Below are positions 1-64,000 of a stretch of DNA of 64,000 nt, in pieces. A model generated the notes under the pieces. It searched no databases, was not told the origin of the DNA, and worked only from the letters and a program-made list of their open reading frames with translations. The position numbers were made by a program, and so were the translations under genes. This stretch comes from Pedobacter sp. W3I1 (GTDB lineage Bacteria > Bacteroidota > Bacteroidia > Sphingobacteriales > Sphingobacteriaceae): the NCBI RefSeq assembly GCF_030816015.1, contig NZ_JAUSXN010000001.1, positions 5,394,001 to 5,458,000 on the forward strand, given 5' to 3'. Position 1 is the stretch's first letter. The number at the start of each line of letters is the position of its first letter.

Positions 1-87
1 CACGAGCTGCTTAAAATTAACAGGAGCATACAAAGAAATAAACTCATTTTTTTCATTTTCATATCGGTTATATTTTTGGTTAGGTAA
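1..87 (+). CDS. Possible C-terminal end of a gene starting outside the window
   Basis: Frame 1 is open from the first base to a TAA at 85-87. It encodes 28 residues ending in a basic stretch followed by a hydrophobic segment (about residues 15-27), as in a protein with a C-terminal membrane anchor. A terminator-like hairpin lies 165 bp downstream on the same strand. The fragment is too short to assign a family, and it may be chance. Confidence 0.3.
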   Translation, partial: HELLKINRSIQRNKLIFFIFISVIFLVR

Positions 88-250
88 GAGACCGATATGA
101 CACAAAACCTATTGATCTATACTCCATTACAAAACAATGTTATAACCATATATAAACTTTGATCTCCGGAACATACCCGTTTACGAGTTCTAAATTAACC
201 ATTGCAATGTGGCTAAAAACAGTTTGATATAGCTCATTTTATATCGAACA

Positions 251-280
251 CGCGGCCCCAATCAACGCGGCCGTTTTTTC
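251..280 (+). terminator. Probable intrinsic terminator
   Basis: A GC-rich hairpin (CGGCC at 253-257 pairing with GGCCG at 269-273) is followed directly by six T residues (274-279). The surrounding DNA is AT-rich, so the feature stands out. It would end transcription that enters the window from the left. Confidence 0.55.
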
Positions 281-316
281 TTTTAGAAGAAATATAAATG
301 GGAATGGCCCTATCTG

Positions 317-959
317 GTGCAAGTCTTAGCGCCTACGACCTAAGCCAAGGCCCAATGCCATTAAGTTAAGGGATAAATAGCAAAGATGTCACCCTGAGGG
401 ATAATTTCTTGTATAAAAATCAATATAAATGACAGCGTGATTTTAGAGGATTGATAGGCTGCGAGGGATCGTCATTCCCAACTCGATTGGGAATCATCTT
501 AATGCAAGGGCTTTAAGATTCCCGCCTGCGCGAGAATGACGACCACACTAATGGATTCTGTCAATAGTAGCGTAGTCGAAGGGCATTTATTTGCGTATTA
601 TCAATCTCGAGAAGTCTTCGACTACGCTCAGACTGACTATCGCGGTGCTTAACTTAATGACATTGAGCCATGGCCTGACTTGTGCTTTAATAATATCTAA
701 CGTGAATTTTGGGTATTCATATATAATTATTAGATTGTTACGAAATATTCCGTCATTGCGAGGCTAGCTATGAGCGAGCAGAAGCAATCTATCCTATATT
801 TATTATCAAAAAAGATTGCTTCACTCTTATGCAAAGCCCTTTCTTCGGTTCGCAATGACGAAATTAAGACCTAAAACTCACGTTATCTAATCAATATCTA
901 CCTAAATTTCAGGAGGCACAAGTCAGCCAGCCCGTTACCCCAAACACTAAGACTTGCGC
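317..959. repeat. Nested inverted-repeat elements filling the 5' spacer
   Basis: This gene-free stretch contains several inverted-repeat pairs placed inside or beside one another. The outermost is 317-331 with 945-959 (13 of 15 bases). Inside it are 349-370 with 648-669 (20 of 22), 675-685 with 916-926 (11 of 11), 699-714 with 869-884 (14 of 16) and 751-760 with 851-860 (CGTCATTGCG ends, 10 of 10). A unit at about 469-543 has ends of the GTCATTCCCA / GAATGACGA type that recur near 25.4 and 37.7 kb. No ORF is credible. The layout suggests serial insertion of MITE- or REP-like units into each other. Confidence 0.65.
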
Positions 960-1012
960 TAGTAGCAGTAAAAAGTCTTAGCGAGACACTAAGACCAGAT
1001 TTGTACATCTTC

Positions 1013-2002
1013 CTAAATTAACTTTCCCGGAGAAACGGCAAACTTTTTCCGAAAGGCATTGCTAAAATGAGGAACGGAAGAATAACCCAACTGAAATGCA
1101 ACCGCCTTTATGGGCGTACCTTCAAGCAGCAGCTCCCGGGCATAATTCAGTTTATAATCCGTCAGATAGCCAAATATACTGCGATCAAATAGTCCTTTAA
1201 ATCCCTGTTTAAGTTTAAATTCATTAATGCCACAAATCTTTGCAAGTTCGGTAATAGAGGGAGGCGCGTCAAGATGGTTAACCAGGTATTCCCTGGCATG
1301 ATAAATACGCTCCTGGTCATAGGCAGCCAACACGGGTGAACGCTCCGTTTTGCCCCTCGCTTTTTCAAAAGCCTCCGCCTGCAGCACCAGCAATTCTATA
1401 CATTTCGAATCGATAAAAGCCAATTTTAAACTACCTGTGTAGTTGCAATTGATAATTTCATAGATGCAGTTCTTCATCGCCCAGGAGACGGGAAGATTGT
1501 AATCCGCTAACTGCGAATATTGTCCTGCATCCAGGTGATCAGCCAATGCCTGGAGGGAAGGATTTGAATTTTCAGCAAGTTGCAGAAACCTTTCCTTAGC
1601 GAAATGGACTTCAAAAAACTGGTAAGGACGTGTGGTATCATATTCCCCTGTTCCATCCAGCTCGGGCATATAAATAATGTTTTGCTGGTTTGAGTTGAAA
1701 ATATATTGCCGCTTGTTAACCTGGTTATATATGGATCCATTACCAGACAACGTAAATCGCAATTTAACCATATCCGGCAACTCATTGGTTGGCCTGAAAT
1801 ACATTTTGTGCTCCTTAAACTTAACATCACCATATACGATATAAAGATCTGGGGTGGTGATCTGCAGTAATTCGGCGTCGCTGAAAGAAAAAGCATACTT
1901 GTTGCTGCTTTCCTTAATTACCCGCGACTGAAGAGGAAGTTCCTCTAACTCGCCACCCACCTTTTTCCAGGCTCCATAATCCTTACCCACATTGATTGCC
2001 AT
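1013..2002 (-). CDS. AraC-family transcriptional regulator
   Basis: A 329-aa protein with an N-terminal ligand-type region (about residues 1-220) and a C-terminal AraC/XylS double helix-turn-helix (about 230-329). The DNA-binding part shows the family signatures ITELAKICGINEFKLKQGFK in the first HTH and AFQLGYSSVPHFSNAFRKKF followed by SPG in the second. The start is ATG at 2000-2002, and the gene is divergent from the methyltransferase at 2180. Members of this family usually act as activators of a nearby operon; the glycoside hydrolase genes starting at 2965 are on the same strand but read away from it, so the target is not evident. A degenerate copy of codons from the middle of this gene is found at 14584-14637. 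Confidence 0.85.
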   Translation of the reverse strand: MAINVGKDYGAWKKVGGELEELPLQSRVIKESSNKYAFSFSDAELLQITTPDLYIVYGDVKFKEHKMYFRPTNELPDMVKLRFTLSGNGSIYNQVNKRQYIFNSNQQNIIYMPELDGTGEYDTTRPYQFFEVHFAKERFLQLAENSNPSLQALADHLDAGQYSQLADYNLPVSWAMKNCIYEIINCNYTGSLKLAFIDSKCIELLVLQAEAFEKARGKTERSPVLAAYDQERIYHAREYLVNHLDAPPSITELAKICGINEFKLKQGFKGLFDRSIFGYLTDYKLNYARELLLEGTPIKAVAFQLGYSSVPHFSNAFRKKFAVSPGKLI

Positions 2003-2179
2003 AAATGCAATATGACAAAAAATGTGCTATTATTCAGTCAGGATTCAAAAAATTACATTTTGTGTAAAAGAAAATCCTTTTTATGTAATCCCGGGAGTTC
2101 GTCATTGGTCATTTTTGCAGGAATACATCTTTTATACGGATAAACTGTCGTTTGGCAAATCCGGAAATTAGAAAGCATT

Positions 2180-2677
2180 ATGGATAACTCGACATATATA
2201 GAAACAAAAATACAACGGGATGCTGGGATACTCCTGGAAATTGGCACAGAAAATATCCAGGACCTTCCACATCTTTTTCCAACGGTTAATGAGAATTTTA
2301 GTGGCGACTGGCATGACAAATATTTTATCCAGGCGAGAAAAGATGGTCGTCTTAATATCAATGATTGTTCATTTGATTACTGTTTTACTGAAAACACCCT
2401 TTACTTCTGGGATGAACCTATATCCCACCTAAAGGAAATATACCGCATATTAAAGAGTGGTGGCATATTGAGGATGGCCTTTATAGAAAAAAAATACGGG
2501 GGTGATTTACCCTGGACACAATTAGACTTCAATTTTTACCATCCAGATGAAGTAAAATTCTTTTTTATACAAGCAGGCTTTGTTGATATCAAAATAAAAC
2601 AGATGACCGTCGAAAACAGCAGTGTTGACGGAAAAATGGTTAAAAGGCCTTTCACGCTGATCAGCGGATACAAATAA
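2180..2677 (+). CDS. Small class I SAM-dependent methyltransferase-like protein
   Basis: A 165-aa protein. The region around residues 55-110 fits the post-motif-I half of class I methyltransferases: DCSFDYCFTENTLYFWDEP resembles the acidic motif II loop, and the following helix plus LKSGGILRMAFIEK resembles the 'L.PGG.l.i' strand of the family. The glycine-rich motif I expected near the N-terminus is not clear, and the protein is shorter than the typical 200-250 aa, so it may be a degenerate or specialised member. It is divergent from the AraC regulator with a 177-bp spacer. Its substrate is unknown. About 50 bp of its 3' end and downstream flank recur, mutated, at 14636-14690. Confidence 0.6.
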   Translation: MDNSTYIETKIQRDAGILLEIGTENIQDLPHLFPTVNENFSGDWHDKYFIQARKDGRLNINDCSFDYCFTENTLYFWDEPISHLKEIYRILKSGGILRMAFIEKKYGGDLPWTQLDFNFYHPDEVKFFFIQAGFVDIKIKQMTVENSSVDGKMVKRPFTLISGYK

Positions 2678-2964
2678 TCTATTGAACCCATGGTGTTGTT
2701 TATGCATGCCTCAACAACTCATATATACCAGAATTGTATCGTAAGGATGAGGAAAAATGTTAATAATCACGAATATTAGACCCAGGCAATATTCCTCATT
2801 TAATGTCGGAATTAAAGATGTGCGGCACTTTAAACTTACCTGCAATCATGATTTGGTTAATTTTCATTCAAATGAACCTCCAAAACTTTGTTTGACTCAT
2901 TCCTATCCCTTCTTCAAAAAGGAAAGAAATATATGGCGTTTAGAAGTTCATATAAATGTATACC

Positions 2965-4599
2965 TTATTTTTCTATGGAAATGGAATCTGTTATATGAAA
3001 AAAGTCAAAGTCAGCCGCGCCGCCTATATTTTTAGTCGCATAATTAAACAAAGCAAAACGATAGCCCATAAAATGCGGAATGTTATATTTCATCTTCAAA
3101 GGTGGCCCTATTGGTTTCCAGACTTTTCCATCAAGACTGTAAAAGAAATTAGCTTCATCTTTCCCGTTAAGCGCGTAAAGGTTATTGGCTTCATCGTTCT
3201 TGCCGGTAAAATCGCAATCGATTCTGAAGTAAATTTGGTCTTGATCCAATGGAATTCGCCTTACTTCGACAGGCTTATCATGATCAGTGGTGATCATTAC
3301 GATCGATTTTTGACCCGCATCAATTTTAACGCCCACGGATCCATACTCTTTTTGGAAAGCTGAACATCCGGCAAAATCGCCGTCTTTCATTTTGGAAACA
3401 TCCAGGGCAACAGAAGCTGAGCTGGTTGGACCAATAGTGCGTTGTGTAAGTGTGTTTCTGGCCTGAAGAAAATCAGTGTCGATTCTTCCTGTTTTGAGGC
3501 GCAGGAATCCTTTTCTTTTAGTTATAGACCACAGCGCATTATCCGGATTATGATTCCATTGCCAAGCCAGCGGCAAAGCAGGTTCGCCTTTTTTACGGGT
3601 AAACTCATCAGAAGACACAATGCCTGGAATTAAACCTTTACCTGCCGGCAGATCGAGTGTATCGGGCACTTTGCCATTGATGCCTAAAACAGGCCAGCCA
3701 TCTTCCCACCTGACAGGAACGAGATAAGGAACGCGGCCAACAGCAGCATAATCGCGGAAAAGATAAGAGAACCAACGTCCATCGGGAGTGTCGATCAGTC
3801 CGCCTTGAGCAATTCCTCTATCCTGTAAGCCAACTATTCCTTCCCAAGGCCCGTTGATATGATCTGCCCTATGTATAATTACAGTTCGCATTCCACCGCG
3901 TGGTGCGCAAATATTAAATAAATAATATTTCCCTTTTACTTTAAATAATTGAGATCCTTCAGCTCCAAGACCTACTTCTTTTCCTGTTGGTGCACTGGCG
4001 TGCTCGATGAGAACCCGCTCCGGAACGCCTGGTTTAACTCCTGTTAGATCATCATTTAATTCAACAATTTTTAGTCTTTCAGCGTCATGAATTAAATATA
4101 CCTTGCCATCATCATCAAAAAACAAAGAATTGTCATGATATGCTGGCTTAAAAGAAATTCGTTCCCAATTTCCTTTTTCTATATCTTTCGTTTTAAAAAT
4201 ATAGGTTTCACCTGTGGTTTGTGCAAAAGTACTTACATAGTACATCCCCTTGTAATAGCGTAAACTACTTGCCCAAGTGCCTTTACTATAGGCGTTTTTT
4301 CCTTCTGTCAAATTTAGCTCCGGCACATCTGCCAAAGCATCATGGGCATAGTTGATAATTTTCCAATTGACAAGATCTGTCGATTTCATAATGGGTACAC
4401 CGGGGCTCATGTGCATCGTTGTACTGCTCATGTAATAGTTATTGCCTACACGTATTATTGAAATATCCGGTACATCTGCATAAATAATGGGATTGGTGGC
4501 TTTTTGTGCATATAAACATGGCACTATTAGGGTGATCATTAAGGCTATTATGCATAACCTGTAAATCGCATTTTTCATATTTTCATTTGGGTTTTTCAT
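2965..4599 (-). CDS. Glycoside hydrolase family 43 (beta-xylosidase / alpha-L-arabinofuranosidase type), secreted
   Basis: A 544-aa protein with an N-terminal hydrophobic signal segment ending near residue 31 (CLYAQ), a five-bladed GH43 domain (about 35-330) and a C-terminal beta-sandwich of the beta-xylosidase C-terminal type (about 335-540). The opening motif ADVPDISIIRVGNNYYMSST holds the GH43 catalytic base Asp, and GAEGSQLFKVKGKYYL holds the general-acid Glu. The family removes xylose or arabinose from arabinoxylan side chains and oligosaccharides. A second in-frame ATG at 4576-4578 would give a more compact signal peptide and may be the true start. The stop lies 49 bp after another GH43 gene upstream in transcription order, consistent with one operon. 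Confidence 0.88.
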   Translation of the reverse strand: MKNPNENMKNAIYRLCIIALMITLIVPCLYAQKATNPIIYADVPDISIIRVGNNYYMSSTTMHMSPGVPIMKSTDLVNWKIINYAHDALADVPELNLTEGKNAYSKGTWASSLRYYKGMYYVSTFAQTTGETYIFKTKDIEKGNWERISFKPAYHDNSLFFDDDGKVYLIHDAERLKIVELNDDLTGVKPGVPERVLIEHASAPTGKEVGLGAEGSQLFKVKGKYYLFNICAPRGGMRTVIIHRADHINGPWEGIVGLQDRGIAQGGLIDTPDGRWFSYLFRDYAAVGRVPYLVPVRWEDGWPVLGINGKVPDTLDLPAGKGLIPGIVSSDEFTRKKGEPALPLAWQWNHNPDNALWSITKRKGFLRLKTGRIDTDFLQARNTLTQRTIGPTSSASVALDVSKMKDGDFAGCSAFQKEYGSVGVKIDAGQKSIVMITTDHDKPVEVRRIPLDQDQIYFRIDCDFTGKNDEANNLYALNGKDEANFFYSLDGKVWKPIGPPLKMKYNIPHFMGYRFALFNYATKNIGGAADFDFFHITDSISIEK

Positions 4600-4647
4600 T
4601 CTTAACCGATTTTAATTGTAATTACATCAATAAACCTGCAACCGGAA

Positions 4648-6180
4648 CTAACGAATGAATTTCCATTCATCAAACAAAAAACCCTCTCCATTAAATACAA
4701 AATAGATATTCTCTATTCCTTTATCTATTTTCAGTTCTATTTTCTTTGAAAGTGTAGTCCATTCCTTCTCATTACCTATAAGGGAAACAATAGGACTACC
4801 TTTAAGGTTATTTACATAAACATCAATTTTACCTTTTCCTTTTACCCTGGCTTCGAATTTGGCAGGGACCTGTTTACTAAAATCGGCTCCTCTCACCAGA
4901 ACACATTGTTGATCTGCTTTTCCTTTTGCAACCATATTTCCCGGATGACCAACAGCTTCAAACTGGACCTGCCCCGAAGTGCCTCCGGTGGTTTCTGCCT
5001 GCTGAAGGGCGAATGGATTTAATGGATTAAGTTGTGACGTACCTTTAAAAGTTGCTTTGCTCATAGGGATATTCACATTCTTTTCATCCACCTGCATTTC
5101 TTCGATACCCACATTACGAAAACCACCTTTGGTGCCAAAATAATCCTGTAAATACATGGCATGGTAAGCAATATAATATTTCTCTTTAAACTTAAACAAG
5201 TGCGTGTGGTTGTTTGTGAAGGGGCCCACGTTATCATCGCCAGTGTTTTTAAAATAATTATCGCGATACTTCCAGCTTTCGGGAATTAAAGGTGTTTTAC
5301 TCGTCATATAAGACATGTTGCATTTGGTTGGTTTGTCGATATTGCTATAAGGCCATTCTGTGCGTTCTTCCCAACTTGTATTATAGGTATAAACCCAGGT
5401 TCCGTTGATGAAATTAAGGTCGCTTGCCTCAAAAAAATAAGGAGCGGGTATTTTAGCAACGTCGCTGGACAAACTGATCATATCTTTTCCTAATTTGACG
5501 ATTCTGGCATTATCTGGCATATATTTCGTTTTAGGCGATCCGCCTCCAAAAGCAAGCCAGCCTGTGCCCTGGTCATCAATCACAACTCCGGGATCGAATG
5601 GAGCATCGACATCCACACCGGGAACAGAACGGTCAACTATGTTTTTTCCCAATGGGTCTTTCCATGGGCCAACCGGAGAGGTGGAAGTAAGCATGGCTGT
5701 GCCAATACCACTATTGGAGTAATACAGATAGAAGTGCGTCTTGCCATCTGCTTCCAGTCTGGATGTAATGGAAGGTGCCCAGGAATTTTGACTCCATGGT
5801 GCCAGCCCGGCAGTATTGATGAGGCCATGATAGGTCCAGTTAACCATATCATCGGAAGACATCATCACCAGCGTACGGATATGCTCGTAGGAATTTTTCC
5901 CATCCTTTCCTACATGCTCATACTGTTGATGATCATTAGTGGCATATACATAAATTCTTCCCTTGTATTCTACAGCTGTTGGGTCGGCCGTAAACATAAA
6001 ATCTAATAAAGGATTGACATTATTGGAGGTAAGTTTCGGCGAAACATTTGCGAATTTTTCCGCCAAACTTCCATTAACTACTTTTGGTTTTTCTACATTA
6101 GTTTGAGCTTTTACATCTTTTTGACATCCCAAAAAAGAGATAACAAAAACCGTACTTAACAACGCTTTTTTTCTAAACAT
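4648..6180 (-). CDS. GH43 family lipoprotein with C-terminal CBM6-like domain
   Basis: A 510-aa protein from ATG at 6178-6180. This start gives a normal lipoprotein signal (VFVISFLGC, lipidated Cys near residue 19); the longer reading frame would add 17 residues in front of it. The GH43 propeller spans about residues 50-375, with the base Asp in FTADPTAVEYKGRIYVYATN and the acid Glu in FFEASDLNFINGTW. The last ~130 residues form a CBM6-like beta-sandwich. Such enzymes act as endo-1,4-beta-xylanase, xylosidase or arabinofuranosidase; the exact substrate cannot be read from sequence. It is first of a two-gene unit with the GH43 gene at 2965-4599. Confidence 0.87.
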   Translation of the reverse strand: MFRKKALLSTVFVISFLGCQKDVKAQTNVEKPKVVNGSLAEKFANVSPKLTSNNVNPLLDFMFTADPTAVEYKGRIYVYATNDHQQYEHVGKDGKNSYEHIRTLVMMSSDDMVNWTYHGLINTAGLAPWSQNSWAPSITSRLEADGKTHFYLYYSNSGIGTAMLTSTSPVGPWKDPLGKNIVDRSVPGVDVDAPFDPGVVIDDQGTGWLAFGGGSPKTKYMPDNARIVKLGKDMISLSSDVAKIPAPYFFEASDLNFINGTWVYTYNTSWEERTEWPYSNIDKPTKCNMSYMTSKTPLIPESWKYRDNYFKNTGDDNVGPFTNNHTHLFKFKEKYYIAYHAMYLQDYFGTKGGFRNVGIEEMQVDEKNVNIPMSKATFKGTSQLNPLNPFALQQAETTGGTSGQVQFEAVGHPGNMVAKGKADQQCVLVRGADFSKQVPAKFEARVKGKGKIDVYVNNLKGSPIVSLIGNEKEWTTLSKKIELKIDKGIENIYFVFNGEGFLFDEWKFIR

Positions 6181-6300
6181 GTTTTTTTTATTTTCCCTAA
6201 AAAAACGGATACTCGTTAAGGGTTTATTCAATTGATTAATTATTCTTTAAGCTAAGTAACGAAGAGGCGACCCCTTCTGCGGGACTGGCGAACGCTAATT

Positions 6301-6460
6301 TTATTAAGTTAAGCACCGCTGTTGTCAGTCTGAGCTTCCCGAAAAATCGGGACAGGTAGTCGAAGACCTTTTAAGTAATCGAAAACAAAAAACATTTGTC
6401 CTTCGACAGGCTCTGGATGACAATGTTTTTTGTTTCTCCTTAACTTAATGACATTGGGCA
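6301..6460. repeat. MITE-like inverted repeat of the TTAAGTTAAG family
   Basis: The spacer between the GH43 and GH5 genes carries TTATTAAGTTAAG at 6301-6313 facing CTTAACTTAATGACATTGGG at 6439-6458. The same ends bound the unit at 349-669, where the interior edge GCACCGC is also shared. The interior holds a second palindromic pair (GTCAGTCTGAGC ... CGACAGGCTCTGGATGAC). No coding potential is seen. It is probably a non-autonomous mobile repeat. Confidence 0.55.
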
Positions 6461-6519
6461 AATGCTTAACCAATCTCAGGGAAGCGAAATAACCTGATGT
6501 TACAATTACACTATACTAT

Positions 6520-8007
6520 TTACTTAGATCCTGCAATAAGGGCATCTAACATAGCCTGGTCTTTTACCACATTATTAGCTCTGTCTAACATAAAACCTAT
6601 CTCCCAATAGAATGGCAGAATACCATTCGCTTTAGCCTGTTTGGTCAGATAATATGTCCAGTCATTTACAGACTTATTGTGCATAGCCAGATCCTTAGGA
6701 AGATAATTCGGGTTGTTAATCGCATTCCTTCTCCAGGCTGCATATTCACCCAGCATCACAGGGACACCGTTATCAACAAACTTCTGTTTAATATTTTTGA
6801 ATTCAGTATCGATCACATCCTCTTCGCCATAGGTAGCGTTGCGTTCTGGCTCAATAGTAGAATGATTCCCTTTTCCCCAGTAGTAAGCCATTTTACCCCA
6901 ACTTACATCTCCATCCGTTAGTATCGTAAATGTAGAAGGCGTGTAATCATGCACCTCGACCATCAACTTATTAGGAATTTCGTCTTTTGGCATCGTATTC
7001 ATCAAAGTAAAAGTTTTAGTAGGGTCAGTGCTGGGGCCCTGCACAACCAGCACCCGGTAACTGTTCCTGCCTCCTGTAGAACGAACCGCCTTGATGAATG
7101 TTTCGTGATAACTATTGAGTATGGCCATCTGCTCAGCATTTTCAACCGCAGGTTCATTCGTGCCGGCAAAAATAAGGTGTTCGTCAAAATCACGCATGGT
7201 TGTAGCAATCTGCTCCCAAAGGGCCTTGAGTCTCGCATTAATTTCCTCTTGCTTCGCCGCATTGACATTATTTTCGAGCCAGCCATTATCTCCATGCGTA
7301 TTCAGCATCACATACATATCATTAGCTACACACCATCCAACTACTTCTTTCACCCGGTTAAGCCATGCCCGGTCAATTTCTACTTTATCGGGATCACTTA
7401 AATGACTCCAATTCCAGTTACAAGGAATCCGTACCGTATTGAATCCCATTTGCTTTACAAATTTCACATACGATTCGGTCAGTTTACTATTCTGCCACTC
7501 ACCTTCGACTGGTGATTCCATGGTATTGCCAAAATTTATTCCCAAATGCATTTTTGCCGCCAGTTGTACAGCAGTACTGCTCATACCAGTTGCATCGGGT
7601 GCTTTTGGTGATAAATTATATGTTGGATATAAATTACCTATTTGTGTAATCTTAATTCTCCTGGCCTGGCCATTACCAGATTTAATCGTAACCACACCAT
7701 AACGTGATGCACCTGTACCATTACCGGAAAATTTTAGCTGTAACTGTGTAGCACCTGCTCCGCCCGCTGTACGACCTATTTCTATCCAAGGTACCGCATC
7801 ATTAATAGCTGCTGTCCATGCGTCGTTGCTGGTAATCGTCACTTCTGTACGCTCGCCATCTGCCTGCGCTTTAATATCCAGTGAAGAAACTTCCAGCGCT
7901 GCTGCAACCTCCGATTTCTTACAGGATGAGGAGAATAAGGCGATCACGATCAGGAAACCTAAAAATATCCCCTGACTCCAATTTTTCATATTTATCATAT
8001 TGTTCAT
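6520..8007 (-). CDS. BACON-domain GH5 endo-glycanase (cellulase family), lipoprotein
   Basis: A 495-aa protein read from ATG at 8005-8007; the longer frame needs a TTG start at 8043. Two further ATGs (7998, 7989) are also possible. A lipoprotein signal ends in FSSSC, followed by a BACON beta-sandwich (about residues 38-125; SNDAWTA and WIEIGRTAGGAG are typical) and a GH5 TIM barrel (about 150-490). The acid/base Glu is in FAGTNEP (about E285) and the nucleophile Glu in VMLGEYAAW (about E421). BACON domains are typical of Bacteroidota surface glycanases and usually space or anchor the enzyme. Likely substrates are beta-glucan, mannan or xyloglucan backbones. It is separated from the GH43 pair by a repeat, so it is probably a separate transcript. 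Confidence 0.88.
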   Translation of the reverse strand: MNNMINMKNWSQGIFLGFLIVIALFSSSCKKSEVAAALEVSSLDIKAQADGERTEVTITSNDAWTAAINDAVPWIEIGRTAGGAGATQLQLKFSGNGTGASRYGVVTIKSGNGQARRIKITQIGNLYPTYNLSPKAPDATGMSSTAVQLAAKMHLGINFGNTMESPVEGEWQNSKLTESYVKFVKQMGFNTVRIPCNWNWSHLSDPDKVEIDRAWLNRVKEVVGWCVANDMYVMLNTHGDNGWLENNVNAAKQEEINARLKALWEQIATTMRDFDEHLIFAGTNEPAVENAEQMAILNSYHETFIKAVRSTGGRNSYRVLVVQGPSTDPTKTFTLMNTMPKDEIPNKLMVEVHDYTPSTFTILTDGDVSWGKMAYYWGKGNHSTIEPERNATYGEEDVIDTEFKNIKQKFVDNGVPVMLGEYAAWRRNAINNPNYLPKDLAMHNKSVNDWTYYLTKQAKANGILPFYWEIGFMLDRANNVVKDQAMLDALIAGSK

Positions 8008-9273
8008 TTTGGTTAGATTATAATTTATCTTTTTACCCCTCAAATTGACGAAGGCTTTTCATCACCAGTCTCAGCGTTTTCTTCTATCACCATGACGGTA
8101 ATTTTTCTTGTCTGTAGGAAGTATTGTAATGACATGGTAGACAGATTCCCTAGCGTAGCCATAATTGCGAACGAATTGTTTTGGTTAGTTGCATATATTA
8201 TTAATTCAATTGGCTTTAGATTTTTATGATTAACTTCTTAAGTTGAAGCTATTCCAGGATTCAAGATCAAATTTGAAACCTGAGTCTTGGTACATTACCG
8301 ATTAATGAAGTTTTAGTGTACAGTATCACTTTACTGCTTTCTTTGTTTTTTCTCATATTGCTAAGAACCTGGATAAGTTTCTCTTCTGGATAATTGGTTA
8401 TTAGCGTCAAAATTAGGTCAAGGATACAATTTAGAATGGATCATATCTTTCAATTTCTGGGAAAAATGTTAACAAAAACGTTGAATTAAGTGCTAAAAAT
8501 CCTTTCCTTTTGCTAAATGCTCCCATTTGAATTAGAACATTGCATCCAGCTTTCCCGATTTATAAACCGGCAAGAACGAATAGGAGAACTTTCATTAAAA
8601 ACCCTGGCAAATGCAAGTGTACAATAGCCTGCAGAACAACTTAAAGCTAAAAATAGTGGGCAGATGTAATGCTGTAGAAGGGATTGGCAACCATTTGGCA
8701 TTGGTGAAACAGTAGTTTCCCTTGCTTCTGATGATTCTTTGTTTATGTTTGTGTTGAGCTCCTTATTGATGGTGGTATGCCCATTTGCAACCAGCTAAAT
8801 AATTAACCACATGCTGGCGCGAGTTCATAAACAAAAACATTTGTCTTTCAACAGGCTACCAATGACAGACACTAAAAATCGGCGTCATCTCGACCGGAGC
8901 AACGCGGAGTGGAGAGATCTTTGGACTATGTTAAAAGATCTCTCCTCCAAAGGAGTTCCTTTGGAACACTACAGTCGAGTTGACGATTCATTGTAAACCT
9001 GTCATCCAGTTCCTTTGTTTTTGGCTAAATACTAACTTCTTCATTGACAGACCCCATTAGTGTGGTCGTCATTACGGGAGGAACAACGAAGCAATCTTTC
9101 ATGCTAGTGATCCTTGCTATAAAGATTGCTTTGTCGGCTGAAAAAGCCTTCTTATAATGACGATTCCTACCATTGACAGATTCCTAAAGAAAGGTCGTCC
9201 TTTAGATTTGTTTTGATATTTTATTTAAGGATAATAACTATTTACTTTGCTTAAATTATAAATCAGATTACCT
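8008..9273. other. Gene-free spacer with dispersed palindromic repeats
   Basis: About 1.3 kb without a supportable gene. Positions 8008-8800 are AT-rich with no recognisable feature; a 62-codon minus-strand frame at 8513-8701 has no family signature. Positions 8883-8984 form a long hairpin of the CATCTCGACCGG ... CGAGTTGACG family, which recurs at 10493, 25595, 37541 and 48490. Positions 9067-9162 form another hairpin, with CGTCATTACGGG and ATAATGACG ends, matching units at 751-860 and 48705-48846. Confidence 0.6.
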
Positions 9274-9348
9274 AAAACGGTAGCGGCACATTAAAAGTTC
9301 GTCAAGGTTTTTATACCTATGAGATGATGCAATCCGCTACCGTTTTTT
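9274..9348 (+). ncRNA. Long hairpin in the IS110 leader; candidate bridge-RNA part or terminator
   Basis: Two perfect 13-bp arms, AAAACGGTAGCGG at 9274-9286 and CCGCTACCGTTTT at 9334-9346, enclose a 47-nt loop. The T run continues to 9348. It lies 102-176 bp before the IS110 transposase start, inside the part of the element where IS110-family members are known to encode a structured guide (bridge) RNA. The arms could equally be an intrinsic terminator that insulates the transposase gene. Only the pairing is seen; the function is inferred. Confidence 0.35.
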
Positions 9349-9449
9349 CCCTTAGTGACCAGATAACAATTAGGGCAATACCCATTATTAAGGACTAGGA
9401 TCGATGGGGTAAAAATTAGGTAACCACTACAAACATAAAAAATAACAGG

Positions 9450-10472
9450 ATGATTGGCACTACAAAATTTTTTATCGGGATTGATGTTTCCAAACCTTAC
9501 TTCGATGTTGCATTGATGGCCGTTGTGAACCATGTAAAACAGGAGATAGCAACCGCACGGTTTGACAACACAGCACCAGGGATAAAGCTATTTGAGAAGT
9601 GGTTGAAATCGCAGAAAACCACGTTCAATGAGGACTCCTTGATTGTCATAGAAAATACCGGGATCTATCACCGTTTAATATGGACTTTCTGCAGCAACAG
9701 AAATCTGCCCATCCATATTGGCAATGCAGCCCATATCAAATGGAGCTTTGGGATAGCAAGGGGTAAAAATGATAAAATAGACAGCATACGTTTATGCAAC
9801 TATGCATTTAAGGAAGCGGATGATCTAAAGGCGACAGCTGCCCTGGATCCCGAGCTGATGCTCCTGAAAGATCTGATATCAGCTCGGACAAAGCTGCTCA
9901 AACAAAGGTCTGGCATTAGCGTTTCGGTAAAAGAACTTGGTAATGTCAATGGTAAAGAACATCAGAAACTGATTGAAAAAGCACTTAAAAATGCAATTGA
10001 GGGTATAGCCAAATCAATCAAGAACCTCGAAGATCAGATCAAAAAAATCATTACAGGAAACCAGGATTTCAAGCAGAACTACAAATTATTGCTCAGTATC
10101 CCTGGGATAGGGCATGTTACAGCAGTATACCTGATTGGCTGCACGGGAAATTTTGCAGGGCGGCCCAGCGGAAAAGAACTGGCCTGTTATGCAGGGGTTG
10201 CTCCATTTGAACACAGCAGTGGTATAAGTATCAAAGGTAAATCCAAGGTACACCGGATGGCCAATAAAGAACTTAAAAGATTGCTGCATATGTGTGCATT
10301 ATCTCTAATTCAACACAATCAGGAATTCAAGACATATTACAATAGAAAAAAGGATGAAGGGAAGCACAGCATGAGCATAATTAATGCCGTTAGAAACAAG
10401 ATAGCATTAAGAGTTGCTGCAGTTATAAAAAATCAAGCTAGCTATAAAAATAATTATAATATAGCTGCTTAA
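9450..10472 (+). CDS. IS110-family transposase
   Basis: A 340-aa protein, the usual length for the family. The N-terminal RuvC-like DEDD domain shows D12 in FFIGIDVSK, E68 in IVIENTG, and D108/D111 in ARGKNDKID. A central coiled-coil region follows (about 130-205). The C-terminal Transposase_20 domain begins at LLSIPGIG (about 215) and includes the conserved serine motif EHSSGIS (S256/S257), which supplies the catalytic serine in the family. The start is ATG at 9450, and the frame is intact, so the element may be active. IS110 elements lack clear terminal inverted repeats and often insert in palindromic repeats. A repeat of this kind begins 21 bp after the stop codon. Confidence 0.95.
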   Translation: MIGTTKFFIGIDVSKPYFDVALMAVVNHVKQEIATARFDNTAPGIKLFEKWLKSQKTTFNEDSLIVIENTGIYHRLIWTFCSNRNLPIHIGNAAHIKWSFGIARGKNDKIDSIRLCNYAFKEADDLKATAALDPELMLLKDLISARTKLLKQRSGISVSVKELGNVNGKEHQKLIEKALKNAIEGIAKSIKNLEDQIKKIITGNQDFKQNYKLLLSIPGIGHVTAVYLIGCTGNFAGRPSGKELACYAGVAPFEHSSGISIKGKSKVHRMANKELKRLLHMCALSLIQHNQEFKTYYNRKKDEGKHSMSIINAVRNKIALRVAAVIKNQASYKNNYNIAA

Positions 10473-10492
10473 AATTTGTTTTTATCATAACA

Positions 10493-10566
10493 ATCATCTC
10501 GACTGGAGCACAGCGAAACGGAGAGATCTTTGGACTAAAGATCTCTCCACTACGGTCGAGATGACG
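10493..10566. repeat. Palindromic dispersed repeat (CATCTCGAC family)
   Basis: CATCTCGACTGGAG at the left pairs with CGGTCGAGATG at the right, and an inner hairpin GGAGAGATCTTTGG ... AAAGATCTCTCC forms the tip. The same unit recurs at 8883-8984, 25595 and 37541-37622. It abuts the right end of the IS110 element, which suggests the repeat was the insertion target. Confidence 0.65.
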
Positions 10567-10602
10567 ATACTTCGAGATCATTTAACGTGGTTTTATTTGG
10601 TT

Positions 10603-13176
10603 TTACAGTTCAAATACAGTAAAGGAATAAGGTTTTAGTTCGAAAGATTTAAGATTCAAATAGTCCATAGTTGTTTTTACAGGCCGGATTTTGTAGTCGC
10701 CTGGCAGACCTGATATTTCTTTTTTAATTACTTGTTTGCCCACTGAACTTAACTTAGACAGATCAATACTAGTCTTAACCGCAACTGGGAGCATATTTAC
10801 AATTTTGATGAATAATTTTCCTGATTTTTGGTCACGGGTAATTGAGTATGCCACCCGCTTAATTGCATCTTCTCTCTTCACTGAAAAATCAACTCGTGCA
10901 GGAATAAACTCATCTCCTACATTTTGACCGTAAAGCTGTTGCACATAATATCCAATGGTGGGCTTAACTTCTGTATTATTAAAGTAGATCAGATCAGGAT
11001 TCCACTGCGTATGTTTTTCCTTTGCCAACAATGGCGCATAAGAGGCCATAGATACCACATCTCCATTACGCTCCAGGGAGGTGAGATATAGCGCTTCAGC
11101 TAACGCGGTCTCCAGGTTTGTCCTATTTCCCCCAGGGAGGCTTGCCGCATACTCTCCCAGATAAACTTTTGATTTACTGCGGTCATATTTATCATAAAAA
11201 TCCTGATTGTTTATAAACCAGCCTGGTGGGCGATAATAATGTTCATCTATCATGTCAACCTTCATTTCATTTGCAAGGGCCCAACCTTCCTCATAATCTG
11301 TTCCCTCAAAAAATGGTCCTGCAGTTCCAATAATGGTTATTTCAGGGTGCGCTTTTTTAAGTGCTTTATAGATCATGGCGAAATGCTCACGAAAGACGTC
11401 TGTTATCTGGTCTTCATTTCCGATACCGATATATTTTAAATTAAATGGTTTCGGATGTCCTGCTGCTGCACGTTCCTTCCCCCATTTTGTATTTGTGGCT
11501 CCGTTACAGTATTCAACCAAATCGATGATATCCTGAATATATGCAGGCATATCTGCCATCGGGATTCCACCCTGTTGCCCGCCACCATTAGCGCCTGAGT
11601 TTTGGCAAGGCACTCCAGCGGCAATAACTGGTACTGGAGTTGCGCCTATATCTTCACAAAACTGAAGGTACTCAAAGTATCCCAGCCCCATACTCTGGTG
11701 ATAGCCCCATAAATTACGGTCAGGAACCCGGGCCTCTAAGGCTCCTATTGTATTTTTCCATCTGTAAATGTTATGGATCCCATCTCCATGAGCCACACAT
11801 CCACCGGGAAAACGCACAAATCGCGGTTTTATAGCTGCAATTGTATCTGCAAGGTCTTCCCGAAGGCCATTTTGGCGATTTTTGAAGGTATTTTGGGGAA
11901 ATAGCGAAATCATGTCGAGATCGATACGGCCATTTTGTAATGGCCACAATTGCAGGCTAACATCCGAGGCGGTGACCGATGATTTAAGCGTTGTTTTTAT
12001 TTGCTTCCAGGACTTAGAACTGCAACTGATCAATCCCTTCGAAAGCAAGCCGTACTTTTCACTAACAAGCCTGACTTCAAAAGATTTCTTTCCTTCTGCA
12101 ACCCGGACAAAACTGGAGAAAAGATAATTTTCCCCTTTTTTAAGTGCAATTCCGTCGTAACCAGAATTGGATAGTGAACCACCCTCAACAGTCGAATTTA
12201 GTACCGCATAATGTGGATTATTTGGATGTAGTGGCTGCTTTGTTTGAATTGCAAAATCCCCTTCTTTGCCTTTGAATGTCCAGGAATGATTGCTGTTCCA
12301 TTTTGTATCCTGGTTTTCTTTATCTGAAGGCTGATATTCGAAGTCACGATTTTGAATCAGTTCACCATAAAGCCCGCCATCTGCTGAATAGTTGATATCT
12401 TCAAAGAAGATCCCTGTTAACAGCTTGCTGATGGCTTTAGCTTTTTCAGGCTCCGCCGAAATATGCAGCTCCGGTTTTGTTAAGTTTGCAAAACGTACCG
12501 GATCATCTTTGGTCGTCTCCGCATCTTGCCGCCCCTTGAAATTCCTGAGCTCCGCAGTTTTATTCAACTCTTCAACCACCGCCCATTTAACACGGTGCAA
12601 CTGTCCGCTTACCGTATTGTTTTGAATAGTAGTGGTGATGGTATTGCTTTTGTAGGCCGAGCGGGGTACTTCTTTTGCCGGACTGTAGACTTTGAAGTCT
12701 TTTGTTTCTGTCTGAAAATAGGCGCCCTCGCTATCCGTGTATACAATCTGATAAATGTCCAGGTCTTTTTGGTAACTAATTATGGGACGAAGGATATTCT
12801 TACCTTTTTCAAAAAAGGGATAACCTTGCGGCCCCCAGTCAATCAGATTTTTTGTTTGAGCATGGGCAAATTGCTTTACCCGATCATTTAAACTCCAGAC
12901 GCATTGCCAAACTCCCCCGCGCCCCAGAATCACATATGGAGCAAACATTTTTTTATCTGATCCCCAGCGGCCAAAGTCTGAGCGAAGGTAAACCTGTCCT
13001 GTTCCAACAGGTGTCCAATTATTTCGGTCATCACTCCATGCAAACCGTAATCCATCAGTCCCGTATGAAAACAGGTAAACAGAATCAGCTGCAGCATGCT
13101 GCCTTGATGTTGATGCAAATGAGTTTGTGCTAAACAACAGAAACACCAGCACTATAAATAGCTTACTTAACTTCAT
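10603..13176 (-). CDS. GH51 alpha-L-arabinofuranosidase with extra N-terminal GH43-like module
   Basis: An 857-aa secreted protein with a signal peptide ending near FASTS (residues 18-23). Residues ~30-165 read like part of a GH43/GH32-type propeller (YLFSYGTDGLRFAWSDD, NLIDWGPQGYPFFE), which is not standard in GH51. Residues ~230-420 hold the GH51 beta-sandwich plus a CBM4_9-like region (FFEDINYSADGGLYGELIQN). The catalytic barrel covers ~430-720, with acid/base E588 in GIGNEDQ and nucleophile E675 in VYLGEYAAS. A C-terminal beta-domain ends the protein. GH51 enzymes release arabinose from arabinoxylan and arabinan. The start codon overlaps the 3' end of the upstream GH27 gene by 14 bp, so the two are translationally linked. 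Confidence 0.9.
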   Translation of the reverse strand: MKLSKLFIVLVFLLFSTNSFASTSRQHAAADSVYLFSYGTDGLRFAWSDDRNNWTPVGTGQVYLRSDFGRWGSDKKMFAPYVILGRGGVWQCVWSLNDRVKQFAHAQTKNLIDWGPQGYPFFEKGKNILRPIISYQKDLDIYQIVYTDSEGAYFQTETKDFKVYSPAKEVPRSAYKSNTITTTIQNNTVSGQLHRVKWAVVEELNKTAELRNFKGRQDAETTKDDPVRFANLTKPELHISAEPEKAKAISKLLTGIFFEDINYSADGGLYGELIQNRDFEYQPSDKENQDTKWNSNHSWTFKGKEGDFAIQTKQPLHPNNPHYAVLNSTVEGGSLSNSGYDGIALKKGENYLFSSFVRVAEGKKSFEVRLVSEKYGLLSKGLISCSSKSWKQIKTTLKSSVTASDVSLQLWPLQNGRIDLDMISLFPQNTFKNRQNGLREDLADTIAAIKPRFVRFPGGCVAHGDGIHNIYRWKNTIGALEARVPDRNLWGYHQSMGLGYFEYLQFCEDIGATPVPVIAAGVPCQNSGANGGGQQGGIPMADMPAYIQDIIDLVEYCNGATNTKWGKERAAAGHPKPFNLKYIGIGNEDQITDVFREHFAMIYKALKKAHPEITIIGTAGPFFEGTDYEEGWALANEMKVDMIDEHYYRPPGWFINNQDFYDKYDRSKSKVYLGEYAASLPGGNRTNLETALAEALYLTSLERNGDVVSMASYAPLLAKEKHTQWNPDLIYFNNTEVKPTIGYYVQQLYGQNVGDEFIPARVDFSVKREDAIKRVAYSITRDQKSGKLFIKIVNMLPVAVKTSIDLSKLSSVGKQVIKKEISGLPGDYKIRPVKTTMDYLNLKSFELKPYSFTVFEL

Positions 13177-14506
13177 ACAAAACGCAGCTATGTGGTTTAA
13201 GATTTACGGTTATTTGTTTTCCATCATGCTGAACAACTTTTCCTGTCCAGCTATTGGTAACATTCGATACTTTAGTTATTCCTAAATCGGAGGGTTTCAC
13301 CGAAATTTCATTTGGATCCGGTTCATCAGAAAGATTGAACAGGGCGAGATAGTGTTGCCCGGTTTTAGCATTTGTTGATGTTACCGCAACTTTCTTACGA
13401 TCGTTAAAAAGAAATTTTACATCCGTACTTTCTCTATGCATCTTAAGCACAGCTTTATTGGTAAGCAGCGAAGTGGTAAAGGGATCCAGGCTAGGCATAT
13501 CACCACCGAACATCAAGGGCGAGCGGAATATGGTGAAGAAGGTCATCAGCACTTGCTGCTCATCCCTGGTCAATCGGCTCGCACGGTCGCCGCCCCTTTC
13601 TCCGCGAATGGAAATTCTACCCAAAGGAATCATATCGCAATCAGGCCAGGTTCCGGGCTTAATATACGGCGCCCATGGCTGGGCAACATTGATCAGGTGA
13701 GTAATATGAGGCCAGGTATCCCATACATCATCCACCATTCTCCACATATTTGCATGTTGCTGAACATGCCCTGCTTTTTCTATCGGTGTTTCGCCTGGTG
13801 AGGTGCTCAGCACAATCGGGCGACCGGTTTTATCTATTGCTTTTCGGATGAGTTCTATTTCTCCCTGATGATAAGGACGGGAAAGATCATCTACTTTAAT
13901 AAAGTCGACACCCCAACCAGCGTAAAGTTTCATTATTGAATCATAATATTCCTGTGCACCGGGTTTTGTAGCATCTATCGTATAATTATCGGTGAGCCAT
14001 TTGCATTGCAAATCAGTGCTATATATCTGATCGGCAGTGTATGTTGTACCCATAACAGGCATCTTTTCTTTAACGGCAAGTGTAGGGATGCCACGCATAA
14101 TATGGATACCAAATTTTAATCCCTTAGCATGTATATATTTTGCCAGGTTTTTAAAGCCCTGTCCGTCTGCAGCTGACGGAAACCGGTTTAAGGCAGGCAG
14201 ATAACGGCCGAATTTGTCAATCACATATTTTGGATTCGTTTGGTTATATCCCCCCGCTTTATCATTTTCCACAAACCAGCGGATATCTACAACGATATAT
14301 TCCCATCCGGAAGATTTCAAGTTGGAAGCCATATAATCTGCGTTGGCTTTTACTTCAGCTTCTGTAACAGAAGAGCCGTAACAGTCCCAGCTATTCCAGC
14401 CCATTGGAGGAGTCTTCGCCCAATTCTTAAAATTCTGCTGCGCGAAAGTTTGATCAATTGTGAATATTGAACAAAGTAAAATCAATACTGATGCTGTTAT
14501 TTTCAT
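13163..14506 (-). CDS. GH27 alpha-galactosidase, secreted
   Basis: A 447-aa protein from ATG at 14504-14506. The longer frame needs a GTG at 14530, overlapping a good -7 element (TATATTTG on the minus strand, 14530-14537), so the downstream ATG is preferred. A signal peptide ends at QTFAQ. The GH27/clan-D signature TPPMGWNSWDCYG follows at once, then EYIVVDIRW. The nucleophile Asp lies in DFIKVDD (about D206), and the acid/base region is PDCDMIPLG. A C-terminal beta-sandwich starts near residue 360. It hydrolyses terminal alpha-galactose from galactomannan or raffinose-type sugars. It is first of a two-gene unit with the GH51 gene. Confidence 0.9.
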   Translation of the reverse strand: MKITASVLILLCSIFTIDQTFAQQNFKNWAKTPPMGWNSWDCYGSSVTEAEVKANADYMASNLKSSGWEYIVVDIRWFVENDKAGGYNQTNPKYVIDKFGRYLPALNRFPSAADGQGFKNLAKYIHAKGLKFGIHIMRGIPTLAVKEKMPVMGTTYTADQIYSTDLQCKWLTDNYTIDATKPGAQEYYDSIMKLYAGWGVDFIKVDDLSRPYHQGEIELIRKAIDKTGRPIVLSTSPGETPIEKAGHVQQHANMWRMVDDVWDTWPHITHLINVAQPWAPYIKPGTWPDCDMIPLGRISIRGERGGDRASRLTRDEQQVLMTFFTIFRSPLMFGGDMPSLDPFTTSLLTNKAVLKMHRESTDVKFLFNDRKKVAVTSTNAKTGQHYLALFNLSDEPDPNEISVKPSDLGITKVSNVTNSWTGKVVQHDGKQITVNLKPHSCVLYEVK

Positions 14507-14583
14507 CCGTTTATATATTTGGTCTTTCACAAATATAAATAATAAACGTTAAAACGACGATTATTATTGAATCATTTTAGCAC

Positions 14584-14700
14584 CCGCTTTTTCAAAAGCC
14601 TCCACCTTCAGTACCAGCAATTTTGTGCATTTCGGATACAAATAATCCATTGAACCATGCTTGTTGTTTATCCATGCCTCAATACCTTATGTGCGCCAAA
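14584..14700 (-). pseudogene. Chimeric remnant: AraC fragment joined to a copy of methyltransferase 3' flank
   Basis: On the minus strand, 14637-14584 translates as KCTKLLVLKVEAFEKAGAK, clearly related to KCIELLVLQAEAFEKARGK of the AraC regulator at 1013-2002. From 14636 to about 14690 the DNA instead matches 2666-2716, the stop codon and downstream flank of the methyltransferase (GATACAAATAATC.ATTGAACC is shared). The two source segments are ~1.25 kb apart in the 5' part of the window. The remnant therefore records an ancient duplication of that locus followed by an internal deletion. It is not functional. Confidence 0.6.
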
Positions 14701-14793
14701 ATCTGGCATCATAAATAAGAGATCATCCCGTTCCACATATACATTAAGGTTCTTTAGTTTATCCAGCGATTCAGCTTTTATTAGCGATTTTTT

Positions 14794-15495
14794 TTATCGG
14801 CAGTCTACCGCATGATCATAGGTATCAATGGTTTTAGGTGATATAAAGGGAATACCTAAATCAGCCGACCGTAATATGAGCAATGCGCCCATAAAAAACA
14901 TAAACCAAGGAATAAGTTTGTTGGTATTAAAGCGAATGTATTTCTTCAGGTAGATCCCGCCTAGCGAAATCATGAGCATGAGTGGCGCGGTACCCAAACC
15001 AAAAAGGAACATAAAAGTAGCCCCGGATTTAATACTATCGGTATTTAAAGCTGTTGCAAGCGCCAGGTAAACCATTCCGCAAGGAATAATGCCATTAAGC
15101 ATTCCGGCAAACAAACCCCAAAAGGGCAGGCCGAATACTTTGCCCATGAGCTTACCTAGTGGATGCAATACCTTTAACTGTAGTTTTGAAAATCTATTGG
15201 TGTAAGCCTGACTGAACTGGAGGGCAGTGAACAGTATGAGTATAAAACCGATTGACATACTTAGCGTTTTCTGATCGCTGAATATGCGGATACTGCTTCC
15301 CAAAGTGCCCACCAAGCCTCCTAAAAGGGTGTATATTAAAATTCTGCCAAACTGGTAGAGCAAAAGCTGAAACCCGCTTCGAAAGAAATTCTGTTTCGCG
15401 AACGGCATACCCAGCATAATCGGCCCGCACATTACGGCGCAATGCAGGCTCCCGAAAAGGCCCATCAAAAATGCCAGTGGCAAAAAATTCATCAT
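14794..15495 (-). CDS. SafE/DsbD-like six-helix membrane protein of the cbb3 cluster
   Basis: A 233-aa integral membrane protein with about six hydrophobic segments. It carries the family motif GSLHCAVMCGPIMLG near the N-terminus, typical of the cytochrome c biogenesis / 'sulfite exporter TauE/SafE' group (DsbD_2 type), and a GIIPCGMVYLAL segment. Cysteines in these helices are thought to handle copper or thiols during oxidase maturation. It is last in the cbb3 gene string and overlaps fixH by an ATGA stop-start (15492-15495), so it belongs to the same transcript. The exact activity is not established; a role in copper supply to cbb3 is inferred from context. Confidence 0.75.
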   Translation of the reverse strand: MMNFLPLAFLMGLFGSLHCAVMCGPIMLGMPFAKQNFFRSGFQLLLYQFGRILIYTLLGGLVGTLGSSIRIFSDQKTLSMSIGFILILFTALQFSQAYTNRFSKLQLKVLHPLGKLMGKVFGLPFWGLFAGMLNGIIPCGMVYLALATALNTDSIKSGATFMFLFGLGTAPLMLMISLGGIYLKKYIRFNTNKLIPWFMFFMGALLILRSADLGIPFISPKTIDTYDHAVDCR

Positions 15496-15920
15496 AGGGT
15501 GATGTTATTTTTAAACAGATAATCTTTGCCTGAAGAGCGCCATTGAAGGTTCAAAAACCACATTCCTTTGGCCATTTTAGTTTTATCTACCAGAATAAGA
15601 TTGGCTGTGCCAGAGGTATTTCCTTTTAGTTTAACATCATCATCACTATTGCCAGGCCGCATTAAAATGAGGTCGTAAGAAGCACTATCTTTAATTTCGA
15701 TAATAATCTGAGTTTTTGTAATGGTAATTTTGGGTCTGGCATTATCGTTTATAACATTCACTTTGGCATCATATTCTGCATTATAATTGATTCCCTTTTC
15801 ATAGTAATTCTCTTCGATCAAGGCATCCCGGCCGTGTACATGAAACATATAGATAACCATTCCCACAATAAACATCATGAATGTAAGCATACCCAATACT
15901 ATTTTTGTTCCCCAGTTCAT
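15492..15920 (-). CDS. fixH: FixH family protein, cbb3 oxidase assembly
   Basis: A 142-aa protein from ATG at 15918-15920. A longer frame to a GTG at 15986 would run through a low-complexity repeat and is rejected. One transmembrane helix at the N-terminus (about residues 5-27) is followed by HVHGRDALIEENYYEKGINYN, the region after the helix that is conserved in FixH, and then a periplasmic beta-sandwich ending in WFLNLQW. FixH works with the copper ATPase CcoI in cbb3 maturation. It lies between ccoG and the SafE-like gene. Confidence 0.85.
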   Translation of the reverse strand: MNWGTKIVLGMLTFMMFIVGMVIYMFHVHGRDALIEENYYEKGINYNAEYDAKVNVINDNARPKITITKTQIIIEIKDSASYDLILMRPGNSDDDVKLKGNTSGTANLILVDKTKMAKGMWFLNLQWRSSGKDYLFKNNITL

Positions 15921-15935
15921 ATCTCTCTTTTTTAA

Positions 15936-16028
15936 TTTTGAATGAGTGAATTTTGAATGAGTGAATGGTGACAATAATTCAATCACTCAATCCTTCTCTC
16001 ATTCAATCATTCTCTCATTCAATCACTC
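15936..16028. repeat. Short tandem and inverted repeats between ccoG and fixH
   Basis: TTTTGAATGAGTGAA occurs twice in direct tandem (15936-15950 and 15951-15965). It is followed by multiple reverse-oriented relatives: TTCAATCACTC near 15978 and 16018, and CTCTCATTCAATCA near 15996 and 16013. The last copy runs into the stop of ccoG. The unit fills what would otherwise be a ~100-bp operon gap and could form imperfect hairpins in the mRNA. Confidence 0.6.
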
Positions 16029-17396
16029 CATTCCTTCCGGTTGCGCAAAAAAACTTGTAGTTGCCGTGCTTAAAACCTCGCCATTTGCAATAATTTCGAA
16101 AACCGCATCGGTTTTATATTTTTTAATGGAATTGTTTTTCCTGATCAGAAAAAAAGTGAGGTGCACCGAACCTTCTTTTGGCAAAACATCAGCTTTTTGG
16201 ATAAAATTAATTTCGTCTCCCTTATCCTTCGATCTGAAAGTAAATTTTACAGTCTTATTGGTTTTGTTGATCAGTTCTGCATTATAAAGATTGCTCGTTT
16301 TATCTGTTCCCCTGCTTTGGTACAAAGTACCGCTAGCCCTTAAAACCGTAGTCTGAATATCTTCTCTTTTATAGATCAGTGAAGAAAAAACCATCACTAC
16401 CACAAACAACACTGCAGCGTAACCGTAAGATTTTAAGCCAATTTTATAGGGTTTACGTTCGTTAATAAAATCCTGATTAAAAAAACCAATCAGATTTTTG
16501 GGCTTGTTTATTTTAAGCATCACCTCGTTGCATGAATCGATACAGGCGGTACAGTTTACACATTCCAGCTGTGTTCCTTCGCGGATATCGATACCAGTGG
16601 GGCAAACCTGTACGCAAAGCCCACAATCTATACAGTCGCCGGCTGTTAATTCATCAGCATTTTTTTGAAGATGCCCACGTGGTTCACCCCTGGTAAAATC
16701 ATAGGCTACTACCAAACTTTGATTATCTAACAAAACACCCTGTAACCTGCCGTACGGACAAATTACCGTACACACTACTTCGCGTACATAGGTAAATACC
16801 CCATAAAATATTAAAGTAAACAACCAGATGGATATAAAGCCCGAAATATGGCCTGAGACGGGCTCCGTCATAATTTTAAGGAGTATATCGGAACCAATCA
16901 TGTATGCCAAAAAGGTATTTGCAATGGCAAAAGAAATCACCAGAAAAATGAAATGTTTACTTCCTTTTTTGAATATCTTCTTTGCATTCCAATCAGCCTG
17001 GTCCAACTTCTTCTGTTGATTGGCATCGCCTTCAATCCAGTATTCGATCCGGCGAAAAACCATCTCCATAAAGATCGTTTGCGGACAGGCCCATCCGCAC
17101 CACAACCTGCCCAATACTACTGTAAAACACACAATGAACATGATGAAAATAAGCATGGCAAGGGCGAAGAGGTAAAAATCCTGCGGGGTAAAGATCAATC
17201 CAAAGAATACAAATTTTCTTTCTATAAAATTGAGGAGTACCAGCTGCTCGCCGTTAAGTTTTAAAAAGGGGCAGGAAAACAAAAACAACAGCAGCAGATA
17301 ACTTACCCATTTCCGGTAGGTATACAACCTGCCTGATGGCTTTTTAGGATAGATAAAATTTCTGCCCTTACTTTCTGCTTTATTTCTTGGTAACAT
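16023..17396 (-). CDS. ccoG: CcoG/FixG cytochrome c oxidase accessory ferredoxin
   Basis: A 457-aa membrane iron-sulfur protein of normal length. It has membrane helices near residues 30-50, 85-110, 155-180, 195-215 and 320-345, and a polyferredoxin signature CGWACPQTIF. Two 4Fe-4S clusters are in CIDCGLCVQVCPTGIDI and CVNCTACIDSCNEV, and a C-terminal FixG Ig-like domain sits outside the membrane. In proteobacteria CcoG reduces Cu(II) for cbb3 assembly. It overlaps ccoP by 17 bp (17380-17396). Confidence 0.93.
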   Translation of the reverse strand: MLPRNKAESKGRNFIYPKKPSGRLYTYRKWVSYLLLLFLFSCPFLKLNGEQLVLLNFIERKFVFFGLIFTPQDFYLFALAMLIFIMFIVCFTVVLGRLWCGWACPQTIFMEMVFRRIEYWIEGDANQQKKLDQADWNAKKIFKKGSKHFIFLVISFAIANTFLAYMIGSDILLKIMTEPVSGHISGFISIWLFTLIFYGVFTYVREVVCTVICPYGRLQGVLLDNQSLVVAYDFTRGEPRGHLQKNADELTAGDCIDCGLCVQVCPTGIDIREGTQLECVNCTACIDSCNEVMLKINKPKNLIGFFNQDFINERKPYKIGLKSYGYAAVLFVVVMVFSSLIYKREDIQTTVLRASGTLYQSRGTDKTSNLYNAELINKTNKTVKFTFRSKDKGDEINFIQKADVLPKEGSVHLTFFLIRKNNSIKKYKTDAVFEIIANGEVLSTATTSFFAQPEGME

Positions 17397-18354
17397 CGGC
17401 TTTGTTCACACTGTCTTTCGGAGCTTTCATCTCGTTGTCTTTTGGATTTTTTGCTTCATATTTTTCACCCTGTGGTGCTTTGGCTCCTGCTGGATTTGTT
17501 CCTTTTAACGACAGAATAAAATTGGTAACGGCACTGATCTGTTTTGGATTCAGGTTTTTCTCCCAACTAATCATTCCCTTTTCAGGAACACCGTATTTAA
17601 TGGTTTTGAATACATTTTTTACACCGCCACCATGCAACCAATACTCATCGGTTAAATTTGGCCCGATGATGCCCTGGCCCTTATCACCATGGCAAACCAC
17701 ACAGTTGGTTGTAAAAACAGTTCTACCTTCTTCGAGCACTGTAGGTGTGTCATCAAACTTTACCGAATTCTCATCAATGGTATTGGCCGATTTTTCGAGA
17801 TAGGCTGCCTTTTCTACCTGTGCTTTGGCCATTTCATTTTCGTATTCTTTGTCCTGCAGGTCTCCATATCCACCGATGTGGTAATAAAAAAGATAAGCTG
17901 CCGCGAAAATCATAGTCCCGAAAAACAGGAAGTTAAACCAGGCCGGCACCGGGTTGTTCAGTTCTTTAATGCCATCATACGTATGATCGATTACCAGATC
18001 CTTTTCTTCTTCAATTGGCCTTAAACTTAAGAGTTTAATCCAGATTGAGGGTTTAACCGGTTGTTGTTTTAACCAGGCATCGTAATCCAAAACCGGCTCT
18101 TTTACAGGCTTGCTGTACGGTGTAGGATTTAACTGTTCCTGGTACATTACCTTAAATGCTTTTAGCAGTGTTAGGGAAACAACAAGAAGTACGGTTACAA
18201 AAAGCAACAGGATTACGATCAGCATTTCCGATTGGTTTAACCCTAACCCTGCCCGGGCAGGTATTACAACCGCTGCCGCTTTCTCATCAGCGGCAAATGC
18301 TGTAATTGATAAAAGCAGGGACGATAACAATAGTTTAATCTTCTTCATGTGCAT
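17380..18354 (-). CDS. ccoP: CcoP-like cbb3 oxidase cytochrome c subunit, single heme site
   Basis: A 324-aa protein with a signal-like N-terminal helix, a transmembrane helix at about residues 45-65 and another at about 138-160. A cytochrome c domain follows (about 200-285) with CVVCH as its only CXXCH, and MISW supplies the likely distal Met. The tail after residue 290 is Lys-rich and polar. Proteobacterial CcoP is diheme; a single heme site is typical of Bacteroidota versions. It overlaps both neighbours (ccoQ by 20 bp, ccoG by 17 bp), indicating tight translational coupling. Confidence 0.9.
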   Translation of the reverse strand: MHMKKIKLLLSSLLLSITAFAADEKAAAVVIPARAGLGLNQSEMLIVILLLFVTVLLVVSLTLLKAFKVMYQEQLNPTPYSKPVKEPVLDYDAWLKQQPVKPSIWIKLLSLRPIEEEKDLVIDHTYDGIKELNNPVPAWFNFLFFGTMIFAAAYLFYYHIGGYGDLQDKEYENEMAKAQVEKAAYLEKSANTIDENSVKFDDTPTVLEEGRTVFTTNCVVCHGDKGQGIIGPNLTDEYWLHGGGVKNVFKTIKYGVPEKGMISWEKNLNPKQISAVTNFILSLKGTNPAGAKAPQGEKYEAKNPKDNEMKAPKDSVNKADVTKK

Positions 18355-18517
18355 TAGGTTGATTTTCTTGTAATGGGATTTCGCTCATCACTTCAATATG
18401 TTTTTTGCTTAATTTGAGCAGGTAAACACCCACGATTACAAAAAACACCATAAACATGAGCAGAGAAGTGATGAGGTATATTTCGCCACCGGCTAAATCT
18501 TTAATCTGATTGAACAT
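18335..18517 (-). CDS. ccoQ: CcoQ-like small cbb3 subunit
   Basis: A 60-aa protein with one central transmembrane helix (about residues 15-37) and a charged C-terminal tail ending in EED. Size, topology and position between ccoNO and ccoP match the CcoQ/FixQ stabilising subunit; sequence identity in this family is low, so the call rests on context. Three base pairs separate it from the ccoNO stop, and it overlaps ccoP. Confidence 0.75.
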   Translation of the reverse strand: MFNQIKDLAGGEIYLITSLLMFMVFFVIVGVYLLKLSKKHIEVMSEIPLQENQPNAHEED

Positions 18518-18520
18518 ATT

Positions 18521-20662
18521 TTATTGATTTGAAGGAATGGTTTCTTTATTCGCTTTGATATCGGTCCCCAAACGTTGCAGGTAAGCAATAATGGCTATTA
18601 TTTCTTTGTTGCTTTTAACTTTAATGTTGTTCTGTTTCAGATCGAGTGCAATCTTTTCGGCCTGAACTTTTAAATCATCATTTGCACGTTTATCATAACC
18701 ATCAGGATAAGGAACACCCAATGTTTGCATCGCCCTGATCTTACTTGCAGTTGTTGTAATATCCAGTTTCTGTTCGATGAGCCAGGCATAAGGCGGCATA
18801 ATGCTTCCCGGCGACATTGACGTAGGATCGACCAGGTGGTTGTAGTGCCAGGCATCAGAATATTTCCCGCCTATGCGGTGAAGATCGGGTCCGGTACGTT
18901 TACTTCCCCATAAAAACGGGTGATCATAAACAAACTCTCCGGCTTTGCTGTATTCGCCATATCGCTCGGTTTCTGAACGGAAAGGCCGCACCGTTTGCGA
19001 ATGGCAGTTTACACAGCCCTCTCTGATGTACAGATCTCTCCCCTGAAGTTCGAGCGCTGAATAAGGTTTTACACTGGCAATGGTTGGCACATTAGATTGA
19101 ATGGTAAAAGTGGGCATCATTTCTACCATGCCCCCAATGAGGATGATGATCAACGATAACACCATAAATTTCATCGGTTTGCGTTCTAAAACCCTGTGCC
19201 AGGCTTTATCAGCGGAAGAAGTTTCCACAATTATTTTGGTTAATGGCATGGACTCGGCAGGCTCGTTAGCAAGCAGTTTAGCACCTAGCATGGTTTTGGC
19301 CAGGTTATAAGTCATGGCAATTACCCCTGTTAAATATAGTGCCCCGCCGATTGAACGTAAAACATGCATCGGGATAATCTGTAGTGTGGTGGCTAAGAAA
19401 TTAGGGTACTTTAATAAACCTTCTGGCGTAAACTCTTTCCACATCAGCCCCTGCGTAAAGCCAGCCCAATACATCGGCACGGCATAAAAAAGTATGCCCA
19501 AAGTACCTATCCAGAAATGAAAACCTGCCAGTTTTTTAGAGTATAATTCTGTTTTGTAAATACGGGGAATTAACCAGTACAGCACACCGAATGTTAAAAA
19601 GCCATTCCAGCCCAAAGCGCCAACGTGCACGTGGGCAACAATCCAATCGGTAAAATGGGCTACGCCGTTAATCTGTTTTAAGGACAACAACGGACCTTCG
19701 AAGGTGGCCATACCATAAGCTGTAAGGGCAACCACCATAAATTTAAGGGTTACATCTTCCCTTACCTTATCCCAGGCACCGCGTAAGGTTAACAAACCAT
19801 TGATCATACCACCCCAGCTTGGGGCAATCAACATGATCGAAAAGGCAACGCCTAATGATTGTGCCCAACCAGGCAATGAAGTGTATAATAAATGGTGAGG
19901 CCCTGCCCAGATATAAATAAAAATAAGCGACCAAAAATGCAGAATACTTAACTTATAAGAGTAAACGGGTCTTCCGGCCATCTTTGGCAAGAAATAATAC
20001 ATCATGCCCAGATAAGGCGTAGTTAGAAAAAATGCCACCGCGTTATGTCCATACCACCATTGCACCAATGCATCCTGAACACCAGCATACACGTAATAGC
20101 TTTTCATGAAAGAAATGGGTAATTCGAAAGAGTTTACAATGTGCAATACCGCAATGGTAACGAAAGTGGCAATGTAAAACCAGATGGCCACATATAAATG
20201 GCGTTCTCTTCTTTTAAAAATCGTTCCGAACATGTTAACGCCAAAAACCACCCAGATGATGGTGATGGCAATATCAATCGGCCATTCGAGTTCCGCATAC
20301 TCATGTGAGGTAGTAAAACCCAGGGGAAGTGTGATTACTGCCGATAAAATGATCAGCTGCCAGCCCCAGAAGTGGATTTTGCTCAGCACATCGCTAAACA
20401 TCCGTGCTTTTAACAAACGCTGAAGGGAATAATAAACACCCATAAAAATGGCATTGCCCACAAAGGCAAAAATTACGGCATTGGTGTGCAGCGGCCTGAT
20501 CCGACCAAATGTGGTGTATTGACTGCCTAAGTTCATTGCCGGTTTAAACAGTTGCATGGCTGCAAGCAGGCCAACTGTCATCCCTATAATTCCCCACACC
20601 AGGGTGGCAATACCAAAGTTTCGAACAATCTTGTTATCGTAAGTAAATTTTTCTAACTGCAT
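18521..20662 (-). CDS. ccoNO: Fused CcoN-CcoO cytochrome cbb3 oxidase subunits I and II
   Basis: A 713-aa fusion. Residues 1-~480 are the 12-helix heme-copper subunit I, with candidate heme and CuB ligands in RPLHTNAVIF, WYGHNAVAFF, GPHHLLYTSLPGW and VAHVHVGALGWNG. A linker and one helix (about 497-517) lead to the CcoO monoheme domain, with the heme site CVNCHSQTVRPF and IMPPYAWL carrying the axial Met. N-O fusion is common in Bacteroidota. The enzyme is a high-affinity terminal oxidase for microaerobic respiration. The gene has its own predicted promoter upstream, with the activator site inside ccoS (20695-20760). Confidence 0.95.
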   Translation of the reverse strand: MQLEKFTYDNKIVRNFGIATLVWGIIGMTVGLLAAMQLFKPAMNLGSQYTTFGRIRPLHTNAVIFAFVGNAIFMGVYYSLQRLLKARMFSDVLSKIHFWGWQLIILSAVITLPLGFTTSHEYAELEWPIDIAITIIWVVFGVNMFGTIFKRRERHLYVAIWFYIATFVTIAVLHIVNSFELPISFMKSYYVYAGVQDALVQWWYGHNAVAFFLTTPYLGMMYYFLPKMAGRPVYSYKLSILHFWSLIFIYIWAGPHHLLYTSLPGWAQSLGVAFSIMLIAPSWGGMINGLLTLRGAWDKVREDVTLKFMVVALTAYGMATFEGPLLSLKQINGVAHFTDWIVAHVHVGALGWNGFLTFGVLYWLIPRIYKTELYSKKLAGFHFWIGTLGILFYAVPMYWAGFTQGLMWKEFTPEGLLKYPNFLATTLQIIPMHVLRSIGGALYLTGVIAMTYNLAKTMLGAKLLANEPAESMPLTKIIVETSSADKAWHRVLERKPMKFMVLSLIIILIGGMVEMMPTFTIQSNVPTIASVKPYSALELQGRDLYIREGCVNCHSQTVRPFRSETERYGEYSKAGEFVYDHPFLWGSKRTGPDLHRIGGKYSDAWHYNHLVDPTSMSPGSIMPPYAWLIEQKLDITTTASKIRAMQTLGVPYPDGYDKRANDDLKVQAEKIALDLKQNNIKVKSNKEIIAIIAYLQRLGTDIKANKETIPSNQ

Positions 20663-20694
20663 AATAGAAGCTGAATTTTGTATGTTTTGTACAC

Positions 20695-20760
20695 CAAAGG
20701 TATTCTGCAGTGGGCTGATAAAGTATGACGGCAGTTAGCTGGAAAAGTGATCTTCTTCAC
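20695..20760 (-). promoter_or_regulatory. Predicted Fnr-type activated promoter of ccoNO
   Basis: On the minus strand a -7 element TACCTTTG (20702-20695) lies 33 bp before the ccoNO ATG. The palindromic site GTGAT-CTTC-TTCAC (20747-20760) is centred 58.5 bp from the downstream edge of the -7 element. The same distance is found at 25101-25166, 29898-29963 and 36897-36962. The site is within the last codons of ccoS and is flanked by A and T runs. Confidence 0.6.
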
Positions 20761-20914
20761 TTTTTTCAGCAATAACCTCATCATCGAAGAGCATACGGAT
20801 GCCTGGGGTATGTACATCATCGTTCTGTCCGGTTTTATATGCCCAGAAGAATGCGGCCAGAAAAATGAGTGCCATTAAAACGCTGCAACCCACTAAAAAG
20901 TAAAGGATGTTCAT
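20735..20914 (-). CDS. ccoS: CcoS, cbb3 oxidase maturation protein
   Basis: A 59-aa protein translated from ATG at 20912-20914: MNILYFLVGCSVLMALIFLA begins it, a single N-terminal helix, followed by AAFFWAYKTGQNDD, the conserved region of the CcoS family, and an acidic tail. CcoS is needed for cofactor insertion into cbb3 oxidase. The start overlaps the ccoI stop in an ATGA arrangement (20911-20914). Its 3' end doubles as the activator-binding region for the ccoNO promoter. Confidence 0.85.
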   Translation of the reverse strand: MNILYFLVGCSVLMALIFLAAFFWAYKTGQNDDVHTPGIRMLFDDEVIAEKSEEDHFSS

Positions 20915-23295
20915 ATCAGTTTATTTTTACGGGCAAACCATCTGGTTGCCAGGGTTGTAAAGGAAATAATGGTAACCGTACTAATCGGCATCAGCACTGC
21001 GGCCACCAAAGGATAAAGGGTACCCTGCACGGCAAAATAAATACCAATACAATTATACGCGATGGCTATAGCGAAGCTTGTTTTAATGATCTTCAAGCCG
21101 TCCTTACTTAACTGAATAAAATCTGGCAGAAAATTTAAGGCATTTCCTTTCAGAATGGCATCACAGCCTGGCGTAAAATTGTTGATGTTATCCGTTAATG
21201 CGATTCCAAAATTACTTTGTTTTAAGGCTCCGGCATCGTTTAACCCATCGCCCAACATCATTACTTTATTTCCCTGCTGTTGAAGCTGCAGAACAGCGTC
21301 CAGTTTTTGGAGCGGGCTCTGGCGAAACCTGATGGTTGTATTTTTCGTAAAAATGGTATCCAGCATATAACGGTCTTTATCGGTATCGCCAGATAAAACC
21401 TGTAGTTTGAATTCCGAAAGTTTTAAGATCAACTGCGCCAATCCTGAACGCCATTGCTGTTTAATGTCAAAGCTTCCTTTATAAACATGGTCGATTACAA
21501 TATGCACTCCACTTTCACTAGCAGACTTTACAGCAATGGGTAGCATGGATAAATGCCCTGCATAAATGCTGTGGTTGTTTATGCTGGCAGTCAAACCTTT
21601 TCCTACCACTTCTTTATAATCGCTTAGCGAATAAAACCGGTCAACATTTAAAGCTTTTAAGATATGCCTGCTTAAGGGATGGATAGAGTTTCGCAGCAAC
21701 GAGGCCACAATAATTTTTTCTTCGCTTGTTAAAGATCCGTTAAAACCAATTTCGGCATTTTCGTTACTGGTTAACGTACCTGTTTTATCGAAAATCAGGG
21801 TATCGCATTTGGCAAGTTCTTCAACAGCATCTGTATTTTTTACATAAAAACCCTTTTTATCAAAAACAGATAAAATAGCAGATAAGGTAAAAGGGGTACT
21901 TAAAGCCAGTACGCATGGACAGGCCACAATAATTACAGCTGTAAATGCCGACCAGGCTTTGTGGCTGTCGTTTTGGAGCAGCCAATACGCGGTAGCTGCA
22001 AATGCGATCAGGAAAACACCAAGGCTGAAGTATTTGGCTACGGTATCGTTAAAATTCTGTTTATCAGTATTGTTTTTATAGTTATCGTTGTTCCATAAAC
22101 CGGTTAAATAACTCTGCGAAACAGGTTTAATTACTTCAAGTTCTATGGCCTCGCTGGTTTGTCTGCCACCGGCATAAATAATCTCACCCAAAACTTTGTG
22201 TACGGGTTCTGATTCGCCTGTAACAAAACTCATGTCCATCCAGGCCTCACCTTTCATCAGAATGGCATCAGCCGGAACCAGCTCCCCGTTCCTGATCCAC
22301 AACCTATCGCCGATCTTGATTTCGTTTATAGCAACTGGTTTTTCTTTACCGTTCTGCAATGTAGTTACTGCAATTGGGAAGTAGGAACGGTAATCGCGAT
22401 CAAAAGAAATGTGATGATAGGTGCGTTGTTTGAGCCATTTGCCCATTAAAAGCAAAAACACCAACCCGGTTAGGGTATCAGCAAAACCTGGGCCTGTGCC
22501 AAAAACAACTTCAAAAGCTGTACGCAGGAAAAGCACTGCAATTATCAGTGCCAAAGGGGTATCGAGGTTAATATGCCTGTGTTTAAGACTTGTTATTGCT
22601 GAGGTAAAATAATCGCGGCCACAATAAAAAGCCGCAGGAATAGAGAAAGCAAGGTTTAGCCAGCCAAACAACGATTGAAATTGTTTTTCAAAGCCCGAAA
22701 GGCCAAAATATTCCGGAAAACTAAAAAGCATGACATTGCCCATTAAAAATCCGGCAACGGCTATTTTTAAAACCAAAGCTTTATCTACAGAAATGCTATG
22801 TTCCTTTATTACATCCTGAAGACTGATCAAAGGCTCGTAACCAATCTGATTTAAAGTTTCTACCAGTTGCCTTAACGAAATTTCGTCGTGATTGAAACTT
22901 ATGGTAACCTGTTTTTTAAGAAAATCGATCCGGGAGCTGAATATAGCGGGGTTGATTTTATAAAGGTGTTCTAACAGCCAGATGCATGAACTGCAGTGGA
23001 TGGCCGGGATATAAAAAGTAATAATGCCCGAGCTTTCGTGCTTGTAATCGAGCAGTTGGTCAATGATTTTAGGTTCGTCGAGATATGCTAAATGATGCTC
23101 ATTTTTAAACTGCCTGCCCGGATTATTGTTGTACACATAATAATTGCATAGGTTGTTCTCTGAAAGGATCTTGAAAACAGCCATACAACCCGCGCAGCAA
23201 AAATCTTTACCTGCTGTCTGGTATTTTACCTTAGGCAAATCTTCGCCACAGTGATAACAGACAACTTTGGTCGCAGTTTTATTTTGATCTTCCAT
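20911..23295 (-). CDS. ccoI: CcoI/FixI copper-translocating P1B-type ATPase
   Basis: A 794-aa protein of CcoI length. The N-terminus has a CYHCGE...CCAGC metal-binding module (about residues 14-40), then a heavy-metal-associated domain with IHCSSCIW (about 98-105). Transport helices include the CPC motif (VACPCVLALSTP). The catalytic parts are DKTGTLTSNE (phosphorylated Asp) and MLGDGLNDAGALKQ (hinge). CcoI exports Cu(I) across the inner membrane for assembly of the heme-copper centre. It starts 12 bp after the hemN stop and overlaps ccoS by 4 bp, so all three are one transcript. Confidence 0.95.
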   Translation of the reverse strand: MEDQNKTATKVVCYHCGEDLPKVKYQTAGKDFCCAGCMAVFKILSENNLCNYYVYNNNPGRQFKNEHHLAYLDEPKIIDQLLDYKHESSGIITFYIPAIHCSSCIWLLEHLYKINPAIFSSRIDFLKKQVTISFNHDEISLRQLVETLNQIGYEPLISLQDVIKEHSISVDKALVLKIAVAGFLMGNVMLFSFPEYFGLSGFEKQFQSLFGWLNLAFSIPAAFYCGRDYFTSAITSLKHRHINLDTPLALIIAVLFLRTAFEVVFGTGPGFADTLTGLVFLLLMGKWLKQRTYHHISFDRDYRSYFPIAVTTLQNGKEKPVAINEIKIGDRLWIRNGELVPADAILMKGEAWMDMSFVTGESEPVHKVLGEIIYAGGRQTSEAIELEVIKPVSQSYLTGLWNNDNYKNNTDKQNFNDTVAKYFSLGVFLIAFAATAYWLLQNDSHKAWSAFTAVIIVACPCVLALSTPFTLSAILSVFDKKGFYVKNTDAVEELAKCDTLIFDKTGTLTSNENAEIGFNGSLTSEEKIIVASLLRNSIHPLSRHILKALNVDRFYSLSDYKEVVGKGLTASINNHSIYAGHLSMLPIAVKSASESGVHIVIDHVYKGSFDIKQQWRSGLAQLILKLSEFKLQVLSGDTDKDRYMLDTIFTKNTTIRFRQSPLQKLDAVLQLQQQGNKVMMLGDGLNDAGALKQSNFGIALTDNINNFTPGCDAILKGNALNFLPDFIQLSKDGLKIIKTSFAIAIAYNCIGIYFAVQGTLYPLVAAVLMPISTVTIISFTTLATRWFARKNKLI

Positions 23296-23307
23296 GTTAA
23301 CCCCTAC

Positions 23308-24654
23308 TTAAATTGATGAACTGAATAATTGGGTTTTGGGCTGTTTAAGCCAAAGTTTTTCATCGAATGCCATACAAATATTTCTGAGGAAAGATTTTCC
23401 TCTTGTGGTAATCCTGATTTCTTTTTCCGTTACCCAGATCAGCTTATCGCGTAATAAGGGTAACAGCCTGCCATATACTTGTTCTGGAATACCTTCATTG
23501 TACATTGTATTTTCCCTGCACATGATGTTAAGGATATGTTTTCTTACCTCAAGATCTTCGCCTGTAAGGAGATGCCCTTTTTCTACCGGAAGTATACCTT
23601 GTTCAATTTTATCGAGATAAGCTTCCACCGTTTTGGGGTTTTGTGCAAAAGCTGTCCAGCTATCGCTGATGGAAGAAACACCCAATCCGATAAGCAAATG
23701 GGTATGCTGATTGGTGTAGCCCATAAAATTACGGTGCAGTCTCTGTTCGGTTATTGCCTTAAACAAAGAATCGCTTTTTAATGCGAAATGATCCATGCCC
23801 ACATCTTTATAGCCTGCTCCATCAAGTAACTGCCTGCCCAATTGGTAAAGCGCAAACTTTTCATCGCCAGTAGGGATATCTTTTTCGGTATAATGTCTTT
23901 GGCCAGGCTTTAACCATGGCACATGGGCGTAACTGTAAAAAGCAATCCGGTCGGGCTGCAGCGCAATTACCTCTTTTATGGTAGCTGATAAGCCAGATAT
24001 TGTTTGTCCTGGGAGACCATAAATCAGATCAAAATTAACTGAGGTATAGCCAATTTCCCTTGCTTTTTCGGTAACCAGTGCAACCTGTTCAGGCGTTTGG
24101 AACCGGTTAATTAAAAACTGAACTTTAGGATCAAAATCCTGGATGCCCAGACTTAATCTTTTAAAACCGAGACTGTACAGCGTAGTTAAGTGTTCACTGG
24201 TAGTATTGGCTGGATGTGCCTCAAAAGAAAATTCTGCATCAGGAGCCAAAGTTGAATTTTGCAGAATGCCATTGATCAGTAAGCCCAGGTTTTCGGCGCT
24301 GAAAAAAGTAGGTGTCCCGCCACCGAGATGCAGCTCTTTTAGTTTCGGTTTTTCACCTAAAGCTTTCACATACATTCCCCATTCAGAAAGAACTGCCAGG
24401 ACATAGGGTATCTCTACAGCATGATTTTTGGTAATGCGGGTATTGCAACCACAATAGGTGCACAAACTTTCGCAGAATGGAAGGTGAATGTATAAACTTA
24501 TCCCCTCTTTTTTATAGGTTGCATAGCTTTTAGTTACTGTACTTAACCAATCCTTTCCATTAAAGTTCTCATTGTCCCAATATGGAACGGTTGGGTAACT
24601 GGTATACCTTGGAGCGGCAACATTATACTTTTTCAGTAGCGCTGATGTATCCAT
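23308..24654 (-). CDS. hemN: Oxygen-independent coproporphyrinogen III oxidase
   Basis: A 448-aa radical-SAM enzyme. The 4Fe-4S motif is HLPFCESLCTYCGC (about residues 57-70; CxxxCxxC plus the extra Cys typical of HemN), followed by LHLGGGTPTFFS and NFDLIYGLPGQT. The C-terminal HemN domain includes GYTNQHTHLLIGLGVSSIS. It makes protoporphyrinogen IX without oxygen and so supplies heme under microaerobic conditions. It shares one base with the preceding small gene (TAATG) and precedes ccoI, so heme synthesis and oxidase maturation are co-expressed. Confidence 0.95.
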   Translation of the reverse strand: MDTSALLKKYNVAAPRYTSYPTVPYWDNENFNGKDWLSTVTKSYATYKKEGISLYIHLPFCESLCTYCGCNTRITKNHAVEIPYVLAVLSEWGMYVKALGEKPKLKELHLGGGTPTFFSAENLGLLINGILQNSTLAPDAEFSFEAHPANTTSEHLTTLYSLGFKRLSLGIQDFDPKVQFLINRFQTPEQVALVTEKAREIGYTSVNFDLIYGLPGQTISGLSATIKEVIALQPDRIAFYSYAHVPWLKPGQRHYTEKDIPTGDEKFALYQLGRQLLDGAGYKDVGMDHFALKSDSLFKAITEQRLHRNFMGYTNQHTHLLIGLGVSSISDSWTAFAQNPKTVEAYLDKIEQGILPVEKGHLLTGEDLEVRKHILNIMCRENTMYNEGIPEQVYGRLLPLLRDKLIWVTEKEIRITTRGKSFLRNICMAFDEKLWLKQPKTQLFSSSI

Positions 24655-25082
24655 TATTTCGAAGTTTTAACGGTTGCACATTCGTTCTGACAGCAGCAGG
24701 ATTTGCCTACGCATTTACCAGCAGCCCATTGATCGAGGTTTTTGATTACCTGTTCCATCCGTAATTTAGCGTCCATATCGACGGCTGCCAAAGGAACATT
24801 TGCTACCTTTATTCCGGCAGCACCAGCGGCTTTTAAGTCAAGATGATCGGTCTCAGATGACGAGGTGGCAATATATTTTATACCCAATGCTGTTAGGCCT
24901 ACAATCATGGCTTCACTCAGCTCATCATTATTAAAAACCAATAATGCCTCTTTTCCTGCTGCAAATGAAAGTGTACCGGCGGTTAAGCTGTTCGCAATTA
25001 TAGTAATGTCGTGTTTTTTATAATTGGCCAGTACCAACCATTCCTTTTCATCGGGTTTGATGTTGTAAGCTATAGCTTTCAT
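24654..25082 (-). CDS. Stand-alone D-lactate-dehydrogenase-like catalytic half with cysteine-rich tail
   Basis: A 142-aa protein that matches only the N-terminal substrate-domain lobe of D-isomer 2-hydroxyacid dehydrogenases. LLVFNNDELSEAMIVGLTAL, GIKYIATSS and HLDLKAAGAAGIKVANVP follow the LdhA pattern. The NAD-binding domain is absent, and the substrate Arg of the LdhA 'ALR' motif is replaced (IATSSS). After ~115 residues it ends in GKCVGKSCCCQNEC, five Cys in 13 residues, suggesting metal or thiol chemistry. It is the first gene of the hemN-cco transcript, linked to hemN by a one-base overlap. It is unlikely to be a dehydrogenase; a role linked to metal or redox sensing is conjecture. Confidence 0.7.
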   Translation of the reverse strand: MKAIAYNIKPDEKEWLVLANYKKHDITIIANSLTAGTLSFAAGKEALLVFNNDELSEAMIVGLTALGIKYIATSSSETDHLDLKAAGAAGIKVANVPLAAVDMDAKLRMEQVIKNLDQWAAGKCVGKSCCCQNECATVKTSK

Positions 25083-25100
25083 ATACAGAGTTTATGGATA

Positions 25101-25166
25101 CAAAACTATAGTGGAAGTGAGCGGCAACAGGTGAGGATGCTTAGAGAAAAAAGTGATTTTTGTTAC
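25101..25166 (-). promoter_or_regulatory. Predicted Fnr-type activated promoter of the hemN-cco operon
   Basis: On the minus strand the -7 element TAGTTTTG (25108-25101) precedes the first gene by 18 bp. A palindrome, on the plus strand GTGAT-TTTT-GTTAC (25153-25166), is centred at 25159.5, 58.5 bp from the edge of the -7 element. The architecture is identical at three other promoters in the window. Confidence 0.6.
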
Positions 25167-25189
25167 ATTTCTTAGTTTAGCGCTTGGAG

Positions 25190-25740
25190 TAGGGCGCTTG
25201 GAGTCGATTAACTGATTTAAATAATTAATTTTTGAGTTTGGAGCTTAGGGCTCAGGGCATAGCGTTGAATAACCGATTTAACAATTTACTGATGAATCAT
25301 CCCGGCAATAAATATGAACTTATTGACTAATTTTTATAATATGATCGTCATTCTCACGCAGGTGGGAATCCTAAAGCATTAAGATTATCTTCGATGAGCA
25401 CTTCGTGGTTCCAAATCAATTACCAATGACAGACTTCAACAGAGTGGTCGTCTTTCCCGCGCAGGCGGGAATCTTAAAGCGCTTGCATTACGATTCCCAA
25501 TCAAGTTGGGAATGACGAACCGCCAAAATCTGTCATCAATACTCCGATGTACTTGAAAAATTCTAGCCTCTACCAATGACAGATTCTAAAATTGGCGTCA
25601 TCTCGACCGAAGCAAATGCGGAGTGGAGAGATCTTTGGACTATGTCTTATATCCCGTTGAACTTATTTCAGCATTTATAGATTAAAGATTCTTCACTGCG
25701 TTCAGAATGACAGGTTTTATAAACGATCATCATCACGAAC
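25190..25740. repeat. Mosaic of dispersed palindromic repeats between the cco cluster and its regulators
   Basis: No gene is seen in 25167-25758. Two near-identical CGCTTGGAGT units start it. Units with ends GTCATTCTCACGCAGG (25348) and GTCTTTCCCGCGCAGG ... AAGTTGGGAATGACG (25447-25517) belong to the family also at 469-543. From 25571 to 25645 the sequence is an almost exact inverted copy of 37572-37647 (about one mismatch in 73 bp) carrying the CATCTCGACCGAAG repeat. The segment 25373-25434 also has an inverted counterpart near 37640-37700. Confidence 0.65.
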
Positions 25741-25758
25741 TATTGACTAGCGAACAAA

Positions 25759-26790
25759 TTACTGTTTAATATTTCTGAGTTTTTCGATCGAGAGAATATT
25801 TATGGCATTGCCTGTTTTATCAATCAGTTTTTCATCTTTAAAATCAGCGAGCATTCTGCTTACCGTTTCGCTGGCCGTACCTACTAATGCAGCAAGATCA
25901 TCACGCGAAATCCGGATCGTACAACTATCTGAAATACCATCACCAAATTTTGTTGCAACCTGCAATAATGCCTCTGCTACACGTTTTCGTACCGAAGAAT
26001 AGGCGAGTTGAAGCATCTGCTTTCCTTTATCACGCACATTTCCAGATAATAAACCGATAAAAGTTTTAGATACGGCCTGATGGTTGAGCAGGTATTCCAT
26101 AAAATCTGCCTTAGGAATCTGGATAATGTCCGATTCTATTAAAGTTGCCGCATTGTCTGTGTATACTTCGCCATTGCATAAACTTTCATATCCAAAAAAA
26201 TCACCATCATGATACAGGCTCGACGAAAGTTCCCTGCCATCCTTAAAACGTTTGTAGGTTTTTACCTGTCCCTTAACTACATAATAAAGATGGGTCGGTT
26301 CATCCCCTTCCACATAAATAATTTGTTTGTTGGCAATTGGCCTTGATTTGCCCCTTTTACGAAGTTCCTCCATCACCGTTTCGCTATTGCCCGTAGCTGA
26401 ATTAAAGCTAGCCGATTGCTGTTTTTTCTTAAACCTGCTTTCTATGGCCTTAAAGAGCTCAATGTCATCAAATGGTTTAGTGAGGTAATCATCTGCGCCC
26501 ATTTCCATACCTTTCCTCATGTCTGCCCGCTCTGTTTTTGCGGTAATGAAAATAAAAGGAATGTTTGCCGTTTTCTGGTTTTTGTTAAGCAGGTACAGCA
26601 CCCCATAACCATCCAGTTCCGGCATCATGATATCGCAAAGTATTACATCGGGTAAATGACTCAGGGCCATTTCTACACCTAACTTACCATGTTTAGCAGT
26701 AAAAGTTTCATAACCGGCCAAATCGAGCACTTCGGCCGTACTTTCCCTGATATCATCATTATCTTCAATAATCAAAACTTTCTTGTTCAT
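25759..26790 (-). CDS. Response regulator fused to a Crp/Fnr transcription factor
   Basis: A 343-aa fusion. Residues 1-120 are a complete receiver: acidic pocket E9/D10, phospho-acceptor D53 in ILCDIMMPELDG, T83 and K105 in LTKPFDD. Residues ~140-265 are a cyclic-nucleotide-binding-type domain (YYVVKGQVKTYKRF, DGDFFGYESL) without the Fnr iron-sulfur cysteines. Residues ~270-343 are a Crp winged helix; its recognition helix ASETVSRML has the E-x-x-S-R pattern that in Fnr reads TTGAT half sites. It therefore combines the jobs of FixJ and FixK. It lies 24 bp after the FixL-like kinase in one operon and is the likely activator of the shared promoters described at 20.7, 25.1, 29.9 and 36.9 kb. Confidence 0.88.
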   Translation of the reverse strand: MNKKVLIIEDNDDIRESTAEVLDLAGYETFTAKHGKLGVEMALSHLPDVILCDIMMPELDGYGVLYLLNKNQKTANIPFIFITAKTERADMRKGMEMGADDYLTKPFDDIELFKAIESRFKKKQQSASFNSATGNSETVMEELRKRGKSRPIANKQIIYVEGDEPTHLYYVVKGQVKTYKRFKDGRELSSSLYHDGDFFGYESLCNGEVYTDNAATLIESDIIQIPKADFMEYLLNHQAVSKTFIGLLSGNVRDKGKQMLQLAYSSVRKRVAEALLQVATKFGDGISDSCTIRISRDDLAALVGTASETVSRMLADFKDEKLIDKTGNAINILSIEKLRNIKQ

Positions 26791-26814
26791 GGGAATGGAT
26801 ATTAAACTGTAAAA

Positions 26815-28005
26815 TTATTTATTGAAGGTAAAGCTAAGCGTAAAAACCGTACCTGAATTTTGTTCGCTCTGGCAGGCTACGGTGCCGCTCATCAGACCTA
26901 CATATCTTTTTACAATGTTCAGACCTAAGCCTGTGCCCGGGATATCGCCCGTATTATGGGCCCTGAAAAAAGGTTCGAACAGATTGTTCTGATCTACTTT
27001 TGGAATGCCAATACCGTTATCTTTCACCTCCAAAATGAGTTCATCATCTTTTAAAATGGAATTAAACTGGATTAAAGTATCCGCACCAGAATATTTTATA
27101 GAATTGGAAATCAGATTGATCACACAGTTTTTTAACAGGTTCGGATCGAGGTAAACCTCGGCAGTTGTACCGGTGTGTTCGTAAATAATGTGCTGGTTCT
27201 CTTTGGTCATCATCTGCATTTCTTCAGCTATTTCTTCAGCAAAGCTGATGATATTGAAAGATTGGGCCGATGCTTCTACTTTTCCGGCCTCGAGTTTTTC
27301 GAGCGAGAGGAAATCGTTTAAGATGGTAGTAAGGTTATTAATCGAATTTTTGATTTTCAGCGTATGTTTTTCTACACTGGCCACATCCTGCTTGGAGGTA
27401 TATTTATCTATTAAAGAAGCCGATAATTGTATAGAACTGAGTGGGGTTCTAAACTCATGCGAGGCCATCGAAACAAACCTGGTTTTAAGCTGATTGAGTT
27501 CTTTCTCTTTCTGAAAAAGTGCCTGCATATTTTCTTTGGCCATCTCGAGTTCCGATACCAGCTTTACCAGATCGTGCGTACGCTCTTTTATTTTGACCTC
27601 GAGTTTTTCGGTATAGCTTCTAATCTGTTCTTCATTGGCTTTTTCCTTACTCAGATCGTGGATAAAACCAGTATAGATTTTACGGTCGCTAAATTTTATT
27701 TCGCTTACGCCCAGTCTAAAAGGGAAAACCGATCCGTCTTTGCGTTTTCCAGAAACTTCTCTTCCAGTTCCGATGATATGTTTTTCACCGGTATGTTCAT
27801 ATCGGGACAGGTATCCATCGTGGCGTGAATGATCGGGCTCTGGCATCAAAACCGATACGTTTTTGCCTACCAGTTCTTCCCTGCCATAGCCAAAAAGCTC
27901 AAGCGCAGCAGGATTTAAATGTTCTATAATCCCTTTATCGTCAATGGTAATAATTCCATCAATGGCATTTTCAATAATCGCATCCAAAAATTTCGACCTA
28001 TCCAT
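26815..28005 (-). CDS. FixL-like heme-PAS sensor histidine kinase
   Basis: A 396-aa cytosolic kinase from ATG at 28003-28005; the longer frame would need a TTG at 28071. The PAS domain (1-120) resembles the FixL heme domain: MPEPDHSRHDGYLSRY followed by TGEKHIIGTGREVSGKRKDG. H62 in RHDGYL and R82 in IIGTGR are exactly 20 residues apart, as are the heme ligand H200 and the ligand-gating R220 of Bradyrhizobium FixL. A coiled coil (about 120-175) leads to the HisKA domain with H183 in MASHEFRTPLS, and to the HATPase domain (DNGIGIP, GTGLGLNIVKRY). No membrane segment is seen. It probably senses oxygen through heme and phosphorylates the receiver-Crp protein encoded next. Confidence 0.9.
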   Translation of the reverse strand: MDRSKFLDAIIENAIDGIITIDDKGIIEHLNPAALELFGYGREELVGKNVSVLMPEPDHSRHDGYLSRYEHTGEKHIIGTGREVSGKRKDGSVFPFRLGVSEIKFSDRKIYTGFIHDLSKEKANEEQIRSYTEKLEVKIKERTHDLVKLVSELEMAKENMQALFQKEKELNQLKTRFVSMASHEFRTPLSSIQLSASLIDKYTSKQDVASVEKHTLKIKNSINNLTTILNDFLSLEKLEAGKVEASAQSFNIISFAEEIAEEMQMMTKENQHIIYEHTGTTAEVYLDPNLLKNCVINLISNSIKYSGADTLIQFNSILKDDELILEVKDNGIGIPKVDQNNLFEPFFRAHNTGDIPGTGLGLNIVKRYVGLMSGTVACQSEQNSGTVFTLSFTFNK

Positions 28006-28060
28006 TCGTTTCAAGTATATCCTTGTAAATATAGAAAAGTTATTCCCGATCTTTTTTCTC

Positions 28061-29842
28061 TTATTCAACAATCAATCCGTCAAGCTTGTCTTTCGAATCT
28101 GCCAATTGTTCATATAACCCTTTTAACTCACCAGATGCCTGATCGGCAACCTCATTGAATAGTTTTTTATAATAATTAATCCCTTCGGCCAGCTGGAGTT
28201 TAAATCCGTTTAACTGCTTCCTTTTTTTATCGCTGAAGTTTTGAAGTTGCTGTTTGATATCCTCCTGAAGATAATCGATGTAGAGGTTAAGTTCCTTGAT
28301 AAATATATGCGGTCTTTCCACTTGCGCCAACAGGTTAATTTTCCCATAAATATGGCCAACCATCTCATCAAATGAATATACATCAGAAAAATAGGCTAGG
28401 TTCGGGCCTGGGCAAATGGCTACCGCTGTATTTTCTTTTGGCTTAGCGATATTGTATTTCAAATAGGTGGAGGAACACAAACCTTCGCAAAGGCAAACTT
28501 TTTCGGTTACCAGGTTAAATTGCTTTTGATATTCATCTGCCGATAATCCGGCTGTTTTTAGGCTCTTGATCTTTAAGTGCTGATATTCACGTGATGCCGT
28601 ACAGATGGCCTGCTCGGTAAATTCGGTATTGTTGCAGAGGTATTTCTTGGTACATGGGCTTCCCGGCCGGCCCTTTTCAATCCGCTCGGTACGCTGGCGG
28701 TCTATTGTACTGTTTTTAAAATTATTAAACCTGATACCCAGCGGAGAGGCTCCACTTAGATAAAAATCGCCTTCTGCCGAGCTGGCCAGTTTTGCCAATG
28801 TTTCGGCATCTACATTGGTTACTTCGGGTACCAACAGGAAAGGGCTTCCCCACCCTGTGGCATCGAGATTGTAATATTGAAGGAGAAAATCATGTTCAGC
28901 TGCAGTACCGATTCCACCCTGAACGCTGATCCGTTGTTTGGGCTGCTTTTGTGTTTGGATTCCCTTTTGTGCCAAAGCAGATTGGTACATTTTAAAAAGC
29001 TCAATGAGCATATCGTTTTTTTTGAGCTTAAATTCTTCCAAAATCGGCCCCAATAAATACCCTTCTGTTGCAAATGCATGACCGCCACAGTTCAGACCCG
29101 ATTCTATCCGGAATTCTGAAACCCACAAACCTTTTTTAGCCAAAAATTTAGCCTGGATTAAAGCCGACCTGAAATCACTTACTTTTAAGATGATTTTCTT
29201 TTTCAGCTTGCCATCTTCATCAGGGAAAAAATCTTCAAAGTTTTCCATATAGCTGTATAATTTCGGGTTCATACCAGCAGATAACACGACTGAAGAGTTC
29301 AGCTTACTTTCGGCAAAACCGCGTAGCGCAGTTAATGCATCAGTATGGGTATCGCCAGAATATTCACCATCTACATAATTCATTTTATCTACCTTGGCCA
29401 TAATGTTCACATCAATAGCCCCCATCCTCATCGCATTTTTTAAAAGCGATTGAAAGGTCTGTTTAGTTTCACCTTCAGGATAATCCAACATCAGGTCATA
29501 TCCATGTTTTAATTTAGAAGTATCAGGGAGAAGTTCGAAATAACGGCAAATATCATTTCCAGCAGTAAAATCCTGTTGTTTTAATGCTCTAAAATCGTCG
29601 GTGATGGCTTCCAGCAAAAAGTTCAGGTAGGCGGTGATGCGTTTACTCCGGCTTTCGATAGCATCTTTCGGAATCGCTTCGAAATGAATCGACCGATTTT
29701 TTGAATGATGAGCTCGCATGCGCTCGATCAGTTCGTCATCAACAATAGATAAAACCGATGAAATACCGTACCTGGCTACTTTTAATGGAGTATCAATAGA
29801 ATAGCCTAAGCCCAATACAGGGATATGGAATGAATGTGGCAT
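28061..29842 (-). CDS. Uncharacterised 593-aa protein with TIM-barrel-like glycine motifs and a Cys cluster
   Basis: I do not recognise a named family. The motifs IPVLGLGYSIDTPLKVARYG (N-terminus), GLNCGGHAFATEG (about 250-262), VQGGIGTAAEHD (307-318) and DATGWGSPFLLVPE (327-340) occur in the order expected of FMN-binding nitronate monooxygenase / FabK-type barrels, so an FMN barrel is a reasonable guess. A region with C397, C403, C414, C450, C452, C456 and C477 could bind a metal or an iron-sulfur cluster. The last ~90 residues are helical and charged. It is first in an operon with the FixL-like kinase (56-bp gap) and the receiver-Crp regulator, and its promoter carries the shared Fnr-like site. 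A role in redox or oxygen-linked metabolism is inferred from this context only. Confidence 0.6.
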   Translation of the reverse strand: MPHSFHIPVLGLGYSIDTPLKVARYGISSVLSIVDDELIERMRAHHSKNRSIHFEAIPKDAIESRSKRITAYLNFLLEAITDDFRALKQQDFTAGNDICRYFELLPDTSKLKHGYDLMLDYPEGETKQTFQSLLKNAMRMGAIDVNIMAKVDKMNYVDGEYSGDTHTDALTALRGFAESKLNSSVVLSAGMNPKLYSYMENFEDFFPDEDGKLKKKIILKVSDFRSALIQAKFLAKKGLWVSEFRIESGLNCGGHAFATEGYLLGPILEEFKLKKNDMLIELFKMYQSALAQKGIQTQKQPKQRISVQGGIGTAAEHDFLLQYYNLDATGWGSPFLLVPEVTNVDAETLAKLASSAEGDFYLSGASPLGIRFNNFKNSTIDRQRTERIEKGRPGSPCTKKYLCNNTEFTEQAICTASREYQHLKIKSLKTAGLSADEYQKQFNLVTEKVCLCEGLCSSTYLKYNIAKPKENTAVAICPGPNLAYFSDVYSFDEMVGHIYGKINLLAQVERPHIFIKELNLYIDYLQEDIKQQLQNFSDKKRKQLNGFKLQLAEGINYYKKLFNEVADQASGELKGLYEQLADSKDKLDGLIVE

Positions 29843-29897
29843 AATGTTAGTAATATAGGTTTGGCCTTTTATAACAAAAAGCCGATGATTTCGACAG

Positions 29898-29963
29898 CAA
29901 AACTATCGTAGTTGTGCCAATCAGACTATGATGCCTGTCAAAGCAAAAAATGAGTGAGATCAC
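29898..29963 (-). promoter_or_regulatory. Predicted Fnr-type activated promoter of the 593-aa/kinase/regulator operon
   Basis: The minus-strand -7 element TAGTTTTG (29905-29898) lies 55 bp before the start codon. The site ATGAG-TGAG-ATCAC (29950-29963) is centred 58.5 bp from the -7 edge. The right half and flank, ATCACTTTTTAAT (29959-29971), are identical over 13 bp to 36958-36970. Autoregulation of the sensor operon would follow. Confidence 0.6.
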
Positions 29964-29988
29964 TTTTTAATAATTTTACTGAAACCAT

Positions 29989-30050
29989 TTATTCAACGCT
30001 ATCGTTCATCTCGAATCTACCTGTTTTAAGGTGAGAGATAATTTCATTAT
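29989..30050 (-). pseudogene. Remnant of the 3' end of a flavin split-barrel (PNPOx-like) gene
   Basis: On the minus strand this segment reads EIISHLKTGRFEMNDSVE followed by a TAA stop at 29991-29989. It matches the C-terminus KIILHLKTGRFEVNDSVD of the intact gene at 31201-31656. No upstream coding sequence survives. It shows that a second copy of that gene once stood beside the 593-aa operon. Confidence 0.65.
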
Positions 30051-30181
30051 CGCAATAAACATTACGGTAATGCACATTGCGATAATACAATATAAGTTTT
30101 TTCTGACTATTAGCATGAGATTTTATGATAGAATGGAATTGGTATTTCGTTATATAGATATGGCCTTTCCTAAAAAAAGCT

Positions 30182-30426
30182 ATTAACCTGAGTTCGATTG
30201 ATAATGTTCTTTTATTTGTTCTGTATGAACATTTTGCATGAACGGGTCGTCACCCTGAATTCATTTCAGGGTCTTTTCTGCAAATAAGATGCTGACCACG
30301 AAGTAGCTATTAGGCCTGTGAAACAATAAAATCTACTAATAAAATAAATTCAGCATGACGCGACGCCTAGCCTAGAAGCGATAAAAAGCAGATACTTACT
30401 GCAAATATTAATCGAACTCAGGTTAT
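30182..30426. repeat. MITE-like element with TTAACCTGAGTTCGATT ends
   Basis: TTAACCTGAGTTCGATTGATA at 30183-30203 faces TATTAATCGAACTCAGGTTA at 30406-30425, nearly perfect 20-bp inverted ends of a ~245-bp non-coding unit. The interior holds a further hairpin (ACCCTGAATTCATTTCAGGGT, 30251-30271) and the CAGCATGACG type end. No ORF is present. The element belongs to the same class of small non-autonomous repeats as those at 349-669. Confidence 0.55.
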
Positions 30427-30428
30427 TA

Positions 30429-30504
30429 ATTTCCACAGCAAAAATATCGAAGTTGAACTAACCTGGCGATGTTGCCTGTCAAAGCAAAAAACGAACTGGA
30501 ACAT
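30429..30504 (-). promoter_or_regulatory. Decayed duplicate of the 593-aa gene promoter
   Basis: The sequence parallels 29888-29963 base by base (TTTC.ACAGCAAAA.TATCG.AGTTG ... TGCCTGTCAAAGCAAAAAA). It retains a -7-like CAAAAATA at 30439-30446. The activator site expected at 30491-30504 has drifted to ACGAA-CTGG-AACAT. No gene follows it. It is probably a relic of a duplication that also left the PNPOx-like remnant nearby. Confidence 0.5.
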
Positions 30505-30634
30505 TTTTAGTGGATCAAGATCCTAGATTTGGATGATTGAGGGCAGTTTTCCCTAAAATCGTCATTTGAAGCTGATTTTTCATCTGCTGCAGCAATCTTA
30601 TCGTAGGCAGGAAGGATTGCTCTTCCAAAAAAGT

Positions 30635-31135
30635 CCTATCGTGTGGACCAATCTTTTTTTAAGAATGGTTTTGGGCATCATGCTAGCTGGCTTTAATAAA
30701 CCACAGTCTTTACCGAAGGATGCCGTCAATCCCAAGTGGCGGGAGAATCAAAAAAATAGGTGCACAATGGTGCAAATAGCATTACCAAACCTGAAACGCA
30801 GTGGTTTTGTGTTCATTAGCACTGAATTCAAGGTTTAATATCAATTGAACACAAAACGAAGTGCCACTGTTTTTTTGATGAGCGTGGGCGGTGAGAAGCC
30901 ACATTGCTGGATTGACAAAGCGCTTTGGGTACTTTGGCGCTCCAAAGTACCATGCCCCCGCGGCAAGAGCGGAAAAATCAACATTTATCTTAAAAACTAT
31001 AGTTTTTAAGATATCAAAGCTTGTTATTAGCAGGAAAGATGCTGATCCCGAAGCCTAGGGACAGCATGACAATCGCTTTAGGAATATGTGCTATAAAAAC
31101 AAATGCAGCTAACAGAAATGTGTCCAGACGATAGG
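30635..31135 (+). mobile_element. Non-coding TIR element, copy A (501 bp)
   Basis: The left end CCTATCGTGTGGACCAATCT (30635-30654) and right end (31116-31135, complement CCTATCGTCTGGACACATTT) are 20-bp terminal inverted repeats. AAAAGT flanks both sides (30629-30634 and 31136-31141) as a likely target duplication. The interior has a stem between CAGTGGTTTTGTGTTCA (from ~30797) and its partner ending near 30872, the perfect hairpin GGTACTTTGG-CGCT-CCAAAGTACC at about 30930-30953, and the palindrome AAAAACTATAGTTTTT near 30993-31008. A second copy in reverse orientation lies at 53327-53818. No real ORF is present; the 90-codon frame at 30566 begins outside the element and crosses the stem. Confidence 0.75.
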
Positions 31136-31200
31136 AAAAGTCGGGACAGGCTGTCGTTGCTTCTCGCAATGATGTCCCATTTTGGAATCTGTTATTCCTG

Positions 31201-31656
31201 TCAATCAACACTATCGTTAACCTCAAATCTACCTGTTTTAAGGTGCAGAATAATTTTGAACACGATAATATCTTCGTCATGAGGATCTGTTTTGCCAGTT
31301 CCATGTGATGGTTGCGTGGAGGGGGTATTGGTTAAAGGCATCATCCGGTGGATAATCCCCTGAAGCGCTCTTTGCTTTTCTGCAGCATCAGTGATTTCTT
31401 CAAATTTGCCCCAGCATACCACACTCTTCCAGTTAAAGGTGTCGCGGATCTGATCGGTTTGAAAGCATACCTGAGGGTTACTTTTCATCATCCTGATTTT
31501 TTGCCCTGGAGCAGAATGGGCGTAAACCGTGCCGCTATTGTACACATAATTAATGGGCACAATGTAACTTACCCCATGGGCATGGCAGGCCAAACGGCCA
31601 ATATATTGTTCTTTAAGGAGTTTTTCAATCTCTCCTTCTTCTAGTTTTCCTAACAT
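31201..31656 (-). CDS. Pyridoxamine-5'-phosphate-oxidase-like flavin split-barrel protein
   Basis: A 151-aa protein of the PNPOx-like FMN-binding split-barrel superfamily. YIGRLACHAHGVSYIVPINY is the typical opening strand pair, followed by YAHSAPGQKIRMMKSNPQVCF and WKSVVCWGKFEEI. Members bind FMN, F420 or heme and reduce nitro compounds or quinones; the substrate here is unknown. It follows the alcohol dehydrogenase gene by 27 bp as the last gene of the USP-ADH operon. A degenerate copy of its 3' end lies at 29989-30050. Confidence 0.8.
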   Translation of the reverse strand: MLGKLEEGEIEKLLKEQYIGRLACHAHGVSYIVPINYVYNSGTVYAHSAPGQKIRMMKSNPQVCFQTDQIRDTFNWKSVVCWGKFEEITDAAEKQRALQGIIHRMMPLTNTPSTQPSHGTGKTDPHDEDIIVFKIILHLKTGRFEVNDSVD

Positions 31657-31683
31657 CTTACAAGAATTAATGTTGATTATGAA

Positions 31684-32718
31684 TTAAGTTCCGGCAACAT
31701 CCAAAACTATCCGGCCCTCAATCTCACCCTTTTTCATCTGTCCGAATACTTCGTTGATGTCTTCCAGTTTTGCTGATTTAACCTGCGCCCTTACCTTTCC
31801 ATCCACCGCAAATTCGATGGCTTCCTGCATATCTTTTCTGGTGCCTACAATAGAACCCCTGATGGTTAATCTGTTTAACACGGTATCGAATATGGGAAGA
31901 TCAAAACTGCCGGGAGGTAGTCCGTTTAGCGATAAGGTACCCTTTCTGCGTAATGCAGAAAGCCCCTGACTGAAAGCAACAGGTGTTACTGCAGTTACCA
32001 GTACGCCATGCATACCTCCTGTCTGTTTTTTAAGAAATTCACCAGGGTCATGCTCAAGCGCATTAACCACAATGTCTGCACCGAGTTTTCTGGCCATCTC
32101 CAGTTTATCGTTCGAAATATCAATTGCAGCAACCTGAAAGCCCATAGCTTTTGCATATTGAACGCCTAGATGGCCGAGCCCGCCAATACCCGATATCGCA
32201 ACCCATTCGCCTGCTTTTACCTCAGTTTCTTTTAAACCTTTATACACGGTAACGCCGGCACAGATAATCGGTGCCATTTCTGCAAAATTTACATGCGAAG
32301 GGAAATGGGCAACATATCTCGAATCGGCAATTACATATTCTGCAAAACCTCCATCAACACTATAGCCTCCATTTTGCTGCTCGTAGCACAATGTTTCCCA
32401 ACCTGTTAAGCAAAATTCGCAACAGCCACAGGCACTGTACAACCAGGGCACACCAACTACATCACCTTCTTTTACACTTTTAACATCGTGCCCCATTGCG
32501 GCTACCAAGCCTATGGCCTCATGACCGGGCACCAATGGCATTTTTGATTTTACCGGCCAGTCGCCATTACAGGCATGAAGATCGGTATGGCATACACCAC
32601 ATGAAATTACCTTAACCAAAATCTCATATTGATTGAGCGGCCTAACCGGCAGCTCTTCTATAGCCAGTGGTCCACCATACTCATGGATAACTGCGGCTTT
32701 CATTGTTTTAGGATACAT
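31684..32718 (-). CDS. adhP: Zinc-dependent alcohol dehydrogenase, AdhP type
   Basis: A 344-aa medium-chain dehydrogenase. Catalytic zinc ligands lie in SCGVCHTDLHACNGDWP and PGHEAIG. The structural zinc site is CGCCEFCLTGWETLC. The Rossmann motif is GIGGLGHLGVQYAKAMG followed by AAIDIS, consistent with NAD(H) preference. A close match to the bacterial AdhP group of ethanol-active enzymes is apparent from memory. It can oxidise ethanol or reduce acetaldehyde during oxygen limitation. An alternative ATG lies five codons downstream (32703). It is between the USP and PNPOx-like genes. Confidence 0.9.
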   Translation of the reverse strand: MYPKTMKAAVIHEYGGPLAIEELPVRPLNQYEILVKVISCGVCHTDLHACNGDWPVKSKMPLVPGHEAIGLVAAMGHDVKSVKEGDVVGVPWLYSACGCCEFCLTGWETLCYEQQNGGYSVDGGFAEYVIADSRYVAHFPSHVNFAEMAPIICAGVTVYKGLKETEVKAGEWVAISGIGGLGHLGVQYAKAMGFQVAAIDISNDKLEMARKLGADIVVNALEHDPGEFLKKQTGGMHGVLVTAVTPVAFSQGLSALRRKGTLSLNGLPPGSFDLPIFDTVLNRLTIRGSIVGTRKDMQEAIEFAVDGKVRAQVKSAKLEDINEVFGQMKKGEIEGRIVLDVAGT

Positions 32719-32773
32719 ATATGCTGTTTACAATAGATTGTACGAATTGAATTTTATTTAATAATCGGCTAGT

Positions 32774-33649
32774 TTACATTGGAATACGGTGTTCAGGAGG
32801 TAAAACTAAAAGCGGGATCTGAATATGATCAGACATGTTTAGCGTATAGCTCCCTTTAAGCAGGCGGTGAAAAAAACTGTGTTTTCGGTGCACCATTGCC
32901 AGGATATCGATCTGTCCATTCTCCACAATCCAATCTAAACCATCCTTAATCCGTTCACTGTTTATATGCCTATGGTAGATATTTCTATAGTTAACCCTAT
33001 CGGCAACCCGGTTTAAAAAATCCTCTGTCGCTTGTTTGTGAAGGGCAAGATCTGAATTGGCATTACCGGTATGTGTAATGAGTATATCGGCATTAAAAGG
33101 TTTTGCAAATTCAGCAAGTGCGCACAAAACGGGGATATCACTATGGTGAAAATCTGTAGCAAAAGCAATTTTTTTAGGCTTCTTAAAGCGGTATCCCGCA
33201 GGTATAAGCAAAACAGGTATTTCCTGCTCGATGATTTTCCTGGCAACACTGCCCATAAGTGTTTTGGTTAACTTATCTGCCCGGTTTAGTCCGGCCACAA
33301 CGAGGTTCATTTTACATTCAGCAAAATATTTACTAATTTCCTGTTCAACCTCGCCACTAACAGATCTTCCAAACACTTCTGCTTTAAAACCAAGCTCATG
33401 ATGTGCCTTTTTATATTTTTCTTCAACCCTTTCAACCAGTTTGCCCAGCGCTTTTTTAGCATCATCTTCTATAAGCTTATATTCTTCAAGCGGCCATACC
33501 AGAGAGGCCGCAGCGGGAGAAAACTCAGGAACCTGAAAAACATTTAACAATTCTACCCTGGCACCAATACCATGGGCCAGATCAGTTGCATAATCAGCTG
33601 CGTTCTCTGCCGTTGCAGAAAAATCAACAGGTACCAGGATCTTTTTCAT
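32774..33649 (-). CDS. Tandem-domain universal stress protein
   Basis: A 291-aa protein with two UspA domains (about 1-152 and 158-287). The first has the start KKILVPVDFSATAENAADYA and the ATP-loop-like segment AGLNRADKLTKTLMGSVARK, ending in IPVLLIP. The second begins KKIAFATDFHHSDIPVLCAL and ends in IPLLVLPPEH. The second domain's nucleotide loop is less canonical (MVHRKHSFFHRLLKGSYT). Such proteins accumulate under energy or oxygen stress. It is first gene of the USP-adhP-PNPOx operon. Confidence 0.87.
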   Translation of the reverse strand: MKKILVPVDFSATAENAADYATDLAHGIGARVELLNVFQVPEFSPAAASLVWPLEEYKLIEDDAKKALGKLVERVEEKYKKAHHELGFKAEVFGRSVSGEVEQEISKYFAECKMNLVVAGLNRADKLTKTLMGSVARKIIEQEIPVLLIPAGYRFKKPKKIAFATDFHHSDIPVLCALAEFAKPFNADILITHTGNANSDLALHKQATEDFLNRVADRVNYRNIYHRHINSERIKDGLDWIVENGQIDILAMVHRKHSFFHRLLKGSYTLNMSDHIQIPLLVLPPEHRIPM

Positions 33650-33696
33650 ATTGAGCTCTTTTTAATTGTGCATAAAGTTTAGAAAAACCGGACGTA

Positions 33697-33762
33697 CAAA
33701 ATATGAGCCGCATCAGTTATTAAAATGATTATCTCCCGGTGTTGCCATTTAAACGCCATCAT
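33697..33762 (-). promoter_or_regulatory. Weak candidate for the same activated promoter before the USP operon
   Basis: A -7-like ATATTTTG (33704-33697) has the TTTG part but not the leading TA. At the standard 58.5-bp distance stands TTAAA-CGCC-ATCAT (33749-33762), which keeps only one good half site. The match could be chance; the spacing and the operon content are the reasons for listing it. Confidence 0.3.
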
Positions 33763-33873
33763 TATTATGATATGCTAAAGAAATATTTAGACTAATTATC
33801 ATTACCACAAAAAATGATTAAATCATTATGCTTTCCGTAATTTCAATGTTTCAAAATTATCCCATTATATAAA

Positions 33874-34239
33874 ATGAGTGTCCATATAGGCTTAATGATC
33901 TGGAAGGAAATGAAGCAGAAAGATATCTCTGTTTCAGACATTGCTGCCGCCCTTGAGATCAGCAAAACAAAAGCACAGGAGATGCTGAATACCGCGACTA
34001 TCGATATCCTTACTTTGGTCCGTGTAAGTGAAATCCTGAACTACAATTTTTTCAGTTACTACGAAAGCGGAAAGGTTTTTTCGAAGATCGGTTTAAAGGA
34101 AAAAAACCAGTTAACAGCAGAAGTTGACCGGTTGAAGGCATTACTCGCCGAAAAGAACAAAGCCCTCGAACTCCAGGAAAGGTTAAATAAGATTCAGCTC
34201 AGTACGATTTCACTCTTGGAAAAAGGACAGTTTAGATAA
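33874..34239 (+). CDS. Small helix-turn-helix protein with C-terminal coiled coil
   Basis: A 121-aa protein. Residues ~5-65 fit a Cro/CI-type HTH (VSDIAAALEISKTKAQEML, then LTLVRVSEILNYNFFSYY). Residues ~72-115 are a heptad-rich coiled coil that probably dimerises it. The start is ATG at 33874. It is divergent from the USP operon and convergent with the YceI gene. A regulatory role is likely; the target is unknown. Confidence 0.7.
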   Translation: MSVHIGLMIWKEMKQKDISVSDIAAALEISKTKAQEMLNTATIDILTLVRVSEILNYNFFSYYESGKVFSKIGLKEKNQLTAEVDRLKALLAEKNKALELQERLNKIQLSTISLLEKGQFR

Positions 34240-34270
34240 AATGTACCATAGATGCAGTAACACATCTGAA

Positions 34271-34861
34271 TTATCCTGCCATTTCCATTTTTAAAAAGAA
34301 AACCACAACCAGTTGATCTTTAGCCTGGATGAGCCTGCCCATTTTTTTTGGAGGAGTCAGATGAAAATCAGAAAAATTGATGACTTGTTGCCCGATCAGC
34401 TCCATGGCGCCCCGTTTAGCATTGATCTGATAACAGATTTCGAATCTTTTTAATACACCAGATAGTGTAATCTCCACATCACCTTTAACAAAACTTTGCT
34501 GACCTGCGGACGGGGTTTCTTTTAAGGACAAGAATTTGATTCTTAGCACTGGAAACTTGTTCACCTGTAGCGTATTTAGTAGCTGTTTAGTCATCATTGT
34601 ACTGTTACAGTCAAAATTCTTTACCTCAAGATTTAAGGTTCCGGAGAGCACAATATGGTCTGTTTTATCTTTCGAGACCAGAACGGTATCGGTTTTGGGA
34701 TAACGCAGGATTGCACAGGAAAAGCGGTTTATATTGGTGGTTCCATTAACAGTGAGCATGCTGTTTTCACTCACTACCCATCTTGAGGTACTTTTGGTTT
34801 TACCTGCAGGCCTCAAGCCGGCCAACAGCAAAAAAAAGATGGTTAACAGTAGCTTCATCAT
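34271..34861 (-). CDS. YceI-family periplasmic protein, divergent
   Basis: A 196-aa secreted protein with a short signal sequence (residues 1-20). The YceI lipocalin-like fold is suggested by LTVNGTTNINRFSCAI near the start, the VKGDVEITLSGVLKRFEI strand and the DFHLTPPKKMG end. YceI proteins bind isoprenoid-type lipids; function in Bacteroidota is not settled. It is the third gene of the YceI-porin-YceI set, 50 bp after the porin gene. Confidence 0.75.
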   Translation of the reverse strand: MMKLLLTIFFLLLAGLRPAGKTKSTSRWVVSENSMLTVNGTTNINRFSCAILRYPKTDTVLVSKDKTDHIVLSGTLNLEVKNFDCNSTMMTKQLLNTLQVNKFPVLRIKFLSLKETPSAGQQSFVKGDVEITLSGVLKRFEICYQINAKRGAMELIGQQVINFSDFHLTPPKKMGRLIQAKDQLVVVFFLKMEMAG

Positions 34862-34910
34862 GTTTTTTTTTAAGGCAGGAACAAATCGTTCCCGCCTAAT
34901 GGTTTATTGG

Positions 34911-36227
34911 CTAAAATCCTACAACAGCCTGAATCACATACCCTTTAAATTTTCCTCCGCTGCGGAAATCTGCAGTTGGGAAATCTTTATATTTCTGGCT
35001 CACATACTCGCCTTTTAACAATATGTTTTTGGTCATAAACCATCCTGCAGCAATGGCAATACGATCTATTTTTACGTCACCGGTATAGGTTATTGCAGGA
35101 GTTGTTCCGGCAGCTGCCACATCAGGCATGGCGGCGGTAACCACATTGTATTTTGCACCGATAAAAAAGTTTTCTGTCTTGCCGAATCTATATATACCAT
35201 CTATTGCTATCTGTTCAGCTCCCCGACTGCTTGTCTCTGTTTTTGATCTGCCCTTCGCATTTTCATAAGTTGCAAAAAGTTCCAGTCCCTGCAATTTTAT
35301 AAATGCGTTTAGCTGAAGGGCATTCACTTTTTTGGTAAAACCAGGGTTAAACCGTCCGGAGAAGGCATTGGTGGTATTTACTGCGCCGACTTTTTCCAGC
35401 ACCATAAAATAGTTCGATCCTGTACGGTCGCCGCCATATAAGGTCTGTCCGCCAGAACTGTTATTGCTGTAATAAGAGGCCGCGAAACGCACCCTCAAAT
35501 CGCTGTTCAGCTGTTTATCAAAACCACCTTTTACATAAACAGCTGGTGATTTGTGCACGTTTGCATCCTGAGGAGTAGCGATCAGGCTATCAATATTACC
35601 TTTAATCATTCCATTGGAAACACCAATTAAACCAAACAGTGCATTTTTTCTCACTAAAACCTCTCCGCCAATTTCAGTTGTAAATCCATCCATGATGTAA
35701 TTTTCAATAAATCGGTTATAAATCGTTTGCCCGCCATCGGACCTGCGGAAATGCTGATCGCCATAGTTGATTTCCATGTGCCCGATTTTGATGGTGGTTA
35801 CCGACATAATATCGTCCCACAATTTACCCTTGAACGGTAGCTTATCAAACTGGATATATCCACCCTTCACCCAGGTTTCGTTGTGGTGACGGGAAGAAAG
35901 ATAGCTTGTAAGATTCAGCCTGATCCCATCTGAGAGTTGTACATCCATGAACAGATTGGCATTGGCAGTATTAAAACCCGGGGTCATTTTATATAGTCCG
36001 CCAGAAGTGTTTTCATGTTTCAGCCCCTGAAAAGACTGGGTAAATCCCGCACCAAAGCGAACTTTTATTTTATCAAACACGGCTTTACTATCTTTGGGTG
36101 CCTCAAAAACATTGATACCGGATTTATCATAAGGCCTCAGGTTGGAAACCTGTGCCTGTACCCCAAAACTATACGAACTTATAATGGCTACCACGAGGGC
36201 AGAAAGTAGTGTAAACTTATTTTTCAT
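34911..36227 (-). CDS. Outer-membrane beta-barrel (porin-like) protein
   Basis: A 438-aa protein with a signal peptide ending at VQAQ (residue 26). Amphipathic beta-strands run through the chain (LRLNLTSYLSSR, VTTIKIGHMEINYGDQ, LRVRFAASYYSNN). The terminal residues ...VIQAVVGF end in Phe, as expected for insertion by the BAM machinery. Length fits a porin or phosphate-selective-porin-like barrel. It sits between two yceI genes, 23 bp after the first, so the three probably act together at the envelope. The substrate is unknown. Confidence 0.75.
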   Translation of the reverse strand: MKNKFTLLSALVVAIISSYSFGVQAQVSNLRPYDKSGINVFEAPKDSKAVFDKIKVRFGAGFTQSFQGLKHENTSGGLYKMTPGFNTANANLFMDVQLSDGIRLNLTSYLSSRHHNETWVKGGYIQFDKLPFKGKLWDDIMSVTTIKIGHMEINYGDQHFRRSDGGQTIYNRFIENYIMDGFTTEIGGEVLVRKNALFGLIGVSNGMIKGNIDSLIATPQDANVHKSPAVYVKGGFDKQLNSDLRVRFAASYYSNNSSGGQTLYGGDRTGSNYFMVLEKVGAVNTTNAFSGRFNPGFTKKVNALQLNAFIKLQGLELFATYENAKGRSKTETSSRGAEQIAIDGIYRFGKTENFFIGAKYNVVTAAMPDVAAAGTTPAITYTGDVKIDRIAIAAGWFMTKNILLKGEYVSQKYKDFPTADFRSGGKFKGYVIQAVVGF

Positions 36228-36250
36228 GATTTTATCTTAGTGATGAACAG

Positions 36251-36868
36251 TTATTTTGCTACCGATGTCTTAACATAATCGAATTCGAACTGGACATTGA
36301 GGTTATTACCCACTTTCATTGCCCCAAGCATAAAACTTGGTGGTTCAATACCATAGTCGGTTAGCATTAAGTTTTCGCTGCCATGGCAACTGATGGAACC
36401 ATCTGCATTTACCAAAGCCATTACCTTCATTGAAAGGCTTTGTGTTTTTCCTGCAATGGTCAGGATTCCTGTTGTCTCAATCGAATACCTTTTTGCCTGT
36501 ATCATGGTAACTGTTGCAAAGGTGAGTTGATAGCTTATTTTAGGAAATTTAGTTGCGCTAAGCGTCTTGTAGGTACGGTCGTCCATGGAAGATTTCCCGC
36601 TTTTAAGGCTCCTTGCTGCCAGGGTAAATCTTAGGGCTGTTACATCCGTCATTTCACCCCAGGCATTGAAATTAAATGTACCTGTGCTTTCGAACTGTTT
36701 GGATGTCATCGACCAATCGTGAACATTCGAAGTGCCCGTTACCTTGACTGAACCGCTCCCCATTTTAGAAAACTGATATGCTGTTTGCGCAACTGTTACC
36801 AGCGGAGACAGCATAAATAATAGGATGATAGGTCTGATTTTTTTCTGGAATATGTTAAATGTTTTCAT
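36251..36868 (-). CDS. YceI-family periplasmic protein
   Basis: A 205-aa protein with a signal peptide ending near VAQTA. The YceI signature is clear: VKVTGTSNVHDWSMTSKQF, LKSGKSSMDDRTYKTL and YQLTFATV, with the C-terminal DYGIEPPSFMLGAMKVGNNL. It is the first gene of the YceI-porin-YceI operon. The promoter upstream has the same -7/Fnr-site architecture as the cbb3 promoters, so expression probably rises when oxygen is low. Confidence 0.87.
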   Translation of the reverse strand: MKTFNIFQKKIRPIILLFMLSPLVTVAQTAYQFSKMGSGSVKVTGTSNVHDWSMTSKQFESTGTFNFNAWGEMTDVTALRFTLAARSLKSGKSSMDDRTYKTLSATKFPKISYQLTFATVTMIQAKRYSIETTGILTIAGKTQSLSMKVMALVNADGSISCHGSENLMLTDYGIEPPSFMLGAMKVGNNLNVQFEFDYVKTSVAK

Positions 36869-36896
36869 AGCAGGGTTATTGGATTAAACTGTTGGT

Positions 36897-36962
36897 CAAA
36901 CCTACCCCTGTTCTGCGTCAGATCTTATGATGATGGCCAGATGAAAAATTGATCGTCATCAC
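36897..36962 (-). promoter_or_regulatory. Predicted Fnr-type activated promoter of the YceI-porin operon
   Basis: The minus-strand -7 element TAGGTTTG (36904-36897) lies 28 bp before the start codon. The site TTGAT-CGTC-ATCAC (36949-36962), one mismatch from the E. coli Fnr consensus TTGAT-N4-ATCAA, is centred 58.5 bp from the -7 edge. It is the best palindrome of the four promoters. Confidence 0.65.
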
Positions 36963-36999
36963 TTTTTAATGAAAATAACATACTGAAAATCAATAAAAT

Positions 37000-37885
37000 A
37001 TTTAAAAACATAGCTTACATGTCGGAAATGGCTGTGTATCCGTTGTGTACCAAACTTTACCTAAGCTACTGATAAGATTGGATAATAGACTGATCAATAA
37101 GTAGCCTCAATGGAATGAGACTGGAAACCCTGAGCCGTTATCCGTTCAGGGTTAAGCAAGACGGAGACCTCATCAGATAAATGGCCAGTTTAACCAGCTG
37201 GAGTAGAAATCATATCGCCTCATTATAAAGCAACTCAGAGATGAAATGTAACCACCATCCCATCAGGTTGCTAAACAAAAGATTGCAGGCCCATTATTTA
37301 GGACAAAAATATCAATCAAAACCGTAATAACCCCAACATGCTACCGCAGGAATAAAAACTTTAAGGCAACCTTTGCGTATTAATAGCATACTGACCTAAG
37401 AAAAATGTCATTTCATAGATAGAGTCCAGTTTTTTTGGAAAAACATTTGAATGGCGATGACATTTGCATACGGTATTCGTCATTCCCAGAGGTCAGTTTT
37501 TTAGCAAAAACAAAGGAGTTGGGTGACAGGTAAGATAAATCGTCATCTTGACCGCAGTGGAGAGATCTTTTAACATAGTTCAAAGATCTCTCCACTCCGC
37601 ATTTGCTTCGGTCGAGATGACGCCAATTTTAGAATCTGTCATTGGTAAATGATTGGGAACCACAAACTGCTCATCGAAGATAATCGTAATGCCTTAGTAG
37701 GATTTGCAGCTCGCATTAAGATTCCCGCTTGCGCGAGAAAGACGACCGTTACTTGCAATCTGTCATTGATAGCATTTTTGTTTACATCGTGTTCAAAACC
37801 CCTCATTTACGAAATTCAAAATGCAGCATTGTTCTTGAAAAATTAAGAAATCATTAAAAAACAGGAGAAATAAAAATTATTAAGA
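37000..37885. repeat. Gene-free spacer with dispersed palindromic repeats
   Basis: Positions 37000-37400 show nothing recognisable. Positions 37541-37622 form a large hairpin (CGTCATCTTGACCG ... CGGTCGAGATGACG with inner AGAGATCTTT / AAAGATCTCT). Its right half with flank (37572-37647) is an inverted near-identical copy of 25571-25645. Positions 37648-37745 hold further pieces shared in inverted order with 25373-25520. Short ORFs at 37413 and 37649 only read through these repeats. Confidence 0.6.
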
Positions 37886-37913
37886 CCGATACAGGCGTAT
37901 CGGCATTTTTTTT
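37886..37913 (+). terminator. Intrinsic terminator or attenuator before the 49-aa gene
   Basis: CCGATAC (37886-37892) and GTATCGG (37897-37903) form a 7-bp stem with loop AGGC, followed by a T8 run (37906-37913). It lies 14 bp before the ATG at 37928. No gene precedes it on this strand, so it may end a short untranslated RNA or control readthrough into the small gene. Confidence 0.6.
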
Positions 37914-37927
37914 GTTATGAATCAAGT

Positions 37928-38077
37928 ATGAAAAGGAATGATATAATCAGTGCGCTCTTAGGTATGTTGATTATGGCCATCACTTATTGGCTGCTGTTTT
38001 ACAAGTTATCTTCTCCTAAAGAGCGTAAAGAAGTTAGAATGTCCTCCTCAACACCACGGTTAAAACACTTAGAATAA
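37928..38077 (+). CDS. Small single-helix membrane protein (49 aa)
   Basis: Translation from ATG at 37928 gives 49 residues: a short basic start (MKRNDIIS), one hydrophobic helix (about 9-26, ALLGMLIMAITYWLLFY) and a charged, basic tail (SPKERKEVRM ... LKHLE). Topology is that of a type of small inner-membrane peptide. It is preceded by a terminator-like hairpin. No family is recognised, and coding is not proven. Confidence 0.45.
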   Translation: MKRNDIISALLGMLIMAITYWLLFYKLSSPKERKEVRMSSSTPRLKHLE

Positions 38078-38256
38078 GTACTCCCAACTATCTTAATTCA
38101 GAGAAATCTTAAATTTTATTTTTGGAATAATATTGCTTGTGAAAATAAAAACTACAAAAGAAGAGGAGTATTATTACCGTCCGAATGCAATGCTCGCTAA
38201 AAATTAATATCAAAAGGTCTGGATTTTTAATTCCGGCTTTAATTTTAGATTATATT

Positions 38257-40101
38257 TTAACCTATGTTTTGCAAAAATAAATTTAAGTCATCTTCTTTAG
38301 CCAAACCCAGTTTTTGTTTTATCCGGTAACGGCTCATACGCACACTTTTGGCCTCAATATGCATAATATGTGCAATTTTTTTGGTGTCCATTTTTAAATG
38401 AAGGTAAGCACAAAGTTTCAGGTCGAGCGTGGTCAGTTTTTGTCGTGCCCTTTGATTTAACAAAGAGAAAAATTCTGGATGCACCTGTTGGATCTGAAAT
38501 TTTGCTTCTTCAAAATCATTATCTAAAAGGAGTTCTTCATTCCAAATTTTATTAATATTCAGTTGATGGTGATCATTAAATTTTTCTTTGATCTGAAAAA
38601 GCATCTCTTTTTTATGTTCCAGCTGCAATTGGCTGGCCATTACTTCTTTCTGCAACTGCTGCTGCTGGCTTTCCAATAATTGCTGTTCAGCTTTCAGCCT
38701 TGCCTGTGCCTCTTTTTCAAGTTTCATCTGCAATTCTGCCTCCTGCTTTTCTAAGTGCAATTGTTTTTCGCGTTGTAAGGAGTACCTAAGTCTGAAATGA
38801 TAAGAGCGAAACATAAATATCAGGCCCAGTAATGAGGCAATTGCAATACCGAAGTATAGATATTTTTGTTGCTGCGCATATTTTTCACTTTGTTTTAATA
38901 ACCGGACTTCACTGTTTTTTTTTTCAGCTTCGTACTGCACTTCCAGTTTTTGAGCATTTAAAGTCCGTTTTTCATCAAAATATTTGCTGTTGTATTCGGT
39001 TGCTTTTTTCTGAAATCCCAATGCTTTTTCATAGTTACCCTGTTGCTCATAAAAATTAGAAAGGGAGGTTACAACATTGATTAAAGTATAATAGTAAGGT
39101 ACTTTTTGGGTTTTCAACACACTATAGGCTTCTTGCAGATAACCTTCAGCCATAGCAAAATTTTTGTCTCTCTTGGCATATTCACTTAAAATCCCCAAAC
39201 TGCTGGCCCTAATTTCTTCACCGTTTATGGCTCCCTTCATTACTTCGTTGGCCATGCCGGCATACCGAATGGCATTGGCTTTCGCAGCCTGATCTGTATC
39301 AGGGAAGTACTTCAAATAATAATCTGCACTATTGATACAGGACATCGCATATGCTTTTCGGGCAATATATTGAGGGTACTGCTGATAAAGATGCTGTACT
39401 TTATTTAAATAGTAAATAATACTATCGCGCTGTAATTCATTTTTGGTTGCTGCAAAATTATAATCGGCCGCTACCGAAAGTGCAATGTAACAGTTGCTCA
39501 ACAAGTTATAATCAGCAGTTTTCAGTGCATTTTCAGCAGCCATTTGGGCATATCTATTTACATTTTTCACATCATCCCACCGTGTATTCAGGGCATACAA
39601 CTGGTAATATATTTTGGCAGTAAGGTATGGATCGTATTTTTTCTCCAACATTTTAAGGCCCATCTGGCAATACTTGGTTACCAATTCGTTGTTATCAATG
39701 GCATTATAAAATAAAGCTTGTGCGTAATAGGCATAAGCCAAAGCAATGGACTGCCGTGCCTGTTGCCCCATAGATAAAGCGGTATCGCTCATTTTTTTCA
39801 ACAAAGCAAACTGCTTTGTATTTGCATAAACGTTAACCAGCATGGCGTATGCCTTTGTGGCTTCAGTAAAGTTTTTGAGTTTTATAGCCAAACCTGCACT
39901 TTGTTGCGCCTTTACAATTGCGGCGGCATAGCTAGCATTAATCCTATATCTTTCTGCCAGCTGCGTAAGCAGTGCTGGTTTATCTTTTTCACTTAATTTA
40001 TCGAGCGCTGTGCTATCTAATAATGTTTGCGCATGAGTTGTGAAGAAACATATGTTCATGCCTATTAAGAATAATATGTTTTTAAAAACCTGATGCTTCA
40101 T
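38257..40101 (-). CDS. TPR-containing membrane-anchored regulator with C-terminal HTH
   Basis: A 614-aa protein of a type common in Bacteroidota. A signal peptide is followed by a periplasmic array of TPR-like helices (about 30-390), one transmembrane helix (about 412-430, YFGIAIASLLGLIFMF), a long Gln/Glu-rich coiled coil (about 440-510), and a C-terminal LuxR-like HTH (about 545-610: LTTLDLKLCAYLHLKMDTKK then SVRMSRYRIKQKLGL). It is thought to pass an envelope signal to DNA, but the target is unknown. It is divergent from the small membrane-protein genes at 40332. Confidence 0.8.
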   Translation of the reverse strand: MKHQVFKNILFLIGMNICFFTTHAQTLLDSTALDKLSEKDKPALLTQLAERYRINASYAAAIVKAQQSAGLAIKLKNFTEATKAYAMLVNVYANTKQFALLKKMSDTALSMGQQARQSIALAYAYYAQALFYNAIDNNELVTKYCQMGLKMLEKKYDPYLTAKIYYQLYALNTRWDDVKNVNRYAQMAAENALKTADYNLLSNCYIALSVAADYNFAATKNELQRDSIIYYLNKVQHLYQQYPQYIARKAYAMSCINSADYYLKYFPDTDQAAKANAIRYAGMANEVMKGAINGEEIRASSLGILSEYAKRDKNFAMAEGYLQEAYSVLKTQKVPYYYTLINVVTSLSNFYEQQGNYEKALGFQKKATEYNSKYFDEKRTLNAQKLEVQYEAEKKNSEVRLLKQSEKYAQQQKYLYFGIAIASLLGLIFMFRSYHFRLRYSLQREKQLHLEKQEAELQMKLEKEAQARLKAEQQLLESQQQQLQKEVMASQLQLEHKKEMLFQIKEKFNDHHQLNINKIWNEELLLDNDFEEAKFQIQQVHPEFFSLLNQRARQKLTTLDLKLCAYLHLKMDTKKIAHIMHIEAKSVRMSRYRIKQKLGLAKEDDLNLFLQNIG

Positions 40102-40331
40102 ACCGTAAAATTAACATAAAGATTGAAGCCCCGATAATATTGTAGACGAAAACAAAAAAAGAATAAAATAAACAAACAGCTAATAATCAGCGCTTTAAAA
40201 ACACATGTAGATGTATTGTAGACGTTTTATTAAAATACAGTAGACGCTTTGTAGGTGGTAAATTCTTTTAGAGGATGATGATTAACCGCAAATTTGACCT
40301 GAATAATTTTCAATCTAAAAAAACAGAAATC

Positions 40332-40661
40332 ATGGACAACAAAACACTTTCAATCATTTCTTACATCACACTTATCGGTTGGTTAGTCGCTTATTTCATT
40401 GGAAAAGATAAAGCTGATGCTTTACTTAAATATCATTTAAGGCAGTCGTTAGGTCTTGCCATTGTAAGTATTATTTTCAACGTAGCATTTACCATTATTG
40501 CCAGTGTAGTACCTGGTTTATCCTTTTTGGGATTTGTGGGTTATGCATTTATCATTCTTTGGATTATGGGGATCATCAATGCAGCCAACGGCGCATTAAA
40601 ACCTGTTCCGCTTATTGGTAAATGGTTCGAAGACAGATCTTCATTTGCTGGTAAATATTAA
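40332..40661 (+). CDS. DUF4870-type small membrane protein
   Basis: A 109-aa protein from ATG at 40332; the longer frame from 40275 adds a 19-residue polar start not typical of the family. Three hydrophobic helices are apparent (LSIISYITLIGWLVAYFIG, GLAIVSIIFNVAFTIIASVV, and FVGYAFIILWIMGIINAANG). The KADALLKYHLRQSLGL loop between helices 1 and 2 is typical of DUF4870/Tic20-like proteins. Function is unknown. It heads a run of envelope-protein genes on the plus strand. Confidence 0.75.
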   Translation: MDNKTLSIISYITLIGWLVAYFIGKDKADALLKYHLRQSLGLAIVSIIFNVAFTIIASVVPGLSFLGFVGYAFIILWIMGIINAANGALKPVPLIGKWFEDRSSFAGKY

Positions 40662-40672
40662 TAAAGAAGTTT

Positions 40673-40837
40673 ATGCGCCTCAACATTAAAAATGTCATGC
40701 TTATGGTGATGGTTTTAACCATCACCGCATGCAACTTTACGGTAAATACCCCTGAAGAATATTTTGACCGGGCAGCCTTAAATGCCAATGACATATCTCG
40801 TTTTGGCACCTACTATTTTGAAGGTTACCCTTTTTAA
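40673..40837 (+). CDS. Small lipoprotein (54 aa)
   Basis: Translation from ATG at 40673 gives a basic N-terminus, a hydrophobic stretch and a lipobox ending at C20 (LTITAC), then a 34-residue acidic tail (NTPEEYFDRAALNAND). The gene sits 11 bp after the DUF4870 stop and 51 bp before the next gene. A lipidated peptide of this size is plausible; no family is recognised. Confidence 0.55.
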   Translation: MRLNIKNVMLMVMVLTITACNFTVNTPEEYFDRAALNANDISRFGTYYFEGYPF

Positions 40838-40888
40838 TAATTATTATTCAGTCGCTCCAGAATTCAGTCATTCCTCAATCGGATAACC

Positions 40889-41878
40889 ATGAAACAAAGA
40901 CTTTCGATATTTTGGATACTTTACATGTTGTTTTTTGCGATTCCATTCCCGATGTTGTTATATTATAACATCAAGAGCGAAAACATGCCGAACCTGATGG
41001 AAAGAGCCCCATGGCTATCGTTAAGTTTGGTAGCAGTTTCTGTGTTATTGTGGATTATTCTCTTAGTAGGCTATTACCGTAAATGGGTAATCCGCACGTT
41101 TTCCATCATAAGGAATATAGAAAAACTCAAAAACACAGGGGAGCCCCGTGAGGCCAAAATTATAGAGGCTGTAAAAGTATCAAAACCTAATGCGGCTTAT
41201 GATGCCTATGAACTCACACTCCAGTTTAAAAACCTGTCAGGTAGTGAAATCAGGCAAAAAACCACAATAAATGATGCAAAACCTTACGAACGCCGATATG
41301 AGATTGGTAAAACCGTCGGCATACTGTTGGATAAGGAAGCAAACAAAGTCCCTTATTTCATTATCGCCAGTACAGAAGTAAGCATTAATAAAACCATCAT
41401 TGTATTGATTAATTTAGCTTGGCTCACATTTGTATGTACTGTTGCAGGCTATTTTGTTTATTCTTACCAATCAGAAAGCGAGGGTGCGGGCTGGCGTTTC
41501 ATGAGTGTAGGCCATCCGCTATTAACCTGTGCTGCAGCGCTGCTCCTTGACAGTTTTTTAGTAAGTTTTATTTTTGGAAAGTTCATCGGCAAACCTAACG
41601 AATCTTTCCTGATTAAATTTAAAGGTATCCGGACAAATGCCCGTTTGCTTAAGGCCAGCCAGACGGGAACCTATATTAACGAACAGCCGATGATTAACTT
41701 TGAACTGGAATTTACCGACCAGTACAACCACAAATACAAGGCAAATGTTAAAAAAATTGTAGACCTGCTCGATCTTGATATGACCAAACAGGAACACATA
41801 TCTATTTTTTACCTCAAAGAAAATCCCGATAAAATTGCCTTTGAAAAAGACCTGAACGAAATTAACGGAGAATTTTGA
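40889..41878 (+). CDS. Uncharacterised four-helix membrane protein
   Basis: A 329-aa protein with two pairs of transmembrane helices (about 7-25 and 43-63; 172-193 and 211-231). Each pair is followed by a ~90-residue soluble beta-rich domain. The soluble parts share a pattern (YELTLQFKNLSGSEI / INFELEFTDQYNHKYKANV; EIGKTVGILLDKEANKVPY / EHISIFYLKENPDKIAF), suggesting an internal duplication. DUF3592-like domains have this kind of arrangement. No function is assigned. Its TGA overlaps the next gene's ATG by one base. Confidence 0.6.
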   Translation: MKQRLSIFWILYMLFFAIPFPMLLYYNIKSENMPNLMERAPWLSLSLVAVSVLLWIILLVGYYRKWVIRTFSIIRNIEKLKNTGEPREAKIIEAVKVSKPNAAYDAYELTLQFKNLSGSEIRQKTTINDAKPYERRYEIGKTVGILLDKEANKVPYFIIASTEVSINKTIIVLINLAWLTFVCTVAGYFVYSYQSESEGAGWRFMSVGHPLLTCAAALLLDSFLVSFIFGKFIGKPNESFLIKFKGIRTNARLLKASQTGTYINEQPMINFELEFTDQYNHKYKANVKKIVDLLDLDMTKQEHISIFYLKENPDKIAFEKDLNEINGEF

Positions 41879-42765
41879 TGAAAAACTTAACCCAAATTTC
41901 CTGGCTGATGATACTATGCTGCTTCCTTGGCGCTGGTTGTAAACAGATTACAAAAAGTGTAGATGAAACCTTTCATCCAAACGACTCGTTAGTTAAAAAA
42001 TATAATAAAAAAAACCATATTGGATCAGAAAGCGAATATACCGGAACCACTAAAATAACAACGACAACTTCTACACAGCATTATCAGGAGAAATTTGTAG
42101 TGATAAACGGCGACACGGTTAAAACACCAGAACTTCAGAACAAGGCAAAAGAACTTTTTCATGATCTTGAACGGTTGAAACAAAAGCAAACACCAGCAGG
42201 TAGCAAGGAAATCCAAAAAAGAGTAAATGAATTTTTAAAGGAAATGAACCTGCCACAAACCAAAATAAAAGATGCTGGCGTAGAAAAAGCGACAATAAAG
42301 GCAAAAAAAGGAATGTTAAATTCCTCTGAATTAGAACAGGCAGAGGAGAAACTGAGAAAATTACCACAGTACCGAAATAAAGAAATAATGGTATATCAAT
42401 CTGTTCATTTTTACGCAGATGGATCTATTCATCTGGCTCTGCAGCATCCCGAGAACCCTGAATATGTAGATGAATATTCGTTTAAAGATGGCGCTTGGTC
42501 TGAACCAAAACCAGTATTGGCCCGAAATGTGGAGCGCAGAATATTTCCATTAAATAAAATGAATTTCGCAGCTGCACAAAAAGTGATACAAATTTATAAC
42601 GAAAAGGCCGCTGAGATTGAAGGTGCAAAGCCCACCACTTTGGTTTACATTTCCATTTGGGATAATGGCATGCGCTGGTTTCCATCAAGTATTAACGGCA
42701 GCCGCGAACGTTATGATCTGCAATTCAATAACGATGGTACGCTAAAGAGCTTTAGGCAAGAATGA
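41878..42765 (+). CDS. Uncharacterised lipoprotein
   Basis: A 295-aa protein starting at ATG 41878, one base into the previous stop (TGATG); the earlier TTG at 41875 is less likely. The signal ends in the lipobox LGAGC (Cys22). The mature part is Lys/Glu-rich and probably helical (about 70-160), with a C-terminal globular region containing WDNGMRWFPSSINGSRERYD. It is translationally coupled to the membrane protein at 40889, so the two probably form a complex. No known family is recognised. Confidence 0.6.
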   Translation: MKNLTQISWLMILCCFLGAGCKQITKSVDETFHPNDSLVKKYNKKNHIGSESEYTGTTKITTTTSTQHYQEKFVVINGDTVKTPELQNKAKELFHDLERLKQKQTPAGSKEIQKRVNEFLKEMNLPQTKIKDAGVEKATIKAKKGMLNSSELEQAEEKLRKLPQYRNKEIMVYQSVHFYADGSIHLALQHPENPEYVDEYSFKDGAWSEPKPVLARNVERRIFPLNKMNFAAAQKVIQIYNEKAAEIEGAKPTTLVYISIWDNGMRWFPSSINGSRERYDLQFNNDGTLKSFRQE

Positions 42766-42801
42766 AAAATGAATAGTTTGGAAGATGATGAATAAGGATA
42801 G

Positions 42802-43449
42802 TTACTTACCAGAATCCTCTAAAAACATAATCAGATCAAACTTAATGAGTTCCCAATGTTTCCCCTTCAAACAGACTGGATCAGGATCCTGATCGGCAGA
42901 ATCGAAATTGTTCATATTTCTGGTGATAAGTAAAGGATCATGGTTATATGGATAACGCTGTTGATGAAATGCTAACATTTCTTGAAATGAGAATGATTCC
43001 AACAACTCATGCAGATCCCAAAAGTCTTTCTTCCTACCGCCTCGCTGAATTACATCCACTTTCATGGCCAAAATTTCTTCGGTAGTTGCCATGCGAACAC
43101 CATCAACCGTAAACGGCTCAAATATAAACTCATCAGTGTAGTAAAAGTCAAGTTTAACTGTAGCGTTTGCATCCTTTCCTACTCTATAAGATTTTCCCAT
43201 CGCCACAGGCAGATCATTTACGCCAAAAACATAGTTGAAATGATTAATTAGAAAAGTATCTATTTCTTTGAAATCTATTGAACCATAGGGTACATCTGTA
43301 AACAAATCAATGTCGATAGAGATTCGATTACCCAATTGCAAACTCAATGCTGTGCCACCAACCAATCTAAACCGTTCAAATAAGGTTTCATTCATTAAAA
43401 GTAACAAGCAATCTTTCAATTCGTTGTTTACAGTATTCCAATAAACCAT
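42802..43449 (-). CDS. AbiEii/AbiGii-type nucleotidyltransferase toxin
   Basis: A 215-aa protein of the MNT-fold AbiEii/MenT-like toxin group. The nucleotidyltransferase motif is LVGGTALSLQLGNRISIDID (GG followed by D-x-D), and a conserved later motif MKVDVIQRGGRKKDFWDLHE is present. Toxins of this family modify tRNA or other targets with nucleotides and arrest growth. It starts 6 bp after the antitoxin-like HTH gene, the usual antitoxin-first order. The gene is intact. Confidence 0.85.
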   Translation of the reverse strand: MVYWNTVNNELKDCLLLLMNETLFERFRLVGGTALSLQLGNRISIDIDLFTDVPYGSIDFKEIDTFLINHFNYVFGVNDLPVAMGKSYRVGKDANATVKLDFYYTDEFIFEPFTVDGVRMATTEEILAMKVDVIQRGGRKKDFWDLHELLESFSFQEMLAFHQQRYPYNHDPLLITRNMNNFDSADQDPDPVCLKGKHWELIKFDLIMFLEDSGK

Positions 43450-43455
43450 AACAGC

Positions 43456-43950
43456 TTAAATTATACTAGTTCCATTGATGGTGGTTGGACGTATATTTAA
43501 GGATTTCATAAGCAGATTTTCTACCACATCCTTTCCATAAAAATTCAAAATCTCTTGTTTTTCTTTCTCGTTTCCATATTCGAAAATACGGTGTACAATA
43601 AATTTTTTATGAAGATCCCAGTCGATATTTTCAATTTTGGTATCCCAGAACAACGCCGAACTAAAAACAGAAAGATTAGGGGTTAGCTTTCGTTTTTCCT
43701 TTTCTTTCTTAATATCATAAAATGCCTGAAGTGTCATCAGAAAGCCTTCCTCTAAGCCCAAAGCCCTTTCAATCCGCAACGAAAGGCTAGTGTTCATATC
43801 CCTTTTTCCTTTAGTAATGGCCCCAATGGTTTGGGGATACTCCGACAGAGAAATGGCAAAACGCCTTTTAGAAAGCTTTTTTTTCTTTAGCTCATGCTCC
43901 AGAAAAAAGCCGGGATGAAGTCCTTTCAATATTGATAGCTTTTCGAACAT
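43456..43950 (-). CDS. XRE-type HTH protein, probable antitoxin
   Basis: A 164-aa protein from ATG at 43948-43950; the six-codon-longer frame begins with TTG inside a perfect palindrome and overlaps the -7 element, so it is rejected. The N-terminal HTH resembles HigA-type antitoxins (HPGFFLEHELKKKKLSKRRF, then TIGAITKGKRDMNTSLSLRI). The C-terminal half is helical and charged, and includes an ALFWDTKIENIDWDLHKKFI motif seen in partners of AbiEii toxins. It probably neutralises the adjacent toxin and represses the pair through the palindrome. Confidence 0.8.
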   Translation of the reverse strand: MFEKLSILKGLHPGFFLEHELKKKKLSKRRFAISLSEYPQTIGAITKGKRDMNTSLSLRIERALGLEEGFLMTLQAFYDIKKEKEKRKLTPNLSVFSSALFWDTKIENIDWDLHKKFIVHRIFEYGNEKEKQEILNFYGKDVVENLLMKSLNIRPTTINGTSII

Positions 43951-43955
43951 AGACA

Positions 43956-43979
43956 CAAATATAAACAATATTGTTTATA
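43956..43979 (-). promoter_or_regulatory. Toxin-antitoxin promoter and 20-bp operator palindrome
   Basis: TATAAACAATATTGTTTATA at 43960-43979 is a perfect 20-bp palindrome. The minus-strand -7 element TATATTTG (43963-43956) overlaps its edge. The expected transcription start falls at or next to the ATG at 43950, so the mRNA may be leaderless. Binding of the HTH protein here would block the promoter. Confidence 0.65.
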
Positions 43980-44063
43980 CTTTAATAACATTAGCTATTG
44001 TCAAAAGTTAGAATGAATCACAAAGCTGCTATTACCTAACCAAACCCATTGCCTTTCTTAAAT

Positions 44064-44350
44064 CTACATCGTTATGCGTACCACATCTTCGGGTTTGTAG
44101 TTTACAACATAATCGGCATAATTGCAGCCTTCTTCCACGCCCACAGTTTTCCCTCCGATAAATTTATGCCTTTCCGCTGAGCCTTTAGAGCGGCATTAAG
44201 CGGTGCTCCAGACGAAAAGGTAGCCCCATCGATCAAAACCAGGAGCTTACCATTAAAATGATCTTTTTTTGCCAACTGAAAAGGGCCGTAAATCTGGCCG
44301 AATGCTGGTGTAGCCTCAATATGATACCAATCGCCGGTTTGCCCCTGTCA
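44064..44350 (-). pseudogene. Frameshifted fragment of an S41-family peptidase
   Basis: The minus strand reads YHIEATPAFGQIYGPFQLAK, then KLLVLIDGATFSSGAPLNAA, the 'vLiDg.TfSsg' serine motif of S41 carboxy-terminal-processing peptidases. After one frameshift it reads HKFIGGKTVGVEEGCNYADY and a stop at 44066-44064. Upstream coding sequence is missing. This is the decayed end of a gene displaced by or next to the toxin-antitoxin locus. Confidence 0.65.
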
Positions 44351-44370
44351 ACATTTACAAGCTCGGTTGA

Positions 44371-45054
44371 CTATAACAAATCCTTCAATACCACCCACAC
44401 ATTTTCGGCAAGGATCTTATCTCCCTCGGCAGTTGGATGTATGCCATCGGCCTGATTTAATTCAGGAACACCACCAACCTTATCCAATAAAAACGGAATC
44501 AGCGCCATCTGATTTTTCTTCGCCAAATCAGGAAACATATTTTTAAAGTCTGCTGCATACTTCGCACCCATATTTGGCGGAACCTGCATACCGGCCAACA
44601 CCATTTTAGCATCCGGGTATTTAGCCTTTACACGATCAATAATCGCCTGAAGGTTTTTAATCGTTTGCGATACAGGTAAACCACGTAAACCATCATTGGC
44701 GCCAAGTTCGAGCACAAAAATATCCACACGTTGTTTAAGTAACCAATCAATCCGCCCTTTTCCACCAGCAGAAGTTTCGCCACTTAAACCACCGTTAATT
44801 ACTTTGTAAGGCATTTGTAAAGAATCGATCCGATTTTGGATCAATGCCGGATAAGCTTCCGTTGGATCGAGCCCATAACCTGCTGTTAAACTGGTGCCAA
44901 AAAAGAGGATATTCTTCTGCTTAGTAGCTGCAATTGCCGTTTTTTGGTCAGCCGAATCTAAAGTTTTATCCGTATTGCTTTTACTTTCCCGGTTTCCGCA
45001 GCTTAGCAGTACAAGGCTCAAAACAAATAGCCCCATTAATCGTTTTCGTAACAT
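44371..45054 (-). CDS. tesA: SGNH-hydrolase (TesA-like arylesterase), lipoprotein
   Basis: A 227-aa protein with a lipoprotein signal (LLSCGNRES, Cys near residue 19). The four SGNH blocks are visible: FFGTSLTAGYG (Ser nucleophile; Thr replaces Asp of GDSL), GGLSGETSAGG, ELGANDGLRG and DGIHPTAEGD. It resembles E. coli TesA in sequence order and length, and like tesA it is divergent from an ABC transporter of the ybbA-ybbP type. It probably cleaves esters or thioesters in the periplasm. Confidence 0.88.
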   Translation of the reverse strand: MLRKRLMGLFVLSLVLLSCGNRESKSNTDKTLDSADQKTAIAATKQKNILFFGTSLTAGYGLDPTEAYPALIQNRIDSLQMPYKVINGGLSGETSAGGKGRIDWLLKQRVDIFVLELGANDGLRGLPVSQTIKNLQAIIDRVKAKYPDAKMVLAGMQVPPNMGAKYAADFKNMFPDLAKKNQMALIPFLLDKVGGVPELNQADGIHPTAEGDKILAENVWVVLKDLL

Positions 45055-45114
45055 ATCTAATTAATCTATATCTAATTATTGTTTAAACCATTACCTTAAC
45101 AGGCAGCGCCTGGT

Positions 45115-45122
45115 TATGTTTG
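45115..45122 (+). promoter_or_regulatory. -7 element that fixes the ybbA-like start
   Basis: TATGTTTG matches the Bacteroidota -7 consensus TAnnTTTG. Transcription would begin near 45128, which rules out the nominal frame start (TTG at 45120). The start codon must then be TTG at 45159 or 45171. Confidence 0.4.
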
Positions 45123-45158
45123 GCCACAATCTATACACAAACCCTAAAAATTCAGCTA

Positions 45159-45851
45159 TTGGAAAGCATATTGAACATCCGAAATGTAAGCAAAATTTAC
45201 CAAAGTGCCGGACGGGAACTCACCGTTTTGGATAACATTAATTTTTCGATAACGGCTGGCTCAACGGTAGCCATAACAGGTCCTTCGGGAAGCGGAAAAA
45301 CAACCTTACTCGGTTTATGTGCCGGATTGGACAGGGCCAGTAGCGGAACCGTTGAGCTGAATGGTATTGCCTTAGAGAAATTAAATGAAGATGAAAGGGC
45401 AGCGGTTAGAAATCAATATGTAGGTTTCATTTTTCAGAACTTCCAATTGTTGCCCACTTTAACTGCACTCGAAAATGTAATGGTACCCTTAGAATTGAGA
45501 GGCGCAAAAAACATCCGCACGCATGCATTGGAACTGTTGGATAAAGTGGGCCTGGCCGATCGTTCGCATCACTATCCTGTACAATTATCAGGTGGCGAGC
45601 AACAACGCGTTTCGCTGGCAAGGGCATTTTCAAATCAACCTGCTATTCTCTTTGCAGATGAACCTACCGGAAACCTTGATGCAGAAACCAGTGAAAAAGT
45701 AATCAAATTGCTTTTTGATTTAAATAAAGATGCGGGAACCACATTGATTATCGTAACACATGATCTTGAACTGGCTGCCAGAACGGCAAGGAGCATTAAA
45801 ATTAAAGGTGGTGTAATCATTTCAGACGAAAACCCTGCATATGCCTCATAA
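45159..45851 (+). CDS. ABC transporter ATP-binding protein, YbbA/LolD type
   Basis: A ~230-aa ATPase. The Walker A loop is GPSGSGKTTL, the Q-loop FIFQNFQLLP, the signature LSGGEQQRVSLARA, and Walker B ILFADEPTGNLD, followed by the H-loop in VTHD. It is in the MacB/LolD/YbbA class that works with FtsX-type permeases. The start is a TTG (45159 or 45171); there is no in-frame ATG before the nucleotide-binding domain. It overlaps the permease gene by 11 bp. Confidence 0.9.
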   Translation: MESILNIRNVSKIYQSAGRELTVLDNINFSITAGSTVAITGPSGSGKTTLLGLCAGLDRASSGTVELNGIALEKLNEDERAAVRNQYVGFIFQNFQLLPTLTALENVMVPLELRGAKNIRTHALELLDKVGLADRSHHYPVQLSGGEQQRVSLARAFSNQPAILFADEPTGNLDAETSEKVIKLLFDLNKDAGTTLIIVTHDLELAARTARSIKIKGGVIISDENPAYAS

Positions 45852-48375
45852 TCTCCCAAAACAATCTATTAAGTTTTCGTGGCTGTTTAAAATGGCCTGG
45901 CGCGATAGCAGGAAAAACCGTGCACGTTTATTGCTCTTTATCTCATCTATTGTTTTGGGCATTGCAGCCCTTGTTGCAGTTTATTCGTTTAAAGATAACC
46001 TGCAAAAGGATATCGATGCGCAGGCAAAAGAACTTACCGGAGCAGACCTGGTTTTAGATAGCAGGAAGGGTGTGAGCAAAGCCATGCAAAAAATGCTCGA
46101 TACACTTGGCGATGAGCGATCGCAGGAGAAAACCTTTGCTTCGATGATCTATTTTCAGAAAGGTGGAGGCAGCCGTTTGGTACAAATGAAAGCCCTTGAG
46201 GGGAATTACCCTTATTATGGCACAATAGAAACCATTCCACTGGCCGCTGCAAAGCATTTTCAATCTGGAAGAAACGCATTGGTAGATCAAACACTCATGC
46301 TACAGTTTAATGCAAAAGTTGGCGATTCGGTAAAAATCGGCGATCTCAATTTTAATATCCTGGGCACTTTAACCAAAGCTCCGGGCCAAACTGGTATTGG
46401 TGCAAGCATAGCGCCTACCGTTTATATTCCATTACAAACACTCGATAAAACCAATCTGATTAAAACCGGAAGCCGGATCAACAATAAATTTTATTTCAGG
46501 TACAATGATCCGTCTAAAATAGATGAATGGGTAAAAAAGCAGGAAAGCAAATTAGAAAAAGAAGGCTTTGATGCCGATACGGTTGAATCAAGGAAAGAGC
46601 AGACCGGAAGATCGTTTAAAGATGTAAACCGTTTTCTGGCTTTATCAGGTTTTATCGCTTTATTGCTGGGTTGCGTTGGTGTAGGTAGTGCCATCCATGT
46701 GTACATCCAGGAAAAATTAAGCGCTATTGCTACCCTCAGGTGTTTAGGACTAAAATCACGTCATGCTTTTTTAATTTACCTCATTCAGGTTTTTTTCATT
46801 GGCTTAATTGCCGCTGTTTTAGGAGCAGCTTTAGGCACAGGCATACAATTTTTACTTCCACTGGTGTTAAAAGATTTTTTACCGATCGAGATCACCATGC
46901 AGGTTTCGTGGCCTGCAGTTGGCCAGGGTATTTTATTGGGGTTGATCATTTCGATCCTTTTTGCCCTTCCCTCACTCCTATCCGTTAGGAGAATTTCGCC
47001 GTTAAATGCTATCCGCATATCTTTCGAGAAAGCAACTGGCAAAAGAGATCCGCTAACCTGGCTGGTATATCTGCTTATGGCCGGCTTTATTACGGCTTTT
47101 ACGCACTTGCAGATGAAAACATGGATACAAACGCTGGCTTTCACGGCAAGTATTGCCATCGCTTTTGTGCTGTTGATTATACTGTCTAAATTATTGATGT
47201 TCCTGGTGAGAAAACTCTTGCCCAATTCAGCCTCTTATTTATGGCGACAGGGCTTTGCTAACCTCTACCGTCCGAATAACCAAACCTTAATGCTTACCGT
47301 TTCTATAGGTTTATCAACTGCATTTATCTGTACCCTGTTTTTTGTTCAGGGGATCTTAATGAGTCGCGTTACACTTTCATCTGGCGCCAACCAGCCCAAT
47401 ATGGTGATGTTCGATATCCAGAATACGCAAAAAGAAGGACTGGACAGTTTAACCAAAGCTTTCAAATTGCCACTAATGAATCAGGTGCCTGTTATTACCA
47501 TGCGCATTGAAGAAATTAACGGGAAGAAAGCGAGTGCGGATACCAATAACAGAAGGGCTTATCGCAACGAAATCAGGGCTACTTATCAGGATACTTTAAC
47601 CGCAGCAGAGAAAATTACATCGGGTAAATGGATCGGAAAAATTAAACCCAATGAAACGGTTTATATTTCACTGGATCAGCGTTATGCCCAATCCATTAAT
47701 GTTGGTTTGAACGATAAAATCCTTTTCAATGTACAAGGCATGATGATCCCTACGGTTGTTGGAAGTTTAAGGGAAGTAAATTGGAGCAGGATGCAGACCA
47801 ATTTCAGGGTCGTTTTTCCAGCCGGCGTATTAGAAGAAGCACCACAATTTCATGTATTGATGACCAGGGTACAATCGGGCGAAGTTTCAGCCCGTTTCCA
47901 GGGAGAAGTGGTGCAAAAATTCCCGAATGTTTCAGTCATCGATTTAGATTTAGTATTAAAACTCTTGGATGAGTTGTTAAGCAAGATCGGTTTTGTGATT
48001 CAGTTTATGGCTGGCTTTAGCATGGTTACCGGATGGATTGTTTTAATATCTTCAGTATTAACCAGTAAAAACCAGCGGATAAAAGAAAGTATTTTATTAC
48101 GGACCATGGGTGCAAGCAGAAAACAGATTTTAGCTATAAATGCGATTGAATATTTCTTTTTAGGTGCTTTTGCCGCAGCCGTCGGATTAATTTTAGCCAT
48201 CAGTGGAAGCTGGGCATTAGCTAAATTCACATTCGATGCAATCTTTGTGCCTCCATTTATACCAACCTTATTGTTATTTAGCTCAATAATTCTGCTCGTT
48301 GTAATTACGGGTGTATTAAGTACAAGAAGCATCCTGAACCAACCACCGTTAAAGATATTAAGGACGGAGAGTTAG
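45841..48375 (+). CDS. FtsX-family ABC transporter permease, YbbP-like
   Basis: An 844-aa permease with two FtsX modules. N-terminal helix (about 28-48) and large MacB_PCD-type periplasmic domain, then helices near 268-290, 315-345, 360-385; further helices at 405-460, 485-510 and the last three at ~715-740, 770-795 and 805-830. It matches the E. coli YbbP arrangement by length and by its gene order with YbbA and TesA. The transported substrate is unknown; lipoproteins or lipids are likely for this class. It overlaps the ATPase gene, and no other gene is in the unit. Confidence 0.87.
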   Translation: MPHNLPKQSIKFSWLFKMAWRDSRKNRARLLLFISSIVLGIAALVAVYSFKDNLQKDIDAQAKELTGADLVLDSRKGVSKAMQKMLDTLGDERSQEKTFASMIYFQKGGGSRLVQMKALEGNYPYYGTIETIPLAAAKHFQSGRNALVDQTLMLQFNAKVGDSVKIGDLNFNILGTLTKAPGQTGIGASIAPTVYIPLQTLDKTNLIKTGSRINNKFYFRYNDPSKIDEWVKKQESKLEKEGFDADTVESRKEQTGRSFKDVNRFLALSGFIALLLGCVGVGSAIHVYIQEKLSAIATLRCLGLKSRHAFLIYLIQVFFIGLIAAVLGAALGTGIQFLLPLVLKDFLPIEITMQVSWPAVGQGILLGLIISILFALPSLLSVRRISPLNAIRISFEKATGKRDPLTWLVYLLMAGFITAFTHLQMKTWIQTLAFTASIAIAFVLLIILSKLLMFLVRKLLPNSASYLWRQGFANLYRPNNQTLMLTVSIGLSTAFICTLFFVQGILMSRVTLSSGANQPNMVMFDIQNTQKEGLDSLTKAFKLPLMNQVPVITMRIEEINGKKASADTNNRRAYRNEIRATYQDTLTAAEKITSGKWIGKIKPNETVYISLDQRYAQSINVGLNDKILFNVQGMMIPTVVGSLREVNWSRMQTNFRVVFPAGVLEEAPQFHVLMTRVQSGEVSARFQGEVVQKFPNVSVIDLDLVLKLLDELLSKIGFVIQFMAGFSMVTGWIVLISSVLTSKNQRIKESILLRTMGASRKQILAINAIEYFFLGAFAAAVGLILAISGSWALAKFTFDAIFVPPFIPTLLLFSSIILLVVITGVLSTRSILNQPPLKILRTES

Positions 48376-49066
48376 GCGGTGAGCGAGCGGCGTATGGCGA
48401 TAGGCGATGGGCGTTAACCACAATGGAAACAGAGAACGGCACAGAGAGAACAGAGTTTACATTGACAGATCCTTATAGAAAAGTCGTCCTTTCGACTGAA
48501 GCGTAGCGAAATGGAGAAATCTATTCCAATTAGATTTCTCTTGCACTATTGTGATGTTTTCTTTTTGATGATCCCTTCCCCGTTTGTCAGTCTGAGCGTA
48601 GTCAAAGACCCTTTTGATTACATTGTTAACCATATAATATAAGATATATTATATGGTAAAGACCCTTCGACTCCGCTATCAATGAAATTTCTTTTAAGAA
48701 AGGTCGTCATTGCGAGGAGGAACGACGAAGCAATCTTACAACAATCGCTATTAGCGAGCGCATTAAGATTATTCATTTGTGCAGTTGTTTTTAAAGGCAT
48801 TCATGAGCTTCGCTTCGTTCGGTTATCTTCGTGCCTCGCAATGACGATATATAGAGAACTTTAATTCTCTTTAAATTCTTCTGTCTTTTATATTGATTTT
48901 ATACCATAAATTAGCCTTCAGGATGACTAAATGACTGGTTATCTGAATACAAATATACATGTGTCAAAACATACGTCTCTGGCGGCTTCGCAAACGATGC
49001 TGGAAGCTAAACAAAAGGATGTTACCATAAAGCAAAAGTTTATGGTAACAAAATAACCCTTAGTTA
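48376..49066. repeat. Repeat-rich spacer after the permease gene
   Basis: No gene is seen. Positions 48490-48545 carry the TTTCGACTGAAGCG / AGATTTCTC repeat, and 48597-48670 carry the GTCAGTCTGAGCGTAGTC ... CCCTTCGACT pair. ACCATATAATATA / TATATTATATGGT at 48629-48657 is a perfect 13-bp stem with loop AGA. Positions 48705-48846 form a unit with CGTCATTGCG and CGCAATGACG ends, as at 751-860. Confidence 0.6.
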
Positions 49067-49699
49067 CTACGCAGCATCAATCGCTTCGCGGAGCGCTTTT
49101 GCAGCAGCAGCCGGATCTTCGGCACCATAAATGGCAGCACCCGCAACAGCCACTATTGCACCTGCCTTGATCACAGCAGCAACGTTATTGATATTTACCC
49201 CACCTGCGATCGAAACCGGAACACCTGCCCTTGCGGCCTCGTCAATTAAAACCTGGATAGAATAACCTGCAGTCCACTGTTCATCTAAACCGGCATGCAG
49301 TTCTACAAACTCAACACCCAAAGCAGTCACTTCCTGAGCTCTTTTAACACGGTCAGGATAACCAATAGTATCTACAACCACTCCTTTACCATGTGCCTTT
49401 GCTGCCTTAACCGCACCAATAATTGTTGCATTTCCTGCAGCGCCCATTACCGTCACTAAATCAGCTCCTGCTTTAAAAGCGATATCAGCTTCCAGTTCAC
49501 CCGCATCAGCAGTTTTTAAATCTGCAAAAACTAGTTTATCCGGATGTGCTGCTTTCATTGCCGTAATCACTGTTGAACCCATATTTTTAATCAATGGAGT
49601 TCCTAATTCTATAATATCCACATAAGGCGCAACTTTTGCTGCTAATGCCAATGCTTCCTCTGTCGTTAATAAATCTATTGCTACTTGTAATTTTGCCAT
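49067..49699 (-). CDS. hxlA: 3-hexulose-6-phosphate synthase
   Basis: A 210-aa TIM-barrel protein from ATG at 49697-49699; the 30-residue upward extension in the same frame overlaps hxlB and is rejected. The OMP-decarboxylase-superfamily motifs are present: LQVAIDLL (Asp), IIELGTPLI (Glu), FADLKTADAG (the D-x-K-x-x-D metal/acid site), FVELHAGLDEQ (His), and SIAGGVN with VAVAGAAIYG for phosphate binding. The enzyme joins formaldehyde to ribulose 5-phosphate, or works in reverse. A 3-keto-L-gulonate-6-phosphate decarboxylase is the main alternative, but the hexuloisomerase partner favours HPS. It is second in the pair, 29 bp after hxlB. Confidence 0.88.
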   Translation of the reverse strand: MAKLQVAIDLLTTEEALALAAKVAPYVDIIELGTPLIKNMGSTVITAMKAAHPDKLVFADLKTADAGELEADIAFKAGADLVTVMGAAGNATIIGAVKAAKAHGKGVVVDTIGYPDRVKRAQEVTALGVEFVELHAGLDEQWTAGYSIQVLIDEAARAGVPVSIAGGVNINNVAAVIKAGAIVAVAGAAIYGAEDPAAAAKALREAIDAA

Positions 49700-49728
49700 G
49701 ATGGTATTTGATATAATTAAATGATTTG

Positions 49729-50358
49729 TTATTCTAGATTTGCATGTCTTTTCCACAGTTCTTCTGCAGGCTGGCCGCTCAGTTTCCAAAGTGATTGAAA
49801 AACGGCATCGTTAAGCAAGAGCAGGAATTGTTCAAAAAGGCTTCCGGCATATTGGGCAGATACTTTTTTACTATGATCTTCTTTTTCTGCTGCCGGAACC
49901 AATACCAGGTGATTGCACAATTTTGCCAAAGGCGATTCGGCATTGGTGGTAATGCCGACTACGTTGGCCCCTACACTGACCGATTTTTCCACTGCTTTAA
50001 CAACGGCACCAGTACTTCCCGAACCGGATGCGGCAATCAATAAATCATCCACCCCGATAGCCGGACTGGTTGTATCGCCAACATAATATACGGTTAGCCC
50101 AAGGTGCATCAAACGCATAGCGGCCGATTGCATGGTAAAACCTGAACGGCCAGCTGCAACAATAAAAATCCGCCTGGCCTGCTGGATCTGGTAGATGAAA
50201 GGAATAAGCTGATCAAGCTGTACTTTTTTGGCCAGTTGCGTGTTCTCCTCGATAATCCTGTCCAGGTTTATTTGCAGATCCCAGGCCAATTGCTGGTTAT
50301 CCAACTCATCTGTTAAGGCTTCATTATTGACCATTTCTGCTGATTCTTTTAATTCCAT
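49729..50358 (-). CDS. hxlB: 6-phospho-3-hexuloisomerase
   Basis: A 209-aa SIS-domain isomerase. RIFIVAAGRSGFTMQSAAMR is the sugar-phosphate loop, LLIAASGSGSTGAVV the second Ser/Thr loop, and VVGITTNAESPLAKL the following strand. The C-terminal part (SAQYAGSLFEQFLLLLNDAV) is as in PHI. It interconverts 3-hexulose 6-phosphate and fructose 6-phosphate. It is the first gene of the hxlB-hxlA pair, with a -7 element TACCTTTG (50388-50381) 23 bp upstream, and is divergent from an AraC regulator. Confidence 0.88.
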   Translation of the reverse strand: MELKESAEMVNNEALTDELDNQQLAWDLQINLDRIIEENTQLAKKVQLDQLIPFIYQIQQARRIFIVAAGRSGFTMQSAAMRLMHLGLTVYYVGDTTSPAIGVDDLLIAASGSGSTGAVVKAVEKSVSVGANVVGITTNAESPLAKLCNHLVLVPAAEKEDHSKKVSAQYAGSLFEQFLLLLNDAVFQSLWKLSGQPAEELWKRHANLE

Positions 50359-50380
50359 TTCCGCTTATGCTTTAATAGTT

Positions 50381-50429
50381 CAAAGGTATAGTGGCCACTT
50401 AAAACGAGCGTTACACATTCAGCCACTTA
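50381..50429 (-). promoter_or_regulatory. hxlB promoter and candidate AraC-type operator
   Basis: The minus-strand -7 element TACCTTTG spans 50388-50381. Next to it AGTGGCCACT (50390-50399) is a perfect palindrome, and GCCACTTA occurs as a direct repeat at 50394-50401 and 50422-50429, 28 bp apart. AraC-type activators normally bind direct repeats beside the promoter, so this is a plausible site for the divergent regulator. Confidence 0.35.
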
Positions 50430-50559
50430 TATGGGACAATTTGGAAATAAATTCAATCAAAAGTCATGCATTAGCCATAATTAAAGCACCATTTCCGAAT
50501 AGTCCACCATAATTATCAATTAATCCAATCGTTAAAAATTTAAGTTTTTAACTTTAATC

Positions 50560-51423
50560 ATGAGTTTATCAACAGAAACAACGCAACTGGAAAGGGCCAT
50601 AATCTACATCCGCGATTTAAGCAACTGCCCTCCCAGCTACCTAAATGATCCCGGTAGAAAAGAATTCTTTGAAATTGTATGGCTTAAAAATGAGGAGCCT
50701 TTACATGCCCTGCAGCAATCAGAATTTGACAGCAAGGGTGATTGGATTTACCTGATTCCGCCTTATCGTGTGCACCAGCTAAATAAAGCAGGCAAAAATG
50801 GAGTATTAATCTCTTTCAAAAGATCGGTGCTGGAAGGGGAAGAAAAAGAATTCCTGCTTGATCTGTTTAAGATTTTTAATGTGCAGGGTGAATTTTCCTG
50901 TTTAAGGCTGAATCAGGAAACAGCAATAGAACTGAGTAATATTTATAAATTAATTGAGAACGAATACCAGAAGGCAGGCAATACTTTTATCATTACCAAA
51001 GCACTTTTAAAGGTATTTCTTTTAAAACTGATCCAGGTTAAAGAACATGAATTTACCAGTCATGATGTTCATCAGAAAAGGGTTTACGAATTTCTGATGT
51101 TACTCGAAAGCAATTATCAGCAGGTTAGAAATACCGATTTTTATGCAGGTAAGATTGGCATTAGCTCTAAAAGACTCAACCAGATTTTAAAAGAAAAGCT
51201 GAACAAAACCGGCATGCAGATTATCCACGACCGTATTATACTGGAAGCCAAACGAAAAATTATCCACAGTGAACAAACCATCAAAGAAATTGCCTATGAG
51301 CTGGGCTTTTCAGACCGCCCCTACTTCAGTCGTTTTTTCAAGAAACAAACACAGCAAACGCCTGAAGAGTTTCAAAAAGAAGCAAGAAAGCACATCGAAT
51401 CAAAATTTAACACATTGGTTTAA
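50560..51423 (+). CDS. AraC-family regulator, divergent from hxlBA
   Basis: A 287-aa protein with an N-terminal cupin-like sensor part (about 15-170: WIYLIPPYRVHQLNKAGKNG resembles the AraC_binding strand order) and a C-terminal double HTH (about 185-285: NTDFYAGKIGISSKRLNQIL, then IKEIAYELGFSDRPYFSRFF and QTPEEFQKE). The shared 200-bp region with hxlBA implies control of hxlBA and/or of the gntP-side genes, which follow on the same strand. The inducer may be a hexulose, hexonate or formaldehyde-related signal. Confidence 0.88.
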   Translation: MSLSTETTQLERAIIYIRDLSNCPPSYLNDPGRKEFFEIVWLKNEEPLHALQQSEFDSKGDWIYLIPPYRVHQLNKAGKNGVLISFKRSVLEGEEKEFLLDLFKIFNVQGEFSCLRLNQETAIELSNIYKLIENEYQKAGNTFIITKALLKVFLLKLIQVKEHEFTSHDVHQKRVYEFLMLLESNYQQVRNTDFYAGKIGISSKRLNQILKEKLNKTGMQIIHDRIILEAKRKIIHSEQTIKEIAYELGFSDRPYFSRFFKKQTQQTPEEFQKEARKHIESKFNTLV

Positions 51424-51467
51424 AACAATGCCGCAGGTTTTACCAATAATTGAATACTTTTACTTTT

Positions 51468-51650
51468 ATGATCAGATTAAACAACGATACACCGAGCGAT
51501 GTTCTTCAGGATGTAAAAATTGGCGATATGGTAACCGATACCTTCAGCAAAACGGGCCTGGTAGAAAACATAGAGATTAGTGATGATGGCCTGTACCGGG
51601 TTTACGAATTTCATCTTGTAACCGGAAGGACCATTACCGTTAAAAAGTAA
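51468..51650 (+). CDS. Small uncharacterised protein (60 aa) between araC-like and gntP
   Basis: Sixty residues from ATG at 51468; the longer frame uses a TTG. It is acidic in the middle and basic at the end, and is predicted as a compact beta domain (VKIGDMVTDTF, VENIEISDDGLYRVYEFHLV, GRTITVKK). It resembles small SH3-like or KOW-type folds in strand layout, but no family is recognised. It stands 44 bp after the regulator and 21 bp before gntP, so the three are likely co-transcribed. Confidence 0.6.
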   Translation: MIRLNNDTPSDVLQDVKIGDMVTDTFSKTGLVENIEISDDGLYRVYEFHLVTGRTITVKK

Positions 51651-51671
51651 ATTACCCTAAATCCTAACCAA

Positions 51672-52961
51672 ATGTCATTACTTATCCTGCTTTTCGGTAT
51701 CCTCTTGCTTTTCGTACTGATCTTGAAAAAGATCAACCCAATGATTGCCTTAATTGCCGTGGCGATTATTACAGGCCTTTTACTAGGCATGCCTGCCACA
51801 AAGGTAATGAGTTCCATTAGCAATGGAGTAGGCAGCACCCTGGGAAGCATGGTAATGGTTTTGGCGCTCGGCGCGATGATGGGTAAACTGATTGAAGATA
51901 GCGGATCGGCAAAAAAAATCGTTTTCATTTTGATCGGGGCTTTTGGCAAAAAGAACATCCAATGGGCAGTGCTGTTAACCGGTTTATTAGTGGGGATTCC
52001 TTTGTTTTATAATGCTGGTTTCGTGGTGTTAATTCCTTTGGTTTTTGCCATTTCAGCCACAACAGGATTATCAAAATTGTACATTGGCATCCCGATGGCT
52101 ACAGCCCTTTCGGTAACACATGGTTTTTTACCGCCTCACCCGGGCCCTGTTGCACTAGCAGGTATTTTCCATGCCGATATTGGTAAAACATTAATTTATG
52201 GTTTAACATTAAGCATACCTATCGCTATTATTGCCGGAATCTATTTCCCACGATTGATTCTCAAACGCGATCAATCCGTAACTGTTCACAATTTCAGCAT
52301 TAACGAAGAAGAAAACCTTCCTTCGACTTCAAGGAGTTTTATTACCGCATTGTTGCCGGTGTTTTTAATCATCGCCGGAACCATAGGAAGCAGTTTCAAA
52401 ATAGATTATATCGGTAAACCGCTGTTTATATTTTTAGCCGATCCTACCGCAGCGCTATTAATTTCGGTTATTATTGCTTTAGCAGTTCAAAAAACCTCCA
52501 TTATAAAAGCAATGGAATCGTGTGCTGAAGGGGTTAAAAGCATTGCTATGATTATCCTCATTATTGCAGCAGGTGGTGCCTTTAAACAGATTTTGATCGA
52601 CAGTGGCGTGGGTGAAACCGTAAAACAACTTACCGGCGGCCTAAATTTATCGCCATTATTACTCGCCTGGTTAATTACTGCATCACTTAGGGTAACCCTG
52701 GGTTCAGCAACAGTGGCCGCACTCACCGCTTCGGGTATGGTACTCCCTTTAATTGGTCCCGGAACACCTCCAGAGTTAATGGTATTATCAGTTGGCGCAG
52801 GGAGTTTGATGTTTTCTCACGTAAACGATACCGGTTTCTGGATGTTTAAAGAGTACTTTAATCTAAGCCTGAAAGAAACTTTTAGCACCTGGACCATGAT
52901 GGAAAGCCTGGTTTCCGTTTTAGGGCTTGTTGGGGTATTGGTGTTGAATCAGTTTGTGTGA
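51672..52961 (+). CDS. GntP-family gluconate:H+ symporter-like permease
   Basis: A 429-aa transporter with ~12 hydrophobic helices and the GntP hallmark segments: VTHGFLPPHPGPVALAGIF and SAKKIVFILIGAFGKK. The C-terminal GAGSLMFSHVNDTGFWMFKEY is also diagnostic. It imports gluconate or related aldonates. It is on the opposite strand to hxlBA and downstream of the AraC regulator. The usual gluconate kinase is not nearby. Confidence 0.9.
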   Translation: MSLLILLFGILLLFVLILKKINPMIALIAVAIITGLLLGMPATKVMSSISNGVGSTLGSMVMVLALGAMMGKLIEDSGSAKKIVFILIGAFGKKNIQWAVLLTGLLVGIPLFYNAGFVVLIPLVFAISATTGLSKLYIGIPMATALSVTHGFLPPHPGPVALAGIFHADIGKTLIYGLTLSIPIAIIAGIYFPRLILKRDQSVTVHNFSINEEENLPSTSRSFITALLPVFLIIAGTIGSSFKIDYIGKPLFIFLADPTAALLISVIIALAVQKTSIIKAMESCAEGVKSIAMIILIIAAGGAFKQILIDSGVGETVKQLTGGLNLSPLLLAWLITASLRVTLGSATVAALTASGMVLPLIGPGTPPELMVLSVGAGSLMFSHVNDTGFWMFKEYFNLSLKETFSTWTMMESLVSVLGLVGVLVLNQFV

Positions 52962-53086
52962 AAAATTAAAAACTTAGTTGCGCTCAGGTGACTTAGGTGG
53001 TCAAAAGACTTTCACCTATCGTTCGATGCCTCACCGACCGAACTTAATCAGCATACACAAAATAATAGTGAATAAATAGTTATCTT

Positions 53087-53111
53087 CTTGGTCGGTGAGA
53101 CACCGACCAAG
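53087..53111. repeat. Perfect 11-bp hairpin
   Basis: CTTGGTCGGTG (53087-53097) and CACCGACCAAG (53101-53111) pair around AGA. The related CTCACCGACC lies at 53031-53040. No T run follows, so it is not an intrinsic terminator; it is 126 bp after gntP. Confidence 0.5.
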
Positions 53112-53162
53112 AGAAATAGAAAAATATATTGTGCCCCAGTTAGGGTAAAGACCAATTGATAA

Positions 53163-53892
53163 GATTTTTTTGGAAAGCAATTGCAGCAGCTTTTAGGCTA
53201 AAACAGTCCCGCTCTCCGTTCTTTTCGATGAAGGATCGAAACCACTTCGATCGGGTTTATAAACCTAAAACTGTGCCTGTATCCAGGGTAAAATAAACCC
53301 GACCGACAGCGTTATCCCGTCCTTCACCTATCGTGTGGACACATCTAAATTAACTAGTATTTGTTTTAGCACATATTCCTTGGCGATCGTCATGCTGAAT
53401 TTATTTCAGCATCTTTCCTGCAAATAACAAACTTTGATCTTAAAACTATAGTTTGGAGATAAATGTTGATTTTTTTTCCGCTCTATGCCGCGGTGGCATG
53501 GTACTTTGGAGCGCCAAAGTACCCAAAGCGCTCTGTCAATCCAGCAATGGGCCTTTTACACAATCCTATACACATCAAAAAAACAGCGGCACTTCGTTTT
53601 GTGTTCAATGCTTCTTTAAAACTTTAAATTAGCGTTTATGAACACAAAACCACTGCGTTTTAGGTTTGGCAATGCTATTTGTTCTATTCTGCACCTGTTT
53701 TTTTGATTTCTCCGGCCCCTGGGATTGACGGCGTTCTTCGGTTAAAACAATGTGTTATTTGAGGAAGCTAGCAAAACGCCTAAAAAATTAAACTCGAAAG
53801 ATGTGTCCACACGATAGGTCCTTCACGGGATTAAGCAAAGGGCGGGACTAGCGCAACCGAAGCACCACAGGTAATGCTTTCCAAAAAAGATC
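53163..53892. repeat. Older palindromic repeat split by TIR element copy B
   Basis: GATTTTTTTGGAAAGCAATT (from 53163) faces AATGCTTTCCAAAAAAGATC (53873-53892). An inner pair CAGTCCCGC / GCGGGACT and the loop flank ATCCCG / CGGGAT complete a long hairpin. The mobile element at 53327-53818 lies in its apical loop and duplicates TCCTTCA (53320-53326 and 53819-53825). Removing the element restores ATCCCGTCCTTCACGGGAT. Confidence 0.65.
53327..53818 (-). mobile_element. Non-coding TIR element, copy B (492 bp)
   Basis: The ends CCTATCGTGTGGACACATCT (53327-53346) and AGATGTGTCCACACGATAGG (53799-53818) are perfect 20-bp inverted repeats, and TCCTTCA is duplicated at both flanks. Read on the minus strand it aligns along most of its length to copy A (30635-31135) with scattered substitutions. 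It keeps the GGTACTTTGG hairpin (around 53499-53522) and the long stem ending near 53584-53654. No protein is encoded. Conservation of the hairpins between diverged copies suggests a structural role. Confidence 0.8.
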
Positions 53893-53945
53893 AACGCTAT
53901 AGATCCCCCGTTTTCTACACCCAGTCGGGATGACGGATCGTTCCA

Positions 53946-56393
53946 TTAATTCTTCACCCTGTTCTTTTCTGCATCGGCACCAGAAGATTCGTGTTTAGCA
54001 GGCGCAGAAAAAGCTTTACCAAAACGATAGCTATAGCTCAAAACAAAGTTCCTTGAGTCTTGCTTGTTTGTCCAATTGGCTTCAGTTGCAGCCAGATTGT
54101 TAATTACGCCATTAAATATCCGATCTCTAAAAATATCGTTTGCAGCTAATTTCAAGGTGCTTTTTGCAGAGAGCTTTTTCTGTACCGCTGCACCAAACTC
54201 ATGCACCGATCCCAGTAAAAACTGAACATTAGAAAGTTTACTCTGATAGCTCATGCTCATTTCTGCATTCCATGTCGGACTGATTTTAAATTGTACATTT
54301 GGGTTTGCTCTTAAGTAACTGCCATTGGTAACCAAAAAACCAGTATAGAAATCGGTTTTCGAAACTATTTTGGCAAACTCCATGTAGGCATTTAATTTCG
54401 CCCATTTCGTAAGATCGATCTCCGCATTTACCGAAACATTGGCCACTCTTGTTTTGCCCACATTTGCTGGTCTGCTATAATAGGTGCCATTTAAAATTTC
54501 GATGGTTTCATTTACCTCATCTCTCACCCAGCTGTAACCAAATGTTGTGGTAATCTTATTTTTATAAGTATGAGAAAGTTCGATACTTTGTGTAAAAGAA
54601 GGCTTTAAAAAAGGATTACCAACATAATAGGTAAACTTATCCAAAGGAGAAAAGAATGGATTAAGATCCTGATAATATGGCCGGTCAATCCTTCTTCCAT
54701 AATTCAGTCCTAGTTGGTTATTCCCGGCGGTATCGAGTTTATAGGAGAAATAAAGCGTTGGAAATAAGCTGTTATAGGTTCTTTTAAAACTCGAATCGGG
54801 TTTAATCAGATTCCCCAACTGGTGCCCGTTAGAAACCGTGTTTTCATATCTCAGACCGGCTTGAAGTGAAAACCGCTTCCCTTCTCTGCTCATATTCAGG
54901 TAAACTGCATTTATATTTTCTTCATATAAAAAGTGATTACTCTTTTCATAATCAGCACTGGTTTTTCCGTTTGCTGTATTAAAGTAATCGGCAATGTTAT
55001 CGGTTTTGGTATAAGCAGTTTTAACACCCGCATCAAGCTTCCACTTATTTTCCAGTGGATGTGAATAATCCGCTTTAGCGGTGTAAATATCAATATTCGA
55101 AGGCAAATTACCGGTTAAAATATCTTGATATTTTAATGTTCCGCCAGGCAGATAACTAAAGTTGTAATAGGTTTGATCGGTCTGGTTGCGGTAAAGCAAA
55201 TAATCTGCATCGAAAGTTAATTCTCGCCCGGCCTGCTTAAACTTATGCCTGTAATTTAAATTCACCCCTGCATTTTGATATTTAATCTGATCGATATTTT
55301 CAGCCCTGATTACCGAATCTAACTGCATTGACGCATTAGACAGGTTACTAGTATTGTTGTTTACCTGTCTGGAAATCCGGTTCATTCCGGTAAGTACCAC
55401 GCCCCATGTTGTACGGTCGGATGCATAATAATCAAGCCCTGTTTTCAAATTAAAGGTATTGCCATGCCTGCGGAAATAAGAATTCTGATTAAAGTAGGAT
55501 TTGGCACTACCATCAGCATTTTTATATTTCCGGTTCAGATCGAGATCGGTAAAACTGTTATTGAGGTTATAACTCAGGTTTCCGAAAACATTGATTTTAT
55601 CCTTGCGGTAGTTAAAATTAAAACTGTTGTTCGACCGGCTTAACTCACCCTGGTTCAAACTCAGATTAACCCCACCATTAAACCCAGCGGTTTTGGTTTT
55701 CTTGGTTTTGATGTTAATTACGCCTCCGTTTCCCGCCGCATCATATCTGGCCGGTGGATTAGTCATCAGTTCAATCTGATCAAGAGATGAGGAAGGCAGC
55801 GAACGCAGGTAATTCTCCAGATCGGCGCCCGATAAATAAGTCGGTTTATCATCAATAAAAATGGCGACTCCGTTTTTGCCTTTCAGCGAAATTGCCCCGT
55901 TCTGATCTACGTTTACCCCAGGTGATTTACTCAGTACATCCAGTGCAGTTGTGCCTGCATTCGAAATCAAAGCGTCAACATTAACCACCGTACGGTCTAT
56001 TTTTCGCTCTACAAAAGCCTTTTGTCCTGAAATATTAACCTCTTTTAAATTGGTAGCTCCAGCTTTGATCTTGATGTCGGCCAAATTGATAACAGCCTTA
56101 TTGGCGGTTAAAACCAAGGTATCGGTTTGATATATTGGCGATCCGACCACCGATATTTTAATCAGGTATTTACCATAAGCGAGGTTATCAAAGCTAAACA
56201 ATCCATCCTTTTCAGTGAAGGTCGTTTTAACCAACACCGAATCTTTAAGCAGCGCAGCAGTAGCATATTCTATATTTTTTCCTTCGGCATCCGTTACACG
56301 GCCGTAAATTCTGGATGGAGAAGTTTGGGCTTGAGCAAAGGTAAAGGCAATATTTATCCATACGGCTAAAAAAGCCACGAGCTTAGATTTCAT
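53946..56393 (-). CDS. TonB-dependent receptor-like outer-membrane barrel
   Basis: An 815-aa protein: signal peptide, CarboxypepD_reg-like/carboxypeptidase-regulatory domain (about 25-110: RIYGRVTDAEGKNIEYATAA), plug domain (about 115-225: VNVDALISNAGTTALDVLSK and GVAIFIDDKPTYLSG), then a 22-strand-type barrel of the outer-membrane beta-barrel family (OMP_b-brl_3), ending in FVLSYSYRFG before a polar tail. No SusD gene is adjacent, so it may be a signalling or non-glycan receptor. It lies 32 bp after the M56 peptidase gene, as often seen for BlaR1-type operons in this phylum. Confidence 0.85.
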   Translation of the reverse strand: MKSKLVAFLAVWINIAFTFAQAQTSPSRIYGRVTDAEGKNIEYATAALLKDSVLVKTTFTEKDGLFSFDNLAYGKYLIKISVVGSPIYQTDTLVLTANKAVINLADIKIKAGATNLKEVNISGQKAFVERKIDRTVVNVDALISNAGTTALDVLSKSPGVNVDQNGAISLKGKNGVAIFIDDKPTYLSGADLENYLRSLPSSSLDQIELMTNPPARYDAAGNGGVINIKTKKTKTAGFNGGVNLSLNQGELSRSNNSFNFNYRKDKINVFGNLSYNLNNSFTDLDLNRKYKNADGSAKSYFNQNSYFRRHGNTFNLKTGLDYYASDRTTWGVVLTGMNRISRQVNNNTSNLSNASMQLDSVIRAENIDQIKYQNAGVNLNYRHKFKQAGRELTFDADYLLYRNQTDQTYYNFSYLPGGTLKYQDILTGNLPSNIDIYTAKADYSHPLENKWKLDAGVKTAYTKTDNIADYFNTANGKTSADYEKSNHFLYEENINAVYLNMSREGKRFSLQAGLRYENTVSNGHQLGNLIKPDSSFKRTYNSLFPTLYFSYKLDTAGNNQLGLNYGRRIDRPYYQDLNPFFSPLDKFTYYVGNPFLKPSFTQSIELSHTYKNKITTTFGYSWVRDEVNETIEILNGTYYSRPANVGKTRVANVSVNAEIDLTKWAKLNAYMEFAKIVSKTDFYTGFLVTNGSYLRANPNVQFKISPTWNAEMSMSYQSKLSNVQFLLGSVHEFGAAVQKKLSAKSTLKLAANDIFRDRIFNGVINNLAATEANWTNKQDSRNFVLSYSYRFGKAFSAPAKHESSGADAEKNRVKN

Positions 56394-56424
56394 GAGGTGT
56401 TGATTGGATTAGCGTTTTTAGAAT

Positions 56425-58341
56425 TTAGTTTTTATGATTTTCGATCAGGAAATTATACATCAGCGAATGCTTATCGTTTTTTAAAAACCTTTGCTTGTAT
56501 TTTTTCTGCACGTCGGTATTTTGTTTGATACCGTTTACGATCAATTCATCTTTATTGAGCTTGTACGAGAGTTTATTGGTACTGCTAATGATACCGTCTT
56601 TCATCAATTCCTGATTGATTTGGTTGGTATAATCGTGACCATCACCATTGGTTACACTTTTTGTGGTAACAGTACGCTGCGAACTTGTTTTAGCACCCTT
56701 TGTTTCGTTATAAACCGGAGGAGTTGGTGGTGTAGGCGGTGTAGGCATATTAGCTGGAGTTGGTGGAGCCGGAGGTAACGATGGTGTAGCATATGCCGCA
56801 CGAGGTGTCTTTGGCGCTCTTGGTGGGCGTGGCGGACGCGGTGCTCTTGGCACGCGGGGACCATCGCCATCTTTACCCTCCTGAATCCATTTAGCGTCCT
56901 CTTTTGCCCATTTATCAACTTCCTTTGTCCACTTGGCATCTTCTTTTGCCCATTTGGCGTCTTCCTTAGCTAATTTAGCATCTTCTTTAGCAAGTTTCTC
57001 GTCCGCTATTCTCAGATTTTCGTCAGCAATTCTGGCTTTGGCATCTACTTTTCTCATCCTTGCATCTTCTCTTGCCTTATTGATATCGCCTTCTATAGCT
57101 TTTTTATCTGCAACTCTGGCTTTCACATCTTCATCTTTTTTACGCTTTTCCTCTAAAACTTTCAATTGGCGATCCATTTTAGAATTGATTTCTTTTTCCA
57201 ATTGATCAGCAGATTTCCCTTCAGCAGGTTTAGATTTTTTAGCTGTATCCTGTAAAACCTGTAGTGAAGTGGATATTTTTTTTCTGGTAACTGTTTTTGC
57301 ATAGCCAACGCTTTTAAAAGCGGCACTGCAAACCACTACCGATACCAGGGCGATGGTTAATATTGTCTTTTCCATTTTGTTTAAAGTTGAATTGGTATTA
57401 AATAACATCCTGCTTGCCCTATGCAGCAGGCTACCTTTCTTACCCGTTATCGCCATGGCATAAGCAGGTGCACGCTGCTTAAACTCCTGACAGAATATGA
57501 GGGCCTGAACGTAGTTTTTGCGATCGCTTACACAGGCAATGGCCAAATCATCGCAGCAATGTTCGCGTTCTGTTTTTATTAATTGTGATACCCAAAGTAC
57601 CGCTGGGTTAAAGAAAAAAACGATTTCGATAAAACTTTGTAATAGGTTTACCAGATAATCTTTACGCTTAATGTGGGCCAGTTCGTGAGAAAGAATTGCC
57701 TCAACCTCAGCATTTGACAGGCCGGTTAACAAGCCTAATGGAATCAGAATTAAGGGTTTAAAATGGCCTATAACCATTGGCGCCTGCGCAATGCCCGATT
57801 GCATGATTTTAACCGGTTGACTTAAACCCAATTTTCCGGCCAGCATAGCTAACTTTTCATCCCATTTTTTACCTGCAGCATAGGTTTTATGTTTACGTAA
57901 ATGATATACACCATTTAAACCTACCATCAACTGAATGCTTTTTCCACATATAATTAAAAACCAGATCAGCACAATCTGATAAGCATATGCATTCCATAAA
58001 TAAAGAATTTTGTTCAGCCCTGAATACATATCATGCTGAACATTTGAAATTACAGGCTGATCGGCGGCCCCACCATGGAGATTAATCACCACCTCACCGG
58101 CTATAGAACCTATAGGCTTTTGCAGTTCTTTGTAAAAGGTGAAGAATATGGCGACAACAAACAATGCTAAACAAACAGTGAGTAAGTTATAGCGCGTTGC
58201 AGCACTTGCTTTTCGGGTGGTAAACATAACCAAACCGGCAAGCAAGGCCAATATTACCCCAAGCCACAGCGAGTGGAATAAAGTAGCACCGAGGGCATGA
58301 AGCCAATTTTCGGGTAAAAGGTTAATTAACTTAAATTCCAT
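56425..58341 (-). CDS. BlaR1/M56-family antirepressor metallopeptidase with repeat-rich C-terminal tail
   Basis: A 638-aa membrane protein with helices near 15-40, 50-70, 115-140 and 325-345. The zinc site is HELAHIKRKD (H219-E-L-A-H223) with the downstream EHCCDDLA motif. After the last helix the tail has a charged repeat at about 431-486 (units of the type AKEDAKW), a Pro-rich stretch at about 495-542 (PPRPPRAPKTPRA, PPTPPTPP), and a short folded end. The sensing penicillin-binding domain of classical BlaR1 is absent. It probably cleaves the BlaI-type repressor encoded next to it in response to an envelope signal. Confidence 0.87.
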   Translation of the reverse strand: MEFKLINLLPENWLHALGATLFHSLWLGVILALLAGLVMFTTRKASAATRYNLLTVCLALFVVAIFFTFYKELQKPIGSIAGEVVINLHGGAADQPVISNVQHDMYSGLNKILYLWNAYAYQIVLIWFLIICGKSIQLMVGLNGVYHLRKHKTYAAGKKWDEKLAMLAGKLGLSQPVKIMQSGIAQAPMVIGHFKPLILIPLGLLTGLSNAEVEAILSHELAHIKRKDYLVNLLQSFIEIVFFFNPAVLWVSQLIKTEREHCCDDLAIACVSDRKNYVQALIFCQEFKQRAPAYAMAITGKKGSLLHRASRMLFNTNSTLNKMEKTILTIALVSVVVCSAAFKSVGYAKTVTRKKISTSLQVLQDTAKKSKPAEGKSADQLEKEINSKMDRQLKVLEEKRKKDEDVKARVADKKAIEGDINKAREDARMRKVDAKARIADENLRIADEKLAKEDAKLAKEDAKWAKEDAKWTKEVDKWAKEDAKWIQEGKDGDGPRVPRAPRPPRPPRAPKTPRAAYATPSLPPAPPTPANMPTPPTPPTPPVYNETKGAKTSSQRTVTTKSVTNGDGHDYTNQINQELMKDGIISSTNKLSYKLNKDELIVNGIKQNTDVQKKYKQRFLKNDKHSLMYNFLIENHKN

Positions 58342-58372
58342 AATTGTGGTTCTTTAGAATCTGCTGTTATTA

Positions 58373-58762
58373 TTATTCCATGCTATCCAATAGCCGCTTT
58401 ATCTCTTCTATCTCCTGTTTTGAGGTTTTCTCATTACCCAGAAGCTGCATCATTAACTGTGAAGCAGATCCTTTATATAAGGTATTTACAAAACGGTTTA
58501 ACAACTGGACTTTGGTTTTCTCTTCAGCTTCAACAGGAATATAAATGTGCTTCATTTGGCTTTCATCACGTTTTAATATCCCTTTCTCGGTTAAGATCTG
58601 CATCTGCTTTAAAGTTGAGGTATAATTCACCTCGCGCTGTTCGTTCAATTTTTCGTTTACAAACCGAACTGTAGATGGACCGAACTCCCATAATACCTGA
58701 AGAATTTCTAATTCAGCTTTAGTAGGTTCAGGCAGATTATTTTCAATTCGATTACTTTTCAT
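58373..58762 (-). CDS. BlaI/MecI-family transcriptional repressor
   Basis: A 129-aa protein. The winged-helix BlaI signature is clear: LPEPTKAELEILQVLWEFGP, TVRFVNEKLN and VNYTSTLKQMQILTEKGILK. The C-terminal dimerisation part (about 85-129) includes the region normally cut by the cognate peptidase. It is the first gene of blaI-M56-TonB unit, 31 bp before the M56 gene, with a probable operator directly upstream (58771-58793). Confidence 0.9.
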   Translation of the reverse strand: MKSNRIENNLPEPTKAELEILQVLWEFGPSTVRFVNEKLNEQREVNYTSTLKQMQILTEKGILKRDESQMKHIYIPVEAEEKTKVQLLNRFVNTLYKGSASQLMMQLLGNEKTSKQEIEEIKRLLDSME

Positions 58763-58770
58763 ATTTTAAA

Positions 58771-58793
58771 GGTACGATGTTTTTCGTACGATG
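58771..58793 (-). promoter_or_regulatory. Candidate BlaI operator
   Basis: GTACGATG occurs at 58772-58779 and 58786-58793, 14 bp apart. The second copy overlaps the perfect palindrome TCGTACGA (58784-58791). The site ends 9 bp from the blaI ATG, so binding would block transcription or translation start. Spacing suits a BlaI dimer. Confidence 0.5.
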
Positions 58794-59831
58794 CAAATAT
58801 TATGTATAAAATTTTTACAAAAAAGCAATTAAAACATTGATTTTAAGCAAAAAATAATATTAAATAAAAAATTAAATACTTAAAAAACTCTGACAGATAT
58901 GTAAATGCAAATTAAAAACTAACCAATTTTATTTATCTAACCCCGCCTAAAAACCAGAATAGCAATGAAATTAGCGCTACTTTGATAACAACTATCAGTC
59001 ATATTAATTTCTGTCAATGAAAATAAAATGACACGTAAGCAAATTTGGGAACAAAATCTATCCCCCCATGTTGCCTATTCTTATTTAAAGATTACATTTA
59101 TAAATACCAAATCCATATAAAATAAACTCCAATTTTGGCAGATAACGCCGTTGTTTATGGGCAGCACTACCTCTTTCGGGCTTTATTACTCACCTATGCA
59201 ACAAGGAGCATCATTCTTCCTAAAACAAACAAAAAATGGCTTTTTAAGCTAGCTCCGAACCACAGAGTCAACCTTTTATTTATTTTTTTGCCATATTGAC
59301 AACAATCAAAGGTATATTTGATAATTATCAATCCATTTATTCATTTGAATGACGATTTTTATTTGATATTGTCTATTAATCCCTATGCAAACCTTTAAGA
59401 AATGCCTTTTTTAAAAACGCTTGTTAAAAGATTATACCATTTTTTTAACAAGGCCAGCAGTATTGTCTTTATTTCCGTCAAGATAATTTTTCTGCCCAGA
59501 TATCCTTCAGCAAACAACTACATGGAGCCCGCTCTCCTTACAAGGCAATAAATGAAGACTTTCACTTCATTATATGAGGATACATCAGCATTCACAAATT
59601 TCATTCAATTTTATTCGATAAATGGCGGGTTTAATTTCGACGCATTGCGTCCGAAGTTTTGCTGCAACACTACTACTATTTCCAATTGTCTATCTTCTTT
59701 TTCCAGAAGTCTTAAGTTTAGTCTGCTGAAAAGCTTTAATAATGCAACAACAAGGTCCGGAAATCAGGTGTAACACCTTTTTACCAATCCAAAGGAGACT
59801 ATTGCCTTCAGGATCAAACATAAAAATTTAA
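58794..59831. other. Gene-free AT-rich spacer
   Basis: About 1.0 kb with no supportable ORF. Small frames at 59040 and 59552 show no codon or family signal. I see no strong hairpins or repeat-family units here, unlike the other long spacers. It may include the regulator promoter at its right end, but no clear -7 element is present. Confidence 0.5.
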
Positions 59832-60896
59832 ATGGAGGGATCTAAAATCTTGATTATACTTGAGGATTTTGATTTAAGGATAAAAATCACTGAGCTACTT
59901 ACAATTGGCAAATACAATGTAAAATCAACAAATAGTGGTAAGCAGGCGATTGAAATCATTAGAACAAGTCCGGTAGATATCATCATTTCAGGGATAAACG
60001 TAGCCGAAATAGACGGATTTGGGGTATTGCGTGTGGTTAATAAATTTATGGAAACCGCAGGCATTAGTGTTATTATGCTCTTGGCCAATCAGGATTATGA
60101 TCTTGCCCGCAGAGTGATGGAATTGGGTGCAGACGGTTACCTTATGCCCCCTTTTGATGATGGCGAACTGCTTAATCATGTAGAAGTAAAACTCAGAAAA
60201 AAAAGACTTCAACACGAATTATTTTTAAAACAACACATTCAGTTAAGGAATATCCACAACACCAGTGATGAACTTTCCTGGTTAAGATCGAGGTTTGAAG
60301 GCTATTTACCAAGATCTTTTAAGAAAAGTCAGGTTCTCTACAACAAAGGCGAAAGACGGTCGCTCGGCCTACATTACATTATATCAGGAAAGATAAAAAC
60401 TTATATATCTGACGCTGCTGGTCATGTACTTATCACTGGTATTTATGGCCCTCATGAGTATTTCGGAATTCAGGGAACATTATTGGGTAATGAAAACAGG
60501 GAAATTGCAGAAGCCATTAATAACACCGAAATACTTACAATCCCTTATGCCGATGTCCAGAATTTAATTTCAGACTACCCAGATCTGTTCAGTATTTTCG
60601 CTAAAAATCTTGCTCATACATTAAATAACCGTGATGAAAAGCTGCTGGATATTGCCTATTACTCTGTACGAAAGAGAATAGCAAAAGCGATTATCGAACT
60701 AACCAAATTGAACCATGAATCTGCAGAGAATGACAGATTTATACTTCCCAGGCATGATCTGGCATGTTTAGTAGGCATTGCAACTGAAACATTGAGCAGG
60801 GTACTAAGCGATTTTACAAGAGAAGGATTGATTGAAAAAGATGGCAATAACATCATTGTACTGGATATGAATTCATTAAAAATGATGAAAAACTAG
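59832..60896 (+). CDS. Pseudo-receiver fused to a Crp/Fnr transcription factor
   Basis: A 354-aa paralogue of the fusion at 25759-26790. The N-terminal receiver has lost the key residues: the phospho-Asp is Gly (SGINVAEIDGFG, G54), the conserved Thr is Leu84, the Lys is Pro106 (LMPPFDD), and the acidic pocket reads LED instead of IED. The effector domain is intact in outline (YIISGKIKTYISD, GPHEYFGIQGTL), and the Crp HTH keeps TETLSRVL with the E-x-x-S-R pattern (about 310-320). It probably no longer responds to phosphorylation and could use another signal or compete at the same sites. No histidine kinase gene is next to it. Confidence 0.85.
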   Translation: MEGSKILIILEDFDLRIKITELLTIGKYNVKSTNSGKQAIEIIRTSPVDIIISGINVAEIDGFGVLRVVNKFMETAGISVIMLLANQDYDLARRVMELGADGYLMPPFDDGELLNHVEVKLRKKRLQHELFLKQHIQLRNIHNTSDELSWLRSRFEGYLPRSFKKSQVLYNKGERRSLGLHYIISGKIKTYISDAAGHVLITGIYGPHEYFGIQGTLLGNENREIAEAINNTEILTIPYADVQNLISDYPDLFSIFAKNLAHTLNNRDEKLLDIAYYSVRKRIAKAIIELTKLNHESAENDRFILPRHDLACLVGIATETLSRVLSDFTREGLIEKDGNNIIVLDMNSLKMMKN

Positions 60897-61209
60897 CATA
60901 AATCTATACTGCATATCCATCTGAAAATCTATCGACCCACCATTATCATTCCCCAGCCTTATTAATGAGAAAGATCAAGATAAGCGTTGATCAAAATCAG
61001 AGGAAAATTAATTTTAAATATAGAATTTAGTTGTAGCTGATCTTAAGGGAGGTTAGCATTTATACCAGAAAGCGATCGTCTCACACGAAAATCCTAAATC
61101 GATTTAGAGTGGTGTGAAAATGTTCCAAAGCTAATGCTTAGGGGGACTGATGAGTTTCTAACTAATTATCCTCCCAGCAGCACTGTGCAGTGCCATTGAA
61201 ACCTGATAA

Positions 61210-61245
61210 GATTCATACCCTTAATTTGGGCATGAATCTGAGTTT
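61210..61245 (+). terminator. Possible weak terminator
   Basis: GATTCATACCC (61210-61220) and GGGCATGAATC (61228-61238 region) form an 11-bp stem with one mismatch, followed by TGAGTTTTTGG. It is ~315 bp after the regulator gene and ~80 bp before the next gene. The T run is short, so it may instead be a regulatory hairpin. Confidence 0.35.
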
Positions 61246-61323
61246 TTGGCATGATCGGTTTATAAATGCGATTTATCAATAAAAACAAATCAATATGCTA
61301 CCACACAACTTAATTAAATTGCC

Positions 61324-61983
61324 ATGGATGTAGGCTACATCAAATATTTTTTAAAGATCTTTCTTCCACTACTAGATCGGAAGAAAGATAGAGCAGCCAT
61401 CCGTTTTATATACAGGCACACTGCTTTTTTCAGCATTAGTAAGGGGAAAACGCTTTTTAAGCCAAATAGTTCAGCCGCTGTTGGCAGCCTAATAATCGTT
61501 GCAGATGGACTGGTTAATGGCTACATAGCGAATGTAGAAGCCGGGCAGGCCAATATATGGCTGGGCATGAAAGGCAGTGTATACATTTGTGATAATTTTA
61601 AACAAACAGACCACAACTTCAATCTTCTTGCAATAGAAGATACCATCGTTTTCTTCATAGACCAAACTGAATTGGCCGAAGGCTGCGCGTGGTATCCCGC
61701 TCTTGATTCGCTATTTAACAGTTGCCTTCTTCAGACTGCCGTATCTGATGTGAACAACAGAAACATCTTGTATAGATTGCAGACTATAGAAAACAGGATA
61801 TCGTTATTTAAACGTATTTACCCAGGACTATATGACCGGATGTCTACCGATCTGTTGTTGTCTTATTTCGATATTGATTTAAGTTTAACAGGTGAGCAAA
61901 CCTTACAGATCAATAGTGCATACAACGAAGACATGGTTACTCATTTTCAAAATAAAAAGTTAAAAGCACAGTATCTCGATTAA
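61324..61983 (+). CDS. Crp/Fnr-like effector-domain protein without an evident DNA-binding domain
   Basis: A 219-aa protein. The middle region (about 40-130) reads like a cNMP-binding jelly roll (FSISKGKTLFKPNSSAAVGS, IIVADGLVNGYI, and LLAIEDTIVFFIDQTEL). The C-terminal ~85 residues are helical (DVNNRNILYRLQTIENRISL, then LYDRMSTDLLLSYFDIDLS) and resemble the Bacteroidota Crp sub-group in which the HTH is reduced or lost. It follows the pseudo-receiver-Crp gene on the same strand with a 427-bp gap. Function is unknown. Confidence 0.6.
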   Translation: MDVGYIKYFLKIFLPLLDRKKDRAAIRFIYRHTAFFSISKGKTLFKPNSSAAVGSLIIVADGLVNGYIANVEAGQANIWLGMKGSVYICDNFKQTDHNFNLLAIEDTIVFFIDQTELAEGCAWYPALDSLFNSCLLQTAVSDVNNRNILYRLQTIENRISLFKRIYPGLYDRMSTDLLLSYFDIDLSLTGEQTLQINSAYNEDMVTHFQNKKLKAQYLD

Positions 61984-62128
61984 GCGAATTATCAATTGCT
62001 GTTGAATATATTCCCTCATATTCAACAGCAAAACCCAATTAAAACCATTATAATTTATAAGAACAGCTGAAACTGCCTTGTTTAAATGGTATTTTCAGTT
62101 ATCTATCCTTCGATGGTTACCTCATTTT

Positions 62129-62983
62129 TTATGCCTTAACCTGTTTAATCACTGCAATGATATCTTCTTCTCCATATTTTGCAGCGGCATCTGCGAAAGT
62201 ATTCAGTACAGTTTTAGCCAGGGGCGATGAAATCCCCTCCGCTTTCGCCAGGTTCAGATCTTTTACAATATGTTTAAGCGCGAAAACAGCTTTGTAATGA
62301 TCAGCAATTATAGCATCACCTTTAATTTTGGTAAAAACGTTGCCGATAGCAGCATTATTGATGAGTTCCAATAGGTCTTCCGTTTTAATTCCCTGCTGAT
62401 TAGCAAACAAAACGGTTTCGGCCAAGCCCTGTGCATATAAGGCCAAAAGCGAATTAATGGCCAGTTTTGCACTGTTACCTGCACCATTGCCACCAACAAG
62501 TTTGGCAAGTTTGCCCATTTTTTCGAGAATCGGTTTAACCTGATTAAATGCATCTTCTTCACCACCCACCATGATAACCAACTGACCTGTTTCTGCCTGC
62601 TTTACACTTCCTGAAACCGGTGCGTCTAAATAAAGATTTCCTTTTGCTTTACACTGCGCTGCCATTTCTTTTGAAATTGAAGGAGAAACCGTACTCATAT
62701 TAACGATAATCTTATCCGAAGTTTCTACACTAAAAAGGCCTTCTTCTCCATCAAAAATTTGTTTTATTGCGGCATCATCAGAAACCATAACGATTACGAC
62801 ATCAGTAACAGCAATCAGTTCTTTAGGCGTTTCGGCGATTGATGCACCCATCTCTTTCAACGAAGCTTCCTTACCCTTGCTCCTGTTGTAAACCCTAACC
62901 GTATAATTTGCTTTTATCAATTGCTCTGCCATCGGGATACCCATGTTCCCTAAGCCGATCCAACCTATTTTTGTATGATTCAT
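62129..62983 (-). CDS. Beta-hydroxyacid dehydrogenase family NAD(P)-dependent oxidoreductase
   Basis: A 284-aa enzyme from ATG at 62981-62983; a longer frame would add 19 hydrophobic residues that do not fit a cytosolic dehydrogenase. The N-terminal Rossmann motif is IGWIGLGNMGIPMAEQLI, followed by RVYNRSKGK (Arg and Lys near the 2'-position suggest NADPH). The substrate signature is DAPVSGSVKQAETGQ, and the catalytic Lys is in GAGNSAKLAINSLL. The family covers 3-hydroxyisobutyrate dehydrogenase and glyoxylate/succinic-semialdehyde reductases. A -7 element TACCTTTG (63045-63038) lies 55 bp upstream. Confidence 0.88.
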   Translation of the reverse strand: MNHTKIGWIGLGNMGIPMAEQLIKANYTVRVYNRSKGKEASLKEMGASIAETPKELIAVTDVVIVMVSDDAAIKQIFDGEEGLFSVETSDKIIVNMSTVSPSISKEMAAQCKAKGNLYLDAPVSGSVKQAETGQLVIMVGGEEDAFNQVKPILEKMGKLAKLVGGNGAGNSAKLAINSLLALYAQGLAETVLFANQQGIKTEDLLELINNAAIGNVFTKIKGDAIIADHYKAVFALKHIVKDLNLAKAEGISSPLAKTVLNTFADAAAKYGEEDIIAVIKQVKA

Positions 62984-63141
62984 TTCGTCCTTTTTATGAT
63001 TAAACAAATGTGCCAAAGAAAAAGCTAAAATTATAAACAAAGGTAAAAATGATACAATGAACTATTTATTAAATTAACAGCTTTAACATACTAATATTTT
63101 TAGTAAATTAGTGGTATATTACTCCATAATTACCAAGCGAT

Positions 63142-64000
63142 ATGGCCAGTCCACTTAAAGATTTATATTCACCTGCTTTTTACGATAGATTAACCAATGC
63201 GTTGACGGTTACCATACCAGGTTTCGACAAAGGAAAATTTATCAAAAAAATTTTCACATCCGAATTTGAATCAAAAGAATTGAAAGAGCGGATGAAACAT
63301 ACCTCGAAGGTATTACACGATTTTTTACCTGAAGATTATGCTCAAACAATCGCGCTCATCAAAAAAACAATCGCACAATTAAGGATTCATGGTATTGGAG
63401 AAGATGGCCTGGCCTATATGTTTTTACCTGATTATATCGAAACCTATGGCATTGATGATTTCGAAGGCTCAGTTGAAGCACTCGAATTTGTTACGCAGTT
63501 TGTAAGCTGTGAATTTGCTGTTCGACCTTTCATTTTAAAATACGAAAATGAGATGATTTTAAAAATGCAAAAATGGTCGCTGCACGAAAGCCATAAAGTG
63601 AGAAGGCTCTCCAGTGAAGGCAGCCGTCCGCGATTACCCTGGGCCATGGGCATTCCATTTCTGAAAAAAGACCCTACATCCATTTTACCAATACTGGAGA
63701 ACCTTAAAACAGACCCATCAGAATATGTAAGGCGGAGCGTTGCCAATAGCTTAAATGATATTGCCAAAGATCATCCCCAGGTTGTTTTAAATATTGCTAA
63801 GAACTGGTCGGGTTTGGGTGCCGAAACAGATGCCATTATTAAACATGGTAGCCGTACATTACTTAAACAAGGTCATGCCGATATCCTTAAACATTATGGC
63901 TTAGATGACGCGGGAATTTTATTAAAAGATTTCAAAATCTTAACGCCGCAAGTCAAAATCGGCGAAAGTCTGGAGTTCTCGTTTTCTATCCTTAATGAAA
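63142..64000 (+). CDS. DNA alkylation repair protein (AlkD-like HEAT-repeat family), partial
   Basis: The open frame starts at ATG 63142 and runs off the window with at least 286 codons. The product is a HEAT-like helical repeat protein: SVEALEFVTQFVSCEFAVRP, LHESHKVRRLSSEGSRPRLP and SEYVRRSVANSLNDIAKDHP are typical of the AlkD-like 'DNA alkylation repair' group in this phylum. These remove or recognise alkylated bases without flipping. The C-terminal part (HYGLDDAGILLKDF) leads into a beta-rich region (FKILTPQVKIGESLEFSFSI). The gene is divergent from the dehydrogenase. Confidence 0.8.
   Translation, partial: MASPLKDLYSPAFYDRLTNALTVTIPGFDKGKFIKKIFTSEFESKELKERMKHTSKVLHDFLPEDYAQTIALIKKTIAQLRIHGIGEDGLAYMFLPDYIETYGIDDFEGSVEALEFVTQFVSCEFAVRPFILKYENEMILKMQKWSLHESHKVRRLSSEGSRPRLPWAMGIPFLKKDPTSILPILENLKTDPSEYVRRSVANSLNDIAKDHPQVVLNIAKNWSGLGAETDAIIKHGSRTLLKQGHADILKHYGLDDAGILLKDFKILTPQVKIGESLEFSFSILNE

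Follow-up and report, generated by a model that had tools for sequence, protein, structure and literature searches.

Background

In the rhizobial FixL-FixJ-FixK cascade, the receiver and FixK are separate proteins and FixK is made by induced transcription. FixJ combines a receiver with a LuxR/GerE-type output. In FixL, H200 is the proximal heme histidine, R220 is distal and R206 contacts a heme propionate. FNR, an oxygen-sensing Fe-S protein, carries an N-terminal cysteine cluster, and the anaerobox bound by FNR, FixK and Anr reads TTGAT-N4-ATCAA. Sigma-A promoters of Bacteroidota, with their TAnnTTTG -7 element, have a -33 TTG/TTTG 19-21 bp upstream.

A rhizobial hFixL-FxkR-FixK cascade is also described (PMC7888657). 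For Escherichia coli, PMC5957442 places Crp at -41.5 in class II promoters, near -61.5 in class I promoters and near -40 and -90 in the class III promoter deoC. In Bacteroides, the Crp-family regulator BT4338/MalR is linked to carbon limitation in two papers (PMC6989115; PMC8510549), and the word 'tandem' is absent from the main text of both. Oxygen sensing and cbb3 switching in free-living Bacteroidota seem to be little described. In the open-licence literature we found no report joining FixL with Pedobacter and, in a title-level survey, nothing describing an oxygen regulator of receiver-Crp type for Bacteroidota.

Here we analyze a stretch of 64,000 nucleotides from the soil bacterium Pedobacter sp. 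W3I1, which as a whole we call the window. We consider it likely that a shortened Fix pathway, in which a FixL-type kinase acts on a receiver-Crp fusion, drives an oxygen-limitation regulon from activator-dependent sigma-A promoters.

Results and discussion

The octamer CAAANNTA starts at positions 20695, 25101, 29898 and 36897 of the window, and the initial annotation had reported a palindrome 58.5 bp upstream of it at these four promoters. All eight elements are there to the base. Measured from centre to centre the distance is exactly 55.0 bp in 4/4 promoters, the earlier value having been counted from the first base of the octamer. The promoters contain the Bacteroidota sigma-A -7 element TAnnTTTG, which lies at -12 to -5 in the mapped promoters of Flavobacterium psychrophilum (PMC9723704). 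The promoter positions given below assume a predicted start 5 bp past the octamer.

The window promoter elements and operon genes given below are all on the minus strand. The promoter of the fused ccoNO gene (COX1 + FixO, 18521..20662) comprises the -7 element TACCTTTG (20695..20702, predicted +1 at about 20690), a second predicted site TAACTGCCGTCA in the class II position (20726..20737, centre about -41.5) and a first predicted site GTGAAGAAGATCAC in the class I position (20747..20760, centre about -63.5); ccoP, ccoG, ccoH and a DsbD_2-type gene occupy 14794..18354. The LDH-like/hemN/ccoI promoter has the corresponding elements TAGTTTTG (25101..25108), TAAGCATCCTCA (25132..25143, centre about -41.5) and GTAACAAAAATCAC (25153..25166, centre about -63.5). 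A promoter had been assigned to a 'hemN-cco' transcript at this place and it is indeed present, but the first ORF behind it is a D-2-hydroxyacid (lactate) dehydrogenase-like ORF of 142 aa (ORF142, 24654..25082) that matches the catalytic domain only. It is followed by the radical SAM gene earlier called hemN (23308..24654, Pfam Radical_SAM only) and a ccoI-type P-type ATPase (20911..23295).

The sensor operon promoter consists of TAGTTTTG (29898..29905), TGACAGGCATCA, a perfect TGA-N6-TCA (29929..29940, about -41.5), and GTGATCTCACTCAT (29950..29963, centre about -63.5). Its first gene (28061..29842) encodes a 593-aa protein in which six cysteines recur in at least 98 % of the 57 sequences compared. 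Pfam and NCBIfam searches of this protein gave no match, a PDB sequence search gave two matches at E of about 0.5, and the AlphaFold model (mean pLDDT 73.6) weakly resembles FMN TIM-barrel enoyl reductases and nitronate monooxygenase (TM 0.30-0.36); at these values its assignment as a known sensor is unsupported. The fourth promoter, with TAGGTTTG (36897..36904), TGGCCATCATCA (36928..36939, centre about -41.5) and GTGATGACGATCAA (36949..36962, centre about -63.5), precedes a YceI/438-aa 'porin'/YceI operon (34271..36868), in which the protein initially named porin has no Pfam or NCBIfam match.

To compare the arrangement with chance, the 6.40-Mb genome was scanned with the octamer, RTGA and TGA-N8-A, allowing nine lengths of the middle gap. 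This gave 5 matches against 1 in the control; four of the five are the window promoters with one common gap and the fifth differs in gap, a test that is partly circular because RTGA was taken from these four promoters. The full 65-bp pattern with at most three mismatches has 8 genome matches against 5 in the control (control mismatch numbers not given). Five have 0-1 mismatch, namely the four window promoters and C1:1964322-1964386, and three have 3 mismatches, one being a duplicate at window position 30439. A pattern shifted by one base (8 N instead of 7) matches 0 known sites and hence serves as a shift control; it gave 2 matches in the same genome, both with 3 mismatches, and 3 in the control. 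In the host family this shifted pattern caught another tandem motif.

The palindrome alone (ARTGA-N6-TCAYT) occurs 20 times per strand in the genome and 20 times in the control, and therefore means little by itself; the signal lies in the spacing and the flanks. With spacings pooled, the loose pattern CAAANNTA-N31..59-TGA-N6-TYA is not clearly enriched over the whole genome (159 versus 137 in the control) and was dropped as a search tool for being too unspecific. The tandem pattern without the -7 element, at up to 3 mismatches, is found 97 times per strand compared to 71 and 57 in the control.

The spacing stands out in relatives. Among 80 loci around relatives of the regulator, the best 80 of 291 confirmed, each at most 10 kb from a regulator gene, TGA-N6-TCA is found 135 times at spacing 55 from TAnnTTTG, in 76/80 loci. 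At the other spacings from 20 to 149 there are 0-5 per bin, except at 54 (8) and 33 (26). The TGA, TCA and TAnnTTTG columns in the logo of the first site and the octamer are 100 % by construction. We generated a weight matrix from 78 promoters, each less than 70 % identical to the window promoters. The four window promoters score 47.2, 47.1, 46.5 and 38.9 bits while the next best score within the window is 21.6, and in a set of 20 Markov windows a single one comes up to 13.9, the other 19 remaining under the cut of 8.

The receiver-Crp regulator (25759..26790, minus strand) consists of Response_reg, cNMP_binding and HTH_Crp_2 domains, with a phospho-acceptor at D53 and the recognition helix S-E-T-V-S-R, which contains the E-x-x-S-R motif previously ascribed to it. 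The cNMP-binding fold, the Crp HTH and the TGA-N6-TCA core at the promoters are those of the Crp/Fnr superfamily. Receiver D53, the kinase H-box and E-T-[VI]-S-R are each present in 81/81 sequences. Two alignment sets hold part of the homologues, A2 37/56 and A3 20/80, each with the window protein added. A FixJ-type (GerE) output was rejected since Pfam gives cNMP_binding and HTH_Crp, a difference from FixJ. An FNR-type Fe-S regulator was also rejected: unlike FNR, the protein has no N-terminal cysteine cluster, its only cysteines being 52, 205 and 290, with Cys52 invariant in 81 sequences and Cys205 and Cys290 varying.

The adjoining PAS-HisKA-HATPase kinase (26815..28071, minus strand) has a FixL-type heme PAS, and its translation probably begins at an internal ATG. 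Among structures, the 127-aa PAS region is closest to those of FixL (E from 2e-33 to 6e-31), DosP coming next at 6e-16. Kinase residues H84, R90 and R104 correspond to H200, R206 and R220 of FixL. The heme histidine (H84) and the R220 equivalent (R104) are present in 81/81 aligned kinases; the R206 position is R in the window kinase and, among the 81, N in 57, R in 17 and K in 4. The kinase is likely a FixL-type oxygen sensor, for which heme binding and oxygen-controlled autophosphorylation are predicted. The heme PAS adds a mechanism that the initial annotation did not contain.

In the relatives, the pair of sites is found upstream of ccoNO in 50/50 loci and of ORF142 in 68/70, upstream of a Usp gene in 1/12, and not upstream of the regulator (0/80), hemN (0/69), ccoP (0/50) or ADH (0/7) starts, all from the best 80 of 291 loci. 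For the sensor operon promoter the pair was called in 37/52 scored, the second site being incomplete in many species. Among the 4 loci holding the YceI gene, its promoter scored in 1/4, and in one of the misses the pair is one base off register. The spacing is kept across orthologous promoters and it recurs in other families of the class. Genes downstream elsewhere in the class, read at loci L141-L215 (18 hand-picked ORFs, 17 given to Pfam), include among the matches listed COX1/ccoN, a ccoI-type ATPase, glutamyl-tRNA reductase, a PFL-like gene, the NiFe hydrogenase small subunit, D-2-hydroxyacid dehydrogenase, Usp and Hsp20. For others a link to low oxygen is not obvious (PAP2, DUF417, pyridine nucleotide-disulphide oxidoreductase, BON, ethylbenzene dehydrogenase-type and flavodoxin), and the ORF at locus L190 has no Pfam match. 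Orthologous promoters, other families and downstream genes together support the proposal that a Crp/Fnr-type site at a fixed distance marks a microaerobic regulon.

Because the 80 loci were chosen for lying near the regulator, they are unable to test dependence on it. We addressed this question with genomes drawn evenly, 151 from the host family and 247 in a wider set, scoring the regulator as present at E <= 1e-60; the site counts are complete. In the host family the pattern is found in 108/109 genomes with the regulator (421 sites, 15 in the control) and in 15/42 without it (24 sites, 3 in the control); Fisher p = 5e-18, a value that exaggerates independence because the genomes share ancestry. 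Chance may account for some of the sites that have 2 mismatches. Some counted matches are of a TCAA/TTTCTTA type and may belong to another paralogue. Linkage and host-family co-occurrence suggest that the receiver-Crp protein regulates these promoters, as had been proposed, but outside the host family the association is weak (20/31 genomes with the regulator versus 10/23 without, p = 0.17), and this geometry may also serve other Crp/Fnr paralogues.

One explanation would be that the tandem promoters are real and oxygen-related while their main binder is another paralogue, such as the pseudo-receiver Crp at 59832-60896 or a stand-alone Crp, with a minor or indirect part for the FixL-linked protein. 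Of 7 HTH_Crp_2 matches in the genome, 5 exceed the cut-off, one of these 5 being interrupted by an internal stop; they include a second receiver-Crp with the helix T-E-T-L-S-R. Sites also occur in 15/42 host-family and 10/23 outside-family class genomes scored as lacking the regulator. We nevertheless find this unlikely given the near-complete occurrence of sites in host-family genomes having the regulator, the pair before ORF142, which usually lies directly behind the regulator gene, and the pair preceding the regulator's own operon.

The first site had been described as a class I site near -64. A site at about -63.5 is indeed there, but it is not single: a degenerate TRA-N6-TCA lies 22 bp nearer the start, at about -41.5. 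In 97 promoters less than 75 % identical, TRA-N6-TCA (at least 5/6) is found exactly 22 bp downstream of the first site in 77, with a median of 1 at other offsets. Tested without the -7 element, the 22-bp spacing occurs in 103 distinct sequences and other spacings in 0-14. Alternatively the activator may bind the -63.5 site alone, TRA...TCA being a variant -33 sigma element or the half-site of another factor. The right-half TCA does overlap the expected -33 position, and 14 sensor operon promoters have a second site that scores 3/6. This reading too strikes us as improbable, as both halves hold the exact distance of 22 bp to the first site, conservation of the left half reaches 97-99 % even though no -33 element would extend there, and of the 26 strict TGA-N6-TCA at spacing 33 in the best 80 of 291 loci, 25 accompany a first site.

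The -33 element itself is nearly absent, TTG occurring in 0-3/97 promoters at each position from -30 to -18 relative to TA, and the tandem sites occupy its expected place. Its absence fits an activator-dependent promoter. The sites might instead repress when oxygen is present and not activate when it is scarce, in that sequence gives no direction and Crp/Fnr proteins are able to repress. We regard this as very unlikely: the promoters lack a -33 element, E. coli Crp sits at -41.5 in class II and at -61.5 in class I promoters (PMC5957442), and a relative, F. psychrophilum, induces its cbb3 and heme genes when oxygen is low (PMC9723704). Chance or gene conversion from one locus as the source of the four-fold agreement is practically negligible: the sensor operon promoter does have a degenerate duplicate 541 bp upstream (30439..30503, minus strand, without an obvious gene of its own), but the window promoters are unalike outside the motif, many species, members of other families included, carry the pattern while control matches are few, and orthologous promoters oppose it.

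The description of the first site as Fnr-like holds for its TGA-N6-TCA core and not for its half-site, which is RTGAY rather than the TTGAT of FNR; the consensus is RTGAY-N4-RTCAY with A/T-tracts. Unlike the anaerobox, its first base is mostly G or A (upstream half G 63, A 20, C 15, T 0 %; downstream half, own strand, G 55, A 42, T 1, C 1 %; that is, T in 0/97 and about 1/97). One half of the window YceI site is TTGAT. Shared with FNR, FixK and Anr are the core, the E-x-x-S-R helix and microaerobic targets.

We propose that, as oxygen falls, the heme PAS kinase would phosphorylate the receiver domain of the receiver-Crp fusion. This protein, the predicted binder, would then occupy the promoter as two dimers bound in tandem and cooperatively, 22 bp or about two helical turns apart, at the strong RTGAY-N4-RTCAY site (about -63.5) and the degenerate TRA-N6-TCA site (about -41.5). 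They would recruit RNA polymerase to a promoter with TAnnTTTG and without a -33 TTG, activating transcription from the predicted starts. Within this genome the regulon is predicted to comprise ccoNO, the LDH-like/hemN/ccoI operon, the YceI operon and a Bflower/P-type ATPase operon, together with the sensor operon, which would give positive feedback.

A FixL-type heme PAS kinase, a receiver, a Crp/Fnr-family activator, a cbb3 oxidase (fixNOQP/ccoNO) and cbb3 assembly targets are common to this system and the rhizobial Fix cascades. It differs in its tandem sites with RTGAY half-sites and in fusing receiver and Crp output, so that the transcription step of the rhizobial cascade would be skipped; a FixJ-like receiver joined to a FixK-like output would represent the FixL-FixJ-FixK cascade shortened. 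Crp-type palindromes at predicted -63.5 and -41.5 would resemble E. coli class I and II promoters (PMC5957442), but here both positions would be filled together, 22 bp apart, as a fixed unit, and the sigma elements are those of Bacteroidota. With BT4338/MalR (PMC6989115; PMC8510549) the regulator shares the Crp/Fnr family and the phylum, carbon limitation rather than oxygen being the signal there.

Conclusions

Much of the class Bacteroidia may well govern its low-oxygen physiology by a one-step Fix pathway, with paired dimers at -63.5 and -41.5 replacing the -33 element, the 22-bp operator as a general Crp/Fnr promoter logic and another paralogue served by a TCAA/TTTCTTA sister form (22 or 23 bp). 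If our reading is true, sensor, regulator, operator and target list are delivered together, and the 65-bp pattern would be searchable in any Bacteroidia genome. It would also define a kind of promoter whose missing core element is made up for by a pair of activator dimers. The arrangement is common to many relatives and would predict their low-oxygen response.

A predicted tandem operator at a fixed distance from the -7 element

The genome is a single contig of 6.40 Mb, with the window at 5,394,001-5,458,000. Its nearest named relatives, judged from the best 80 of 291 confirmed loci around relatives of the receiver-Crp regulator, are Pedobacter species with 96% regulator identity. The four octamers and four palindromes of the initial annotation were all found at the coordinates it assigned. 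The octamers read CAAANNTA on the + strand, which is TAnnTTTG on the gene-bearing - strand, and in each promoter the palindrome (first site) is centred 55.0 bp upstream of the octamer's own centre. The constant distance proposed there recurs in relatives: when strict TGA-N6-TCA is sought ahead of TAnnTTTG in the 80 loci, spacings of 55 (135 matches in 76 loci) and 33 (26 matches) stand out, with 0-5 matches in the remaining bins apart from 8 at 54. The first site at 55 is present in 25 of the 26 cases having a strict palindrome at 33.

Read side by side, the four promoters also have TCAY in common, 26 nt ahead of the TA. It makes up the right half of a second site, TRA-N6-TCA (at the YceI promoter TGG replaces TRA). 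We therefore tested this second site on independent sequence. The consensus of 97 aligned promoters less than 75% identical runs A-tract, [G/A]TGAY-N4-RTCAY, T5, N4, then T[A/G]A-N6-TCA[T/C], N22 and TAnnTTTG; the left half of the second site is conserved at 97-99% and the right half at 73-79%, and TTG is nearly missing from the -33 region. Of the 97 promoters, 77 have TRA-N6-TCA (at least 5 of 6 positions) at an offset of 22 bp (median elsewhere 1). When the -7 element is left out of account, 103 distinct sequences have two such sites 22 bp apart, compared with 0-14 for each of the other spacings between 13 and 59.

Mapped starts in F. psychrophilum place TAnnTTTG at -12 to -5 (PMC9723704), so the site centres are predicted at about -63.5 and -41.5. 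E. coli Crp acts from -61.5 (class I) and -41.5 (class II) (PMC5957442). As in the initial annotation, the first site is predicted close to the class I position; to it is added the predicted second site at the class II position. The leaders of the four transcripts would be 14 to 51 nt long.

Chance tests and genome-wide occurrence

A weight matrix trained on 78 other promoters, none of them at least 70% identical to the window's four, scores these at 47.2, 47.1, 46.5 and 38.9, with the next-highest score in the window at 21.6 and a maximum of 13.9 in 20 Markov windows. Scanning the whole genome with the 65-bp pattern gave 8 matches at up to 3 mismatches versus 5 for the control; the matches with 0-1 mismatch are five, namely the four promoters and C1:1964322-1964386. 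The -7 element of this fifth tandem promoter reads TACATTCG, and it precedes a Bflower_2 protein and a P-type ATPase (L245:936-3165; C1 about 1964735-1966964). The ATPase is read as two ORFs, of 268 aa (no Pfam match) and 472 aa (E1-E2_ATPase), so the gene may be split by a frameshift.

At 30439-30503 (-), 541 bp upstream of the sensor-operon promoter, lies a degenerate copy of it, perhaps a duplication remnant, which retains the T-run and the TTTGACAGGCA stretch with the first site broken; no obvious gene belongs to this copy.

Genes downstream of the pair

The pair lies upstream of ccoNO in all 50 loci holding the gene and upstream of ORF142, the first gene ahead of hemN, in 68 of 70. For the sensor operon it is found in 37 of 52 scored loci (5 more of 57 were not scorable), for YceI in 1 of 4 (in L001, the one miss shown, the pair is out of register by one base) and for the Usp gene in 1 of 12. 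No pair was found upstream of the starts of the regulator (0/80 loci), hemN (0/69), ccoP (0/50) or ADH (0/7). ORF142 (24654-25082, -) is a D-LDH-like gene shrunk to about 142 aa that retains its promoter pair; 65 of 70 homologues span 140-159 aa, 4 are slightly shorter and one has 341 aa. In some other genera, a full-length D-2-hydroxyacid dehydrogenase follows the regulator gene (from N-terminal sequence; L159 was checked by Pfam).

At selected loci elsewhere in the class, the genes behind the pattern encode ccoN, a ccoI-type ATPase, glutamyl-tRNA reductase, a PFL-like enzyme, the NiFe hydrogenase small subunit, Usp and Hsp20; within the family, a c-type cytochrome gene is a further case. The fuller list includes genes without obvious oxygen connection.

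Co-occurrence of the pattern and the regulator

The regulator (E <= 1e-60) is present in 109 of 151 Sphingobacteriaceae genomes, and 108 of these carry the pattern at up to 2 mismatches (421 sites versus 15 control). Among the 42 family genomes without it, 15 carry the pattern (24 sites versus 3 control; Fisher p = 5e-18, which ignores shared ancestry of the genomes). In a phylum sample of 247 genomes, the 61 from Bacteroidia hold 130 sites versus 4 control and the other 186 hold 17 versus 9. In the class beyond the family, 20 of the 31 genomes that have the regulator carry sites, as do 10 of the 23 that lack it (p = 0.17). Site counts pool two types: some listed matches, such as both in the regulator-less genome G035, are of a TCAA/TTTCTTA type that perhaps belongs to another paralogue. 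We therefore regard the tandem geometry as class-wide and its link to the receiver-Crp regulator as demonstrated within the family only.

A pattern one base longer in the gap has matches in 44 of the 151 genomes of the family. Among those listed (L111-L140), many but not all have a sister motif with 23-bp site spacing, ordered TGA-N6-TCAA, TTTCTTA-type left half and second TCA; 22-bp look-alikes occur among the family and phylum matches listed. Its downstream genes, identified by eye only, encode YceI-like, extradiol dioxygenase-like and NAD-binding proteins. The sister motif probably marks the regulon of another Crp/Fnr paralogue.

Sensor, regulator and neighbouring proteins

The PAS domain of the kinase (26815-28071, -) matches FixL with E about 2e-33, the next family, DosP, scoring far lower (6e-16). 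In FixL numbering, the heme His and the R220 equivalent are present in 81/81 aligned kinases and the R206 equivalent in 17/81. The regulator (25759-26790, -) consists of receiver, cNMP-binding and HTH_Crp domains in that order, with D53, the conserved receiver residues and the E-T-[VI]-S-R helix in 81/81 sequences. A second receiver-Crp protein (59832-60896, +; 32% identity) has a receiver without phospho-acceptor (CDIMMP to SGINVA) and reads as a pseudo-receiver Crp.

The first gene of the sensor operon (28061-29842, -) encodes a 593-aa protein of no recognised family with conserved Cys252, 397, 414, 450, 452 and 477, whose model bears a weak resemblance to FMN TIM-barrel enoyl reductases/nitronate monooxygenase. 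At L205, from another family, a homologue noted by eye also lies behind a 2-mismatch tandem match.

Proposed mechanism

The individual parts are of known kinds, and tandem FNR sites have reportedly been studied before on E. coli promoters. Among the matches listed from one open-licence library, there is no account of the combination or of the fixed double operator.

By analogy with FixL biology, we infer that at low oxygen the heme kinase would be released and would phosphorylate the receiver-Crp protein; two adjoining dimers of the latter would then bind and activate a promoter without a -33 element. In the rhizobial hFixL-FxkR-FixK pathway (PMC7888657), FixK needs prior transcription, whereas the pathway proposed here would be one step shorter. 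The weak second site would promote cooperative, threshold-like binding, and since the sensor operon is among its own predicted targets, the response would be expected to be self-reinforcing.
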